DNA of 64,000 nucleotides from Adenophora triphylla var. japonica (lineage: Eukaryota > Streptophyta > Magnoliopsida > Asterales > Campanulaceae): positions 204,001 to 268,000 of the forward strand of contig JAFEMH010002094.1 in the NCBI GenBank assembly GCA_022495995.1. Reading direction: 5' to 3'. The notes beneath the pieces were generated by a model that saw only the letters and a program-made list of their open reading frames with translations, was not told the DNA's origin and did no database searches. Made by a program: the position numbers and the translations under genes. Position 1 is the stretch's first letter. Every line of letters begins with the position of its first letter. This document shows positions 1-64,000 of the stretch, one piece after another.

Positions 1-700
1 ATTCTTGAGAAACTCTATGATTTCATCCTCAACTTACGGGGAATTCCTACACCAACTAGGACTTTGACATCGGGATTAGTGGGATCGAGCCGCACCTCTC
101 GACGTCAAACTCTGCGGCTTCAAGAACATCCCGAGCCTTTGCTGTAATTTCTATGCTTGTCTAGGACAACTTGCTTTGCCTTCATGGACACCTTGTAACA
201 TTCCTTTGCTGATTCTTGATCACGACACCTTGACAACTCCCGAGGTGTTGGCAACTTGAGACATTGGTGGTAGGTTGATGGGGCGGCCTTAACGTTGTGA
301 ATCCGGGGCCTTCCCAGTATGATGTTGTAGGACGGCGGCATTCAATCACGCGAGAACCTCTCCATAGAATTAATCCCTTCAACATAAAGCTGGGAAAGTA
401 ATCTCTCCAAAGGTGTGCTTCGTCTCTCTCACTGAACCCAACCAAGACAGAAGAACTTTTAGTTACGTTTTCAAGTGGAATCCCCATTCCCTTTAAGCCG
501 TCAGTAGTAACGATATTGACCGAGCTACCATTGTCAATCAGGATGCGCCTAACCAAACAGTTTGCCACCTGAAGGCTCACAACCAGTGCGTCATGATGGG
601 GATCCTGGATGTTGACCCTATCACCTTCATCAAAGGAAATCTCCAGGCCTTTATCTTTGTTGACGGACCTTGCGAGCAAATACGACTGTCCTCCTTAGCG
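1..700 (-). pseudogene. Retropepsin-like protease region of Tat copy A
   Basis: Minus-strand translation gives the aspartic protease core: LIDNGSSVNIVTTDGLKG around 480-550 (active-site D followed by N-G-S rather than the usual T-G or S-G) and the C-terminal flap region NIILGRPRIHN around 290-335. The protease would release Gag and Pol products inside the virus-like particle. The two halves lie in different frames, so at least one frameshift is present. The first 100 bases correspond to the linker before reverse transcriptase. Copy B keeps the same LIDNGSS active site, so the N is a family trait and not a local mutation. Confidence 0.82.
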
Positions 701-758
701 CTGCGGCATGGCGCCGCAGCCGAATAGGTTGTACCACAAATATCCGAACCGCCGCTGA

Positions 759-2559
759 TCATGTTGACCACTCTGGTAGGTGGTGGATGTTGAGGAGGAC
801 TTTCAGTTTGCTTCTCTTGGTTGCTAGCACGAACTTGCTTTTCCTGGTTGTCAGCACAACTGTCGGTGCGTCCACGTCCTCTACCAAGTAATTCTTTGAG
901 TAGTCCTTTAGACAACAAATGACTGATTTCTTTACGGAGTGCAATACAGTTTTCCGTAGTGTGACCGAAATCCTCATGATAGGCGCACCACTTGGATTTG
1001 TCTTTCCAGATTGAAGGTTTATCGGACCTTTTGGGCCACCTTGCCTTTTCACCCAAGCTGTCCATAGCGTTAATCGATCTGCAATATCAACAGAAAAACA
1101 ATATTCATCAATTCTTGGATACAAAGACTCATCATCCTCATCATTATCTTCTACACTAAGAACTTTGGAAGAGTCAGGTTTAGAGTAGGGTTTGCCCCTA
1201 TTGGATCTAGCATGGGATGTCTCCATCTTGCCGCCAGAATGAAAGGGGTCTGGTTTGCCGCTGGGATAATCAGTCTTCTTCTTGTCCTGTAGCAACTTGT
1301 CTTCTTCCAGCCTGATGAACTTGGATGCTCTAGTCCTGATTTCGTCCAACCTTTTGCAAGGCGTCATTACCAAGTCGTCGTAGTATGGAGAGTCTTTCTT
1401 AAGTCCCATCCTGAATGCTTCGATTGCTGTTACGGTATCCAGGTTGGAGATGTTCACTGCTTCTCTATTGAACCTGCTGAGATAATCTTTCAGGAGCTCG
1501 TCAGGTTGCTGGACCACCCTGTAAAGATCACTAGTTAGCTTTTCAAATACCCTGTTGCACGAAAACTGATTAGTGAACAGATTAATAAGTTGTGCATAGG
1601 ATCCAATAGAACCCAATGGCTGGTTGATCAGCCATCTCAAAGCTGCTCCGGTAAGAGTTGATCCGAAACCCCTGCAAAAACAAGCCTCTCTATATTGAGG
1701 CGGAATATGGACAACATCCATCTTCTCTTGGTATAATGCAACATGCTCTGCTGGATCAGTGGTTCCGTCATATTGCTTCATGTGTGGAGGGTGAACTTCT
1801 TCGGGATGACCACATTGGCTATGGAGGGAGTGAAACGAGACTCATTGTAGCAAGTTGGTGAGGCACTGTTGTAAGGTAGTGTCATTCCAGGGGACACTCA
1901 TGATCATATCCTTTAGCTCTTGAATCTGCACACTTGATAGGTGCTGCATCATGGTTAGGAGCAAGCTGATAATTATTATTATAATTGAAATCAAAGCGGG
2001 GATTAACACTCCTGTTGTAGTCGAAGTTGGAGCTGCAAATGTCGTGGTGGTTGGAGTGACGGTTCCAGGGATGGACAATGGTGCTTTTACGTAAACCGGT
2101 TGGTTGTCGGAGCGGTTCCCCATATCCAGATGATCCGGCAGCTTCATTCCCAAAGCTGAGTCTCCTAGGTTGATAAGGGGTATATGAACCTGGTGGGCCG
2201 TTTGGAGCGACGGATTGAAAAATGCTTGGGATACTTGTTGGTAGTGCACTCGAACCCCCACTTTGTAGAGAGATCATCTCCTGCTGCATCCTAGCAATCT
2301 GGTTCATCAGCATAGTTGAAGTAACATCTTGGGCAGCGACTTGGTTCCTCACTTCGCGCAACATAGCGGTCAGGTTGGAAGCAATATCAAGTGGGATTTC
2401 CTGTGACGCAGCGGCAGTTGTCCCGTCATGAACTTGAATAGGACGTGATACTCCACCTACACTTTGGATTGATGCTTGCAAACTTGTCACAATTGGGGTG
2501 GTCTCCACAGTGGATCTCAAGCCAACGGAAGACGAACCCACAGACATTCCAGTAGACAT
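759..2559 (-). pseudogene. Gag polyprotein of Tat copy A, frameshifted
   Basis: A methionine at 2559 (minus strand) opens a low-complexity N-terminal part. The conserved retrotransposon gag core follows around 1350-1780 (RWLINQPLGSIGSY, NQFSCNRVFEKLTSDLY). A zinc-knuckle-like motif, CAYHEDFGHTTENC, lies near 950-1000. Gag forms the particle and packages the RNA. The N-terminal part and the core are in different frames, joined around 1842-1900, so the gene is broken. The start was chosen because copy B has the equivalent N-terminal segment just after its PBS. Confidence 0.85.
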
Positions 2560-2593
2560 TTTCGAGTTTCCTAAAGCAATTAAAAGACCAAAA

Positions 2594-2611
2594 TTCCCAC
2601 AGACGGCGCCA
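2594..2611 (-). other. Primer-binding site of Tat copy A
   Basis: The minus strand reads TGGCGCCGTCTGTGGGAA, three bases inside the LTR boundary at 2615. TGGCGCC-type primer sites are frequent in plant Tat elements. The same site occurs beside the LTR of copy B. Confidence 0.8.
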
Positions 2612-2614
2612 AAT

Positions 2615-3150
2615 TGTTTTGGTCAAATTTTAGAACTTGACAAGCTGACTAAGATTGGGTTAAATGGAATATAATTGCAAATCAACTCGAAATTAAATGA
2701 ACAAGATATTTAACGAGGAAAGCCCTTGAACAACATGTTCGCCGGCATAAAACCTCAAAGGTGGAATTTTATAGAAATGATGAAGTTACAATGAGAGGGA
2801 GAATGTAAAGAAAAGAACTCAGTAGCTTAGATTGTGCGTGTGTGTTACAATGATGTGTGCTCTATTTATACTAAAAGTGATTGAAGAAGATAATTTTTGT
2901 TGCTCCTACAATTTCGGATGGTTTGTTGAGCTTCAATCCGATTATCCCACGTTTTCTTGACTGAGTCTTCACGATGCATATTTAAATCCTTATCACCGTT
3001 CGTAATCCCTGAAAAGTAGGAGTTAATATACCTGCAAAGAGATAGTCAAATTAGAGTCCAGGTTGTCTCAGTGTCTGATACAAGTTGATACTGCAAGTTG
3101 AAGTCTTCTAGTTGTCAGCCGAAATTCATCCTCAAACAGTGGTTATCACA
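2615..3150 (-). repeat. 5' LTR of Tat copy A
   Basis: Plus-strand sequence starts TGTTTTGGTCAAA next to the PBS and matches 59475-59991, including the shared stretch AACGAGGAAAGCCCTTGAAC near 2713. The outer end is placed at a CA dinucleotide near 3150 by comparison with copy B and is approximate. No partner LTR is in the window. Confidence 0.7.
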
Positions 3151-3685
3151 CATGTAATGGGAATGTAAAATCTAGCAAGTTTAAATATTTCTACATTTTG
3201 ATAAGGGGTATGAATTTGTGGCATATAGACGCAGTTGGGGTGCAAATCATGAACCGAAATGGAATTCGGGCTACGAACTCATGTGCATGCGAACACAAAT
3301 TTGCCTCCGGATTGACCTACTCGCGCTAGCCCACCTTTTGCTATTTTAATTCCGAATTAGAAACCATGAACAGATTGTAATTGTAACCGACTAACACTTA
3401 ATATTATATTTGATTCGTTTGTAACAGTTGAATCAGAATTAATACGAAATTAAATTTGTGTTAATTTCATGATTAATTCTGACTGTTCATTTTGGCCAGT
3501 TATTTTTATAATATGGAGCTATCACAAATCATTTTGAACACACCAAATTTTTTTCAGAAGCCTCCACTCTTTCTTGTTGCATATTGTAGCATCATTCCTT
3601 TAGCCTACTTGCATTTCTACATCTTGGTGATACTGCTCAGGCACACTGCCAATTCGCTGAAAACTTTAGGTGCAAAGTGCCCCCG
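3151..3685. other. Unassigned AT-rich DNA
   Basis: Between the end of Tat copy A and the partial LTR at 3686. I recognise no coding domain, terminal repeat or RNA gene. An open frame running from 3492 into the partial LTR has no recognisable domain. Confidence 0.5.
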
Positions 3686-4106
3686 TGAAATTACCCAGAT
3701 CCGCGCGCGCGGGGGCCAGACATCTCGCATTGCTGGACGTCGGGAGGTGTCGCTGCGTTTGGAGGAGTCGCCACGCCGTTTTGATATAGACCAAAACATT
3801 GAGAAAATGCTTTATTTAAAAAGGTTGTTGAGTGATGAGATTTTGAGGTTGGAGGTAAGGTTATGCCTCGGGAAGAGAATAATAAAGCTCACCCGAGTCG
3901 CCTCGTATACACGAGTCTTTTGATACCCCTCTTTCTTTGAAAGTTGTGTGTGTGTGTGTATGTGCTTTTTAAAAATGCATGCTGAATATGATGTCTACAT
4001 TTTATGCTATGTATTGAAGTGAATTGAAATAGTTTTGGAAGGAGGCCTTACCATTGTTGGTTCGTGTCTATCTTCCGCTGGAAAATAGTGTTTGAGTGTG
4101 AATAGT
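3686..4106 (-). repeat. Partial extra copy of the element 1 LTR
   Basis: Starts TGAAATTACCC exactly like the LTR at 4107 and follows its first roughly 430 bp: ACGCCGTTTT, a GGGAAGAGAATA block, CACCCGAGTCGCCTCG, the (GT)n tract, and the stretch ending near AATAGTGTTTGAG. It then runs directly into the full LTR at 4107. It is more diverged from the two full LTRs than they are from each other, suggesting an older or separately degraded copy. Confidence 0.82.
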
Positions 4107-5501
4107 TGAAATTACCCGGATCCGAGAGGCTCGCGCCCCGGCATCTGGCATCTTTCGCGTTGGAACGGTTTAGTCTCGCCGTTTGTTTTCGCATTTGTAG
4201 AGTCGCCACGCCGTTTTTATTAAGCCCAAAACATTGAAAAAGGGCATCAGTTTAAAGATAAATTTAAACTGTTTTTGTGTGATGAGATTTTGAGTTCGGA
4301 GGTCAGATGACTCCTCGGGAAGAGAATACTAGAATATTAGAGCTCACCCGAGTCGCCTCGTAAAATGAGTCTTTCGGATACCCCTAATATCCTTTAAATG
4401 TTGTGTGTGTGTGTGTGTGCTTTTTAAAAATGCATGCTGTATCGGATGTCTACATTGTATGCTATGTATGGAAATGTATTGAAATAGTGTAGGAAGGAAG
4501 CCTTACCAATGTTGGTTCGCGTCTGTCTTCCGCTGGGGAATAGTGTTTGAGGTCGGAGTAGCGTTTCGGTATGGATCTGGATTGCTTCGGGAGGGGCCGG
4601 TTGTCTGCGGACAGAGTTTCGGCGTGAGTTGATGTTGCAGGCTGCGTTCGGGCAGAGGTTCGGCGTGCGTGGGGATCGTCGGGATCACTCGGGCAGAGGT
4701 TCGGCGTGCGTTGTGGTGGCAGGAGTCACTCGGGCAGAGTTTCGGCGTGGTTTGGAATCGTCGGTTTGACTCGGAAAGAGCCGGGACACCGTGGAAAGAC
4801 TAGGCAAGGCCTCGGAGTACCACGAGGGGCCTCAGAGTACCTCGAGAGTGCCTCGGGGCAGCGCGGGAGCGTCGCGGGAGCGCTCGGGGAGGCTTCGGAG
4901 CACCACGAGGGGGCTCGGAAGGCCTCGGAAGGATCCGAAAGGGGCCGGGAATGCCTCGGAAGGACTTAGAGGGGAAGCCAGAAGGCCTAGGGAGGAAGAG
5001 AGAAGTGGGAGGTGTGTGAAAATGAGGAGGGGGAGCCCTATTTATAGTGCCAGATTTGGTGCAAAGAGGTCCGTACGGACCTCCCCGGTAATCCGAGACT
5101 TTTGGTTTTCCTCGATTTGAGGGAATGCGTGATGATGGAGGAATATTTGCAATTATGATGTTCCCTGTGCAATAAGGTTCGTACGGACCAAGTTGACATG
5201 CAAAGAGGTCCGTACGGACCAACTCTGCGAGGGTAATCATTTTCCCGAGATTTGAGGGAATATTGTGGACTTTAAGAGGATTCGGTAATTATTAGAGCAA
5301 AGAGGTCCGTACGGACCATTATTGCTTTTCTAATTTCTGAAAATTCCCAAAAGGTCCTTTTGTCCCTTTTTATCCCGCAGAAAGGCTCCTCCCTTGGTTT
5401 CTTTGGGGGTTTTGAGAGGGTTTTGAGTGCCAGGGGTCGTCGAGACTGTGTTGATGAGTCTGCGATGTTTCCCGTGTGTGATCCAGATTGGGGTACTTAC
5501 A
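4107..5501 (-). repeat. 3' LTR of element 1
   Basis: Matches 19667-21068 over its full length with scattered substitutions and small indels. In element sense U3 begins at 5501 (TGTAAGTACCCC). Four palindromes and a CTATAAATA TATA box at 5047-5039 mark the promoter. A (GT)n tract lies near 4400. Confidence 0.9.
5068..5317. promoter_or_regulatory. Four GGTCCGTACGGACC palindromes in the left LTR U3
   Basis: Copies at 5068-5081, 5176-5189 (one mismatch, GGTT), 5207-5220 and 5304-5317. Most are preceded by GCAAAGA. In element sense all four lie upstream of the TATA box at 5047-5039, the nearest 20 bp away. The 14-mer is its own reverse complement, as expected of a site for a dimeric DNA-binding protein. 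Function is inferred. Confidence 0.7.
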
Positions 5502-5514
5502 GAAGCCCCTCGAC
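5502..5514 (-). other. Polypurine tract region of element 1
   Basis: Minus strand reads GTCGAGGGGCTTC directly before the 3' LTR start TGTAAG. Element 2 has the near-identical CCGAGGGGCTAC at the same place. Such tracts prime plus-strand DNA synthesis. Confidence 0.7.
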
Positions 5515-5577
5515 GACGTCACTTATGAAAGAAGTGGGGTCGCCGATAAGATAAGGGTCCTAACTGGATCGCGTCTT

Positions 5578-6048
5578 TGGGAGATAATGTGACCGGGAGG
5601 TCGGTGAGGACGTGGTGGTGTCCTATCTTGTGTGACCGTTTAGGCCGCAAGAGGCCGGGACCCCGTGATAGGATTCCTACGTATCCCTGGCGGAAATCAA
5701 GCCTGGTCGTAGTTCAGAGTGTGGGGTGAGTGTTTTGTGAATGCGGGCGTGGTGGTGCCCTGAAGTGTCGTGTGACCACCGAGGTCAGTGGTAAGGACGT
5801 GGTGGTGTCCTGGGTGACCGCATAGGTCGATGGCCGGACCCCGTGATAGGATTCCTACGTATCCCTCGGCGGGAATCAAGCCCGGTCGTAGTTCGAGGTC
5901 GTGAAATCGTGAGTGCGGGCGTGGTGGTGCCCTGAAGTGTTGTGTGACCGCCGAGGTCAGTGGTAAGGACGTGGTGGTGTCCTGAAATGTGGTGACCGCC
6001 GAGGTCAATTGTGAGGACGTGGTGGTGTCCTGGGATGGAAATTTTACG
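5578..6048. repeat. Degenerate tandem repeat in the element 1 3' region
   Basis: Irregular repeats around GAGGTCAGTGGTAAGGACG and GTGGTGGTGTCCTG recur from about 5587 to 6035, mixed with two copies of a CCCGTGATAGGATTCCTACG block. No coding capacity is apparent. Confidence 0.75.
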
Positions 6049-6155
6049 ATTTTCCTAATCGGGTGGTTTAAGGCCTTCCGGGCCGGAGATAGTGATTTGG
6101 GAGATTTATACGGTCTTCCGGACCGAGTGGTTTAAAGCCTTCCGGCCGAGATAGC

Positions 6156-6445
6156 GTGAGGACTTGAATCGTCTTCGATTGCGGTTGCGCCATGTTTGAG
6201 GACTTTGAATCGTCTTCTGGCTGAGGTTTGATGTCATGCGTGAGGACTTGAATCGTCTTCTAGCCGCAGTTGATGTTATGCGCGAGGACTTTGAATCGTC
6301 TTCTAGCCGCAGTTGATGTTATGCGCGAGGACTTTGAATCATCTTCTAGCCGTTAGCTGATGTTATGCGCGAGACTTTGAATCGTCTTCTAGCCGCAATT
6401 GATGTTATGCGCGAGGACTTTGAATCGTCTTCTAGCCGTTAGCCA
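6156..6445. repeat. About 43-bp minisatellite, seven copies
   Basis: The phrase TTGAATCGTCTTC recurs near 6164, 6205, 6248, 6291, 6334, 6376 and 6419, with TAGCCGCAGTTGATGTTATG between later copies. Spacing is close to 43 bp. Confidence 0.85.
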
Positions 6446-7039
6446 GGAGGCATGGCCGCTTGTGCTTTGATTGCGAGAGGCGTAGATGCCTTTGTTTTTG
6501 CATGTTGAGTGAGGTTGGACTTACGATGACCGCCTGCTTGCGTTGCCGTTGAAGTGGGCAAGGATGACGGCCGGTGATTGCTTCACCATTTGGCATTTTG
6601 GAGGCGCTTCGTGCCTTGGGACTTCAGACTGAGGTGTTGGCTCCTTCTTGTGCTTGTTTTGCCGTTGAGTGGGCAAGGATGATGGTCGGTGCCGGGGATA
6701 TGCAGTCTTGTATGACTTCCCTCGACTTGTCGGGAGGAGCTCGGGCTTACTTTGATGGCCGGTGCTTGCGTTGCCGTTGAAGTGGGCTAGGTTCGCTTAC
6801 ACCGACCGCCGGTGCTTGAATTGCTGGGGATGCATGACCTTGTAGGGCCCTTTTCGTTGGGAAGATGACTTCGACCTCTTCGAGCGCTGAGGCGTCTTGG
6901 CCTTGATATTCGTGGCCGGGAGGTGTCGTTGAATTGCCGTCGCGTTTTGGAGGCGTCTCGTGCCTTGATATTCGTGGCCGAGGTGTCAGCTCCTTCTTGA
7001 ATTGCCGTTGAGCGAGGCGGGGCTCGGCCCGGGACTCAC

Positions 7040-7285
7040 GAGACCGGTCTTACGCCGACGGCCGGGATTGAATTGCCGTTGAAGTGGGCGAAGACCGGTC
7101 TTACGCCGACGGCCGGGGATTGAATTGCCGTTGAGTGGGCGAGGACCGGTCTTACGTTGACGGCCGGGATTGAATTGCCGTTGAAGCGGGCGAGACCGGT
7201 CTTACGTTGACGGCCGGGGATTGAATTGCCGTTGAAGTGGGCGAGGACCGGTCTTACGTTGACGGCCGGGTTGAATTGAAGGGTT
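7040..7285. repeat. About 52-bp minisatellite, five copies
   Basis: GACCGGTCTTACG recurs near 7040, 7091, 7144, 7193 and 7247, each followed by a GACGGCCGGG block and ATTGAATTGCCGTTG. Degenerate relatives of the unit extend back to about 6541. This lies between the PPT-proximal region and antisense gene A. Confidence 0.85.
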
Positions 7286-7382
7286 AGGGACCATTCTCGC
7301 ACTTGGATTTGCCGGAAAAGGCCTTAGGACGCCAGGCAAAGATTATAAGGGCAGAAAGTAATTTGGCCACCCCTTGCAAAGA

Positions 7383-7428
7383 GGTCCGTACGGACCAACC
7401 TCCGGCCGCAAAGAGGTCCGTACGGACC
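7383..7428. promoter_or_regulatory. Two GGTCCGTACGGACC palindromes upstream of gene A
   Basis: Perfect copies at 7383-7396 and 7415-7428, each preceded by GCAAAGA as in the LTRs. A TATA-like TTTAAATG lies near 7467 and the gene A ATG at 7582. The motif and its place before a TATA-like box repeat the LTR arrangement. Regulatory role is inferred. Confidence 0.65.
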
Positions 7429-7581
7429 AAGTTGGTTTTTTACAGCTCCTGTGTTTTGACCGGGTTTAAATGCCGAGCCCTTCCCCATTCCTTCTTCTTC
7501 CGTGCGTGAATCCGAGAGAGAGAGGAGAGAAAACCTCCATTGTTAACCAAAATCCTCCATTTTTCGCTTGAATCGCTTGCA

Positions 7582-10571
7582 ATGGCGGAAGGATCTCGAA
7601 GGAGTCGTCGACAACGCAGCCAAGAAGTGGTCGAGCAACGGATGGAGCTCCAAAGAAATTGGATTTCGCTTGTTCCATCTTCGAAGAACCCGGATGTCTT
7701 GTATCCGAATCCGGAGGTGCACAATCGTCGCTCTATGAACGTCTGGGAGGTAAGAAATCCGCTCCGTTTTGATTCCCTCGTCGAATTTTTGAATGCTAGA
7801 ACTAGGTTTTAGTTTTTCGCATTTTTGAATTTTTGTTATTTTTTTATGCCTTTTGTGAAATTCTTGATGAATTGTTGAAAATGGACATGTAAAAATTGTG
7901 GGTATGTGTATTTTGTGCGTAAATGTGTAGATTAGCTTTTATTTGTGAAAATAAAGTGCCTCTCTAATGAAATGCATGCTTTGGTGTTTTGTACCGTATG
8001 CTATTTATGTATGTACATTATGAGAAAAGTTTGTCGTGTAGTGACAATTTTTGTGAAAAATGTGACATGTGCCGTGTTTTGTGACGGGTTTTGTCTCGAA
8101 AGTGTGTGCCGTGTAGGGACGGATTTTTGAAAATGTGTTATGCATATGTGTCGTGCCGTGTGTTCCATGTTTTTGGGTGACGGACTTTGTGGGGAAAATA
8201 TGTGCAATATGTGCCGTGTTTTTGTGACGGGTTATATGGGCCTTTGCCGTGTTGGGACGGACTTTTTGAAAATGTGTCGTGTAGGACTTAATCCCTTTTT
8301 GAGAAAATGTGTACAAGTGTGCCGTGTTTTTGTGACGGATCGCATGGGAAAAATTATATGTATAATGTATGTGAAAATTATGTGCAATGTGTGCCGTGTT
8401 TTGTGACGGGATATATGTGAAAAATATGTGCAATGTGTGCCGTGTTTTGTGACGGGTTATTTTTCATGGCTTTCCGTGTTGGGACGGACTTTTGTGCCTT
8501 TTGTTTTATATTAAGTACTCGTGATTGACGTACCTTTGCCGTGTTTACCTCGCAGGATGCGGGGCTTATGGCCGGGAAGGCCAAGAGGATGAAGACTCTG
8601 GGATCGCTCGAGGCCGTTGTTGAGCCGTGGCAATGATGCCCGATATTTCCGTGGATGGTAGGCCGAGTCCCGTGAGGCCGGTCTACGCTTCCGGCCTCGG
8701 GGTGTTCGTAGAGAACCCGGCCGGAGTTTCGATACGAGGAAGAACAAGAGCGTCTTCCTTGGCCTTTCCGAGTATTGGTGGGATACCACCCACACCTTCC
8801 ATCCGAGCCGGGGAGAGGTGACGGTGACGCCGACCGACTTTGCCGCGATCACGGCTTTCCTTCAAAGGAGGGCCGCACGGTGGAGAGATATGATCTCCGA
8901 TGTTGTGTTGACCGAGCCGCCGGGCTTTGAGCCTCGTCCTCGCAGGGGCCTGGGCATGTCAGATAGCGATGTGGAGCCGAGGATCACGGCCAGCATTGGG
9001 GCCTATGTTCGGGTACCGGCCAGGTGACGGCGGAGCAGCTGGCGCGCTCCTTTTTGTGGTATGCACTCTCCGAGACCTTGTTCTCGAACCATGCGATCGC
9101 GGCTCCCTTTGCTCGTTGGAGAGCTTGATTGATCCGGGATAGGGTCTCGTGATATTGCTTGGGGCGAGGCAGTGCTTGGCCGAGCTCTACTTCTCTTTGG
9201 ACCGGTTTAGCCTGGTGTGGCGCGCTCATTGGCCTGCTTTTGACTTTGCTTTGGAGGTATGAGTTTATTGCCGTTTTTGATTTAGCAACTTGTCGTTTCT
9301 CCGTTTTCTTTTGCACCGAGCCTTCTCTCGTTTTTGTCACAGTGTGGTTCTATGAGGTTTTTCGTTGTTTCCCGTGGGATAGAGATCCTGGGCCGTTGCC
9401 GCGCACTCGCTATGCCGGGCCGGGCTCGTACGGCGAGGAAGAGGAGGACCAGCCAGGGGGAAGCTCACCATCGCCTACGGGGATGTGCAGGAGCCGTCCT
9501 GGAGAGGGGTAGCCCTGAGGGGTTCGTTTTGTTCCCGTGGGCTCGGTATGAGGGTGATGAGTTCGAGGGGGCTCCCGAGGTGACAGCGCAATGAAGATGC
9601 CGCGGGGCTCGACTCGCGATGTTATGTATCCTGGGAGCGGGTCTTCCGGGCAAAGATGGCCCCTGTGTGCTTCCCGTGGCTCCGAGGGACCCTCCTTTGG
9701 GATGCTTGATTCCCTGGACATGGATGTGCTTGACTTTGAGAGGTACCTCGCGGTGTGGGCGCCGAGGAGTTCATCTTGTATGGAGAGGAGTACGGGGCCT
9801 TCGTGAGGAGGAAGCCGAGGACGCCGCAGTACCGGCGAGGGAGAGAGAGGCCGGCCCGCAGCTCCCCTGCAGGTTCCGATGCCGGGCCGGATTTCACGTA
9901 TGTCCGGGGGACGGATCGAGGAGGAGGGTGTCTCGTACTCGTTTCGAGCAGGTGCCCCCGCCGCATACCGAGTGGATCCCGATAGATCGGTGAGTGTGCT
10001 TACTCTTTTCCATCTTGGCATCTTTTCTCGTATTTTTCTTTTTGTTGTCGAGTATAACCGTATTGCCGAGCGTTTCCTTGGGTCGCTTGTTGGTGCAGTC
10101 CCGGGAGAGCCTATGATATGCCGACTCGCCGTTATGTGGCGATGAGGTCGTTTGCGAAGAAGATGGCGTCGAAGATATCTTGCCGGGTTCGCGACGCGTG
10201 CCGGCGCACGAGCCTATGCCTTCGAGGCATTCTCAGACGTTCCTCCGCCTAGAGCCGAGCCGGAGCCGCAGCAGGAGGGACCTTCGAGGGGGCGGCATAG
10301 TATGGATGCCGAGACGTCTTCAGGAGCTCCGGGGCAGCAGCCCTTTTATCAGTTCTTCCCTCCTCAGGATGCACAGGGCGAGGGTCCGTCAGAGCCTTCT
10401 TTCTTTGATCCTTTCGCCGGATTTGATCCTTCGGATTACTTTGAGTGGCAGCCTCCGGCGGGGGCTCGGTACTCTGATGACGAGGATGTGGCGGGCGAGT
10501 TCACAGGGATGCCCGACTTCTCTCTGGAGGACCTCGGCGAGGATGATGATGATGCTCAAGAGTCGGATTAG
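7582..10571 (+). pseudogene. Antisense gene A of element 1: plant mobile domain (PMD) protein, broken
   Basis: Exon 1 is 7582-7749 (56 codons, Arg-rich: MAEGSRRSRRQRSQEVVEQR at the start), followed by donor GGTAAGAAAT. The acceptor CTCGCAG ends at 8555. Exon 2 matches gene A of element 2 (KRMKTLGS; VTPTDFAAITAFLQRR; LARSFLWYALSETLF near 9040-9085). Intron 2 is about 9257-9342, and exon 3 begins with VWFYEVFRC. Intron 3 is about 9990-10098. The last exon ends in an acidic tail at 10571 (SLEDLGEDDDDAQESD). The PMD fold is shared by MAIN/MAIL1-type plant proteins and is known in some Ty3/gypsy elements; its molecular role is unresolved. Stops and frame changes in exons 2-3 make this a pseudogene. 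It runs opposite to gag-pol, between integrase and 3' LTR. Confidence 0.75.
8010..8500 (+). repeat. Tandem-like repeats inside intron 1 of gene A (element 1)
   Basis: TGCCGTGTTTTGTGACGGG and related GTTGGGACGGACTTTTTG units recur about eight times, mixed with ATGTGCAATGTG. Intron 1 of gene A in element 2 has analogous GGGACGGAGTTTTT repeats. Confidence 0.7.
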
Positions 10572-10908
10572 GGTCCATTTGCTTTCCCTCTTTCCATATC
10601 TTCTCTTTTTTTTTTGTTTAGCAACAAACATTTGATATTCTTGTAATAAAACACTCATATTTGCACGGCAAACAGCATTTTATTTTAAGATGTAATGTCA
10701 TTTTTGTGATTCCCGGGATTTGTCCTAGAAATGGTTGCTATTATTATTTTTTATTTTGTGCATGCCACGTGAGCTGAGAGTGCGTTTGTGGGTAGTGTAT
10801 GTTTGCCGGAAATGGCTTTGGCCGTTGTTTGGGCGCTTTGGAGCAAGGTCCCGCCGAGGACAGCTGGTTGTTGTACCGTTTGCCGGGAAATGGGTTCTTT
10901 TGCAAGGA

Positions 10909-10953
10909 GGTCCGTACGGACATACCTAGCATGCAAAGAGGTCCGTACGGACC
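10909..10953. promoter_or_regulatory. Two palindromes upstream of gene B (element 1)
   Basis: GGTCCGTACGGACA at 10909-10922 (last base differs) and a perfect GGTCCGTACGGACC at 10940-10953, in the same GCAAAGA context as in the LTRs. A TATA-like GATAAATG lies near 10975, and the gene B ATG is at 11073. Confidence 0.65.
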
Positions 10954-11072
10954 AACCTTGCTTTTGGGAAGGAGATAAATGCTTTCCAAAGGTCCGGTTC
11001 TTCCCCATTTCCCCATTTGCAGCCATTTTCGAGCTTTCTTCCCCATTTTCTCTAGGAACCTCCATTTTTGCC

Positions 11073-12583
11073 ATGGATTCTTCGTACGTCCCTAGAATTT
11101 TGCCGAGGCTTTCGCAGAGAGGCAAGCACACTTCCTTGAGCAGCTTGAAAACGTGGATGCGGCGCCGTATGAGGCATCGTAGACGGGCTTTCGAGGTAAG
11201 GTTTCGTCTTTGCTCGATTTGGTCTTTTAAGGAGTTGGTTCCCGATTGGGATTTGTTATGGCCGCCGCGAAGTTCGGGATGTTAGGAGGCATGTGTACCG
11301 TTTCTCCTATAATGAAATGGTGCCCACTTTTGAGGATTTTCGGGCTTTGATGGGGGACCGGAGGTGGAGGCCATCTCGCTTCCTTTGATTGGTGGTGCCG
11401 CGCGAGCGTGAAGCTTGCAGTGCTTTCTTCGTACTTCGTTGGAAGAAGTGCAGTGGCATGATCCTTGATTCGGGTCATATCGACATTTCCGAGCCGCCGG
11501 AGCGGTTCATGGTTGATGATGAGAGTGACGTCTCTTGGGATGCATTCGCCTTGTGCACGATAGCGACGCTCTTCATGGTCGCCTCCTTGGCATTTGCGAT
11601 GGCGCTTTGCTAGATGTGGTAGGGCACCGCAGAGCCGGAGAGGATATTGTCCCGTTGGTGCCGGGGGAGACTCTTCATGGTATCGACCGTCCGGCGACCG
11701 GGGATCGTTTCATGAGAGGGGGAAGCCCCGCTTTGCTCACCTTGTGGCCGCGAGAGAGACTTCAGCCATGCCCGAGGCTCCGACGTCGTTTAGCCCGTGG
11801 TCATTTGCTCGCCGACCTCTTGTATGGATATGGATCACCCGCCCGGGAGAGATGGATGGCACAGCCTTGGTACGCATCGATCCGCCGGTGGGTTCCGCAC
11901 CGGAGGATTGAGACTAGGAGGATCTGCAGAGGGGTCCTACGTTGTCGAGTTCCAGGTTTGTCTTGGTCCTCCTTCTATATTCCGTCGCTTGTTTCCTGCA
12001 GCTTGGGATGAAGCAGAGCCTTTGTTGGGCCGGGATGACCTTGCTATCGCGGAGGTAGTTCCTCTTTGTATGGCGCCTTCAGTGCCTTCTTGTATTTTCT
12101 CGAGGGTATGGAAGTATTCCGCTTTCCCTCCCGCGGTACTCCTTAGACGTCTGGGAGCGTCGTATTGACGACTCGCACTCCGGCCCGGTATGAGCAACAG
12201 AGTCAAGGCAGTCCCAAGTGGTCTTGGAGAGCAGGCGTGTAGCGATTCTGGGACCCGCTGCCGTAGTAGCTATTGCCTTAGGAGTGCCGAAGCCTGGTCC
12301 GACCCTTCGATGTGACGGAGACACTTTGTTTGACTACGAGACTAGAGTTGACCGACCGACAGGAGAGGTCCTCTTTGCACTCGCAGGAGGAGATCCGAGC
12401 CGAAGCACGGCGAATGAAGCCCCGAGAGCTACCGGATTGTTTGACTCTACGGGGAGGACCCCGATCTCTGACCGAGAGACGCAGAGTTGGTTCACGTGGA
12501 GCGAAAGAAGACTCGCCGTGGACGAGGGAAGAAAGGAAAGAATGGCGAGGGACAAGCGCAGACGGCGCGGAATGACCTCCTAG
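11073..12583 (+). pseudogene. Antisense gene B of element 1: DUF7745/PMD-like protein, frameshifted
   Basis: The ATG sits in GCCATGGAT. Matches to gene B of element 2, in several frames: IWSFKELVPDWDLL near 11215-11260, YNEMVPTFEDFRALMG near 11310-11355, DISEPPERFMVDD then WDAFALC and ATLFMV near 11480-11580, SLLDVVGHRRAGEDIVPLVP near 11605-11670, and RFMRGGSPALLTLWPRERL near 11705-11765. At least four frame changes separate these blocks. The C-terminal part is basic and rich in Arg and Glu. No introns are seen. The family name is a recollection of PMD-related DUFs in plant retroelements and is not certain; the relationship to element 2 gene B is clear. Confidence 0.68.
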
Positions 12584-13371
12584 GTATCCATTCATTGCAT
12601 TGCAAACACATTATTAGTTAAATGTATTAAGTCAGTCTTTTAGCATGTTGTGAACTTGAGAGTAGACCGTGCTTGAACTCATCAAGAAATGTTGTAACCA
12701 AGTTAGTGATTTGTGATTTACTTTTAAAGCTTTGTCGAGACGCAAGATCTCTTGTTTGCCTTTGCTTTTGTTGTGCACTTTGCTCGGCGTCCGTCCTTGG
12801 ACTTTTCGTTGCATTTGCGGACTTGAAGCGCCTGGGCCATGACGGCAATCCCTTTGCTTAGGCTTTGTGCTTGGCTGAGAGGTTGAATGCTCCCTTGACA
12901 AGTCGTTTTGACGGTCTTTTTCGTAGCTTCCTTGCCTTTTGTTGGCGTCGGGCTCTTGACCTCTTTTTTGCAGCTTCTGTTTGAGCTTTCTTCTTTTTTT
13001 TATATATTATTTTTTTTTTGTGAGCCTTTGCTCGAGCTCTTTTTTTTTTTTGTGTGTGAGCCTTTGCTCGAGCTCTCTTTTTTTTTTTTTTTTTTTTTTT
13101 GAAGCGCGTGAGGGCGAAGACAAGCCCCCGGCTTGGAAGCGTACATGAGCCGGCCGTTTGATGCCGAGTGACCCTCGGATGTCCTTTGATGTTGCCGCCG
13201 TCGTTTGACTTGGTCAAGGTGACTGTGGGGCGTGTTCTTGAAAAGTGCGTAGCTTGATGGAGGTCTTGATTGACATTCAAACTTTTGACTTTTTTGTGTA
13301 TTTTTAGACCGGACCAATTAAGGTTGCCTACGTCTCCCGACTAGAGGGCTCAGTGTCCGCGTAGTTCGACA
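12584..13371. other. Spacer between gene B and integrase (element 1)
   Basis: Contains the convergent 3' ends of gene B (plus) and the integrase (minus). There are long T runs at 12991-13020, 13039-13050 and 13079-13100, separated by GAGCCTTTGCTCGAGCTC repeats. No gene is recognised. Confidence 0.6.
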
Positions 13372-14590
13372 CTACATGGAGTGCCAAGAGATGCACAGCT
13401 TGTTCTTCTTTAGGCGAAGTATCTCGCGAAGTTTGCTTCCGTTGACCGGATTCATGAAGGGATTGCCGTCTAGGTCCGTCGCCTTCATGGCGCCTCCGGA
13501 GAAGATCTTTGAACCACGAAAGGGCCGATCCATGTGGGTTCCCATTTTCCCAGCTGGGTTGGTTCGAGCGGGAGGCTTTTCTTTGAGTACAAGGTCACCT
13601 TCCCCGATGTCTCGGGATTTGACTTTCTTGTCGAAAGCTCTAGCCATCCCGCTTTGATAGGCTCTGACGTGTTCCATGGCCTTTAGTCGTCGCTCGTCTA
13701 GCGTAGCCAATTCGTCGTGTCGGCTTCGGAGCCATTCAACTTCGTTGATGTCATTTTCCAAAGAAGACTCTGGAGTGAGGGAATTTCTAGCTCGATGGGA
13801 AGGACTGCTTCCATCCCGTATGTCGTGGCAAATGGGGTTTCTCCCGTGGTCGTTTCGACCGATGTGCGGTAGCCCCAAAGTGCAAGGTGCAGCTTCGGGC
13901 CAATCTCGTCCTCGGGTGGTCATTTTTCTGATGATCCGTTCGAGGGTTTTGTTTGCCGCTTCCACGGCGCCGTTTGTTTGTGGTAGGGAGAAGATTTGTG
14001 GCGTGTGATCTTGAATTCAGCCAGCCTCGTCGAATTCCCTTCGAAGTGTGAACCATTGTCTCGATATGACCTCATTTGGGATGCCGTATCGGCAGATGAT
14101 GTTTTCCTTGAGGAAATGCGCGACCTTCTTGGAGGTGAGTACCTTGTAGGACTTGGCTTCGACCCATTTGGTGAAGTAGTCGATGGCTACTAAGATGAAC
14201 TCGTGACCGTTGCCGCCCGGGCGGAGCGATTTTCCCGATGACGTCAATTCCCAAGTGGCAAATGGCCAAGGTGTAGTCATGCAAGAGAGATCGTGGGGAG
14301 GTAGATGATTGAGGTTGGAGAACCGTTGGCACTTGTCGCAGCTCTTCGGACAAAGTGGATGCAATCCGCTCCATGGAGATCCAAGAGTAGCCCATCCCGA
14401 GAATGATTTGCATCGTGGCTCGGCGTTCATGTGGGGACCGCAAGACCCATTGTGGACTTCGTTCATGAACTTGTTTGCTTCTTCTTGGCTGATGCAACGT
14501 AGGAGTGGCCCATGGTAGCGTTTCTTGTATAGCATGTCCCCGAGGATGACGAAGTGAGAGGCGAGGCGTTTTAGGGCCATGATGCTCTTG
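13372..14590 (-). pseudogene. Integrase of element 1, frameshifted
   Basis: The N-terminal zinc-binding part is read from about 14510 (NKFMNEVHNGSCGPHMN, then CPKSCDKCQRF). The catalytic core follows with IDYFTKWVEAKSY and ICRYGIPNEVIS near 14080-14215. The C-terminal part is at 13372-13965 (EAANKTLERIIRKM, then AFDKKVKSRDIGEGDLVLK and the strand region FSGGAMKATDLDGNPF). Integrase inserts the cDNA into chromosomes. Core and C-terminus lie in different frames around 13965-14017, and the core is interrupted, so it is inactive. The C-terminus ends just before gene B's spacer. Confidence 0.87.
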
Positions 14591-15926
14591 GTTTTGACCC
14601 TTCGTGTGTGGGTCTTCCTTGTTCATGAAGGTGGTTTCCGCTCTTGAGGTATTGGAAAATCTTGGTTTGTGCCGGAAATGGCGTCTGACTTGCGTCTCTT
14701 TCGCTCTTCAAAGAATCTTGCAAATCGTTGTGATTAAAACCTTCTCGGCACTGGGCCCGGTTTTTCTCTCGTTTGACAACATGCTTAAATGTTTGCTTGA
14801 TGCATTTATTTAATTAATGTGTTTGCCTTTTGTATAGATGAATTGTTATTAACTTGTTTTGATTAGTTAATATCATCATTTGTTAAAGATGCAATGAAAT
14901 GATTTTTTAGGAAGGTCGGACCTTTTATTGAAAGCGTGAAGACCGTACATTGTTGATCAAAGATTCACAATCGTCGGGCGTAAAGCCGTCAAAAGACTCA
15001 AAAGATGTGAATACACGTACAACAAGACTCGAAGCTAGACTATAGGCGACGAGGGATTGGACCAGCTTCATTACTCTCGGATGGCCGTAGCTCTGAGGGA
15101 GTGGTGCCGGTTCAGTGGCCAATCTTCCCTTCGTACGAGTCCCGGAAAGTAGCTTGCATGCGGTTCGATTTCAAACCAGTATCGCGGAGGTTTTTGGCCG
15201 CTCCCCGATGATGTCCCTCCATTAGTGTTGCCACCACCCTTGGGGGTTTTTGATGATAGAAGTCGCCGAGGGCTACTTCTAAGAGGGCGAAGCATTCGCC
15301 GATTCGGAGTTGATTCTTGCCGATGTTGATCACTTTCATAGAATCTCGCCTCTTTATCTCGGGATCTTTGCTTGGACGACGTTTACAATGTCCGATTCGA
15401 GCGGGCATGCTATATCTCCTTCCCCGATTAAGCCTCGAGGAGGTTGCGCCACTGCTCATCCAGTGTCGGACACCGGAATGTTGAATTGAACTAAGCCGTG
15501 ATGGCCGTCCCCGTAAGATCCGAGAGTGTCGGCTAGAGGGTTGTCTTGTACCGGGGATCGGTGATGAGCCGCTTGCAAGAGGGTTTTCGCGAAGTAAGGG
15601 TCTACTCCTCGATCAATCTCCATTAGGGCATCCATCTCTTGATCCTCTCTCAAGCATTCTTCACAACGCATATATCGAGTTGTCATCCCGACCTACGAGT
15701 TCTTCGATTTCCACTGTCGCGCTTAGAGCGTGGATGTAAGGATCCACTTCGTAGCGGGACAGTAGGAGAATCATCTCGGGAAGAGTATTCGGTCATGTCG
15801 GGACCTTCTTCGGGTCATAGCTTGCCGGCCAAGCACTTGCCATTGCACCGCTTCCGCGGATCACTTCGATCGCTCCATTGGCATTGATGAATTTCACGCA
15901 TTGGTGAAGAGTAGATGATACCGCTT
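14591..15926. other. Protease-to-integrase interval lacking reverse transcriptase (element 1)
   Basis: Only about 1.3 kb separates protease from integrase, too short for RT plus RNase H. No YIDD-type motif or RNase H core is seen on either strand. An AT-rich stretch at 14780-14900 matches 42090-42215 of element 2, beginning GACAACATGCTTAAA and continuing to TTGTTAAAGATGCAAT. Minus-strand open frames at 15071-15686 have no recognised domain. Confidence 0.65.
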
Positions 15927-16253
15927 TCATCCGATGTATCCAAGGTCGTCCCAACAAAGCAGAAGGTTGGTTTGATTTCCACGACTTGGAACTCTACCGA
16001 CTCCAGCTTGTACGTCGAATTGGATCCTCAAATTGATGACTCCTACGATTGGTCGTGCAAAGGAATCGTAGGCTCGGATTACCCGAGGTGAAGGCCTTAT
16101 CGCAGAACGGCCGATGCGGAGTCGTTTCAAGGTGCTCAAAGCGATGATGTTGATCAAGGAGCCGTTATCAATCAAGACGTTCGGGAGGAAGAACATCTCT
16201 ATTTTTATGAGGATGAGGAGGGCTTCGTTGTGCCGATTCTCACATATTGGCAA
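15927..16253 (-). pseudogene. Retropepsin-like protease of element 1
   Basis: Minus-strand frame begins near 16253 and contains VLIDNGSLINIIALSTLKRL, the active-site region with D-N-G-S, followed by IRAYDSFARPIVGVINLRI, as in Tat/Ogre proteases. The C-terminal flap (LGRPW-type) lies after a frame change near 15930-15960 (plus strand TCCAAGGTCGTCCC). Separate from gag by about 0.5 kb of degraded sequence. Confidence 0.72.
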
Positions 16254-16799
16254 GTCATCGTCTCGTGAAGGCTAAACCGCTTCCCGTGCTACCGTTGACT
16301 CGCCCTTCTCGGGGAACGTTCGATCCATCCATTTGTATGCCTTGGCCGGGGCAAAGATCGTAGGGAGACAGCTTGCCCCTGGGCGTTCTTGTCGGAATTC
16401 CCGGCCACGAGATCTCTTGACTCCGGTTTCACGCTCCTGGGCCGTAGCGGGACAAAGATGCCGACGGTTTCGAAATTGCAGGGGTCCGCTCTCGCTTGGA
16501 GTTTCGTCAAAGGCTATTGAGTTTACCCCCGTCGTTCAGGGGAATGGATTTCCGATGGTATTGGGACCACGAGGGCGTTCCAATTTTCCTCCTCAATGAG
16601 CCCCCTGACCACCCGCTTGAGCACAAAGCAATTGTCGGTGGTGTGGCCGGGTAGTTGTGGAAGGCGCAAAGGCTTGCTCATATCCATGTTGGCCTGGGAG
16701 TCTTCGGTTGGAAATTCTCGAGTGGTTTGAGAAGATTTCGCTTCACCAAAGCTTCAAATACTTGACCCAAGGGCATTTCCAGGTTATCTAAATGCCGGA

Positions 16800-18360
16800 A
16801 CCGCGGGAAGCGAGGGGGATTGTTATTCTTCGGGGCCGCTTGATCGCGGTTTACTTGAGCTCCGTTCGAATGTAGTGCACTGTTCTGCCGCTTCCTTTCC
16901 TTTGGTCTGGGCAGGAGTTGAAGTTGCTGTGTTTGTTCGATAGCGGTAAGATGAGGCAGGGTTGCTGTTGCCTTTGAAGACTCGTAGTCTTTTCAAACTT
17001 TGTCCCGGCGTTGACCATGGCACGGAGATCCGGATAGAAATGGTGGCCGATCAAGGTCCTCAAAGATGGCTTGAGGCAGAATGGAAGATGTCCATCTCGC
17101 TTCTTCTTTGGAAAGTGGATCCATTATCTCGCTTAGCTTCCAGCCCATCTTTTGTAGAACTCGCCCACCGGTTCGTCATCCTTTGTTCGGTGGCTTGCGT
17201 GTCATGGCGGTTTGTCTCCCATTCAAGGTTGGCGCGGTACTTCTCCAGAAGATTTCACCGATCTCGATCCCACGTGGAGCGGTTTTCTCGCTTCACATTG
17301 AGGAACCACCTTAGTGCCGTGGATTTGAGGGAATGCCGAAAGTGATCTCGCCATCCGCTGAGGGGTTGCCCTTTCGCTCTCATACCCGTGACGTAGGTGT
17401 CGATGTGGGTTTTGGGCATTCTCGTCCCGTCAAACTTTTCCATTTCCCGCATCCCGAACTTTGGAGGGAGAGGGACCACTTTGTTCGGATCGCAGGCGTG
17501 AGGGAGTCCTTCCGAGAACTAGCTAGCTTGCCTTGCATGTCTTTCATTTGTTCGATCATCCAAGCCATGCGAGGATCACTGTTCGAGGTGGGTTACCATT
17601 TTCGTGGACGGAAACCGAAGACGGGGGTGGATCGGCCGATGGGATCGCCATTCGGGAGTCTTGGGGAGGTAGTTGAGTGTATACCAACCCATACCCCGGG
17701 GTGTTGAAGTTGAGGGCGTGATTGCCAGTCCGCTAAGGGTTGTGTTTGGGAACCGGGAAATGATTCGTTAGCCCCAATCGCGTACTAGCAGTGGCAAACT
17801 TGAGATGTCGGGATATCCGCCGATGCCCGTCCCCGGTAAGCATGGGGACTTTTGATTGTGGTTGCGAGGCTCGTATAGAGGCAAAGGATTGAATCCCTGG
17901 GATACCGAGATGCATTGGGATCTCGACGAGCAGCACGTATGTGTGCCGTTGGTACCGAGCTTGATGTGCGTGAGCCGGAAACCGACCGTGCCGAGGCGGG
18001 CATGCCTGAGCCGCTTGACCGACGCCCGAGGGGAGCTTTGAGCGAGAGCCGCTTTGCGTTGCCGGGATCTCGTAGCTTGGCGGAGGCGGGACTTGCCGAT
18101 AGCTTTGAGAAACCTGGGAGCCGGTATGTCTTCGTCCTCTATGAGAACAAAGGTTCCGTCAGGGAACCGCAACTGTTCCTCGAAGACGCAAGGTGTCTAC
18201 GATCCAGCTTGCTGCTCTTCTTGGCGTTTCTTGATGGTTTCGAAGGCTCGCAGCACCTCCTCCATTGTCTGGAGGTTCCTTAGTGGCGGGGTTCCGTTTC
18301 CCTCACCGTTATCCGTTGATCCCGTCATGGGAGTAGCGGACGGTGCGGACCGTTGAACCG
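16800..18360 (-). pseudogene. Gag of element 1, degraded
   Basis: The minus strand gives a basic N-terminal region near 17768-18172 (IEDEDIPAPRFLKAIGKS). The gag core is near 17255-17480 (KFGMREMEKFDGTRMPKTHI, then ALRWFLNV), followed by a linker near 16850-17060. The block near 17400-17480 corresponds to the DGTTDP...H segment of other gag proteins here. Multiple frame changes are present. A downstream zinc-knuckle motif was not identified with confidence. Confidence 0.72.
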
Positions 18361-19646
18361 GAAGGGCTATCGGACCTTGGGACCTCGATATCGAAAAGGC
18401 GGCTTCCGTGTATTCTCAACCACTCTCGGTTCGCTGGAGGGGGTGATGGGCAAGGTTTAGACACGGGAATGGCCTAACGGGATAAAAGGGGGAAAGCTCA
18501 CGTGGCATGCGGTTTCCGTTTCTTTTATTTTCATGATTTTTTTTTGTTGTTTTAATTTACTTAAAACATGTTTTCTCAGAATCCTAGGTAGGTTGGAAAA
18601 GATTGCTCTTCTTTTTCGCAACTATGCTAGATCCCGGGTCACGGAGACCATCTCGTGCGGCTATAAGCCCCTCGTTTTGCACCCGTATTTCGACATCCCA
18701 GGTGGACAGCCCTGTGCGAGGGTCCTATAGTGCAAGCGGTTTCCACCGGCCTAAAAGAAAAATCGAACCTAAGGACCGAGCCTGTCATGTTCGTTTTGAT
18801 GCGTTAGCCATGTGAATAGTGAACCGAGCCAGCCACTAAGTCAAGATCAGGTCAAGAGTTCGGCATGACCTTCTCTTGCTTGCTTGCGCAAGGGATCTCG
18901 TGACGTTAGGCGTTGGCCGGTCATATTGTCATGGCCGACGTATCAAAGGCGTGATGACATGGTGTCATGTGAGCATGGATGTATATCCGGACGGAACATC
19001 GTTCGGGGTGTAGCTTCGGAAATCAAGATCAGTCAAGATTTTAGCATGACCTTTCATCGCTTTGCTTGCGCAAGGGATCTTGAGTTCCGAGCCTTGACTC
19101 GAAAATGGCCGGCATGGTATATGTATCCAGCCGTATGACACGGACCGGGTAAAACCAACCGAGTCCGGACAGAGTGTGACTCAAGACTCAAACGTGTGGT
19201 TGACGCTTGGCTAGGATGGGATGTTTGGAATGATCCCGTGCGCGTCCAAGAGGCCTAGGAAGACCAAACGGATCGCAACCGAGACCACTCCGGGCCGAGG
19301 GTTGTAGTGTGCAGTGTATCCGAGGCAAAGAAGGCGCGTAGCGTGCGGTGTAACCGAGGCAAGAAGCCAGTGAGTAGTGTGCGGTGTAACCGAGGCAAAG
19401 AAGGCGCGTAGTGTGCGGTCTCTAAAATTCTTTTTCCGAGTAAAACAGAGTTTTTGAAGAATTTTAAATGTATGCACATATGTATATTGATGCATTTTTT
19501 TTGTATTTTTATTTTTTTGTAAAATAAAAAAGTAAATCACGTGCACACACACACAACAGCTTAAAGGAAGGGGTAAAATGAAAGTTTGACCCTCATCATC
19601 GTTTTAAAATCTTTTGTTTTGTTTAAAAAGATTTTAAAACAAAAAG
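18361..19646 (-). other. 5' leader of element 1
   Basis: Between gag and PBS in element sense. Around 18550-18730 it matches 48330-48495 of element 2 (GGTTGGAAAAGATTGCTCTT; ATAAGCCCCTCG; GAGGGTCCTATAG), so this leader block is conserved between the two families and may hold a structured RNA or splice signal. GTAGTGTGCGGTGTAACCGA units repeat near 19320-19420. A (CA)n run lies near 19540. Confidence 0.6.
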
Positions 19647-19664
19647 TCCTCAGCGGAGTCGCCA
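19647..19664 (-). other. Primer-binding site of element 1
   Basis: Minus strand reads TGGCGACTCCGCTGAGGA, two bases from the LTR edge at 19667. Element 2 has TGGCGACTCTGCTGGGGA at the same place. It resembles PBS sequences of Ogre/Tat elements; the tRNA was not identified here. Confidence 0.78.
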
Positions 19665-19666
19665 AC

Positions 19667-21068
19667 CGAAATTACCCGATCCGAGTAGGCTTCGCGCCCA
19701 AGCATCCGGCATCTTTCGTGTTGGAGCGGTGTCTCGCCGTTTTGTTTTCGCATTTTGTAGAGTCGCCACGCCGTTTTTATTAAGCCCAAAACATTGAAAA
19801 GGGCATCGCTTAAAGATAATTTTAAACTCGTTTTTGTGTGATGAGATTTTGAGTTCGGAGGTCGATGACTCCTCGGGAAGAGAATATTAGAATATTAGAG
19901 CTCACCCGAGTCGCCTCGTAAACGAGTCTTTCGGATACCCCTAATATCCTTTAAATGTTGTGTGTGTGTGTGTGTGCTTTTTAAAAATGCATGTCAGATC
20001 GGATGTCTACATTGTATGCTATGTATGGAAATGTATTGAAATAGTGTAGGAAGGAAACCTTACCAATGTTGGTTCGTGTCCTCTTCCGCCGGGGAATAGT
20101 GTTTGAGGTCGGAGTAGCGTTGGTACGGATCGGGATTGCTTCGGAGATGCCGGTTGTCCGCGGACGCAGTTTCGGCGTGAGTTGAGGTTGCGAGGCTGCG
20201 TTCGGGCGGAGGTTCGGCGTGCGTGGGGATCGTCGGGATCACTCGGGCGAGAGGTTCGGCGTGCATTGTGGTGGCGGGAGTCACTCGGGCGCAGTTTCGG
20301 CGTGGTTTGGGATCGCCGGTTTGACTCGGAAGAGCCGGACACCGTGGAAAGACCGAGCAAGGCCTCGGAGTACCACGAGGGGCCTCAGAGTACCTCGAGA
20401 GTGCCTCGGGACGGCGCGGGAGCGTCTCGGGAGCGCTCGGGGAGGCTTCTGAGCACCACGAGGGGCTCGGAAGGCCTCGGAAGGATCCGAAAGGGGCCGG
20501 GAATGCCTCGGAAGGACTTAGAGGGGAAGCCAGAAGGCCTAGGGAGGAAGAGAGAAGTGGGAGGTGTGTGAAAATGAGGAGGGGGAGCCCTCTATTTATA
20601 GTGCCAGATTAGGTGCAAAGAGGTCCGTACGGACCTCCCTGGTAATCCAGTATTTTGGTTTTCCTCGATTTGAGGGAATCTGTGATGATGGTGAATATTC
20701 TGTAATTATGGTGTCCCCTGAGCAATAAGGTCCGTACGGACCATCTTGCATGCAAAGAGGTCCGTACGGACCAACTAAGCATGAGGGTAATCATTTTCCC
20801 CGGGATTTGAGGGAATATTGTGGACTTTAAGAAGATTCAGTAATTATTAAAGCAAAGAGGTCCGTACGGACCATTATTGCTTTTCCAATTTCCTGAAAAT
20901 TCCCAAAAGGTCCTTTTGTCCCTTTTTATCCCAGAAAGGCTGCTCCCTTGGTTTGGCTGAGGGTTTAGAGAGGGTTTTGAGTGAGAGGGGTCGTCGAGAC
21001 TGCGTTTGATGAGTCTGCGGTGCTTCCCGTGTGCTTGAAAGGGGGTGATCCAGATTGGGGTACTTACA
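19667..21068 (-). repeat. 5' LTR of element 1
   Basis: Pairs with 4107-5501. Contains the same CTATTTATAG box (20593-20602) and ends GGGTACTTACA at 21068. The first base is C instead of T. Confidence 0.9.
20622..20872. promoter_or_regulatory. Four GGTCCGTACGGACC palindromes in the right LTR U3
   Basis: Perfect copies at 20622-20635, 20729-20742, 20759-20772 and 20859-20872. The copy matching the left LTR's mismatched site is intact here. All lie upstream of the TATA-like box in element sense. Confidence 0.7.
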
Positions 21069-21968
21069 CTTACTCAATATATTTAGAACTTACCTTGCCC
21101 AAGGGGACAAAGGTCTTCTATTTTAGGCAATGAAGAGGTGCTTGTTGATGTAAGCAATGAGATCAGCCCTATGAGGCACTTTGGTATTTGACCGCCTACA
21201 CGTGTTCGCAGCTAATTGGCCCTGTCAGGGAGGGAACATTGACTGTAAAGGGGACATGGCTGAAAGGGACATGAGCCGTGTATATGACTTGGCGCATTAA
21301 ATGAAATAGTAGGCGCCTGACTGAGCCGCATTAAATGCGTGATGGGGGAGCCGGGAACATGCATGTCAGAGCCAGTGACCTAACGTGCTCAGTAAGGCTT
21401 GACATTAACCGGGAGGCAGGTGAGATAACCGGGAGGCAGGTATGAGCCCGCGGTCAACATCTTGGGCGCGGTCAAAGATATTTAACGCGGGCACGGATGG
21501 AGCGGTCATACCCCCTGCGGGCACAGATCTAGTGGTCATACCTCCTGCGGGCACCAATCTAGCGGTCAGGATCCCTCCGGTCTTGGATTAGGAGGATGTG
21601 GAGAAGAGCGCGGTCTTGACCTCAAGGATCTCTCTGTCCGCGGTCTTGACTCCAGCGGTCTAGGAAATGCCACTTCACAGGTTCCTTGGACCAAATCGAG
21701 CGTGGACCCGATCCAGCAGGTTCGGGCTCATCAATTTGAATAAGGGTTGCCGAGCCTGTCTTTCCAACTAGCTCTACCCCAGTCACTGGGCAATAATCGG
21801 CCCGATAGTTCTTCGACATATTCCGGCTTAAGATTCTAATTTCAAAATGACTAATGATAAATAGTATTTTAGATAATTTTGTCCTTATAATCCTAATCCT
21901 GTTATAATTACCAATTAAAAAAAAACAGAATCCAACAAAACTTACTTTATATCCAATTGTATTAAATA
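21069..21968. other. Unassigned DNA with short GCGGTCATACC repeats
   Basis: Outside the LTR of element 1. Units of about 33 bp around CTGCGGGCACAGATCTAGTG and GCGGTCATACC recur at 21470-21580. No coding domain, terminal repeat or PBS was recognised. It may be the end of another retroelement. Confidence 0.5.
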
Positions 21969-22268
21969 CTCTCTCCGCTCCAGGAAAAGATTCACCAATT
22001 ATCTAAAATGGCGTCCCCGTTTGAAGCTTCATCTTTCCTATAATGGAAAAGATTTATTAATATTCTATTATACCCCCTAACTATTTTCTTCACTCATTCT
22101 CTCTCCTAATTCACTATTACACTCACAACACTTTTCAAATTTACTATTTCCTCCACTAATTCTCTCTCCTATTTTTAAATTACACTCACAACATTTTTTC
22201 TTTCCACCTATTTCCTTAATTTGCGTGCCAAACTTAAAATGGTGAAGTATTTTCTGGGACGGAGGGAG
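21969..22268. mobile_element. Stowaway-like MITE 1
   Basis: Ends CTCTCTCCGCTCCAG and, reversed, TCTCCCTCCGTCCCAG, the Stowaway (Tc1/mariner) terminal signature, next to a TA dinucleotide on the left. About 300 bp, AT-rich, no coding capacity. Confidence 0.75.
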
Positions 22269-22326
22269 ATGTGTTTTGGACAATTCTATCTGATAATTAG
22301 TTGAAGTATATATATCTATATATATA

Positions 22327-22609
22327 CTTCCTCCGTCCATTTACATGGTTCACACTTTTTATTTTGGGCGTCCATTTATATGATTCACACTTTGTTTCTT
22401 TCCTAAAATGGAAACTTTAAATCACTATTCTCTTCACTCATTCTCTCTCCTATATTATTTTAATACTCACAACACCATTATAATTTACTATTCCCTCCAC
22501 TCATTCTCTCTCCTATTTTATTTTCACACTCACAACACTTTCAATATAATATTTTCTCCTTAATTTACGTGAGAACAGTAACTGCGAATCAAATAAATGG
22601 ACGGAGGGA

Positions 22610-22610
<1 letters not shown>
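22327..22610. mobile_element. Stowaway-like MITE 2
   Basis: Starts CTTCCTCCGTCCATTTACAT and ends AATGGACGGAGGGAG, inverted to each other, with TA on both sides (22325-22326 and 22611-22612). 284 bp. Its right TA passes into a TA microsatellite. Confidence 0.85.

Positions 22611-22672
<62 letters not shown>
22611..22672. repeat. (TA)n microsatellite
   Basis: Uninterrupted TA repeat of about 60 bp directly after the MITE. Confidence 0.97.
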
Positions 22673-22676
<4 letters not shown>

Positions 22677-22839
22677 TATGCAAAACTAAGATAAAACTCT
22701 TACTTTTAAACGGTAGAGTAATCTTTATATTATAATGTCAAATGAATTAATGAGGATTGTGAAGTTAGGCAATTTTTTTTCAAAATGTTCCTTTTTAAAA
22801 ATATAATTAACAAAATAACAACTCTTTCAAACTATTTAC

Positions 22840-23045
22840 CAAAATGTTAATTTTTTTTAAACTCGCTAAATAGTATAATTTTTTTTAAACTCGCTAAATA
22901 GTATAGCGAGTTTGACCCTTGTCCATTGAAACCGCCAAATGAAATGGCGAGTTTAATTTTTTTTCTCCGATCAATTTATCAAGTATTAAAAAAAGTATTT
23001 ATTAAATTATGAAATCGCTAAATGAAATGGCATGTTTAAGCGAAT
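22840..23045. repeat. Short hairpin-forming motif cluster before the MULE pseudogene
   Basis: AACTCGCTAAATAGTAT recurs at about 22860 and 22889. The second is followed by AGCGAGTTT, forming a perfect 8-bp stem. Related AAACCGCCAAATGAAATGGC and AAATCGCTAAATGAAATGGC follow near 22930 and 23011. Their place before a MuDR-type transposase suggests subterminal repeats of that element, but no TIR was identified. Confidence 0.55.
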
Positions 23046-23246
23046 TTTGTTTTTCCAGATAAGGTTGAAAGCAGATTATTGCAGTCGCTAAACCCATTCT
23101 TGACAATAGAGAGAAAGGGAGAAGAGTAGTTTGAAAAATACTCAATTGTTACATCTTTTAACTTCATAATTAGTCAATAGTACAAATCAAGGTAAATTTT
23201 CAACATCTCAATCATTCCATATACTTGTGTTTATATATAGAGTTAG

Positions 23247-23249
<3 letters not shown>

Positions 23250-23322
<73 letters not shown>
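23250..23322. repeat. (AT)n microsatellite
   Basis: Pure AT repeat of about 73 bp. Confidence 0.97.
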
Positions 23323-23325
<3 letters not shown>

Positions 23326-23408
23326 TGTTAAAATTAGATTTTTTAATATTTTAACACTTTGATTTTGTAATGTAGGGTTAAAAATTAACGGAGATTCACT
23401 CATTTTCA

Positions 23409-24298
23409 TGTGGTATTGGAGAGGTGATGATAAATGTCAATTTGATGGTCCTCATATTAAAAAAGGATCGAAATGTGCGATTAGGGCTTATTGTAGATAG
23501 AGATACAATTAATTGGTTGATGAATTATATAAAGCGAAGCATGTGGATCGGAGACAATATGAGTTGTAAATCATTTGTAGATATCCTCATTTATTTGATA
23601 GCGGTATTGGTGTTTACTTTCCTTTTTGTATTAAAGATGATTCGGGTATAGATATAATGTTCAATGTTTTGCTAAATATGGTGGGTTTGCAATTGTATGT
23701 GGTTACCAAATTGATTGAAAATCGACATTATGAACAGTTTGAAACACGTAATACGGAGACCTTTTATAGGAATTCACCAAGTTATTACCGTGATACAGGG
23801 ACAAGTACACAAACACTTGTATAAACCAAAACACCAAATTATGATTATGGGGCATGCTAAAATGATCCTTTTACTGATGAGAATTTGGAAGATGATGAAG
23901 ATTATGAAGAAAAAGAAGACACGAATGTAGATGCATTACTAGATGATGTTGATGATGGATATGAAGAGCGCAGTAGTGATTCTGATATAGATTTGGGCGA
24001 TGGTGATTATAGCCCGATTGATGATGACTTAGAAACACATTTGGTTCATTATGAAGCACCAGAAAATCGAAGGTATAAGAGAGCAGATTATCATTTTTAC
24101 AATGATATTGTTCGATAAGAAGAGGGCTTGATTGATTCTCATAATGAACTCAGTTTTCCGATTTGGGATCCAGTCAAAGACGAGATTTCTAAATGGATAC
24201 GATTTTCTGACAAGAACGAGGCTCAATTTGATATAAAAAGGTACCATATTAAAACTAAGCAGAGGTTAAGGGTAAGAAAGAGCACACCTCATTCTTGG
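23409..24298 (+). pseudogene. MuDR/MULE transposase N-terminal fragment
   Basis: Plus-strand translation in shifting frames gives an N-terminal segment (MWYWRGDDKCQFDGPHIKKG at 23409; VVTKLIENRHYEQ near 23699). An acidic linker follows at 23885-24118 (LEDDEDYEEKEDTN). Then comes the conserved start of the mudrA DNA-binding region, KRYHIKTKQRLRVRKSTPHS near 24240-24296. The catalytic DDE and zinc-knuckle parts are missing: the sequence stops at the junction with Tat copy B near 24298. Stops at 23488 and elsewhere confirm a pseudogene. The family cuts and pastes DNA with 9-bp target duplications. The family assignment rests on recognising the N-terminal pattern only. Confidence 0.7.
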
Positions 24299-25140
24299 GG
24301 TTGTTAAACCATATCTTGCTGTTGGGATTGTGAACTCTACAGGAATAACAGATTCAGTACCGAATACCAAGGAATAAGGCGTCTATCCAGTAGCACTCTT
24401 TGGAGTGGTTCTATCAGCCTAAAGTACCAAGGGTAGTTCTTTGGCCCATCTTCCCTTCTTTTGGTCAAGACATTTCTTCAGGTTGTTCACTATCAGCTTA
24501 TTACTGGACTCACCTTGATCGTTAGCTTGAGGGTGTACCGGTGTATACATTATCAACTTGATTTCCCACCTTGTACAGAAGTCTTGTGTATTTTTGCCAA
24601 TAAATTGTGATCCATTGTCACATATAATCTCGGATGGAACTCCAAATCTACTGATAATGTTTCTTTTCATGAATGATATTGCTTCTTTATCCCTAATCTA
24701 CACGAAGGCTTCAGCTTCAATCCATTTCGAGAAGTAGTTTGTCATAGCCAACATGAATACTTTGCCTCCGGGTGAGCTTGGTAGCTTGCCCACTATGTCC
24801 ATCCCCCATTACATAAAGGGCCAAGGCGATATGATAGGATGTAGTGGTTCAGCAGGTTGATGCAGGATGTTGATGTGTCTCTAACATGCATCACATTTCT
24901 GTACATACTTGATTGCATCTTGCCGCATGGTTGGCCAATAGTAACCTGTTCTTAATGCCTTTGAGGATAATGATTTGCCCCCAGCATGGTTACCACATTC
25001 ACCGTCATGCAATTCTCTTAGGACTTCTTCAGCTTGCTCTGGTTCTAGGCATCTCATGTATATACCAGTAAGGATTTTCTAAACAAGACATTGTCTATCA
25101 AAATAATCTTGATACCTTTATCCTGAATGACCATGGATTT
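24297..25140 (-). pseudogene. Integrase of Tat copy B, C-terminus missing
   Basis: The minus strand reads a zinc-binding region (GYYWPTMRQDAIKYVQKCDAC near 24890-24960, with a stop after the last C), then [30 protein letters not shown] and the catalytic block MKRNIISRFGVPSEIICDNG near 24610-24670. Next come HPQANDQGESSN, RTTPKSATG and TPYSLVFGTESVIPVEF near 24310-24420. Several in-frame stops occur. The chain ends at the 24297 junction, so the C-terminal DNA-binding domain is gone. Confidence 0.85.
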
Positions 25141-25175
25141 TTTACACCAATTGGGACAGTGCCATCCTGCAAGAA

Positions 25176-25690
25176 TTAAATTATAGGCAGCGTCCAGGAT
25201 GTGGAATTACTGATAGGCATGGTCACTATATCAGGATGATCATCAAGTTGGCACATTTCGAGTTGATCTACGGCTGGATGCATGACGTGAATGATTGAGA
25301 TGGTATTGTTCAGCATGCTTTTGCAACTTGAATCCAAGTTGGCCAATGCATCTACTTCAGCATTTTCTTCTCGGGGAATCTGTTCGAACGTGAAGTATGC
25401 AAACTGTCCAACTAACATCTTAACATATTGAAGGTAACTTGTCATCTTAGCTTGCTTAGCTGTATAAGATCCATTGAAGTGGTTAACCATTAATAAGGAA
25501 TCACTAAATACATTAATAAGCTTAACATTTAAATTTAAAGCAGTGGTCAATCCCATAATGAGGGCCTCATACTCAGCCTCATTGTTTGTCGCCTTGAACT
25601 TACAAGCCACAACTTGAGGGATAAGGTCTCCTTGAGGTGATTTCAGGACGATTCCCAAACCCATGCCCCTAGTATTTGAAGCACCATCTG
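25176..25690 (-). pseudogene. Second (archaeal-type) RNase H of Tat copy B
   Basis: Contains GLGIVLKSPQGDLIPQ, then KATNNEAEYEALIMGL with the catalytic E, VFSDSLLMVNHFNGSY with the D-S motif, and PREENAEVDALANL near 25310-25380 supplying the last acidic residue. This extra RNase H is a hallmark of the Tat lineage. It follows the RT-linked RNase H after about 60 bp, with a frame change between them. Confidence 0.85.
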
Positions 25691-25730
25691 TGTATAGCGT
25701 CCAATACCTAGGAGAGCCAATGCCTTCAAG

Positions 25731-27274
25731 TTATTGGACCTCAAGTTCAACCTCGGGCTGCAAGTTGGGACTGAAATCTGCCACATATTCTGCCAAAGCT
25801 TGTGACTTGATAGCAGTCCTTGCTTCATATTGTATGTCATAAGTACTAAGTTGTACTGACCATTTGGCCATCCTACCTGACATATCAGGTTTTCTCATCA
25901 TGTTTCTGATAGGATAGTTAGTCTTGACAATAATAACATGAGTTTCAAAGTAATTGCGTAATTTTGTAGAAGCAGTAATTAAAGCAAGTATTAATTTCTC
26001 GAGATGAGAGTACATGGTTTCTGCATCAAGTAAGGACTTACTTATGTAATAGACATGATGTTGCGTACCATCTTGTTCTCTGACCAAGACTGTACTGACT
26101 GAATTTTCCAAGGTTCTAAAAAGTGTTAGGCGGATGCCAGGCGGCGGAGCCGGGCCTAGCGCCTAGGCGGGGACTAGTCGGGATTAGTCGGGATCAGTCG
26201 GGACCTAGACGGGGCTTAGAACTAGGCGTTGGAGAGGGGCCTAGCGCCTAGGCCGCGCCTAGGTGCCCTTAGGCGGGGTCTTTTAGAACACTGGAATTTT
26301 CAGATACCGCAAGATATAAGAATAGAGGTTCTCCTTGTTCTGGTTTGGACAACAATGGTGGAGATGTGAAGTACTCTTTAAGTTGGATGAAGGCTGCTTC
26401 GTGTTCATTCGTCCATTGGAACAACTTATTCTTCCTAAGTACATCGTAGAATAACCTGCATTTGTCAGAAGACTTAGAGATAAACCTGTTAAGAGCAGCC
26501 ACCCTGCCTGTAAGTCTCTGTACGTCCTTAACGGTTCTGGGTGAGTACAAGTTGGTGATAGCCTTGATCTGCTCAGGACTTGCTTCTATGCCCCTCTTGG
26601 TCACCATATAACCAAGGAATTTTCTAGCCCTAACTCCAAAATTGCATTTCGAGGGGTTAAGCTTCATGTTAAAGGCTTCCAAGATGTCAAATGCATGTGG
26701 CATGTTCAACATGATCTTCAATGTGCTTCGACTTTACCACCATGTCGTCAATGTAGACTTCCATAGTTTCTCCAAGCTGATCTTTGAACATCTTGTTCAC
26801 CAGCCTTTGATAAGGTGCACCTGCATTTTTTAGTCCAAATGGCATAGCAATATAACAATATATACCTTCGGGGGTAATAAAAGCAGTGTCTTCTTGGTCT
26901 GAAGGCTCCATTTGAATTTGCTGATATCCTGAAGACGCGTCCATGAAAGTCAGGATGTCATGGCCAGCCGTTGCGTCCACCAGGGAATCAATGTGGGGCA
27001 GAAGAAATGGATCGTTTGGGCATGCTCTGTTTAAATATGTGAAATCCATGCATACACACCATTTGCCATTCTTCATTTCCACGACTAATACGTTAGCCAA
27101 CCACCTTGGGTAATCAACTTCTCTGATCATCTTGGACTTCATCAATCGTTTAACCTCTTTCCTTATGATCTGGTTGCGTTCATGTGCAAATTTCCTTCTT
27201 TTCTGATGGATAGGTTTTATGCTAGGATCAATGTTCAACTTGTGGGTGATGATGTCCTTGCTAATTCCAGTCAT
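25731..27274 (-). pseudogene. Reverse transcriptase and RNase H of Tat copy B, interrupted by a MITE
   Basis: RT fingers and palm run from 27274 to 26690 (WLANVLVVEMKNGKW, CVCMDFTYLNRACP, MPFGLKNAGAPYQRLVNKMF, then the catalytic YIDDMVVKS). Thumb and connection follow at 26269-26700 (SKCNFGVRARKFLGYMVTKR, LTGRVAALNRFIS). RNase H at 25731-26111 has YYISKSLLDAETMYSHLEKL. There is one frame change near 26700, and the 185-bp MITE at 26109-26293 splits RNase H at the codons for E-N-S. Otherwise the frame is well kept, suggesting that much of the decay is recent. Confidence 0.92.
26109..26293. mobile_element. hAT-type MITE, 185 bp, in the RNase H region
   Basis: Ends CAAGGTTCTAAAAAG and, inverted, CAGTGTTCTAAAAGAC, flanked by a perfect 8-bp target duplication GAATTTTC (26101-26108 and 26294-26301), the hAT hallmark. 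The interior is GC-rich with CTAGCGCCTAGGCGGG repeats. Removing it and one duplication restores a continuous RNase H frame. Confidence 0.92.
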
Positions 27275-27299
27275 GTCTTCGTGTTTCCAGTCAAAACAA

Positions 27300-27929
27300 T
27301 TGGCTCTACACCTTAAGAATTCTACTATGTCTTTATCAATTTATTGAGGGATATCTGTTCCGACTAGAACCTTGACATCAGGATTAAAGGGATCAAGTTG
27401 AATTTCCTTAATATCATGCTTCGCTACCTCCAAAACATCCCGTGCCTTCTTCTTTAATTGCTATGCTTGTCGAGGGGTGCTTATTGCTTTCATTGACACC
27501 TTGTAACACTCTTTTGCTGTTTGCTGGTCTCCCTTCACTTTGAAAATTTCCCAACGTGTTGGCAGCTTGATGCACTGATGGCAAGTTGATGGAATTTCCT
27601 TCATGTTGTGAATCCAAGGTCTCCCCAAGATGATATTGTAAGATGATTTGCATTTTATGACACAGAACTTTTCCATAGAATTTACTCCTTCAACATACAC
27701 TGGCAACTTGATTTCCCCATAAATGTGTTTGGTTTCTCCACTGAATCCAACCAGAACAGATGAGCTCTTGGTAACATGCTCGAGTGGAATCTCCATGCTA
27801 GCGATGCTGTCAGTAGTTACTATATTGATGGAGCTCCCGTTATCAATTAGAATACGCTTTACCAAGCAGTTGGCTACTTGTAAAGTTACAGCAAGGGCAT
27901 CGTAATGGGGATCAAAGATGTCACCCTTG
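27300..27929 (-). pseudogene. Protease of Tat copy B
   Basis: Minus strand from 27920: DPHYDALAVTLQVANCLVKR, then LIDNGSSINIVTTDSIASME with the active-site D, then YNIILGRPWIHNMKEIPSTC near 27590-27650. It continues into a linker towards RT at about 27300-27440 with stops. The upstream gag-protease linker is on the far side of element 2, ending in EITFDEDDK at 51403. Confidence 0.87.
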
Positions 27930-29692
27930 TGTGATGATGTGCCACCATTTCTCGGGAAAAAATTCCGATTTTTTTGCGTTTCTTTGAAAAAACCAAATAA
28001 AATCCGGAAAAAGAACGGAGCCGCCACGCCATTTTTGTTTTAAGGGCCAAAACTTTGAAAAATGCCCGAGATTAGAGATTTGGGTTCGGAGGTCATGTTA
28101 CACGCCGGGAAGGACGTTAGTGTGCACCCGGAATGCCTCGTAAAACGAGTCTTCCAAGCTGAAAATCATTTGTGTGTGTGTGTGTGGGTGTTTATTTTGG
28201 CCAAAATAAGTTGAAACTCAGAAAAGTAAAAATTGGGATATCTTTTTAAGACTTTAAACTGATCCCATGATTTTTTGGAAGATTTTTGGATTGATATTTG
28301 GTACTCAAAAGACCTTTTGAAGTTGAGAGTCACTTCTGCCAGAGTGAAAAAGGCAGTGGACCTTTGATTTTGAAATGGATTCAAGGGCCTTAAAACTTCA
28401 TAATCTTGATAAAATCATAGAATGAAAGTTGTTCCAGACACCTTAAATAAGATTTTTGCGAAGGAATTTTCCATTTTGGAGAAGATTTGAGGGGTCAAAT
28501 CCTTCTGGAAATCTCAGATATGAGATCTGGATTCCCAGAAGCTGATGAACTGGCCTCTAAAAGAAAATTTGAAAAGAGGAGTTTTACTCACCCAAAAAAT
28601 AAAGTAAAAATATTTCTAGAAAGATCTAAATGTTGGATACAAAAAGTGTTTTGTAGTCAATACCAAATTCCAAGTTTATCTGTGTCCAAAAATTAAGACA
28701 ATGGACTGGGGTCTTGGAAAATTGCTACTGGACAGCAACTTCTCAAGAAAGAAAATATGATTTTAAAGGGGGTTTTTGCATCCATGCTTGTCCCCATTTC
28801 CCTAGGTTTTGGTTAGTGATCACTTGACATTTTAGTGGTGAATCAACTATATCAAACCATCCTTGGGGTACATTAGGACTAAGCACTTCATTTGCTTGGG
28901 AAGGGGAATTTTATCCTTTGAAATCAAGATTTGGTGCTTGAAAATGGTTTTTAGGGTTTTGGAAAATGTGTTTTCTTTGGAAAAGAAGTAAGAACACTTT
29001 GAAGAAAATGTTGATCCTTGTAGAAGATCATCCATGGAGATGAACTTCCATGGTGATCTTCTTGGATCTAAGACAAGAAGAAGAATGAACTACATTTTGT
29101 AGCTTGAAAATGTATGCATGGAATGAGAGAATTTAGGATAAGGAGAGGGAGGTTATACCTATCTTCCTTGGTTTTTTCTTGGTGTTTAAAGGCTTGAATG
29201 CAAGAGTGTTTGAACTTGGGAGTGAGTGGGTGTGATTTGAGTGAGTGAAAGTTGGGAAGATTCAAGAGAAAAAGGTGACAATTCTTAGGGAATTCTCACT
29301 GTTTTCTCAAGTATTTTCGCCAAATGCTGTGAGTTGTGTTCTTGGTCCTCCTCATTTTTGTGACTGGAGGGCTCAATTTATAGCCCTCTGAATTTTACAA
29401 TCCTATCCGCGCGGATAAACCCTGCAGCGTGCACTGTTCATTAAATGCTGCTCCAGGCTTTAGACACAAGGAATAATCTTTTTAAAATTCAAATTAATCA
29501 GCCAGTTTTTGTTTCCAGCCATTTCTTTTTTTGGTTTTTCTTATTTCTTTTGCTTTTTTGATTCATTTCCTTGGTTTATCTTTTTTTGGCAATCCCTAAT
29601 CTACCCTTACTTGGTTAGAAATGTTAGGAATGTTATAACTTTCGTTAATTTTCTAACGAAAATTCTAACAAGCTCAAATTGGAGCACTTACA
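27930..29692 (-). repeat. 3' LTR of element 2 (LTR1)
   Basis: Shares with the right LTR the stretch CCATTTCTCGGGAAAAAATT and the lack of an AAGT insertion near 28885. The palindrome TATCCGCGCGGATA at 29404-29417 lies about 20 bp upstream, in element sense, of the CTATAAAT box near 29383. Confidence 0.93.
29404..29417. promoter_or_regulatory. TATCCGCGCGGATA palindrome in LTR1
   Basis: A perfect 14-bp palindrome in the context ACAATCC. Identical copies are at 31593-31606 (LTR2) and 51100-51113 (right LTR). A mutated form, CATCTGCGCGGATA, is at 33786-33799 (LTR3). The core TCCGCGCGGA also stands before genes A and B. Confidence 0.68.
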
Positions 29693-30126
29693 GTAGCCCC
29701 TCGGCGACGGCGCTTTCGAAGGAAGCGGGGTCGTCGATAAGAGTAAGGCTCCATATTTGGCGGGATGATCGAGTGATCGGGTGGCTGAACCTATTTAATA
29801 GGCTACCTACGTATCCCGAATGGGAATCAAGCCAGTCGTAGTTCGGGTCTTCAACCCTGGAGATGATGGCGTTTTAGGTGCCTCGAACCTGATGAGCGAG
29901 TTCTGCAGTCGGTTGCTGGAGAGAAACTCTGCTGGGGATAAGAGATGACCATTTTCGGTCGGAGGGCTATCCGCTCTGCTGGGGATAGGAATAACCCTTT
30001 TCGGTCTGATGGCTATCCGCTCTGCTGGGGATAGGAATGACCCTTTTCGGTTTGATGGCTATCCACTCTGCTGGGGGATGATTGTGATTTATCGCTTTCC
30101 TAGTGTTGTGTGTGATAGCGTCTTAG
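29693..30126. other. PPT and 3' spacer of element 2, first copy
   Basis: Starts with the reverse of the polypurine tract (GTAGCCCCTCGGCG on plus) and holds three repeats of TCTGCTGGGGATAGGAATRA. It ends in CTTAG, which becomes the target duplication of the solo LTR insertion. Confidence 0.75.
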
Positions 30127-31883
30127 TGTGATGATGTGCCACCAAAATTTCCCGGGGAAAAATTCGATTTTTGCGTTTCTTTGAAAAACCAAATAAAACC
30201 CGGAAAAAGAACGGAGTCGCCACGCCATTTTTGTTTTAAGGGCCAAAACTTTGAAAAATTCCCGAGATTAGAGATTTGGGTTCGGAGGTCATGTTACATG
30301 CCGGGAAGGACGTTAGTGTGCACCCGGAATGCCTCGTAAAACGAGTCTTCCAAGCTGAAAATCATTTGTGTGTGTGTGTGTGTGTGTGTTTTGGCCAAAA
30401 TAAGTTGAAACTCAGAAAAGTAAAAATTGGGATGTCTTTTTAAGACTTTAAACTGATCCCATGATTTTTTGGAAGATTTTTGGATTGAGATTTGGTACTC
30501 AAAAGACCTTTTAAAGTTGAGAGTCACTTCTGCCAGAATGAAAAAGGCAGTGGACCTTTGATTTTGAAATGGATTCAAGGGTCTTAAAACTTCATAATAT
30601 GGATAAACTCAGAGAATGAAAGTTGTTCCAGACACCTTAAATAAGATTTGTGCTAAGAAATTTTCCATTTTGGATAAGATTTGAGGGGTCAAAACCTTCT
30701 GGAAATCTCAGATATGAGATCTGGATTCCCAGAAGCTGATGAACTGGCCTCTAAAAGAAAATTTGAAAAGAGGAGTTTTACTCACCCAAAAAATAAAGTA
30801 CAAATATGTCTGGAAATCTCTGGATGTTGGATACAAAAAGTGTTTTGTAGTAAACACCAAATTCCAAGTTTATCTGTGTCCAAAAATTAAGACAATGGAC
30901 TGGGGTCTTGGAAAATTGCTACTGGACAGCAACTTCTCAAGAAAGAAAATATGATTTAAAAGGGGGTTTTTGCATCCATGCTTGTCCCAATTTCCCTAGG
31001 TTTTGGTTAGTGATCACTTGACATTTTAGTGGTGAATCAACTATACCAAACCATCCTTGGGGTACATTAGGACTAAGCACTTAAGTCATTTGCTTGGGAA
31101 GGGGAATTTTTTCCTTTGAAAATGAGATTTGATGCTTGAAAATGGTTTTTAGGGTTTTGAAAATGCATTTGCAAGTAAGTAAGAACACATTGAAGAAAAT
31201 GTTGATCCTTGTAGAAGATCATCCATGGAGATGAACTTCCATGGTGATCTTCTTGGATCTAAGACAAGAAGAAGAATGAACTACATTTTGTAGTTTGAAA
31301 ATGCATGCATGGATGAGAGATTTAGGGTAAGAAGAGGGAGGTTATACCTATCTTCTTTGGTTTTTTCTTGGTGTTTAAAGGCTTGAATGCAAGAGTGTTT
31401 GAACTTGGGAGTGAGTGGGTGTGATTTGAGTGAGTGAAAGTTGGGAAGATTCAAGAGAAAAAGGTGACAATTCTTAGGGAATTCTCACTGTTTTCTCAAG
31501 TATTTTTGCCAAATGCTGTGAGTTGTGTTCTTGGTCCTCCTCATTTTTGTGACTGGAGGGCTCAATTTATAGCCCTCTGAATTTTACAATCCTATCCGCG
31601 CGGATAAACCTGCGGCGTGCCTTTGTTCATTGAATCTTTGCTCCGTGCTTTGGACACAAGGAATAATCTTTTTAAAATTCAAATTAATCAGCCAGTTTTT
31701 GTTTCCAGCCATTTCTTTTTTTGGTTTTTCTTATTTCTTTTGCTTTTTTTATTCATTTCCTTGGTTTATCTTTTTTTTGGCAATCCCTAATCTACCCTTA
31801 CTTGGTTAGAAATGTTAGGAATGTTATAACTTTCGTTAATTTTCTAAAGAAAATTCTAACAAGCTCAAATTGGAGCACTTACA
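30127..31883 (-). repeat. Internal LTR2 of element 2
   Basis: Full-length LTR preceded by CTTAG (30122-30126) and followed by a second copy of the 434-bp PPT spacer. Its left end (CCAAAATTTCCCGGGG) and the AAGTCATTTG insertion match LTR3 and not the outer LTRs. Confidence 0.9.
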
Positions 31884-32318
31884 GTAGCCCCTCGGCGACG
31901 GCGCTTTCGAAGGAAGCGGGGTCGTCGATAAGAGTAAGGCTCCATATTTGGCGGGATGATCGAGTGATCGGGTGGCTGAACCTATTTAATAGGCTACCTA
32001 CGTATCCCGAATGGGAATCAAGCCAGTCGTAGTTCGGGTCTTCGACCCTGGAGATGATGGCGTTTTAGGTGCCTCGAACCTCGATGAGCGAGTTCTGCAG
32101 TCGGTTGCTGGAGAGAAACTCTGCTGGGGATAAGAGATGACCATTTTCGGTCGGAGGGCTATCCGCTCTGCTGGGGATAGGAATGACCCTTTTCGGTCTG
32201 ATGGCTATCCGCTATGCTGGGGATAGGAATGACCCTTTTCGGTTTGATGGCTATCCACTCTGCTGGGGGATGATTGTGATTTATCGCTTTCCTAGTGTTG
32301 TGTGTGATAGCGTCTTAG
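31884..32318. repeat. Second copy of the PPT-proximal spacer
   Basis: Duplicates 29693-30126 with a few substitutions and again ends in CTTAG. LTR plus spacer forms a tandem unit of about 2.19 kb (27930-30126, 30127-32318). Confidence 0.9.
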
Positions 32319-34094
32319 TGTGATGATGTGCCACCAAAATTTCCAGGGGAAAAATTCGATTTTTGCGTTTCTTTGAAAAATCAAATAAAACCCGGAAAAA
32401 GAACGGAGTCGCCACGCCATTTTTGTTTTAAGGGCCAAAACTTTGAAAAATGCCCGAGATTAGAGATTTGGGTTCGGAGGTCATGTTACACGCCGGGAAG
32501 GACGTTAGTGTGCACCCGGAATGCCTCGTAAAACGAGTCTTCCAAGCTGAAAATCATTTGTGTGTGTGTGTGTGTGTGTGTTTTGGCCAAAATATGTTGA
32601 AACTCAGAAAAGTAAAAATTGGGATGTCTTTTTAAGACTTTAAACTGATTCCATGATTTTTTGGAAGATTTTTGGATTGAGATTTGGTACTCAAAAGACC
32701 TTTTAAAGTTGAGAGTCACTTCTGCCAGAATGAAAAAGGCAGTGGACCTTTGATTTTGAAATGGATTCAAGGGTCTTAAAACTTCATAATATGGATAAAC
32801 TCAGAGAATGAAAGTTGTTCCAGACACCTTAAATAAGATTTGTGATAAGAAATTTTCCATTTTGGATAAGATTTGAGGGGTCAAAACCTTCTGGAAATCT
32901 CAGATATGAGATCTGGATTCCCAGAAGCTGATGAACTGGTCTCTAAAAGAAAATTTGAAAAGAGGAGTTTTACTCACCCAAAAAATAAAGTAAAAATATG
33001 TTTGGAAATCTCTAGATGTTGGCTACAAAAAGTGTTTTGTAGTAAACACCAAATTCTAAGTTTATCTGTGTCCAAAAATTAAGACAATGGACTGGGGTCT
33101 TGGAAAATTGCTACTGGACAGCAACTTCTCAAGAAAGAAAATATGATTTAAAAGGGGGTTTTTGCATCCATGCTTGTCCCCATTTCCCTAGGTTTTGGTT
33201 AGTGATCACTTGACATTTTAGTGGTGAATCAACTATACCAAACCATCCTTGGGGTACATTAGGACTAAGCACTTAAGTCATTTGCTTGGGAAGGGGAATT
33301 TTATCCTTTGAAAATGAGATTTGATGCTTGAAAATGGTTTTTAGGGTTTTGAAAATGCATTTGCAAGTAATTAAGAACACATTGAATAAAATGTTGATCC
33401 TTGTAGAAGATCATCCATGGAGATGAACTTCCATGGTGATCTTCTTGGATCTAAGACAAGAAGAAGAATGAACTACATTTTGTAGTTTGAAAATGCATGC
33501 ATGGATGAGAGATTTAGGGTAAGAAGAGGGAGGTTATACCTATCTTCTTTGGTTTTTTCTTGGTGTTTAAAGGCTTGAATGCAAGAGTGTTTGAACTTGG
33601 GAGTGAGTGGGTGTGATTTGAGTGAGTGAAAGTTGGGAAGATTCAAGAGAAAAAGGTGACAATTCTTAGGGAATTCTCACTGTTTTCTCAAGTATTTTCG
33701 CCAAATGCTGTGAGTTGTGTTCTTGGTCCTCTTCTATTTTTGTGACTGGAGGGCTCAATTTATAGCCCTCTGAATTTTACAATCCCATCTGCGCGGATAG
33801 GACCTGCAGCATGCACTGTTCATTAAATGCTTCTCCAGGCTTTGGACACAAGGAATAATCTTTTTTAAAATTCAAATTAACCAGCCAGATTTTGTTTCCA
33901 GCCATTTCTTTTTTTGGTTTTTCTTATTTCTTTTGCTTTTTGAGATTCCTTTGAAGGTTTATCTTTAAATAGCAATGCCCATTTTGCCCTCACTTTGTTA
34001 GAAATGTTAGGAATGTTAGGAATTGTTAGAAATGTTATAACTTTCGTTAATTTTCTAACGAAAATTCTAACAAGCTCAAATTGGAGCACTTACA
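32319..34094 (-). repeat. Internal LTR3 of element 2
   Basis: Full-length LTR flanked by CTTAG on both sides (32314-32318 and 34095-34099), the mark of an LTR insertion into the 3' region of element 2. No PPT follows; the host minisatellite GGTGCCTCGAAC resumes directly. Confidence 0.9.
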
Positions 34095-34099
34095 CTTAG

Positions 34100-34466
34100 G
34101 TGCCTCGAACCTTGGAGATGGCGTTTTAGGCGCCTCGAACTTTGATGATGGCATTTCAGGTGCCTCGAGCCTTAATGGTGATGGCTTTTTTAGGTGCCTC
34201 GGACCTTTGGAGATGATGGCGTTTTAGGTGCCTCGAACTTGGATGATGATGGCTTTTTAGGTGCCTCGAACCTTGGTGATGGCGTTTTAGGTGCCTCGAA
34301 CCTTGATGATGATGGCTTTTTAGGTGCCTCGAACCTTGGTGATGGCGTTTTAGGTGCCTCGGACCTGGATGATGATGGCTTTTTAGGTGCCTCGAACCTT
34401 GATGATGATGGCGTTTTAGGTGCCTCGGACCTTGATGATGATGGCGTTTTAGGTGCCTCGAACCTT
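34100..34466. repeat. GGTGCCTCGAACCTT minisatellite
   Basis: About ten units of 30-42 bp with alternating GATGATGATGGC and GGTGATGGCG parts. The open frame over it at 34194-34592 only reflects the repeat (GASNLDDDG units). Confidence 0.9.
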
Positions 34467-34639
34467 AATTTGAAAAGGCCTTTCGATGGACTTCGTCTGC
34501 TGCCGAAGGAGAGGGTGACCGTTTTGGTCGGGGGGCTGGACCTAATGATAGGCTACCTACGTATCCCTAGTGGGAATCAAGCCCTTTCGTAGTTCGAAAT
34601 CTACTCGAGATTTCGTTGGCTTTGCTGGGGATTTCGTTA

Positions 34640-35297
34640 GCCTTTGCTGGGGGAAATCAGACGTATTCGTAGGGGAAATAGGTCTTACGCTTTACTGCCG
34701 GGGGTAATTTTGATGAAAGATACGGGATCTCGTTATCTTTATCGGGGAAATCGGTCTTACGTTTGACTGCCGATTGACGATTTTGATGAAAGATACGGGA
34801 CCTCGTTATCTTTCTCAGGGAGATCGGTCTTACGTTTGACTGCCGGGGGTAATTTTGATGAAAGATACGGGATCTCGTTATCTTTCTCGGGGAAATCGGT
34901 CTTACGTTTGACTGCCGATTGACGATTTTGATGAAAGATACGGGACCTCGTTATCTTTCTCAGGGAGATCGGTCTTACGTTTGACTGCCGGGGGTAATTT
35001 TGATGAAAGATACGGGACCTCGTTATCTTTCTCAGGGAGATCGGTCTTACGTTTGACTGCCGGGGGTAATTTTGATGAAAGATACGGGATCTCGTTATCT
35101 TTCTCGGGGAAATCGGTCTTACGTTTGACTGCCGATTGACGATTTTGATGAAAGATACGGGACCTCGTTATCTTTCTCAGGGAGATCGGTCTTACGTTTG
35201 ACTGCCGGGGGTAATTTTGATGAAAGATACGGGATCTCGTTATCTTTCTCGGGGAAATCGGTCTTACGTTTGACTGCCGAGGGTAATTTTCTTGAAA
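34640..35297. repeat. About 72-bp minisatellite, nine copies
   Basis: Units contain TCGGTCTTACGTTTGACTGC, a GATGAAAGATACGGGA block and CTCGTTATCTTTCTC. They start near 34682, 34754, 34827, 34899, 34973, 35045, 35118, 35190 and 35263. Two variants, with GGGGGTAATTTTGATG or GATTGACGATTTTGATG, alternate, suggesting higher-order duplication of about 145 bp. Confidence 0.92.
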
Positions 35298-35406
35298 GGG
35301 GGGTTGACTTTGGTTAACTTTGGTTAACTTTGTCAAGTTTGGGACTGAACTGCAGAGTCCCGGATTTTTAAAGGGCAAAAGGTTCATTTTGACCCTTACA
35401 ATCCTG

Positions 35407-35416
35407 TCCGCGCGGA
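35407..35416. promoter_or_regulatory. TCCGCGCGGA palindrome upstream of gene A (element 2)
   Basis: Context ACAATCCTGTCCGCGCGGA, matching the LTR context ACAATCCTATCCGCGCGGA in all but one base. It lies 171 bp before the gene A ATG at 35588. Confidence 0.65.
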
Positions 35417-35587
35417 GAGGGTTGTATTCCAAAGGGTTTTAATGAGGGGCCAACGCCCTTCCTCTTCCCCATTCAGTTTTTTCAAATTTTCTGCAATTAC
35501 GAGAGAGAGAAAGAGAAAGCCGAGGGAGGAAGCCATTGAAGGCCAAAAAGCTTGAAAATTCTTCCGTTTTTCTTCGATTTTCAAGCA

Positions 35588-38500
35588 ATGGAACACGGGG
35601 AAGGTGTTTTTCAAGGCCAAGGACGTGGCCCGGTAGCGGAGAGACGATTGGAGCTCGTCCGAATGAGGAGACATTATACTCTTTCGCAATCGATTGCGGA
35701 GGAGCCATACCCCGATGCTTGGCAACATTGGGCCACCGATCCGAGTCTCCGAACGGTATTCTTCGAATCCTTTTGATTCCTTTGTCGATTCTTGCTTGGA
35801 ATTGGATTTTGGGTGATTTTTGATTTTTTTTTTTGAAAATTCGAATGATTGATGTTCTTGGCTTTGAATCTTGATTTTGATGCTTTGCATGTTGTAATGA
35901 GTATATGGGTATCCTAAAATATGCATTTTGCTTGGAAAAGGAATTGGCATTTTCGCCATTTTTTTTTTTGTAAATTCGAAAATTGTGATTTTTCTTTTTG
36001 AAATTTGAATATTGATCTTGATGATATGCATGTTGCAATGAATTTGTTGGTGTTTCAAAATGTACATTTTGCTTGAGAAAAGAATTGGCATTTTGCCAAC
36101 ATGAGATGATGATATGAATGTATGATTTTTTTTTTTGAAAAATGGGACGGATTTTTCCTCCCGTGATTGAATGCATGTTATTTTATGAAAACGGGACGGA
36201 GTTTTTGCTTCCGTTGACTCCTTGTGTGAATGTATGAATGTAGGATCTTTTTTTTTTTTGAAATGACGGATGATATGCATGTTATGAATGCACTTTTTTT
36301 TTTTTTTTGAGAGTGTGATTTTCTATGAAAAGTGGGACGGATTTTTCGTTCCCCTTTGATTGAATGAATGACTTGAGAGATTGTTTATGTATGCTATTTC
36401 ATGAAAGATGGGACGGAGTTTTTTGCTCCCGCTGAACGAATGTATGCATGTTTTTTTTTTTTATAGAAAATGGGACGGAGTTTTTACTTCCGTAGGAATG
36501 CATGTAGAATTTTTTTGAGTGATATGCATGTATGCATGTTGGTTGGGATTTGCTGAAAACTGCTTCTTTTTTTTTTTTTTGAGAAAAATGGGGCTGGGTT
36601 CATTGTATGCCGTTATGCTGCCGAATTTTCTTCAAAACTTTTGTGTTGCATGATGCATGTATATGCTTTTCTTTTTTTTTTTGTGCAAATGCAAATGCAA
36701 AATTTTTTTTTGACATTTTCTCTCTCTTTTTTTTTATTGCAGGGCGGAAACAACTACGTTACGGAGCAGCTGAACAAGATGAAAACTCGAGGATCGGTGG
36801 AGTCTGTAGTTGACTTGTGGGACCGGCTTCCGAATGCGGGCCGAGGAGCTTTGCCGAGTCCGAGACAGATTGTTGTTGAGACCGGGCTTTGGGAGTTCAT
36901 TGAGTGCCTGAGGGGATTGGTCAAGTTCCCTAAGAGCAAGGGCCTGATGTTTGCTTTGGCGCAGCACTGGTGGGATGCGACCCACACGTTTCACTTCTTC
37001 TGGGGCGAGGCTACGGTTACGCCTTCTGATTACGCCGCGATCACGGGTTTGTCCTTCAATGGACGCAGCATTGAGTGGCGGGATGGCTACAGCGATGCGG
37101 ATCTGCAGGCTCTTCTGGGATTTTCCCCTATTCCCAAAAAGGGGATGGGGATGGAGTATGCCGTGGTCTACGGGAAGATTGTGGAGACCATTGTGAGCTA
37201 CGAGGTGGGGAGGAGAGGATAGGCGCCGAAGCGATGCCGGGGCCTTCTTATGGTTTGCTTTTCGAGCACCCTTTTTGGACATCTTTGAGGGACGGCAGTC
37301 TTTGCCTTCTTGAGGTCCTTGGAGGACATGGAGATGGTGGAGACGTCTCCTGGGGAGAAGCCGGTGGCGAGCTTTACTTTGCTCTTGATAGGTACAGCCG
37401 GAAGGCCGCGAGCTCCCTATCTTGCTTTGAGTTTGCCACAGGTATAAGCTCTCTCTTTGATTTCCCTTTTTTCTTGAGCACACACTTTTCTTTTGCTGGA
37501 TTGATTTGATTTTTACCTTTCGCAGTATGGGCGTTGGAGTTTTTCCACGTCACGATGTGGCGACGGCCGGCGGAGTACGTCGGGCGTATCCGGCCATGCG
37601 CTCTGGTCCAAGCATGCCCGAGAGAAGATAAGCTCCAGGGGGCGTACGACTCTCGTGATACGCGGATTGCCTTCCTTTGATGGAGGCCGAGATGGATGAG
37701 AGATGATATTCTATCCACAGGATCGTTTTGAGGTGGCGCAGTGAAGGGCGCAGAGATTTGGACCGTGGCAATGGAGGATTCCGAGAGGTCCGACTGCGAT
37801 GCCTATTATCCGGGAGAGAGGGTGACGCGCCAGCATGGCGTGAATTCGCCTTTGATGACACCGGTGGAGCCTCCCGCCGATATGATGCATCCGAGTGACA
37901 GATCTACGACTGGGATGATTACCGAGCCGGCCAGCACTTCTCGACATTTGTGGCGACTGAGCCGTACCCCGTATTTGTTTTGAGGAGGCTGAGGATGCCC
38001 CAGGTTCTGGATAGAGAGGGTTAGGGGTCCCGCGGTACCCTCGGATGGATTTTTCATATGTCCAGGATGGGGTCCGATTGAGGGTGCAGATCCCTCAGCC
38101 TGAGCGGCTTTCACGAGCTTTCCGGCCTCGTCCAGGTATGAAGGTATGGATTCTCCTTCCCACCTTTCTTTTTTTTGCTTTAGTCTTTTCTTTTCTTTCC
38201 TGTCATCATTTTTCGCTTCAATTGTTTCTGACGCTTTTGCTTTTGTGCAGTTTTCGGAGGTGGTCGTCGAGAAGCTGACGAAGCAAGTGATCGGAGCTAA
38301 GAGATTTATCAGGAGGATTGTCGCTTGCGGGGCTCCTCAGGCTAGAGCGAGGCGACCACGGCCGGCGCACTGTCGGGCGGGAGGCTTCCCTATTCGTTCG
38401 TAGACTTCTTCGAGACTCCTCTGTCTCCTCTCATTGATCCCAGCGCGGTGCGCCTTCGGATCACGTCATTCTCGAGGATCCACACGGGCGGGGACACATT

Positions 38501-38720
38501 TGGCGGCATGGTGGGTCGTCTTCGTACGTCCGTGAATCCGACGCCTTCACCTTCGGATATGATTTTTCGCAGATCTTGGCTTGCCCCTATCAGAGCGTGC
38601 CGGTTGGTCCCGACGAGCCTCTTTTCGGGAGACGAGGACGATTATGAGCCCGAGATCTTCGGGGCTCTGAGGAGGCGGGCCCGAGTCGCAAGAGGGACCG
38701 GGGACGGCGTCGGGCGCTAG
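35588..38720 (+). pseudogene. Antisense gene A of element 2: four-exon plant mobile domain protein
   Basis: Exon 1, 35588-35755, is 168 nt (56 codons), the same as in element 1. Intron 1 is about 35756-36742. Exon 2 carries the PMD core: NYVTEQLNKMKTRGSVESVV, WEFIECLRGLVKF, HWWDATHTFHFFWGEATVTP, DYAAITGLSFNGRSIEWRDG, LLGFSP. Intron 2 is about 37442-37525, and exon 3 starts with WALEFFHVTMWRRPAEYVGR. Intron 3 is about 38136-38250. The last exon ends at 38720 with an acidic/basic tail (DEDDYEPEIFGALRRRARVA). Frame changes after 37220 and within exon 3 break it. PMD proteins of the MAIN/MAIL1 group act in nuclear gene and TE silencing; a similar role here is only a guess. Confidence 0.8.
36120..36500 (+). 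repeat. GGGACGGAGTTTTT repeats in intron 1 of gene A (element 2)
   Basis: ATGGGACGGATTTTT or ATGGGACGGAGTTTTT followed by a CTCCCG or CTTCCG stretch and GAATGCATG recur near 36142, 36191, 36333, 36410 and 36471. They parallel the GGGACGGACTTTTT units in intron 1 of element 1's gene A. Confidence 0.7.
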
Positions 38721-39030
38721 GGATTCTGATTGATTTCTCTTTTTTAGGCTGTTTTTACGAGATTGAGATTTGTGATTGGGATTGAGATTTGTACGGCTTA
38801 TGCACATTTTTTTTTTCTTTTTTTTTTTTTTGATGTAATAATTTAGGATTATTGTTACCTACTTTTTTTTTTTTTTTTGATTTGATTTTTTTGTACACTC
38901 CCTTTATTTTTGGAATGTAATAATTTAAGATTTTATTTTTATGAATGCAATGCGGTATGAATGCAATGTTGCATGAGCCTTGGTTTTTTGGCAAGGGTTT
39001 TTAGTGTTTGGTATATGGACCGGTCTGGGG

Positions 39031-39065
<35 letters not shown>

Positions 39066-39149
39066 ACATGTTTCAAGCAACCGGACTAATATTCTCTTTG
39101 GTTCGGCCAGCTTGACTCGTTGCATTTTTCTCGATAAAAGACAATCATG

Positions 39150-39159
39150 TCCGCGCGGA
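39150..39159. promoter_or_regulatory. TCCGCGCGGA palindrome upstream of gene B (element 2)
   Basis: Context GACAATCATGTCCGCGCGGA. It lies 126 bp before the gene B ATG at 39285. Same core and left context as before gene A and in the LTRs. Confidence 0.65.
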
Positions 39160-39284
39160 GGAGTCCCGCATCCGACATCGTCCTTTAATTTCGCTTGAGA
39201 TCTGGTCTCACTTTATTTCAAATTCAAATATCCTCTTCAACCTCCGAGTCAAACGGCCATTTTCGGGAGAGAGAGAGAAAATCC

Positions 39285-40789
39285 ATGGAAAACCTTAGAA
39301 AAGCTCCATCAAAATTGTCCCAAGAATCCCAAATGTCATTCTTCAACAAATTCAAGGATTGGTCCCGGGAGATTATGCATGAGAGGAGGTCCTTCTTTGA
39401 AGAAAGGTATAAAGTGAAGTGCTTATGGTCTCTCAAGGAGTTGATTCCGGACTACGATCTCTCGAGAGCTTCTTCCTCATTTTGGGATACTAGAAGGCAT
39501 GTCTTTTGCCTTTCCTTCAACGAGATTGTTCCGACCGTGGAAGAATTTCGGGCCTTGCTTGGTGGTCCGGAGGTGGAAGAGATAGCGGTTCCTTTGCCCG
39601 GAGGGGCTTCTTTTGTTGACAGATTGTGCAACCTCCTTCATCTCTCCCCGGAGGAAGCGCAAGGTATGATCTGTGGTCCCGATCATTTTGATATTTCCGG
39701 TCTCCCTGATAGGTTTAGGGACTTAGGCTTGCTTGACAATGCCTATTGGGATGCCTTTGCACTTTGCATGTTCGGGACCTTGTTCATGGTCTATTCTTTT
39801 GGGATCTGTCATCGGTCTCTGCTGGATGTAGTCATTCATTGTCGCTTGGGCAGAGATGTTGTACCTTTGATCTTGGGGGAGACTTTCCATGCTCTCGATA
39901 GGCTGGCTACTGGGAGGCGGTATATGCACGGGGGCAGCCCGTTCCTCTTGACTCTGTGGCTGATGGAGCGCTTGGGGATTCTTCGGGAGACTCCTGATAT
40001 GATCAAGCCTTGGACATTTGCCAGGAGGGGGGTTGCTGTAGATTTTGATGATCAGGGCTCATGGGAGCGTTGGATGGCTGATCGCCGGACAGAAGATATC
40101 GATGGTCGGTGCCTTGTTGGCGGGTGGAGACTCGCACAGTGCTTCAGGACGGGTCTCATGTGGTCATGCTTCCGGGGCTTTCTCAGTCCAGCTTCTATAT
40201 TCCGTCCTTGGTTCTGAGACAGTTCGGCTTGGAGCAGGTTCCTTTGGAGGATTTTGATGATATAGCCACCAGGGTGGTGGCTTCTGCTTCTATGGATGAT
40301 CCTTCGGTGTTTTCCTTTCTTTCCCGAGCATGGAGGTATGACGTCTTTCCTCCTCGGGTTATCCTCAGGCGTCCGAGACCGGTGTTCTTGACCACTTGGT
40401 ACCTGGATTGGTACGAGAGGCATTTGGGAGAGACTCAGATGGCTATTTTGAGACGGCGTGAGGCCATTGTGGGTGCGGAGGACCTGACAGTTTCCGAGAG
40501 GAGGAGGGCCGAGGCGAGGGCCAACCCTCATGACAGGAGCGGAGACGCTGTGACCGACTATGAGGCTTACGTCAAGAGGCAGGAGAGGAGGGCTCCTACT
40601 TTACCAGCCCGGCTACAGGAGATGAGAGATAACGCTAGGGCTACTAAGGCCCTGACAGAGGCTGGTTTGATAGATCCTGTTCCTATACCAGAGCTTGGTA
40701 GGAGGAAGACCGACATTTTTCCTGTTCAGAAGAAGAAAACTCGAAGGGGGAAGAAGAGGGGAGAGGCCAGTACGAGTGGCTTGGAGTGA
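39285..40789 (+). pseudogene. Antisense gene B of element 2: DUF7745/PMD-like protein, one frame change from intact
   Basis: Intronless, about 500 codons, ATG in TCCATGGAA. The N-terminal domain includes CLWSLKELIPDYDLSRASSS, WDTRRHVFCLSFNEIVPTVE, FRALLGGPEVEEIAVPLPGG, then YWDAFALCMFGTLFMVYSFG, SLLDVVIHCRLGRDVVPLIL and YMHGGSPFLLTLWLMERLG. A single frame change near 40108-40130 links it to the rest (LPGLSQSSFYIPSLVL, WYLDWYERHLGETQMAILRR). It finishes with a Lys/Arg-rich tail (KKKTRRGKKRGEASTSGLE) like a nuclear localisation signal, ending at 40789. Function unknown. The LKELIP...FNEIVPTVEEFRALLG pattern is typical of PMD-related DUFs next to plant retroelements. The near-intact state suggests selection until recently. 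Confidence 0.75.
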
Positions 40790-41176
40790 CCTTGAGGCTT
40801 CCGAGTATCCCTTTCTTGTCATGGCAGACACATTAGTTTGATTATGTATCTTAATTTCTTTTAGCAGGTTGCCAGTTGTAGGAATGAATCGGGCTTAGAC
40901 TCATCAAAAAGTTTTTAACTTGTAATGAATATTTGAATTGCTTCAGAGTTTTTCGAGATGCTTTCATGGTCTGATCAGTGTATTGATGTCAAAGTATGAC
41001 TTTTATTTGTGCTTTAGACCGAACCGTTTCCGGCTGCCTACGTTCCCCTCATTTTGAGGAGCTCAGGTCTTCGTAGTTCAACCCGGTCGATTTTTTTGTT
41101 TTTTGTTTTTTTTTTTTGTGCAACCCTCGTTTTTTACCTAGGCCGCCACTTTTCGGGTTTTCAACCTAGTTGGGTA
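40790..41176. other. Convergent spacer between gene B and integrase (element 2)
   Basis: Contains the 3' ends of gene B and the integrase. CTGCCTACGTTCCCCTC near 41034 resembles TTGCCTACGTCTCCCGAC near 13323 in element 1, so the spacer too is conserved. T runs follow. No gene seen. Confidence 0.55.
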
Positions 41177-41996
41177 TTACTCTTTTAGCACTCTTTTTTT
41201 TTTTCTCTTTTTATGCGTAGTATCTGCAGCCTTGTCACCATTCACTGGGTGTACAAAGGGATTTCCGTCGAGGTCTGCAAGTTGCATGGCTCCTCCGGAG
41301 AAGATCTTTTGGACGACGTATGGCCCGACCCAAACAGGCTCCCATTTGCCGAGCGGGTTGATACGGACCGGGGGCTTTTCTTTCAAAACGAGATCCCCTT
41401 CTCGGATCTCCCGATGCTTTACTTTCTTGTCAAAGGCTCTGGCCATTCTTCCTTGGTAGGCTCGGATGTGTTCCTTTGCTTTCAATCGGCGTTCATCTAG
41501 CAGTGGCCAATTCATCATGGCGACTCTGGAGCCATTCGACCTCGTTGATCCGCTTTCCAGCCAGATACCTGAGCGAGGGGATTTCTAGCTCGATTGGGAG
41601 TACGGCTTCCATTCCGTATGTGAGGGCAAACGGTGTTTCCCCAGTTGCCGTTCTGACTGATGTTACGTAGCCCCAGAGTGCCAGTGTAACTTATCGGGCC
41701 AATCTCTCGCCTTGAGCCCATTTTCCGGATGATATTTTCCAAAGTCTTGTTTGCCGCCTCGACGGCTCCGTTGGTTTGGGGCACCGTAGGAGATGACTTG
41801 TGACGAGTTATTCGAATTCTCGCGCCACTGTCGCATTCCCCTTCGAAGTGGGATCCATTATCTCGAGATGATTTCTACTGCAACCCGTATCGGCATATGA
41901 TGTTCTCTTTGATGAAGAGGGATACTTTCCTTGAGTTGAGGATTTTGTAGGATTTCGTAAGGCATCCTTTCCAAGCTCCTTCGAAGAAATCACCAA
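41177..41996 (-). pseudogene. Integrase of element 2, N-terminus missing
   Basis: The minus strand preserves the latter half of the catalytic core around 41800-41990 (counterpart of KENIICRYG, frameshifted), PQTNGAVEAANKTLENIIRK near 41725-41784, and the C-terminal part AFDKKVKHREIREGDLVLKE followed by VWVGPYVVQKIFSGGAMQLA and DLDGNPFVHPVNG at 41177-41518. The zinc-binding N-terminus and first catalytic Asp region are absent, unlike element 1. Several frame changes are present. Confidence 0.83.
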
Positions 41997-42753
41997 TCAA
42001 GCGTCTCTTTAGGCTCTTCCGCTAGCTCCTGTATTCACACTTGTCAAAATCTCTTCGGCAGCTTGGGCTCGATTTTCCTCTTTCCGGACAACCTGCTTAA
42101 AGATTTTTTTTGTTTTATTTTTTTTGTTTAATGTGTCTGCTTCTTTATCTAATGAATTATTATTAAGTGTTTTTTTTTTATTAATTCATCATCAGTTAAA
42201 GTGGCAATCAAGGGATACTCAGAAAGGTTCGTCATTTCATTGAGAACGAAAAGGAATACAGCATTTGCTACAGACTCGCAGTCTTCAGGCGTAGGGCCGT
42301 CGGACGACTCTAGAGACTCGACCTTAACAATGAAAGACTCGGAGGACTTTTCCTAGACTGACACAAAGGGATGGGAGACCAATCCAGGATTGGTGATCAT
42401 TTCTTCTTTGGTCGCGGACGGGCTTGAGAGAGTTTCCCGATTCTTTAACGGCATCGCTGTCAGGGGCGTCATGACTTGGGAACTGTGCTGTTTCTGTTTT
42501 CCTTTCTCAATTGTTGCTATCATCTCTTGGACCGAGCCGAGATCAATCAGATCTGGCACCTGGACTTCTTCCTCGAACAATTGCTGCATAACCAGACCAT
42601 CCCAATCATCTGAGGGAAATTATGTGGCCTTAGCTTTTGGTACTGTCAATTCGAACTCAGGCTTCGAATCTTTCTGGGCAGTAGGAATTGTGGTTGTGAG
42701 CTTCTCGAACTGTTCCACTAGGCTTGGCACGCCTTTGAAAGTGTACTCACTCT
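41997..42753. other. Protease-to-integrase interval lacking reverse transcriptase (element 2)
   Basis: Only 0.75 kb; no RT or RNase H motif on either strand. The AT-rich part at 42090-42215 is homologous to 14780-14900 of element 1 (GACAACCTGCTTAAAG and onwards). The minus-strand frame at 42353-42589 (IDLGSVQEMIATIEKGKQK) has no recognised domain. Confidence 0.62.
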
Positions 42754-43786
42754 TCATGGTAATGGTAGCCACCCTTCTATAGGAGTGGGCTCTGTGATGT
42801 TACCCGGTTGTGTGGGACCCTTTACAAAGTAGTCAGCCAAATTAGGACTGAAAGGGAGAGATTTAGGGTCGTCGACCGGGACCCTTCCTGTGATAGCTTT
42901 TTTCCTTTGTAGAGCAAATCCTTTTCCTTTTGCGGTGTCCACTGAGGAGGCCTCATATCCCAGGCCGTGGCGAGTTTTCTGTCCTTTCACCTCGATGAGT
43001 TTGTGAGTTCCTTGTTGGTGCTTCCCTAGACCGAGGCCAAGTAGATAGCTCATCTTTCTCATCATTTTCAAGACCGGAGGGATTTTATCCCGGGTGATTG
43101 TCAAATCGATGTTGCACACTTGGGATTTGGGAGGCTCGACCGTGAAGCCTGTTAGCATGAGACCTTCCTCATCATGTTTGATTTCCAGAATAGGTATTCC
43201 ATCTGTATCCGTGCCCTCCAAGGTGACTAAATCCCCATAAATGGTCGTCAGGTCCCCATTCGAGACGAATTTCACACACTGGTGGAGGCTTGAGGCGACC
43301 CCCTTGACCTGATGCAGCCAAGGTCTTCCCAATAAGGCATTAAAAGTGATCGGGATGTCAATAACTTTGGAATTCCACTGTGTATCAATTGTTCTGGTCC
43401 AAACCGGAGGTCCAAGGTAGCAACTCAAAGGACTGCTTTCGGGATGTCGAGTCGTAAGCTTGATCATGAGGGAGGAAGGTTTTAAGTCCGTGGACTTGAT
43501 GTCGTTGTGCCCATGATCTTTGCCGGAAGAATGTTCATTCCGATCCATTATCAACCAGACCCGAGGAGGCGCTCGTTCATCCAATTGGTGTGATGAAGAG
43601 AGGCTCGTTATGATCACCCCAAATTGAGGGAGATCGAGATCTCGTGAAAGTGATTATGTTCCCGTAGCTGATGTTTCCAATCACCGTACCCACGTCATCG
43701 GGAGTAGCATCAATAGGGACCAAGGTGCGGGCTAGGCTCTCTTCCGCTTTAGCTTGTGGGGATAGGATGAGGTGAGCAGGGACCAT
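42754..43786 (-). pseudogene. Protease C-terminal part and G-patch-like segment of element 2
   Basis: Minus strand: VIDIPITFNALLGRPWLHQV near 43310-43370, the terminal part of Tat/Ogre proteases. Then SYLLGLGLGKHQQGTHKLIE and TRHGLGYEASS near 42940-43050, a Gly-rich G-patch-like region found after the protease in this group. Upstream at 43577-43786 the frame is different. The active-site D-G-S part was not seen clearly, so the protease is probably damaged. Confidence 0.72.
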
Positions 43787-45960
43787 AGAGAGATGTTGGC
43801 CTCGTGTCTCTAACCGGGGTGAGCACGGGGTCCTCTTTTCCCGGGTCGGGAGTTTCGGGCCGTCTTAGCATAGGGCGACGGCTTCTCCTCGGTGTGCTTG
43901 ACCGCGGCCTTCTTATCTCGCCTTTGGGATTCCCTTGGAAGATTTGCCCTGGATCAGTCAACGGGTTAACTTCCCTCATCGGGCCGCTTCTTGGACTGGA
44001 TTTCTTCAACGCCGCTAAGGTCAATCTGGGAGCCTTTTTGGCTATCGGCCACCGAGCCTGACTGAGTCTAGCAACGGTGAGGGGCCGAGATGTACTGCTC
44101 CTTCCCGGGCGGCCCTTATAACCGCTTCCCAAGTCACGCTGTGCTTTTGAGTCTGGGGTTGTGTTGTTGCCCCCTCGGGTGGCCCACAGCTAGGGCGTCC
44201 TCCGATTCGCTCCCATACCGCATTGCTCATAGTTATCATACAACAAGAGTCGCTATTTGTCGGGGCTCTAAGTGGCTTTTCGATCTCATCCCCTGTATAG
44301 TGCAACCATTCTCGGGTTCCTTTTTGTAATACTCGTATCGGGAAATGATTATAGCATTCTGTGGGAGGTGCATCCTAGATCATGCTCTGGCTTCCAGACT
44401 TCTCCGAGAGCCGACATACATTCGGGGAAGGTGACCTCTTCGGGTAACCCCGACAAGGAGTGTTACTTTGTTCTGGGTGGATTTGATCTAACCATGGTTA
44501 TTTTCTCATTTGGGCGGATGGGATTTAGTTTTCCTCTCTCGATCGATCTTTGACTATCACTGATCTGGACGCCCGAAAACCCTTTCCCCAAAGCATGGTA
44601 GGCAGTGTTGAATTCTAAGACATCCACATCCTCAGACCCAGGAAACTTCATGGCCTTCATCTCCTCGGTTTCATATTCGTCTTCCGAAGTTTCTTCGGTC
44701 TTATGACTATCAGCCTCCATTTCATCATACATCTTCTTTCTTTCACCCTTGCAAGTAGGCGCACCCACAAGTGAAGGATAGGCAACGTTCCCCTGAGTTC
44801 GATGTAGCACTCGATAGATCCGGGTCCAAATAAGGAGCACCCGGGGTCCATTGTCGGCAATCGGAGCAATTAGGAAGGCATCATGTGGATACATAGGTAT
44901 GAAAGCCACCGGGAAACGCTTAGATCAATAACCCTTTTTAGTGATTACAGTACTCGCCGTGCTCAAGAGGCTCCTGCCAGTGACTCTCACGGTTGTTATG
45001 CCATCCGTTCTTGGGAAAGAAGAAAAAGATCCGATGACGTTCACGAATTCCTCATCTTCTCGGGTTGTTGAAACCCTCCATTCTCGACGGTGCTTCAATG
45101 AACCCTTTCCATTCACCACAAAGTTCTTATAAGGAACATTGTGTTCTAGGATTTCGGATATGTACGGATCTGGGCGCGGGCTTTGTTGTCCTTCATCCTC
45201 TGAAGTATCCGGACACTGACCACAGGTGCATCTTACGAGGTGCAGCTCTTGGGGGCCCATCCCTACTGGCATTTGACTTGCATTTTCCGGTGGTCCTTCA
45301 TCGTCGCTTGCTAATAACCAACCATCAGGTGCCGGCTCCCACGGTGTCATTTCCTGTATGATTGTTCCGCATTGATTTCGGTTCGGGGCCTCGCCTGACT
45401 CTTCGCCTCGTCATCATCATCAGTCATCGGGGCCGTTATCGTAATCATCTTCCCATACTACCGGGATTTCGGCTGAGAGGGAACGCCGATCAAACCCGTT
45501 AGGGGAATATGGGTGTGTGTAGCCGCAGAAATTGTCATATGCTCCCATTCCCGGAAGTGGTAGTTGTGACTTCGCTTCTCCTCCCAGAAACTACGAGGGA
45601 AGAGTGAGAGAGGGTGGCACGTATTTGACTCCCGGCAGGATATAGAAGGAATCCTCCTCTTCCGATTCTTCGCTATTCTTGGGATCATATTCAGCCTCTC
45701 CCAAAGCCAACTTGCAGAAGTGTACTAGCTCCAGATGCTCCTCGGCCTCTTTGCTGATAAGCCCCAAAGACGGCGCTCGCCGAAGCTTTCTTGCTCGATT
45801 CTTCTTGATTGTTCTAACCACCTCGTGTAAATGGTTTTCTCATGTTTTGACCTAATGTGCCTGGGCTTCTTCTGAGATTTGGGCCTTCCCTTCATCCGAG
45901 AAATAGCGGGCCTCGTATTCTGCAGAAGTCTCTCGACATGAGACCAAGGTGGGCCGACTT
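43787..45960 (-). other. Gag-protease linker region of element 2, domain unresolved
   Basis: Minus-strand open stretches at 44463-44909 (GERKKMYDEMEADSHKTEET, acidic) and 44925-45350 (HLVRCTCGQCPDTSEDEG; GSFSSFPRTDGITTVRVTGR) look like degraded coding sequence but match no domain I recognise. They may belong to the long linker Ogre-like elements have in this position, or to an old insertion. Confidence 0.5.
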
Positions 45961-48010
45961 GCTCATCGCCTCAAGGTTGACGGGAATCCGACCAGATCTT
46001 CGACAAGGTCAGCTGCGGGTATTTGGGGACCTTCATCGCACCTTCCTCGAGCATGAAAAGGTTCTCCGCATTCAATCATGTTTACACTGATTATGGTTCC
46101 TTGCGTAGGATTCTTGATCGTATTAGGCCCCTGGGCCTTCCAACTTTCTTCTTGCTCTATCAATCCTTGGATCGCCTTTTCAAAGTGAAGCAGCTTGTCG
46201 GGCCGATGTCCATGGGCTTGATGAAAAGCACAATATTTTCGAGGTATCCACGGAGCATTCGGATTTCTGGGTTGGAAATTCTCCAAAGGCCGCAAAGAAG
46301 CCTTCTTTTCACCGCCTCCCTAAAGATGTCGTTCAGGCATTCCAAAGTTTTCGAGGTTCATGACCCGTGGTCCGGGCTCTACTGGGTTTTCTCGGGGGTA
46401 AAAGGAGTTGTGTTATTACATTCCCGTCCCGCGTAATTAATCATTTTTTTGCCTTTAGCAGAGCAGGGGCGGTGGCTCAAGGAGGAGCCCGATATCTCGT
46501 AGGCAGCACAAAGCAGCCCTGGCTGCCGATTGTAAGCCTTTTCAAACTTAGCCGCGGAGTTAACCACGTGGCCCGTAAGTCTCGAGTACGGAAGTGACCG
46601 AGGGAGGATCTCGTATGTGGTTTCAGCATGACTCGGAAGATGTCCAGCTTGCTCCTCTTCGTAAGGAGGGATTGCCATCTCACCGAGTTTCGCATTCCAC
46701 CGCTTGTAGAAGTCCCCAACATTCTCATCGGACGCCGCACCGTTGTTTGTAGTCAACTCTATTTGTTTCCCACTCCAAGTTGGCCTTGTACTTTTCTCGT
46801 GAAGGCATTAGTGATCTGGTCCCACGTAGTCCCGGCTTCGGGTTTCAAACGAAAGAACCATTTTAAGGCACTCGGATTTCAAAGATAGATCAAATAGTCG
46901 CCCAACTCAGCCGATTGGTACATCCTTTCGCCTTCATCGCCAAGGTATACATGTCCGTATGAGTTTTCGGGCATGCAAAGCCCCATCAAAGAGATCCAGA
47001 TTAGGCATCACGAATTTGTGGGGCGTAGGAACAATAGAGTCCGGTCCGTAGCCGGAAGGCGTATTTCTGGCGCTCAATTCGCCGATTTGCGCTTTCATTT
47101 CCTTGTGTTGCTCCATGAACCCGCGATGAGGGTCTTGTGGCGGAGCCGTGCATCCGAACCGGAGAGGGGGTTACCACCGGAGGTAGACTGGGTGGATGGA
47201 ATGGCCGCCTGGGACGTAGGTGAAAACCTCGTCCTTGGGCCGAGTTACCCCTGGGAGCATGAGTAGGGAGCTTGGGCAAAGGGATAGAACCTTGCGGCTC
47301 GCCGTTGATTTTCAACCCGCAAAGTGGGCGGAGGCACTCCCGATGTAGCCGGATAGCTTGGATTTCCAGAATGGGGCCCATAAGTAGGCTTAAGGTGCGG
47401 GCTGCTGTCCCCGACCGTGGAATTGCACTACTGGCCGAGGTGTGATGGTGTATAACCCTGGGGGTACTGCGGTCCCGGTGATTCTCGATGAAACCGGGAT
47501 GGAGGCTTGGTAACCCATCGAACCCCGAGCGAGGAATGGGTTTGTGGGAGGAGCAGCAGCTAACACATCATTCCGAGGAGGGCTCCCGAGGCATGCCGGC
47601 CGTGGAGGCATGCCGAACCGTTTGCGGCCGTTGCCGCGAAGGCCCGGATTGATCGGTTCCAAACTGTGGCGAGATCCCAATTAGCCGGGGCATTCCGAGA
47701 TAACCCCAACCATGAGAAGACATTCCGTATCAAGCTTTGTCCCCACCGAGGAAACGTAACCGATTTGTGCCAGCTTCTGGCCGCATGGATCCGATGATCT
47801 CGTGGTTGGGAGCCGGGCCGACCCGAAGATCGAGGAGCATGGGTTCTCGGGTAGTGGCACCATAGGAGGTGGGTGGTGGCATCCTGGAGTAGTCGTGGCG
47901 ACCGAGAGTGGGGTTGGCATCCTCGTCTTCTTCCACGGTGAAGGTGCCATCGGATTGAGGCCGGCGGCCAAACCGTGGCTCTTAATAGCCTCCATAAGGC
48001 TATTCACTCG
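45961..48010 (-). pseudogene. Gag of element 2, degraded
   Basis: The minus strand shows an N-terminal part with Pro/Gly-rich sequence (47390-48007), then MPNLDLFDGALHARKLIRTC near 46934-47000. The gag core is at 46379-46756 (NVGDFYKRWNAKLGEMAIPP, GHLPSHAETTYEILPR). A CCHC-like CAFHQAHGHRPDKLLHFEKA lies near 46170-46230. Frame changes separate the parts. The spacing matches gag of element 1. Confidence 0.75.
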
Positions 48011-49610
48011 GCTTCCTTGCCGTAATCCTCATCTCGGGTTTCGCTAACCGATTCCACCGTTGTTACGTCTCGAGGGGTCCCGGGAGGCGGAGTGACGTTG
48101 TCCCCATCATTACCGGCCGATGCGTACATTATGAAACCCGAGTCCGAACAAACGGTGAGGCCGATGACGCGCTGACTCTTCCCAACTAATCAAACGATGA
48201 CCCGTGCCCGAAACCAAGCTTTGTGCGGAGTCATGGGAAAGACACGAGGGTTCGATGTCTGGGAATGAAGGAGGGTAGGTGTTTGGGCTTTGGGCTCATG
48301 CAACATGCGCTATTTGTTCACGTTTACTTAAAACATATTTTATTAACCTAATCGGTTGGAAAAGATTGCTCTTCTTTTTCGCAAGCTACTCTGGATCCTG
48401 GATTAGTGGGCCCCGTCACTACGTCTATAAGCCCCTCGTATTCCACCTGTATTTCGATCTCCCAGGTGGATGCCCAGGCGAGGGTCCTATAGGGCAAGCG
48501 GGTCCCACCGACCGAAAGAAAAACGATCCTAAAAGTCTGGCGGGTAATCGAGTCTTAACGAGCATTCGATGTAAATTACGGACAAAGCTGACGTCAAAAG
48601 TCAAGATCATGTCCGAGGGCTCGACGAAAAGTCGGCATGATTTGGACTAATGAATGTCCACAATTGATCTTGACTTGTCGTCATTTAAGCCGTAATTAGG
48701 CATGGAATGATCATTAATCCTTGATGACTCAGTGTCATGCTGGGAGTCTGTGTATAATTTGTGCCAGTCAAAGTCAAAGTCAAGGCGCCGGTCAATATCT
48801 TGGTCAAAGTCCGCGGCGGAAAATCGGCATGACTTCGACTGATTAGGGTCCCCGAAAGATATTGAGTCGGTATGCCGACAAAGGCTTGAAAGGAAAGGTC
48901 TATACACAGACAGGGCATGACACAGACCAGACTAAAAACCAACCGGGTTTCGGACAAAGTGTGTCACGGACAAGTGCATGGTCGACACGAGGCTCCATGG
49001 GATGTTTGGGTAGTCCTGTGCTTGCACCGAGAGGCGTAATAAGACCAAACGGGCCGCGACAAGGATTTCCCCGGGTTAGGGACGTAGTGTGCAGTGTACG
49101 GTCACGTGCGCGTAGTGTGCAAGCAGTCTATCTTCTTTTTCTGAGTAAAATAGAAATTTTTCATGTGTCTTAAAAAGAATGATGCATGATTTTTTTTTTG
49201 AAATTTTTCTTTATTTTTTTGAAACTCCTTTTTTTTTTGAAATTCTTTTTTTTTTTGATTTTTTTTTCTTTTTTGAAATTTAATGAACACATAAGCACAT
49301 AAGCACAAAAATTCCGACAGTTAGGGACATGATTCCGACAGTCAAAATTTTGACTTTTTCCGAGGCGGCCAAAACAACACGAAAATGTGCAAAAATCCCC
49401 ACACACACAACAAATGATTTTTAATGCCGGGACGGAAGCTTGACCCTCAAAAGCTTTTCTTTTTTTTTTTTGAAAACAATGATACCGGTACGTGGGATTG
49501 TTAAACCACAATTTATCCCCGACTCGTGTTAGGAGGCGATAACGGGAAGTTTAATGATTTCCACCAATATACCAAATATCATTTTTTTTTTTTTAAATAA
49601 AGCTTAATCC
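48011..49610 (-). other. 5' leader of element 2
   Basis: Between gag and PBS. The block 48330-48495 matches the leader of element 1. Long T runs with GAAATTC repeats lie at 49190-49280. No complete gene is recognised. Confidence 0.6.
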
Positions 49611-49630
49611 TATCCCCAGCAGAGTCGCCA
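49611..49630 (-). other. Primer-binding site of element 2
   Basis: Minus strand reads TGGCGACTCTGCTGGGGATA, one base from the LTR edge at 49632, and matches the element 1 site in 16 of the first 18 bases. Confidence 0.8.
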
Positions 49631-49631
49631 C

Positions 49632-51397
49632 TGTGATGATGTGCCACCATTTCTCGGGAAAAAATTCCGATTTTTTTGCGTTTCTTTGAAAAAACCAAAT
49701 AAAACCCGGAAAAAAAACGGAGTCGTCACGCCATTTTTGTTTTAAGGGCCAAAACTTTGAAAAATGCCCGAGATTAGATATTTGGGTTCGGAGGTCATGT
49801 TACACGCCGGGAAGGACGTTAGTGTGCACCCGGAATGCCTCGTAAAACGAGTCTTCCAAGCTGAAAATCATTTGTGTGTGTGTGTGTGTGTGTATTTTGG
49901 CCAAAATAAGTTGAAACTAAGAAAAGTAAAAATTGGGATATCTTTTTAAGACTTTAAACTAATCCCATGATTTTTTGGAAGATTTTTGAATTGAGATTTG
50001 GTACTCAAAAGACCTTTTGAAGTTGAGAGTCACTTCTGCCAGAGTGAAAAAGGCAGTGGATCTTTGATTTTGAAATGGATTCAAGGGCCTTAAAACTTCA
50101 TAATCTGGATAAACTCAGAGAATGAAAGTTGTTCCAGACACCTTAAATAAGATTTGTGCAAGGAATTTTCCATTTTGGAGAAGATTTGAGGGGTGAAAGC
50201 CTTCTGGAAATCTCAGATATGAGATCTGGATTCCCAGAAGCTGATGAACTGGCCTCTAAAAGAAAATTTGAAAAGAGGAGTTTTACTCACCCAAAAAATA
50301 AAGTAAAAATATGTCTGGAAAGCTCTGGATGTTAAATACAAAAAGTATTTTGTAGTCAATACCAAATTCCAAGTTTATCTGTGTCCAAAAATTAAGACAA
50401 TGGACTGGGGTCTTGGAAAATTGCTACTGGACAGCAACTTCTCAAGAAAGAAAATATGATTTTAAAGGGGGTTTTTGCATCCATGCTTGTCCCCATTTCC
50501 CTAGGTTTTGGTTAGTGATCACTTGACATTTTAGTGGTGAATCAACTATACCAAACCATCTTTGGGGTACATTAGGACTAAGCACTTCATTTGCTTGGGA
50601 AGGGGAATTTTATCCTTTGAAATCAAGATTTGGTGCTTGAAAATGGTTTTTAGGGTTTTGGAAAATGTGTTTTCTTTGGAAAAGAAGTAAGAACACTTTG
50701 AAGAAAATGTTGATCCTTGTAGAAGATCATCCATGGAGATGAACTTCCATGGTGATCTTCTTGGATCTAAGACAAGAAGAAGAATGAACTACATTTTGTA
50801 GCTTGAAAATGTATGCATGGAATGAGAGAATTTAGGGTAAGGAGAGGGAGGTTATACCTATCTTCCTTATTTTTTTGGTGTTTAAAGGCTTGAATGCAAG
50901 AGTGTTTGAACTTGGGAGTGAGTGGGTGTGATTTGAGTGAGTGAAAGTTGGGAAGATTCAAGAGAAAAAGGTGACAATTCTTAGGGAATTCTCACTGTTT
51001 TCTCAAGTATTTTCGCCAAATGCTGTGAGTTGTGTTCTTGGTCCTCCTCATTTTTGTGACTGGAGGGCTCAATTTATAGCCCTCTGAATTTTACAATCCT
51101 ATCCGCGCGGATAAACCCTGCAGCGTGCACTGTTCATTAAATGCTGCTCCAGGCTTTGGACACAAGGAATAATCTTTTTAAAATTCAAATTAATCAGCCA
51201 GTTTTTGTTTCCAGCCATTTCTTTTTTTGGTTTTTCTTATTTCTTTTGCTTTTTTGATTTCTTTCCTTGGTTTATCTTTTTTTGGCAATCCCTAATCTAC
51301 CCTTACTTGGTTAGAAATGTTAGGAATGTTAGGAATGTTATAACTTTCGTTAATTTTCTAACGAAAATTCTAACAAGCTCAAATTGGAGCACTTACA
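49632..51397 (-). repeat. 5' LTR of element 2 (right outer LTR)
   Basis: Very close to LTR1 along its length, including the TTCTCGGGAAAAAATTCC start. Palindrome at 51100-51113 and CTATAAAT box near 51078. Ends CACTTACA, followed by the target duplication CCTTG (51398-51402). Confidence 0.94.
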
Positions 51398-51402
51398 CCT
51401 TG

Positions 51403-52864
51403 TCGTCTTCATCAAAAGTTATTTCTTGGCTGCTAACCTTCACTAATTGTCTTGCTGGTAAGTTCAATCTGTCTTCCTTGGAGTCTGAAGCATGGCGCTT
51501 GGCAGCAGAGTAAGATGTACCGCATATGTCTGACCCTCCGCTGATCATATTGACCACCTTGGTTGGAACTGGAGGAGATGGTGGGTTCTCAGCTTGTTGT
51601 TCCTGGTTGTCAGTTCGCCCACGCCGCTTGCCTAGCAGATCTTTGAGGAACCCCTTAGATAGAAGATGGTTGATTTCCTTTCTTAGGGCAATGCATTTCT
51701 CAGTAGTATGTCCAAAATCTTCATGATATGCACACCATTTAGATTTATCCTTCCAACCGGAGGGCTTGCCAGGCTTCTTGGGCCATCTTGCCATTTCACC
51801 CAGGTTTTCCATAGCGTGTATCACTCCTAAAATGTCAACAGAAAAACAGTAGTCATCTATTCTTGGATATTGTGACTCATCATCATCACCATTATCATTA
51901 ACAGTACTAATGCTAGAGTGATCGAGTTTAGAGTAGGGTCTTCCCCTATTGGATCTAGAATGAGATGTTTCTATCTTGCCACCAGAATGCTCAGGAGTGG
52001 TGCTCCTCTTGTTCACTTTCACCTGCATCAATTTATCTTCCTACAACCTGATGAACTTTATTGCCCTTGTTCTGACTTCTTCCAATCTTTTGCAAGGAGA
52101 CATCACCAATTCCTCACAATAAGGAGAGTCTTTCTTGAGTCACATCCTGAAGGCCTCCATCGCCGTAGACATGTCCATATTGGGGATGTAAAAAATAATC
52201 TTTCAAGGATTCTCAGGTTGTTGAACTATACTGTACAGATCACTGGTTAGTTTCTCAAAGACCCTGTTGCAAGAAAACTGGTTAGTAAACATATTAATGA
52301 GTTGAGCATAAGATCCAATAGAGCCTAGAGGTTGGTTGATCAGCCATCGCAAGGCTGCACCAGTCAAGGTGGAACCGAAGCCCCTGCAAAGGCAAGCTTC
52401 TTTGAACTGCAAAGGAATGTGAATCACGTCCATCTTCTCTTGGTACAAGGCAATGTGCTCCAATGGATCGGTTGTCCCATCATATTGCTTAATGTGAGGA
52501 ATAGTGAATTTCTTCGGTATCACCATGTTGGCGATGGATGGGGTGAAGCGTGACTCATTATAATATGTTGGGGAAGCCTGGTGGTATGTCAATGTGATCC
52601 TAGGTACATTCATCACCATCTCCCTCGATTCCTGCAATTGTCTGTTCACCGAATTTCCTGCATCGGGTTAGCAGCAACATAATAAGTATTAAAATCAACT
52701 TGAGGATTAACACTCCCTGTTGGTCCTTGTATATGGGTCACAAATGCTGTCGCGGTGGTCTGGACAATCTCAGGATTGGTGACCACACTGTCAGTGGTTA
52801 CATTAGTCATTGGTATTGGTATGAATCCCACATTATCAGTTAATGCTCCTGTATCCCTATCAAA
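51403..52864 (-). pseudogene. Gag of Tat copy B, middle and C-terminal part
   Basis: Minus strand from 52864 to 51403: NMVIPKKFTIPHIKQYDGTT, then RWLINQPLGSIGSYAQLINM, NQFSCNRVFEKLTSDLYSI, the knuckle CAYHEDFGHTTEKC near 51690-51740, and the protease linker ending FDEDDK at the CCTTG site. There are stops and frame changes near 52030-52203 and near 52649. The N-terminus continues at 59041 beyond the CACTA insertion. Confidence 0.88.
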
Positions 52865-52884
52865 CACTACCAGAAAAACGTGTT

Positions 52885-53445
52885 TTAGCGATGGAATATT
52901 CCGTCGCTATATTGGAAATTCCGTCGCTAAAGATCAACCACTGGCGAAATTATTCCGTCGGTGGTCCGCCACTAGCATTCCGCCGCAATGGTCCGGCAGA
53001 CCAATTTCCGCCGGTGCACACCGACGGAAATCGTATTCCGCCAGTGTTCACCGGCGGAAATTTCCGTCGCTGATTTCATTTAATTTAATTAAATTATAAT
53101 TTCAGCGACGAAAATTTCCGCCGCTGATTTAATTTATTTTAATTTAATTATTATTTCACCAGCGAAATATTCCGTCACTGAAATAAAAATTAAATTAAAT
53201 CAGCGGCGGAAATTTCCGTCGCTGAGTTAATTTATTTTAATTTAATTTTTATTTCAGCGACGAAATATTCCGCCGGTGAAATAAAAATTAAATTAAAATA
53301 AATTAAATCACCGGCGGAAATATCCGTCGCCGGGTTAATTTATTTTAATTTAATTTTTATTTCACCGGCGAAATATTTCGTCGCTGAAATAAAAATTAAA
53401 TTAAAATAAATTTACTCAGCGACGAAAATTTCCGCCGCTGATAAT
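52885..53445. repeat. Left subterminal repeat array of the CACTA element
   Basis: TTCCGTCGCTGA, AATTTCCGCCGCTGAT and their complements alternate with AT-rich ATTTAATTTATTTTAATTTA spacers about every 60 bp. They probably serve as transposase-binding sites. Confidence 0.88.
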
Positions 53446-53802
53446 GCAATAAATAAAAAAAAATCGTAAATATCAATTATAATATATTTTTTTTGTACCT
53501 GATATAACAATTGATACAACTAAAACTATAAATCTAAAAACCAAAATATAGTACCAAATCGGTGGGGGAAGGGGCGGGGGCTCCTAGTACCAAATCTATG
53601 GGAAGGGGAGGCGGGGGGTGAGGGAGACTGGAAATCGGGACATCCCAGTACCCAAATCGGGGGGAGGAGGAGGAGACTTAAAATGGGGACATCACAAATG
53701 TTATTACAAACAAATATCAAATGGGGGGAGACTGAAAATTGGGACATCACAAATGTTATTACAAGAAAGTATAAAATAGTACAAAATCGGGACATCATAA
53801 AA

Positions 53803-55880
53803 TCAACTCGGGTGGGGGGGAGACTGGAAAAGGCTCCTTACAATACTGTCAGATGAAGTGGAGCCGGTACTCGAGTGCAAGTGTAAATTCCCCTGCTGCT
53901 GCAGATTCTGCATCTGGGCCATCATCATCGCAAATCGACGATCCGTTTCCTTCCGAAACTGCGCAGCCTGTGCCTGAGCCTCCACAACATTTTCCTGAGC
54001 CTCCGCATCCTTTGCCTGAGCCTCCGCAACCTGTGCCCAAGCCTCCGCAGCCACGCGTCTCTCCTCAGCCAAGCTTGCCTCCAGAGAGTCGATCCTCGAA
54101 GCATACTGAGGATCGGGCCTGAAAACATTCGCGCGACGGCCGGTCGATGACAATGGGCATTGCAGTCCGCGATCCCCCATCCCTAACACCCGGTCTCCTC
54201 TCTTTGGATCTCCATATGAGGTGATCGCTTGCCAAACTTCAGGCACGAATGGAACGGGCTGGCCAGGAGGAGTACCTTCGGGAGCAACGGAAGCTTGATA
54301 TGTATTCTGTCAAAATAAAAAAACAAATATAATCATATACACAATGTACATAAATAAATTTACATATTCAAAATCAAGTCATTTAATGATAGTTTACTTA
54401 CAAAGGCCAATGCAGATCGATCATCAACCCACTACGGAGGTTGATCGGCAGATGTCGGAGTTCTAACATGTGTGCTAACGAAAACATCCAAAAAATCGAC
54501 ATCGGGGCCATGTTCATTTTCCTATAAATAAAAGAAGCGAGCTTATTATTTTTAAATGGTATAAATGAAGCATTTAATTTCCCACATATCACTAAAAGCT
54601 TTGAGGAAATATTTACTTTCATTAGGATTTAGGGGTAATCTTAGAAAAGAAAACATATCACTAAAAGCATTAAGGAAGTTTTTCTTTCCCCCTTAATATT
54701 TACTCTTACTCCATCCATTTTAGTGGTATATTTTTCCTTTCCATCACTATCTTTATTGAACGTAAGAATTATGCTTGTAGCATTTCTTTTGAAGAGGGAG
54801 GAGAAAACATAAATTAAAAGTATAAAAAAGTTGACAGGAATATGGGGTTAATGTTCAGCCTGTTGTAGAGATCCTAACTCACTATATATGCATCTATTTG
54901 GCGTGAAATTTGACAGAGAATTACCTTAGTATGTTATAAATAACCACACCAAATTTCATTGAAATTCTCCAAGTTTTGAATAAGATATGAACTTTGTAAT
55001 AGAGGCTGCCCCGAAATTCTGTAGCAGAAAATCTGCTACTTGGGTCTCCATTTAACTGCTGATAAATCACTCATCTTAGGGCTGTTATCAGCCAAATTAT
55101 AGTCTAAATTATAGCCCTCTGAGTGTAGATTTCAAAAGTATAATTCTCATAGTCAGACCATTTATGGAGAAGAAGTTATGCCAGTTTGAGTGCACTAAGG
55201 TCAGAAATGAGATGACTTTAAATATGTATTATGACTAATATGTATAGAGATCCAAATGAGCTATAACTTGGGAAGATTTGTATACACTACATTTATACTA
55301 AAATCATGGATTTCATAGCATCAACATGGCTCCCAGCTAACATACGTATATAAACTGATTTCAAAGCATGCATACACTACATTTACACTAAAACCATGAA
55401 TTTCATAGCATCAACATGGCTCCCAGCTAACATACGTACATAAACTGATTACAAAGCATACATACACTACATTTACACTAAAATCATGAATTTCATAGTA
55501 TCAATATGGCTCCCAGCTAATATACGTAGATAAACTGATTTCAAAGCATGCATACACTACATTTACACTAAAATCATGGATTTCATAGCATCAACATGGC
55601 TCTCAGCTAACATACGTACATAAACTGATTTCAAAGCATGCATACACTACATTTAAACTAACATACATACCATACGCATATGATGCTCAGCGATGTTGAT
55701 CGTCCCCCTCGTATCCTTTGTCGCCGACCCCGAGGAGCTCGCTCTATTTGCCCGAGCCTCTTGGGCTTTTGTTAACGCCCCTTCCGACCCCCAATACTCG
55801 CAAAATCTACGAAACACCTCCTCGATCATCCAAGTCGGTCTCTCGGGCTCTAATCCCTTCTCCAGCCGCTGAATATAAAA
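53803..55880 (-). pseudogene. TNP1-like (Transposase_24 type) protein gene of the CACTA element
   Basis: Exon near 55683-55877 (minus) reads PERPTWMIEEVFRRFCEYWG then ANRASSSGSATKDTRGTINI, resembling the conserved core of plant Ptta/En/Spm Transposase_24 proteins. A second exon at about 54395-54523 reads DVDFLDVFVSTHVRTP and WVDDRSALAF with an in-frame stop between, then donor GTAAGT. The last exon from 54308 down to 53803 reads PEVWQAITSYGDPKRGDRVL and GMGDRGLQCPLSSTGRRANV, followed by a coiled-coil-like Ala/Glu/Gln region. TNP1-type proteins bind the subterminal repeats and assist transposition. The stop makes this copy defective. Confidence 0.68.
55283..55665. repeat. 90-bp tandem repeat, four and a bit copies
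   Basis: TACACTACATTTACACTAAA starts units at 55283, 55373, 55463, 55553 and 55643, exactly 90 bp apart, with few differences. It lies inside the CACTA element just after (minus sense: before) the TNP1-like first exon. Confidence 0.95.
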
Positions 55881-56237
55881 TTTAGAATCGGCTTATTGAG
55901 TACTTATTCGCAACTAAAACAAAATAAGTATGTTTCTCCCAAAGGCATATATATCTACGAATAACATTGAAGACCTAGCAAATTGGCAGTGAAAATAGTT
56001 CACGTAATATTTTTTAACTTCAATCAAAACCACTAATGAAAGGTAAATAATATTTCAAAAACAATTCCAATACTTACTCCTACAAAGGTGCTCAACCCAT
56101 TTTAGTCCGACTATTTCATACTATGTACCAAATCACTAGACCAACAACCCATTCTCGTATTATTATCCTAATCAAAGTCACCCAAATCTGCAAGGAGACA
56201 CTATATGCATACTCACTGTTTTGTTCTACTCTTGTAG

Positions 56238-56848
56238 GGAATGGATGCAGTTGAAGGCATTTACTTGGACTTGGCTGAACAAACAGAAAGCATTAGCTTT
56301 AGTGTAGATACTTTCAAAAACATGCTTGAACGTAGGTTTCTGTATTTCAGCCAGGAGTATAGGTATTCATTGAGATATTCTCCTTCAAACTTTGTCATGC
56401 ATTCGTACAAGTCAAAATGGATATCTACTGGAACTCGTTATCTTCCAAACAACTGGTTTTCTAATACCCTCTCTCTTCCTAGCAAGTTGCAATGGCTTAT
56501 CTGGGAAGGGATGTTCTCGTAATTGATCTTAATCTTAATTGCTTTATCTTTGGAAGAAGGGCTGTTCTCGTAATGTTTAACATCTGAATAAGGACTTATG
56601 AGCTAAATTCATTACTTTGGTTTATACTCATGGAAACATCTTTAAATGTTCTTTTTGTTTCTAAACAGAATTCGGACAAGTTGACATACATCGACCTAAG
56701 TTATTCTATCAAGCTCAGATCGACCCCGGACCTCAAGGGGACCCCCAATCTCAAGTCACTAACTTTTGTTTCTATACAGATGGAATCCCTGAAGACTCTT
56801 ATACCCTATAAATCCAAGCATCAATTATCAAGAAAACAAACCAGTTGA
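56238..56848 (+). pseudogene. Captured TIR-NBS-LRR resistance gene fragment
   Basis: An acceptor CTTGTAG at 56231-56237 opens an exon reading GMDAVEGIYLDLAEQTESIS, FSVDTFKNMLERRFLYF and LPSKLQWLIWEGMFS, then a stop at 56521. This is the start of the leucine-rich-repeat exon of TNL genes (consensus G-T-D-A-I-E-G-I, then F-x-x-M-x-x-L-R and L-P-x-x-L-R-x-L-x-W-E-G). After an intron-like gap an acceptor TAAACAG (ends 56668) leads to SDKLTYIDLSYSIKLRSTPD and LKGTPNLKSLTF, the next LRR exon. Another acceptor, CTATACAG, ends at 56779. No TIR or NB-ARC part is present. It lies wholly inside the CACTA ends, so it was moved as genomic DNA. Confidence 0.8.
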
Positions 56849-57164
56849 GGCGATTGCGAGGTGGGGACAGCAAGGAGGGGTGTGAGAGAGAGAGAGAGAG
56901 ATTACTAACCAGTTGAGGCGATTAACCGAAGGAGGAGCTGTGATTTTTTCGGCCGGCGTATGAGTGAGAACGGCGGCAGCAGCTCGTAACGGTGGAGAGG
57001 GTGGATGGCGGCAGCTTCGTGGCGGTGTGGAGAGGGTGGACGGCGTGTGTGACCATGAGGGAAGAGAGAGAGAGACGAGAGATCGTAGTAAGGAGAGAGA
57101 GAGATTTAGGTCGTAAATGAATTTGGGGAGGCGTAATTTGTATATATATTTAACCTCAGCGACG

Positions 57165-57330
57165 AAACTATTCCGCTGGTAGAATTAAATTTCAGCGGCG
57201 GAATTTAATTCCATCGGTAGAATTAATTATCACTGACGGAAAATTCCGCCACTGGTTATTACGAAAACACGAGAATTGATGACTTGGCTCTGTGCACCGA
57301 CGGAATGGTATTTCGCCGGTGGTATTTTTA
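57165..57330. repeat. Additional CACTA subterminal-type repeats, inner block
   Basis: CAGCGACGAAACTATTCCG, CAGCGGCGGAATTTAATTCC and CACTGACGGAAAATTCCG in a short block about 1.7 kb from the right end. The triplet array and about 350 bp of AT-rich DNA separate it from the main right array. Confidence 0.75.
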
Positions 57331-57457
57331 ATTTAATTAATATCAGTATTTTTATTTATATAAAACATTAAAATTATTTTAAATAAAATATAACAAATTA
57401 CTTTTAAAAAAATGTAAGTCAATAAATATTATTTTTGAAAAATACTTAAATCATAAC

Positions 57458-58050
57458 TACTACTACCACCACTACTACCACTACCACCACTACCACTACT
57501 ACTATCACCACCACCACCACTACCACTATCACTACTTTCACTACCATCACTACTACCATTACCATCACTACTACTACCACCACTACTACGACTACCACCA
57601 CTACCACTACTACTACCATCACCACCACCACTACCACTACCACTACCACTACCACCACTATCACCACTACTATCACTACTATCACTACCATCACTACTAC
57701 AACCACCACTACTATCACTACCACCACTACCACTACTACAACCACCACCACTACCACTATCACTACCACCACCACTACCACCATTAATACTACCACCACT
57801 ACTACCACTACCACCACTACCACTACTACTACCACCACCACCACTACGACTACCACTTCCACCACCACCATTAATACTACCACCACTACTACCACAACCA
57901 CCACTACTAGCACTACCACCACCACCACCACTACTACCACCACTACCACTACCACAACCACCACTACGTACTACTACCACCACTACTACCACTACTACCA
58001 CTACCACTACTACCACCACAACTACTATCACTACCACCATTACTACCCCA
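57458..58050. repeat. Long imperfect (ACC/ACT)n triplet array
   Basis: About 590 bp made of ACC and ACT triplets with rare ATC, ACG or ACA. Its complement gives long Val-only or Gly/Ser-only frames that are not genes. A telomere-like stretch (CCCTAAACCCTAAATC) follows at 58052-58105. Confidence 0.95.
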
Positions 58051-58399
58051 ACCCCTAAACCCTAAATCATATACTTATAACCCGAACCCTTAACCCTAAA
58101 TCCTAAACAAATGAAAGTATATAAAAGAAAAGAGGAACGGACTATCCTATATTTATTTATTTATTTATTATTTTTTATTCACTAGGAAATAATATTTTAG
58201 ACTTTGTTAATTAGTGTTTTTTTTTTACAAAAACGTATAGAAAAAGATAGAAAAAAAAAGTAAATAAATGAAAGTATATAGAATAAAAGAGGTACGGACT
58301 ACCCTTTATTTATTATTTTTTAATTTTTTATTGAATAGAAAATAATATTTTATACTTTGTTAATTAGTGATTTTTTAAAAAAATATTAAAAACAAAATT

Positions 58400-59028
58400 A
58401 AATAACCACCACCGACGGAATAATTTCGTCGCTGATAAATAAAAAAAAAATTAAAACAAAATTAAATTATCACCGACGGATTTATTCCGTCGCTGAAAAT
58501 TAAAAACAAAATTAAATTATCACCGACGGAAATATTCTGTCGCTGATAAATTAAACAAAATTAAAAATTAAATTAAATTATAACCAACGGAAAAATTCCG
58601 TTGCTGATAAATTATAAAAAATAAAAACAAATTTAAATTATCACTGACGAAAATATTCCATCGCTGTTAAATTAAAAAAAAAATAAAAATTAAATTAAAT
58701 TATCACCGACGGAATTATTCCGTCGCTGATAAATTAAACAAAATTAAAAAAATATTCAATTCACACCGACGGACTAATTTCACCGCTGATAAAAGAAATA
58801 GCGACGAAAAATTCCGTCGGTAAAGTCAGGACCGGTCAAACACACATTAGTGGCGGTATTGAAACGAATATTCGACGAATATTCGTTTTTAGCGACGGAA
58901 TCCAGCGGCGGAATTAAATTCCGTCGATAATTTCGGCGCCAAATTTTTTTCGTCGCTATAGCATGATTTCCGCCGCTATATAGTGATGGAATAATTCCGC
59001 CGCTGGGTATTCCGTCGCTAAAGACACA
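58400..59028. repeat. Right subterminal repeat array of the CACTA element
   Basis: ACCGACGGAATAATTTCGTC, CACCGACGGATTTATTCCGT and relatives about every 60 bp, mostly of the form CACCGACGGAA...TTCCGTCGCTGAT with AAATTAAA spacers. Confidence 0.88.
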
Positions 59029-59041
59029 ACTTCTAGTAGTG

Positions 59042-59443
59042 AAAGCCAAGTCTCCTTGGTTGAAATGGAGAGAACATACTGGACCCCATGTTGGGATTTA
59101 TATCCTGAAAAGCTCTAGGTGATGCATTCTGACGCACCACAGACGAACCAACTTGAAGAGCAGAAACTTCATGTTGCAACCTGACAACATTGTTCATCAA
59201 CATTGTGGAGGTATCAGTTTGCATCATCATCTGGCGTCTCAATTCAGCCATCGTATTTGCCAGGCTGGAGACGATATCCAACAGAATTCCTTGTGTAGTT
59301 GCAACTGATGTCCCTCCTTGAACTTGGATCGAACATGTAGTGGAGCCAACATTTGGCTCGAAGTCAGTACTCCAGTGGTGGCTCCAGCTGAAGTCATAGC
59401 AGATGACATTCAGGTAGACATCTTGAATCTTTTTAATAATCAA
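59042..59443 (-). pseudogene. Gag N-terminal part of Tat copy B
   Basis: Minus strand reads IQVQGGTSVATTQGILLDIV, MLMNNVVRLQHEVSALQVGS and MGSSMFSPFQPRRLGFH, matching 1882-2559 of copy A. It stops at the CACTA insertion; the frame continues at 52864 and below. Confidence 0.87.
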
Positions 59444-59453
59444 AAGATTAAAG

Positions 59454-59471
59454 TTTCTACAGACGGCGCCA
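59454..59471 (-). other. Primer-binding site of Tat copy B
   Basis: Minus strand reads TGGCGCCGTCTGTAGAAA, close to the copy A site, three bases from the LTR. Confidence 0.75.
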
Positions 59472-59474
59472 AAC

Positions 59475-59991
59475 TGTTTTGATCAAATTTAAGCAATTCA
59501 ACTTCAAAGATGAGAATTGGACACAATGGAATATGATAATCAAAATTCAAGATGTAAAGACAAAGGATTTAACGAGGAAAGCCCTTGAACAATTTGTTCG
59601 CCGGCACAAAACCTCGAAACGGTGAAATATTATTAGTATGATGATCGGAATATTGAGTGTGAGTACAATGAGTGTTGTTAACCGTGTGTGTGTGTACATG
59701 TGTTGCTTTTTTCTCTTTAAAAACGAAGAAAATGTAACGGACATAACAGTTTTAATGCTATCCCTCCTCTTGCTCCTAAAAATCTGCAGGAGGTTGATGA
59801 GGATCCGCGCGTTGACAGAGTTTGAATGAGCGCTGAAGATAATTTTTGTGATCTTTTGACTCGGTCTTGAATAACGGTCCCTGAAAATAGGCCTATAATA
59901 ATAATTCTGCAAAACGTTTCTTTCATTCAAATTGTATCATTAAGTTGTTAGTTCAAGTTGGTAACCCAAGATAAGAAGTCAGGTCGTAACA
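59475..59991 (-). repeat. 5' LTR of Tat copy B
   Basis: Starts TGTTTTGATCAAA and matches 2615-3150. Shared AACGAGGAAAGCCCTTGAAC lies near 59571. The outer edge at 59991 (TAACA) is by comparison and approximate. Confidence 0.7.
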
Positions 59992-60334
59992 TGCTGCTGT
60001 AGATTTTCTATCCCAAATAGGTGCATATCTGTTATATGTTCTAGTGATCTAGAAATTGTACACGTAACTGAAATTTGTAATCTACATATTAATTGGATCC
60101 GCATGTTAATAATAGTTATTCTCTCTCTTTTTGTATATGTAGCCAATTCAATAAATAATATAAATTTGTGTGTTATTTGTGTAATTCTGTAAGTTATTCT
60201 CGTTTGGCACGGTCATGGCGTATAAAGTACATGCCATGCTGATTTGGCACGATAAAGTCTACAACCATGCGAAGGTATCACGACAATTTGAAGGTATTCA
60301 GAAGGTGAATATTTTTGCAAGAACTTTTGCACGG
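59992..60334. other. Flanking DNA related to 62150-62830
   Basis: GGTGCATATCTGTTATATG and TCTAGTGATCTAGAAATTG near 60019-60058, and CAATTCAATAAATAATATAA near 60144, resemble sequence on both sides of the 62250-62731 insertion. No gene seen. Confidence 0.55.
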
Positions 60335-60652
60335 CTGATGTCACAGGATTATCTTTTTTTTCCCAAGACAACGCCTATGCGGCCTGCCCTTGCCTCCAAG
60401 AACTGCAGCTCTCACCCATTGCTAATGCAGCAATAATTATACAAGAGGCACACACACACGAATCAGAAATGCACACGAAGATTACGGGTCAAACGCCCAA
60501 CCTTTTTTGTCGCAGCGGAAAACCAATATCAAAACCTGGCTCTGATACCAATTATTGCTGCATTAGCAATGGGTGAGGGCTGCTGTTCTTGGAGGCAAGG
60601 GCAGGCCGCATAGGCGTTGTCTTGGGAAAAAAAAAATAACCCTGTGACAGCT
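60335..60652. mobile_element. Palindromic copia-type LTR/PBS remnant
   Basis: Two inverted arms of about 104 bp (60335-60438 and 60550-60652) share CCCAAGACAACGCCTATGCG and ACCCATTGCTAATGCAGC. The loop ends in GGCTCTGATACCA (60538-60550), the complement of the initiator-Met PBS TGGTATCAGAGC used by plant copia elements, directly beside the right arm. A copia element would have direct repeats; here the arms are inverted. Confidence 0.65.
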
Positions 60653-60742
60653 GGCTAGCATTAGGCACACGTCCATGCAACGTTGTTTCGAGTTTTGGGC
60701 TTCGGCCTTCTCCTTTGGGATTTCTGGAACCTTGCTGTCTTA

Positions 60743-61803
60743 GGGGGCGTTTGGTTCGGTGGAAAAAAAAGTGAAGGAATGGAATTGTCAATGGAATGGA
60801 ATTGTAATGGAATTGGAATGGAAAAAAACTGGTCAACCCCCTCCGTTTGGTTGGCACGGAATGGAATGAAATTGTCATTCAATTCCTTCACAAATCATGT
60901 TTGGTTTGAAAATACAAATTATAGGAATGGAATGAAAGCATATAAAATGACCAATTTACCCTTTAAAAAAAAAATTTGGAGGGGGTGGGGGTGGGGGGAG
61001 GGTAGGCGTGAAAAAAAAAAAAAAAATTCGTGGGGGTGGGGGGTGGGGGGTGGGGGTGGGGGTAGGGTGGGGGGAGGGTAGGCAAAAAAAAAAAAAAAAA
61101 AATTCGTGGGGGTGGGGGGGGAGGGTGGGGGTGGGGGAAGGGTGGGGGTGGGGGATGGGGGGTGGGGGTGGGGGGTAGGGTGGGGGAGGGTAGGCAAAAA
61201 AAAAAAAAAAAAATTCGTGGGGGTGGGGGTGGGGGGTGGGGGTGGGGGTGGGGGGGTGGGTAGGGTGGGGGAGGGTAGGCAAAAAAAAAAAAAAAAATTC
61301 GTGGGGGTGGGGGGTGGGGGTGGGGGGTGGGGGTGGGGGTGGGGGGTGGGGGTGGGGGTAGGGTGGGGGAGGGTAGGCAAAAAAAAAAAAAAAAAAATTT
61401 CGTGGGGGTGGGGGGTGGGGGGTGGGGGGGGGTGGGGGTGGGGGTGGGGATGGGGGTAGGGTGGGGGAGGGTAGGCAGAAAAAAAAAAAAAAAATTCGTG
61501 GGGGTGGGGGGGTGGGGGGTGGGGGGGGTGGGGGGGGACGTAAGGGCTGGGTAGGGGCTGGGTAGGGGGTAGGGGTGGGTAGGGTTTGGGGGTATTTTGG
61601 TAAAAAAAAATTTTTTTTTTTCCATTCCCAAAGGAATTGGACTTTCCATCGATTTTATGAAGGAAAGTTGAATTCCTTCATTTGAAGGAATTCAACTTTC
61701 CTTCTAATTTTTTTTTAAAAACTTGAACCAAACGGAGGAAAGGAATGGAAAAGGGGGAGTTTTCCATTCCTTTCCCCCCTTTTCCTTCCAACCAAACGCC
61801 ACC
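60743..61803. mobile_element. Tourist-like (PIF/Harbinger) element with expanded G-rich array
   Basis: Ends GGGGGCGTTTGGTTCGG and, inverted, GGTGGCGTTTGGTTGG, flanked by TTA (60740-60742 and 61804-61806), the Harbinger target type. Subterminal parts are GGAATGGAATT-rich and complementary (AATTCCTTCATTTGAAGGAA near the right end). No transposase is present. The 1061 bp are inflated by the internal minisatellite. Confidence 0.85.
60966..61560 (+). repeat. G-rich minisatellite with poly(A) separators
   Basis: Six or seven units of about 76-110 bp, each A(14-18) then TTCGTGGGGGTGGGGG with variable runs of GGGGT, then GGGTAGGGTGGGGG and AGGGTAGGC. Unit starts (TTCGTGG) are near 61027, 61103, 61214, 61298, 61401 and 61496. 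The G runs have strong quadruplex potential. The Pro-rich minus-strand frames are artefacts. Confidence 0.95.
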
Positions 61804-61806
61804 TTA

Positions 61807-62239
61807 GTATTAGGATTATAAATATTTTCCTTTTTCCTAGAGTTGTTTAATACTTTCCATAGTTTAAGATTCTTATTTTTTTTTTATCAATTTGTCCTGG
61901 TTTAAGATTTTTATTTGCTTTCTTCCTTAAATAATAAAGTATGAATAATGTTTTGGACAATCTTGTCCCCATAAAGTTCATATATTTCAAAAAAAAAAAA
62001 AAAAAATCACTTACATATCTATTTTTAACTCAACTGATTTATAAATAGACAATTATATCATCCACTCACACTATATTTAACCCAATTTTATCTTATTTTC
62101 TTAATAATCGTATAAAGTCAAACTAAAAATATTAAACAAAACGGAGGGAGGAGTTCATATTGCTCATACGTTTTCCCGATTGGGGTGCACATATGTTATA
62201 TATTCTAGTTATCTAGAAATCGTGATCTATAATCTATAT
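61807..62239. other. AT-rich spacer, no gene seen
   Basis: Contains CGGAGGGAG near 62142 without a matching partner end. Its last 90 bp belong to the segment duplicated at 60010-60100. Confidence 0.5.
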
Positions 62240-62249
62240 ATTAGATTTG

Positions 62250-62731
62250 AGTAGGTCTGCTGAGAAATGCGTTTCTCCATAATTATGGAGAAACGTGTTT
62301 TTAATAGCCACAAGCTTTGCATTTGATATCCAGAAAAAAAAAACCCAAGGCCAAGATCAAAGCTTCTGGATATCCAGAAGCTTTGGGTTTGATATCCAGA
62401 AACTGTTAGGTGCATATCCAGAAGTATGTGAAATGTATATCCGTAAAGCTAGGTGCATATCCGTAAACTGTAGGTGCATATCCGTAAATGTGTTAGAGCA
62501 TATCCAGAAATTGCTATTGAAGGTTTCTGGATATCCAGAAACCTTCAAATGTATATCCAGAAACCATCAAATGAATATCCAGAAACATTTTGAAGGTTTC
62601 TGAATATTCATTTGAAGGTTTCTGAATATCACTTTCATAAGGTTCTGGATATCCAGTTCATTGTCGCGCGACAAGTCGGGATCCGTTTCTCCATAACTTA
62701 TGGAGAAACGCGTTTCTCCCTAGATTTTGGC
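62250..62731. mobile_element. Fold-back or MULE-type element with 10-bp target duplication
   Basis: ATTAGATTTG stands on both sides (62240-62249 and 62732-62741). Just inside each end is a hairpin: CGTTTCTCCATAATTATGG then AGAAACG at 62270-62297, and the near-identical copy with one extra C at 62683-62711. The ends are thus inverted repeats. The 380-bp interior has about 15 copies of ATATCCAGAAA or ATATCCGTAAA in both orientations. The flanks joined without the insert resemble 60010-60200, supporting a clean insertion. Confidence 0.78.
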
Positions 62732-62741
62732 ATTAGATTTG

Positions 62742-63055
62742 CATATCAATATTATTTGTTCTCCCTTTTTTTATACAACCAATTTAATTAATCTCGTAAA
62801 TTTGTGTGTTTGTGTTTGTTATTTTATGTCCTCTTTATGATACATCAATACTTTTTAAAAAAATAACAATTATTTTAAAGAAAAGGAAATATTAAAATGT
62901 GAAATGAATGGGATAGTGAAGCTAGGCAAGGCCATACCGGAAGATTATTGCAAGTTAAAAGTCACATGAAAAATGCAAGTTAATTAATTTCGAAAAATAT
63001 GATATATTTGTCCCCGTATTTAGATATATGACGCATATATACCTTTCATCTTTTT
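62742..63055. other. AT-rich flank, no gene seen
   Basis: First 90 bp resemble 60107-60190. The rest shows no recognised feature. Confidence 0.5.
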
Positions 63056-64000
63056 TTTTCTACTCATATACCCTCGTATAAACATTTAATTAGGGTAAAT
63101 TTGATTAAAACTAACTTTTCATCAAATTTTTAATGAAATTGCTGACTAAGATAGATTTATGATAATTTTGCATATCCACGTCATTTAAATTGGCCAGATA
63201 AGCTTGCTGACTATAAATAACTAAACTACGTCGTTTTACCCATTGAAAGAAAATTTCTTAAAATGACGTCATTTCATAAAACCCTTTAACTCTCTTCCTT
63301 CCCTACATTCCTCTCTCTCTCTCTCTCTCCAAATTTTCCCACCATCACTGGAAGAGAGAGAGCCAATCTTTACATCATCATCGATGGCGGTCGATACAAC
63401 TCAACTCCAACTCGCTTAAATCGCCGCCATCCTTGGACCCTAATCTCCCACCTCATGTTCGCCGCAAACAACCACCGTTCCCAAGTCGAATCTCTCTTCA
63501 ATCTCTGCAAACAAACCTAGCCTGATACCCTTTCTCTCAAGATTGCTCACCTCCTCCACTCTTCCCCTTATCCTGAAGCCCGCGCCATATCCGCAATCCT
63601 CCTCCGCAATATCCTCACTCGTGGCGATTCCTATCTCTACCTTCTCTCTCTCCTTCCACACAGTTGACCAACAAGTCAACGCTTCTCATTTCCGTCATCA
63701 ACGAATCCACCAAAACATCAACAAGAATCTTTGCGACACCGTCTCTTAGCTGGCCACCTCCATCGTCCCCGAAAATGGGTGGTCGAAGCTCTTGTTGTTT
63801 ACGTACAATTGTGTAAGTTTGAAAAATCCAAAACGACGTATTTTAGTTATTTATAGTAAGCAAGCTTGTATGGCCAATTGAAATTACGTTGATGTGCAAA
63901 ATTACCATAAATAAAGTAATTCTAGTCAGTAATTTCGTTAAAAATTTGACAAAAAGTTAGTTTTGATCAAATTTATTCTAATTAAATATTTATACGAGGA
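63056..64000. mobile_element. Candidate Pack-MULE carrying an importin-5 fragment (right end outside window)
   Basis: Left arm 63072-63245 and right arm 63815-64000 are inverted copies of about 170-185 bp. Matching blocks: CCTCGTATAAACATTTAATT against the complement of the last bases of the window, TTTGATTAAAACTAACTTTT, GATAATTTTGCATATCCACG, TAAATTGGCCAGATAAGCTT, and CTATAAATAACTAAACTACG. Long TIRs around a host gene piece are the Pack-MULE pattern. The 9-bp target duplication cannot be tested because the right end is cut off. Confidence 0.75.
63383..63808 (+). pseudogene. Captured importin-5 (karyopherin beta) N-terminal fragment
   Basis: The start MAVDTTQLQLA, a stop, then IAAILGP resembles the first residues of plant importin-5. 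After a short deletion the next frame reads LISHLMFAANNHRSQVESLF, NLCKQT, stop, PDTLSLKIAHLLHSSPYPEA and RAISAILLRNILTRGDSYLY, the first HEAT repeats. A further frame reads INKNLCDTVS, stop, LATSIVPENGW. Importin-5 carries cargo through nuclear pores; a full protein has over 1000 residues and only about the first 130 are here. Three stops and at least two frame changes make it non-functional. A CT-rich leader (63310-63330) that may be the host gene's 5' UTR was captured with it. Confidence 0.8.

Follow-up and report, generated by a model that had tools for sequence, protein, structure and literature searches.

A bipartite palindromic site common to the LTR and antisense gene promoters of two giant plant retrotransposon lineages

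A single cis-element is common to the LTR sense promoter and to the promoters that drive antisense genes A and B in two lineages of giant Tat/Ogre-like Ty3/gypsy elements, represented by E1 and E2, which lie within a 64-kb stretch of Adenophora triphylla DNA (the window). Since one of its halves, a CA, is one-sided, the site is not a simple symmetric palindrome but a bipartite sequence, CA-N6-TCCG-NN-CGGA. The core is conserved in the genome copies sampled, and its central dinucleotide differs between the two lineages; with the site at all three promoters, this suggests that the elements steer their own transcription by a lineage-private recognition code.

Results

Two elements with antisense PMD genes

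E1 reads on the minus strand: a 3' LTR at 4107–5501, its ends read from the sequence, pairs with a 5' LTR at 19667–21070 (92.4% identity, 4108–5478 vs 19668–21033). E2 has the same orientation, with a 5' LTR at 49632–51397 (97.3% identity to 27930–29692) and a 3' LTR that is a tandem array of three copies (27927–34094, minus strand; copies at 27926–29692, 30122–31883 and 32314–34094) with spacers of ~430 bp and the TSD CCTTG. Genes A and B run antisense to gag-pol, itself on the minus strand, and lie between pol and the 3' LTR, the layout of Retand and Grande.

By domain and similarity scores, both genes can be assigned to the plant mobile domain (PMD) group. E2 gene A (35589–38720, plus strand, with introns) matches PF10536 at 45.7 bits (cut-off 34.9), a cut-off also exceeded by its relative P0004; E1 gene A (7582–10571, plus strand, with introns and frameshifts) is similar to both, and scores 27.4 bits within 8662–9024, under the same cut-off. 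The predicted exon 1 is at 35589–35755 in E2 and 7582–7749 in E1, with exon 2 from 36743 and 8556, respectively; the gene ends are likewise predictions. E2 gene B (39285–40789, plus strand), of the DUF7745/PMD group, has a frame change near 40100 and a basic C-terminus; it reaches 22.8 bits against PF24924, under the cut-off of 26, and its relative P0001 lies above both the PMD and DUF7745 cut-offs. The frameshifted E1 gene B (11073–12583, plus strand, putative limits) was placed by tblastn similarity to E2 gene B. A search for solved structures of a relative gave one chance-level match (E 0.41), an AlphaFold2 model of P0001 built on five alignment rows had a mean pLDDT of 32, and no encoded relatives were found on the viral contigs searched. 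Gene B is under purifying selection: median dN/dS is 0.09–0.25 by dS bin among 27 uninterrupted copies, and 73 of the 86 matches scored are free of internal stops.

A PMD extra ORF is a trait of Tat/Ogre elements, and PF10536 scores above its cut-off in E2 gene A, P0001 and P0004. A relative, L065, has a second RNase H (aRH), with RVT_1, RT_RNaseH and RVT_3 in that order; neither RT nor RNase H was detected in E1 and E2 of the window with domains from a neighbour as queries. A putative PBS, TGGCGACTC..., read from the sequence, adjoins both 5' LTRs; the Ogre PBS is described, in the accessible part of the source, as complementary to tRNA-Arg (PMC9289625).

The site in the window

The core TCCGYRCGGA occurs exactly 16 times in the window, against a mean of 0.14 in 100 shuffles, none of which reached 16. 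All 16 sites are in LTR U3 or closely upstream of genes A and B, which confirms the proposal of the initial annotation that this core marks the LTR and both genes in the two families. That annotation gave four sites to each E1 LTR; this holds for the right LTR (20624, 20731, 20761 and 20861, spanning 20624–20870), but the left (5070, 5178, 5209 and 5306, spanning 5070–5315) has three exact sites and one with a mismatch, at 5178. The pairs it placed ahead of E1 gene A (7385 and 7417, 32 bp apart; 7385–7426, plus strand) and gene B (10911 and 10942, 31 bp apart; 10911–10951, plus strand) are both present, although a palindrome at 10910 described as 14 bp measures 12 bp. Stretches of ~45–72 bp around the sites are common to the E1 LTR, A and B promoters. 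In E2 the three exact LTR sites already known (TCCGCGCGGA at 29406–29415, and the sites at 31595–31604 and, in the 5' LTR, 51102–51111) are joined by a one-mismatch site, TCTGCGCGGA at 33788–33797, in the remaining LTR copy. One site lies ahead of E2 gene A (35407–35416, plus strand) and one ahead of gene B (39150–39159, plus strand).

A CA at −8/−7 from the core accompanies all 16 exact sites as well as the one-mismatch sites at 5178 and 33788, which were admitted partly for having it; the exact sites are the cleaner evidence. The same CA is found at 132 of 135 sites in the protein-reached genome samples described below and, in addition, at 8/8 E1 LTR sites. This one-sided CA, 8 bp off the core, is a new addition to the earlier description. 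All window sites have one orientation relative to the element and lie in the direction of the genomic RNA's 3' end. The CA keeps one element strand and not one transcription direction, which a simple homodimer would not predict. Allowing any centre adds a seventeenth exact core, TCCGGACGGA at 18986, in the interval between the E1 5' LTR and gag.

TATA-like boxes, sought permissively and only beside each site, lie 27–33 bp from the sites in most sets, at all three promoters and on both strands – again a new observation. The E1 LTR box (TATTTATAG on the plus strand, 5039–5047, assigned to the minus strand and read from the sequence) and that of the E2 5' LTR (ATTTATAG, 51072–51079) each lie ~31 bp from the centre of the closest site; E1 gene B has ATAAAT at 10975. 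The earlier restriction of such boxes in E2 to the LTRs was too strict, TTTTAAT at 35437 being 28 bp, and CTTTAAT at 39183 ~31 bp, from the site centres of genes A and B, respectively; both boxes were read from the sequence, and their distances agree with those in relatives. E1 gene A departs from uniform spacing: its box, TTTAAAT at 7465, is ~46 bp from the nearer site centre.

Copies in the host genome

For the main counts, genome copies were sampled by protein match and not by the site itself. The site was found upstream of 28/30 E2-type and 20/20 E1-type copies of gene B (the other two E2-type copies lack it), and upstream of 19/20 E2-type copies of gene A, the exception being L064. Among E1-type copies of gene A it is present in 13/16; one of the other three is degenerate, and two, L111 and L114, retain the gene A flanks with the site interval deleted. 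Three E1 copies (L044, L111 and L114) that have lost the gene A promoter keep their gene B sites, which indicates that A is not needed in cis. E2-type LTRs carry the site in 16/19 windows, that is, in 16/16 of those in which the site region is covered (three lack the region or an LTR match), as do both E1-type LTRs in view. Sites are single or paired, and the pair spacing of ~31 bp, exact in 17/20 E1-type gene B copies, corresponds to three helical turns.

Equal density of the palindrome elsewhere in the elements, which would have told against the initial proposal, was not seen in the parts covered: L065 has no exact TCCGNNCGGA across its 9-kb gag-to-RNase H stretch, and two exact cores were met away from promoters, that at 18986 and a TA core at −688 of the E2-type locus L035, neither with the CA half. 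Genome-wide, CAWNNNNNTCCGNNCGGA has 57,079 + 57,042 matches and its reversed counterpart 499 + 572; sites with CA on both sides are counted twice.

Conservation of the core

CpGs in silenced elements usually decay. In the protein-picked copies the core and its CpGs are conserved above the flanking sequence: for E1-type gene B, 395/400 core positions match vs 5878/6388 in the flanks (CpG 79/80 vs 183/256), and for E2-type gene A, with the siteless L064 left out, 187/190 vs 10292/11576 (CpG 55/57 vs 627/742). Fisher values for these contrasts, and for the one that follows, overstate significance, related copies (L012 and L013 are nearly identical) being taken as independent. Copies L042–L044 of E1 give 219/220 vs 2325/2488, a biased figure, since they were chosen by the site, and not part of the main evidence. 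Upstream of gene B the site window is only seventh in conservation among 405 ten-base windows; those that outrank it include 38912 and 38966–38970, and a flanking CpG at 39264 is likewise kept in 29/29 copies (L027 left out).

Core centre and lineage

The centre is CG at 69/73 E2-type promoter sites and TA at none, and TA at 66/70 E1-type promoter sites and CG at none. Crossed centres thus number 0/143, and the motif variant segregates with lineage, a VANC-type trait seen here across two lineages. Rather than holding unrelated sequences at the LTR and ahead of the genes, protein-reached copies retain their lineage's own centre at the LTR, A and B sites alike. The claim that the palindromes changed together within each family stands insofar as many copies agree, but with only two centre classes the contrast represents a single event or few.

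One apparent exception was traced to adjacent insertions. In C6768 a CG site stands ~3.3 kb upstream of an E1-type gene B, but a mosaic was rejected: an E2-type gene A there adjoins an inverted E1-type LTR with TA sites. A CG site in C4168 belongs to an inverted E2-type LTR. The C1 listing has TA and CG sites together in 4/14 site chains, which we tentatively read as neighbouring elements.

Discussion

Co-regulation of the sense promoter with both antisense genes through common cis-control is well supported; as for the remainder of the earlier proposal, a dimeric and perhaps element-encoded regulator, an element-encoded PMD protein is the likely binder. We think it probable, on balance, that the bipartite site is bound by a factor that sets all three promoters, most likely the element's PMD protein, in a feedback loop. 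A sequence-specific, probably dimeric factor would bind the site and, once bound, would set the activity of the LTR, A and B promoters jointly. The factor would be an element-encoded PMD protein (A, B or both), or would be recruited by one; A and B would then activate their own genes and the genomic RNA, or release them from silencing, and the specificity of the loop would be private to each lineage.

The main rival is a host transcription factor, the three promoters having acquired the same host-responsive box for expression in the same cells. Plant LTRs are commonly driven by host factors, the position and spacing of the sites are what one would expect of a conventional activator site, and a single host factor (an LBD/AS2-type protein, for example, or an SBP-type one for the TA centre) could fit the common outer TCCG..CGGA if it tolerated the centre. 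We nonetheless consider this explanation rather unlikely: the lineages hold different centres within one genome without crossing, which suggests two recognisers, and two PMD-group genes, gene B under measured constraint, are kept beside the sites. Far less probable is a role in RNA (packaging or dimerisation), or as a silencing target or insulator, in place of one in promoters. The common orientation of the window sites on the element, and their location on the 3' side of the genomic RNA, would suit such a role; the near-constant distance to TATA-like boxes at three promoters on both strands, the helical phase of site pairs and the lack of sites across the 9-kb gag-to-RNase H stretch speak against it. 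Least probable of all is a functionless by-product of descent or repeat homogenisation, for although promoter copies of common ancestry, and the common stretches of E1, are expected of duplicated units, the core and its CpGs exceed their flanks and the core is constant while site number per promoter varies.

The reading in which a PMD protein of the element binds the site can be set beside known systems. Ogre elements with PMD extra ORFs resemble E1 and E2 as giant Tat-clade Ty3/gypsy elements bearing PMD genes, and PMD is present in 57% of Ogre elements (Neumann 2019, PMC6317226); the accessible portion of that paper describes neither a cis-element nor a function for these ORFs. For the antisense ORFs of Retand and Grande a regulatory, nuclear role has been proposed (PMC11963269, PMC7264820); palindromes and promoters are named, in the available text of PMC11963269, in its reference list only. 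Their common domain, Transposase_28 (PF04195), is absent from the scanned gene A/B pieces and relatives, in which broken frames were scanned piecewise. The VANDAL elements of Arabidopsis likewise have an element-private, family-specific short noncoding motif, and, according to the portions available, its binding by the element-encoded anti-silencing protein VANC is demonstrated (PMC5735166, PMC10398659). VANDAL is, however, a MULE DNA transposon with the motif in tandem repeats and introns, whereas E1 and E2 are LTR retrotransposons with PMD-group proteins, sites at TATA-like boxes and binding that is predicted only. A literature search on the two core sequences gave no transposon motif among the matches listed, judged by title and the start of the abstract.

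As a tentative generalisation, which we place just short of an even chance, the PMD proteins of Gypsy elements could be sequence-specific regulators with lineage-private codes, making up an element-run trans-acting circuit, with a single recognition site common to the genomic promoter and both antisense genes, as the retrotransposon counterpart of VANC. The antisense ORFs of giant plant retrotransposons, and their PMD domain, have a function termed unknown or speculative in the consulted parts of published accounts (PMC11963269, PMC5418596, PMC6317226); a defined 18-bp site common to the LTR, A and B promoters opens the question to simple assays of binding and of reporter activity. Were the binder element-encoded, LTR retrotransposons would join VANDAL in using a private code by which regulation is confined to elements of the same kind. 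Such a code, if true, bears on escape from silencing and on the origin of the host PMD proteins MAIN and MAIL1. PMD-A clades are reported, in the part of the source available, to be exclusive to Gypsy elements (PMC5418596), and if PMD proteins are lineage-private regulators, this would be the first molecular function for those clades.

A palindromic site at sense and antisense promoters

The core TCCGYRCGGA occurs 16 times in the window against 0.14 expected, and every occurrence lies either in the U3 region of an LTR or upstream of gene A or gene B of the two Tat/Ogre-like Ty3/gypsy elements E1 and E2. Allowing one mismatch adds sites at 5178 and 33788; all 18 carry CA at -8/-7, so that the full site reads CA-N6-TCCG-NN-CGGA, with a CA half and a two-base centre. 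One further exact TCCGNNCGGA core, TCCGGACGGA at 18986 in the E1 leader, has a different centre, is away from the three promoters and lacks the CA half.

Read from the sequence, the site centre precedes a TATA-like box by about 31 bp in the LTRs of both elements and at both gene B promoters, by about 28 bp at E2 gene A and by about 46 bp at E1 gene A; paired E1 sites are 30–32 bp apart. The CA half keeps a constant strand on the element in E1, E2 and related loci, being TATA-proximal in the LTR promoter and TATA-distal in A and B. A mirrored TTG half is also present at some E1 LTR sites. A separate cluster of several perfect palindromes, long ones of 26, 28 and 32 bp, lies at 62270–62548 and is apparently unconnected with E1 or E2.

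Across the 2.48-Gb host assembly CAWNNNNNTCCGNNCGGA gave 57,079 + 57,042 matches, compared to 499 + 572 for the reversed pattern. Among the 100 matches listed, the first in the genome and all from a single contig, are 92 distinct palindromes with centre TA (51), CG (37) or CA (4); the commonest close spacings among these matches are 30 (13), 100 (7), 108 (6), 106 (4) and 32 (4). TA and CG centres occur together in 4 of their 14 site chains, at least 4 kb apart, and such mixed chains are read as putative neighboring elements.

Centers are specific to lineage

Related copies were picked by protein matches, so as not to select them by the site. The best 30 of 86 scored E2-type gene B copies include 28 with the site (34 sites, 31 exact; centre CG 32, TG 2; CA half 34/34). 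One of these loci, L035, has an additional exact TCCGNNCGGA core with a TA centre, 688 bp upstream of the gene B match, off the promoter and without CA. Many E2-type copies (alignment of L009–L038) also carry a second palindrome, GCAGCAGTTTAAACTGCTGC or a near variant, which precedes the gene B site by ~40 bp; in the window copy this second palindrome is degraded. Of 20 E2-type gene A copies, sampled at points down a ranking of 150 rows, 19 have a single site, 17 of these exact, with centre CG in 18 and CA in one. Among 19 windows upstream of the sampled E2-type A copies, 16 contain LTR sites (20 sites, 18 exact; CG 19, TG 1); no LTR match was obtained in L099 or L102, and L087 stops short of the site region.

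Two sites precede gene B in all 20 E1-type copies sampled (out of 150 ranked rows, within the top two thirds), 38 of the 40 being exact, with centre TA in 37 and CA in three, a CA half in 37, and a pair spacing of 31 in 17 copies. Gene A flanks are present in 16 of 19 windows upstream of these copies, 13 of them with sites (TA 21/22); the misses are a degenerate remnant (L107) and two deleted intervals (L111, L114), and the windows lacking gene A flanks are an LTR (L117), an E2-type copy (L118) and an unmatched sequence (L122). In L044, L111 and L114 the gene A promoter is deleted and the gene B sites are kept. Only two E1-type LTRs were in view (L117, L125), with TA in 8/8 sites; of the remaining windows, L124 and L127 have no LTR match and L126 is an inverted E2-type LTR. 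Pooled over promoters, the centre is CG in 69 of 73 E2-type sites (TG 3, CA 1) and TA in 66 of 70 E1-type sites (CA 4).

Spacing to the TATA-like box is regular. Using a permissive pattern confined, for the A and B sets, to 20–70 bp beyond the site start, we found it at 30–33 bp in 27 of 28 E2-type B copies (52 in one), at 27–31 in 19 E2-type A copies and at 28–32 in 20 E1-type B copies; in E2-type LTRs it is 30–32 bp from a site centre (16/16), the same boxes coming out at 31–33 in a second count.

The site is also conserved relative to its surroundings. At E1-type B promoters 395/400 site cells match the majority versus 5878/6388 in the flank, and 79/80 CpGs are kept versus 183/256. The corresponding values for the 19 E2-type A copies with a site are 187/190 versus 10,292/11,576 and 55/57 versus 627/742. 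In 29 E2-type B upstream regions, conservation of the three CpGs within the site is 27, 28 and 27, and that of eight further CpG positions runs from 15/29 to 29/29. Bases between CA and core are variable, except for the purine immediately before the core.

The elements and their antisense genes

The 64-kb window contains nested LTR retrotransposons, and these elements and their PMD genes point to plant DNA. The E1 LTRs (4108–5478 and 19668–21033) are 92.4% identical and the four E2 LTRs (27926–29692, 30122–31883, 32314–34094 and 49632–51397) 92.9–97.3%; the target duplication of E2 is CCTTG. Three E2 LTRs stand in tandem at its 3' end (27926–34094; the other at 49632–51397), separated by ~430-bp spacers with partial likeness to the adjacent internal region, as if through unequal recombination or a strand-transfer error. 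E2 itself interrupts the gag-pol of a further gypsy element; the two halves of that element (24300–27925 and 51398–52649) match a continuous stretch, 118–1868.

Genes A and B, located between pol and the 3' LTR, are antisense, since they lie on the plus strand and the gag-pol remnants of E1 and E2 on the minus strand. Protease and integrase of a neighboring element find matches in E1 and E2; because its RT and RNase H pieces, as queries, found nothing there better than E = 0.28, both elements look non-autonomous. A longer relative with CG sites, L065, shows in succession gag, G-patch (weakly matched, at 17.5 bits against a cut-off of 22), RT, RNase H and then another RNase H, the order typical of the Tat clade as given in the available text of PMC6317226.

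Against the plant mobile domain (PMD, PF10536), E2 gene A scores 45.7 bits, a match, and the E1 gene A fragment 27.4 bits, below the cut-off. The gene B relative P0001 scores above both cut-offs (PMD 36.7 bits, DUF7745 31.3 bits); E2 gene B itself reaches 22.8 bits for DUF7745, below the cut-off of 26. E2 gene B is 61–63% identical to P0001–P0003, and E2 gene A 55% identical to its relative P0004. Searched against its own genome, P0001 gave 68,751 first-look candidates, and 73 of the 86 scored matches have no internal stop. Once three copies containing a stop had been removed from the 30 fetched gene B copies, the median dN/dS of the other 27 over rising dS bins was 0.25 (2 pairs), 0.17 (18), 0.17 (90), 0.12 (87), 0.10 (151) and 0.09 (3), which points to strong purifying selection in a sample composed of best matches. 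A similar lysine/arginine-rich tail ends the gene B products (40700–40786, 12500–12583, P0001 C-terminus) and is possibly a nuclear localization signal.

A candidate control loop

Regular spacing from the TATA-like box, helically phased pairs, a conserved core and CA half, and the occurrence of the site at promoters on both strands favor, by a wide margin over other readings, a promoter element to which a protein would bind. That two lineages coexist with non-overlapping centers argues for two recognizers. The simplest candidates would be divergent PMD-group proteins carried by the elements, and the resulting loop could activate, de-silence or repress.

Published work, in the text available from each source, would lend an element-encoded PMD recognizer plausibility only. 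Gypsy elements are the sole carriers of PMD-A clades, PMD function is called undetermined, and anti-silencing is a speculation for MULE-captured PMDs (PMC5418596). VANC proteins bind family-specific motifs in their own transposons (PMC5735166), and in maize Grande the antisense gene comes with a promoter of its own and its product is nuclear (PMC7264820). Ogre elements are already known to carry PMD ORFs (PMC6317226), and Retand antisense ORFs (PMC11963269); the literature searched, including the available text of these two sources, yielded no cis-element common to LTR and antisense promoters. Control through a site common to both types of promoter is possibly of a new kind, in an otherwise known type of element.
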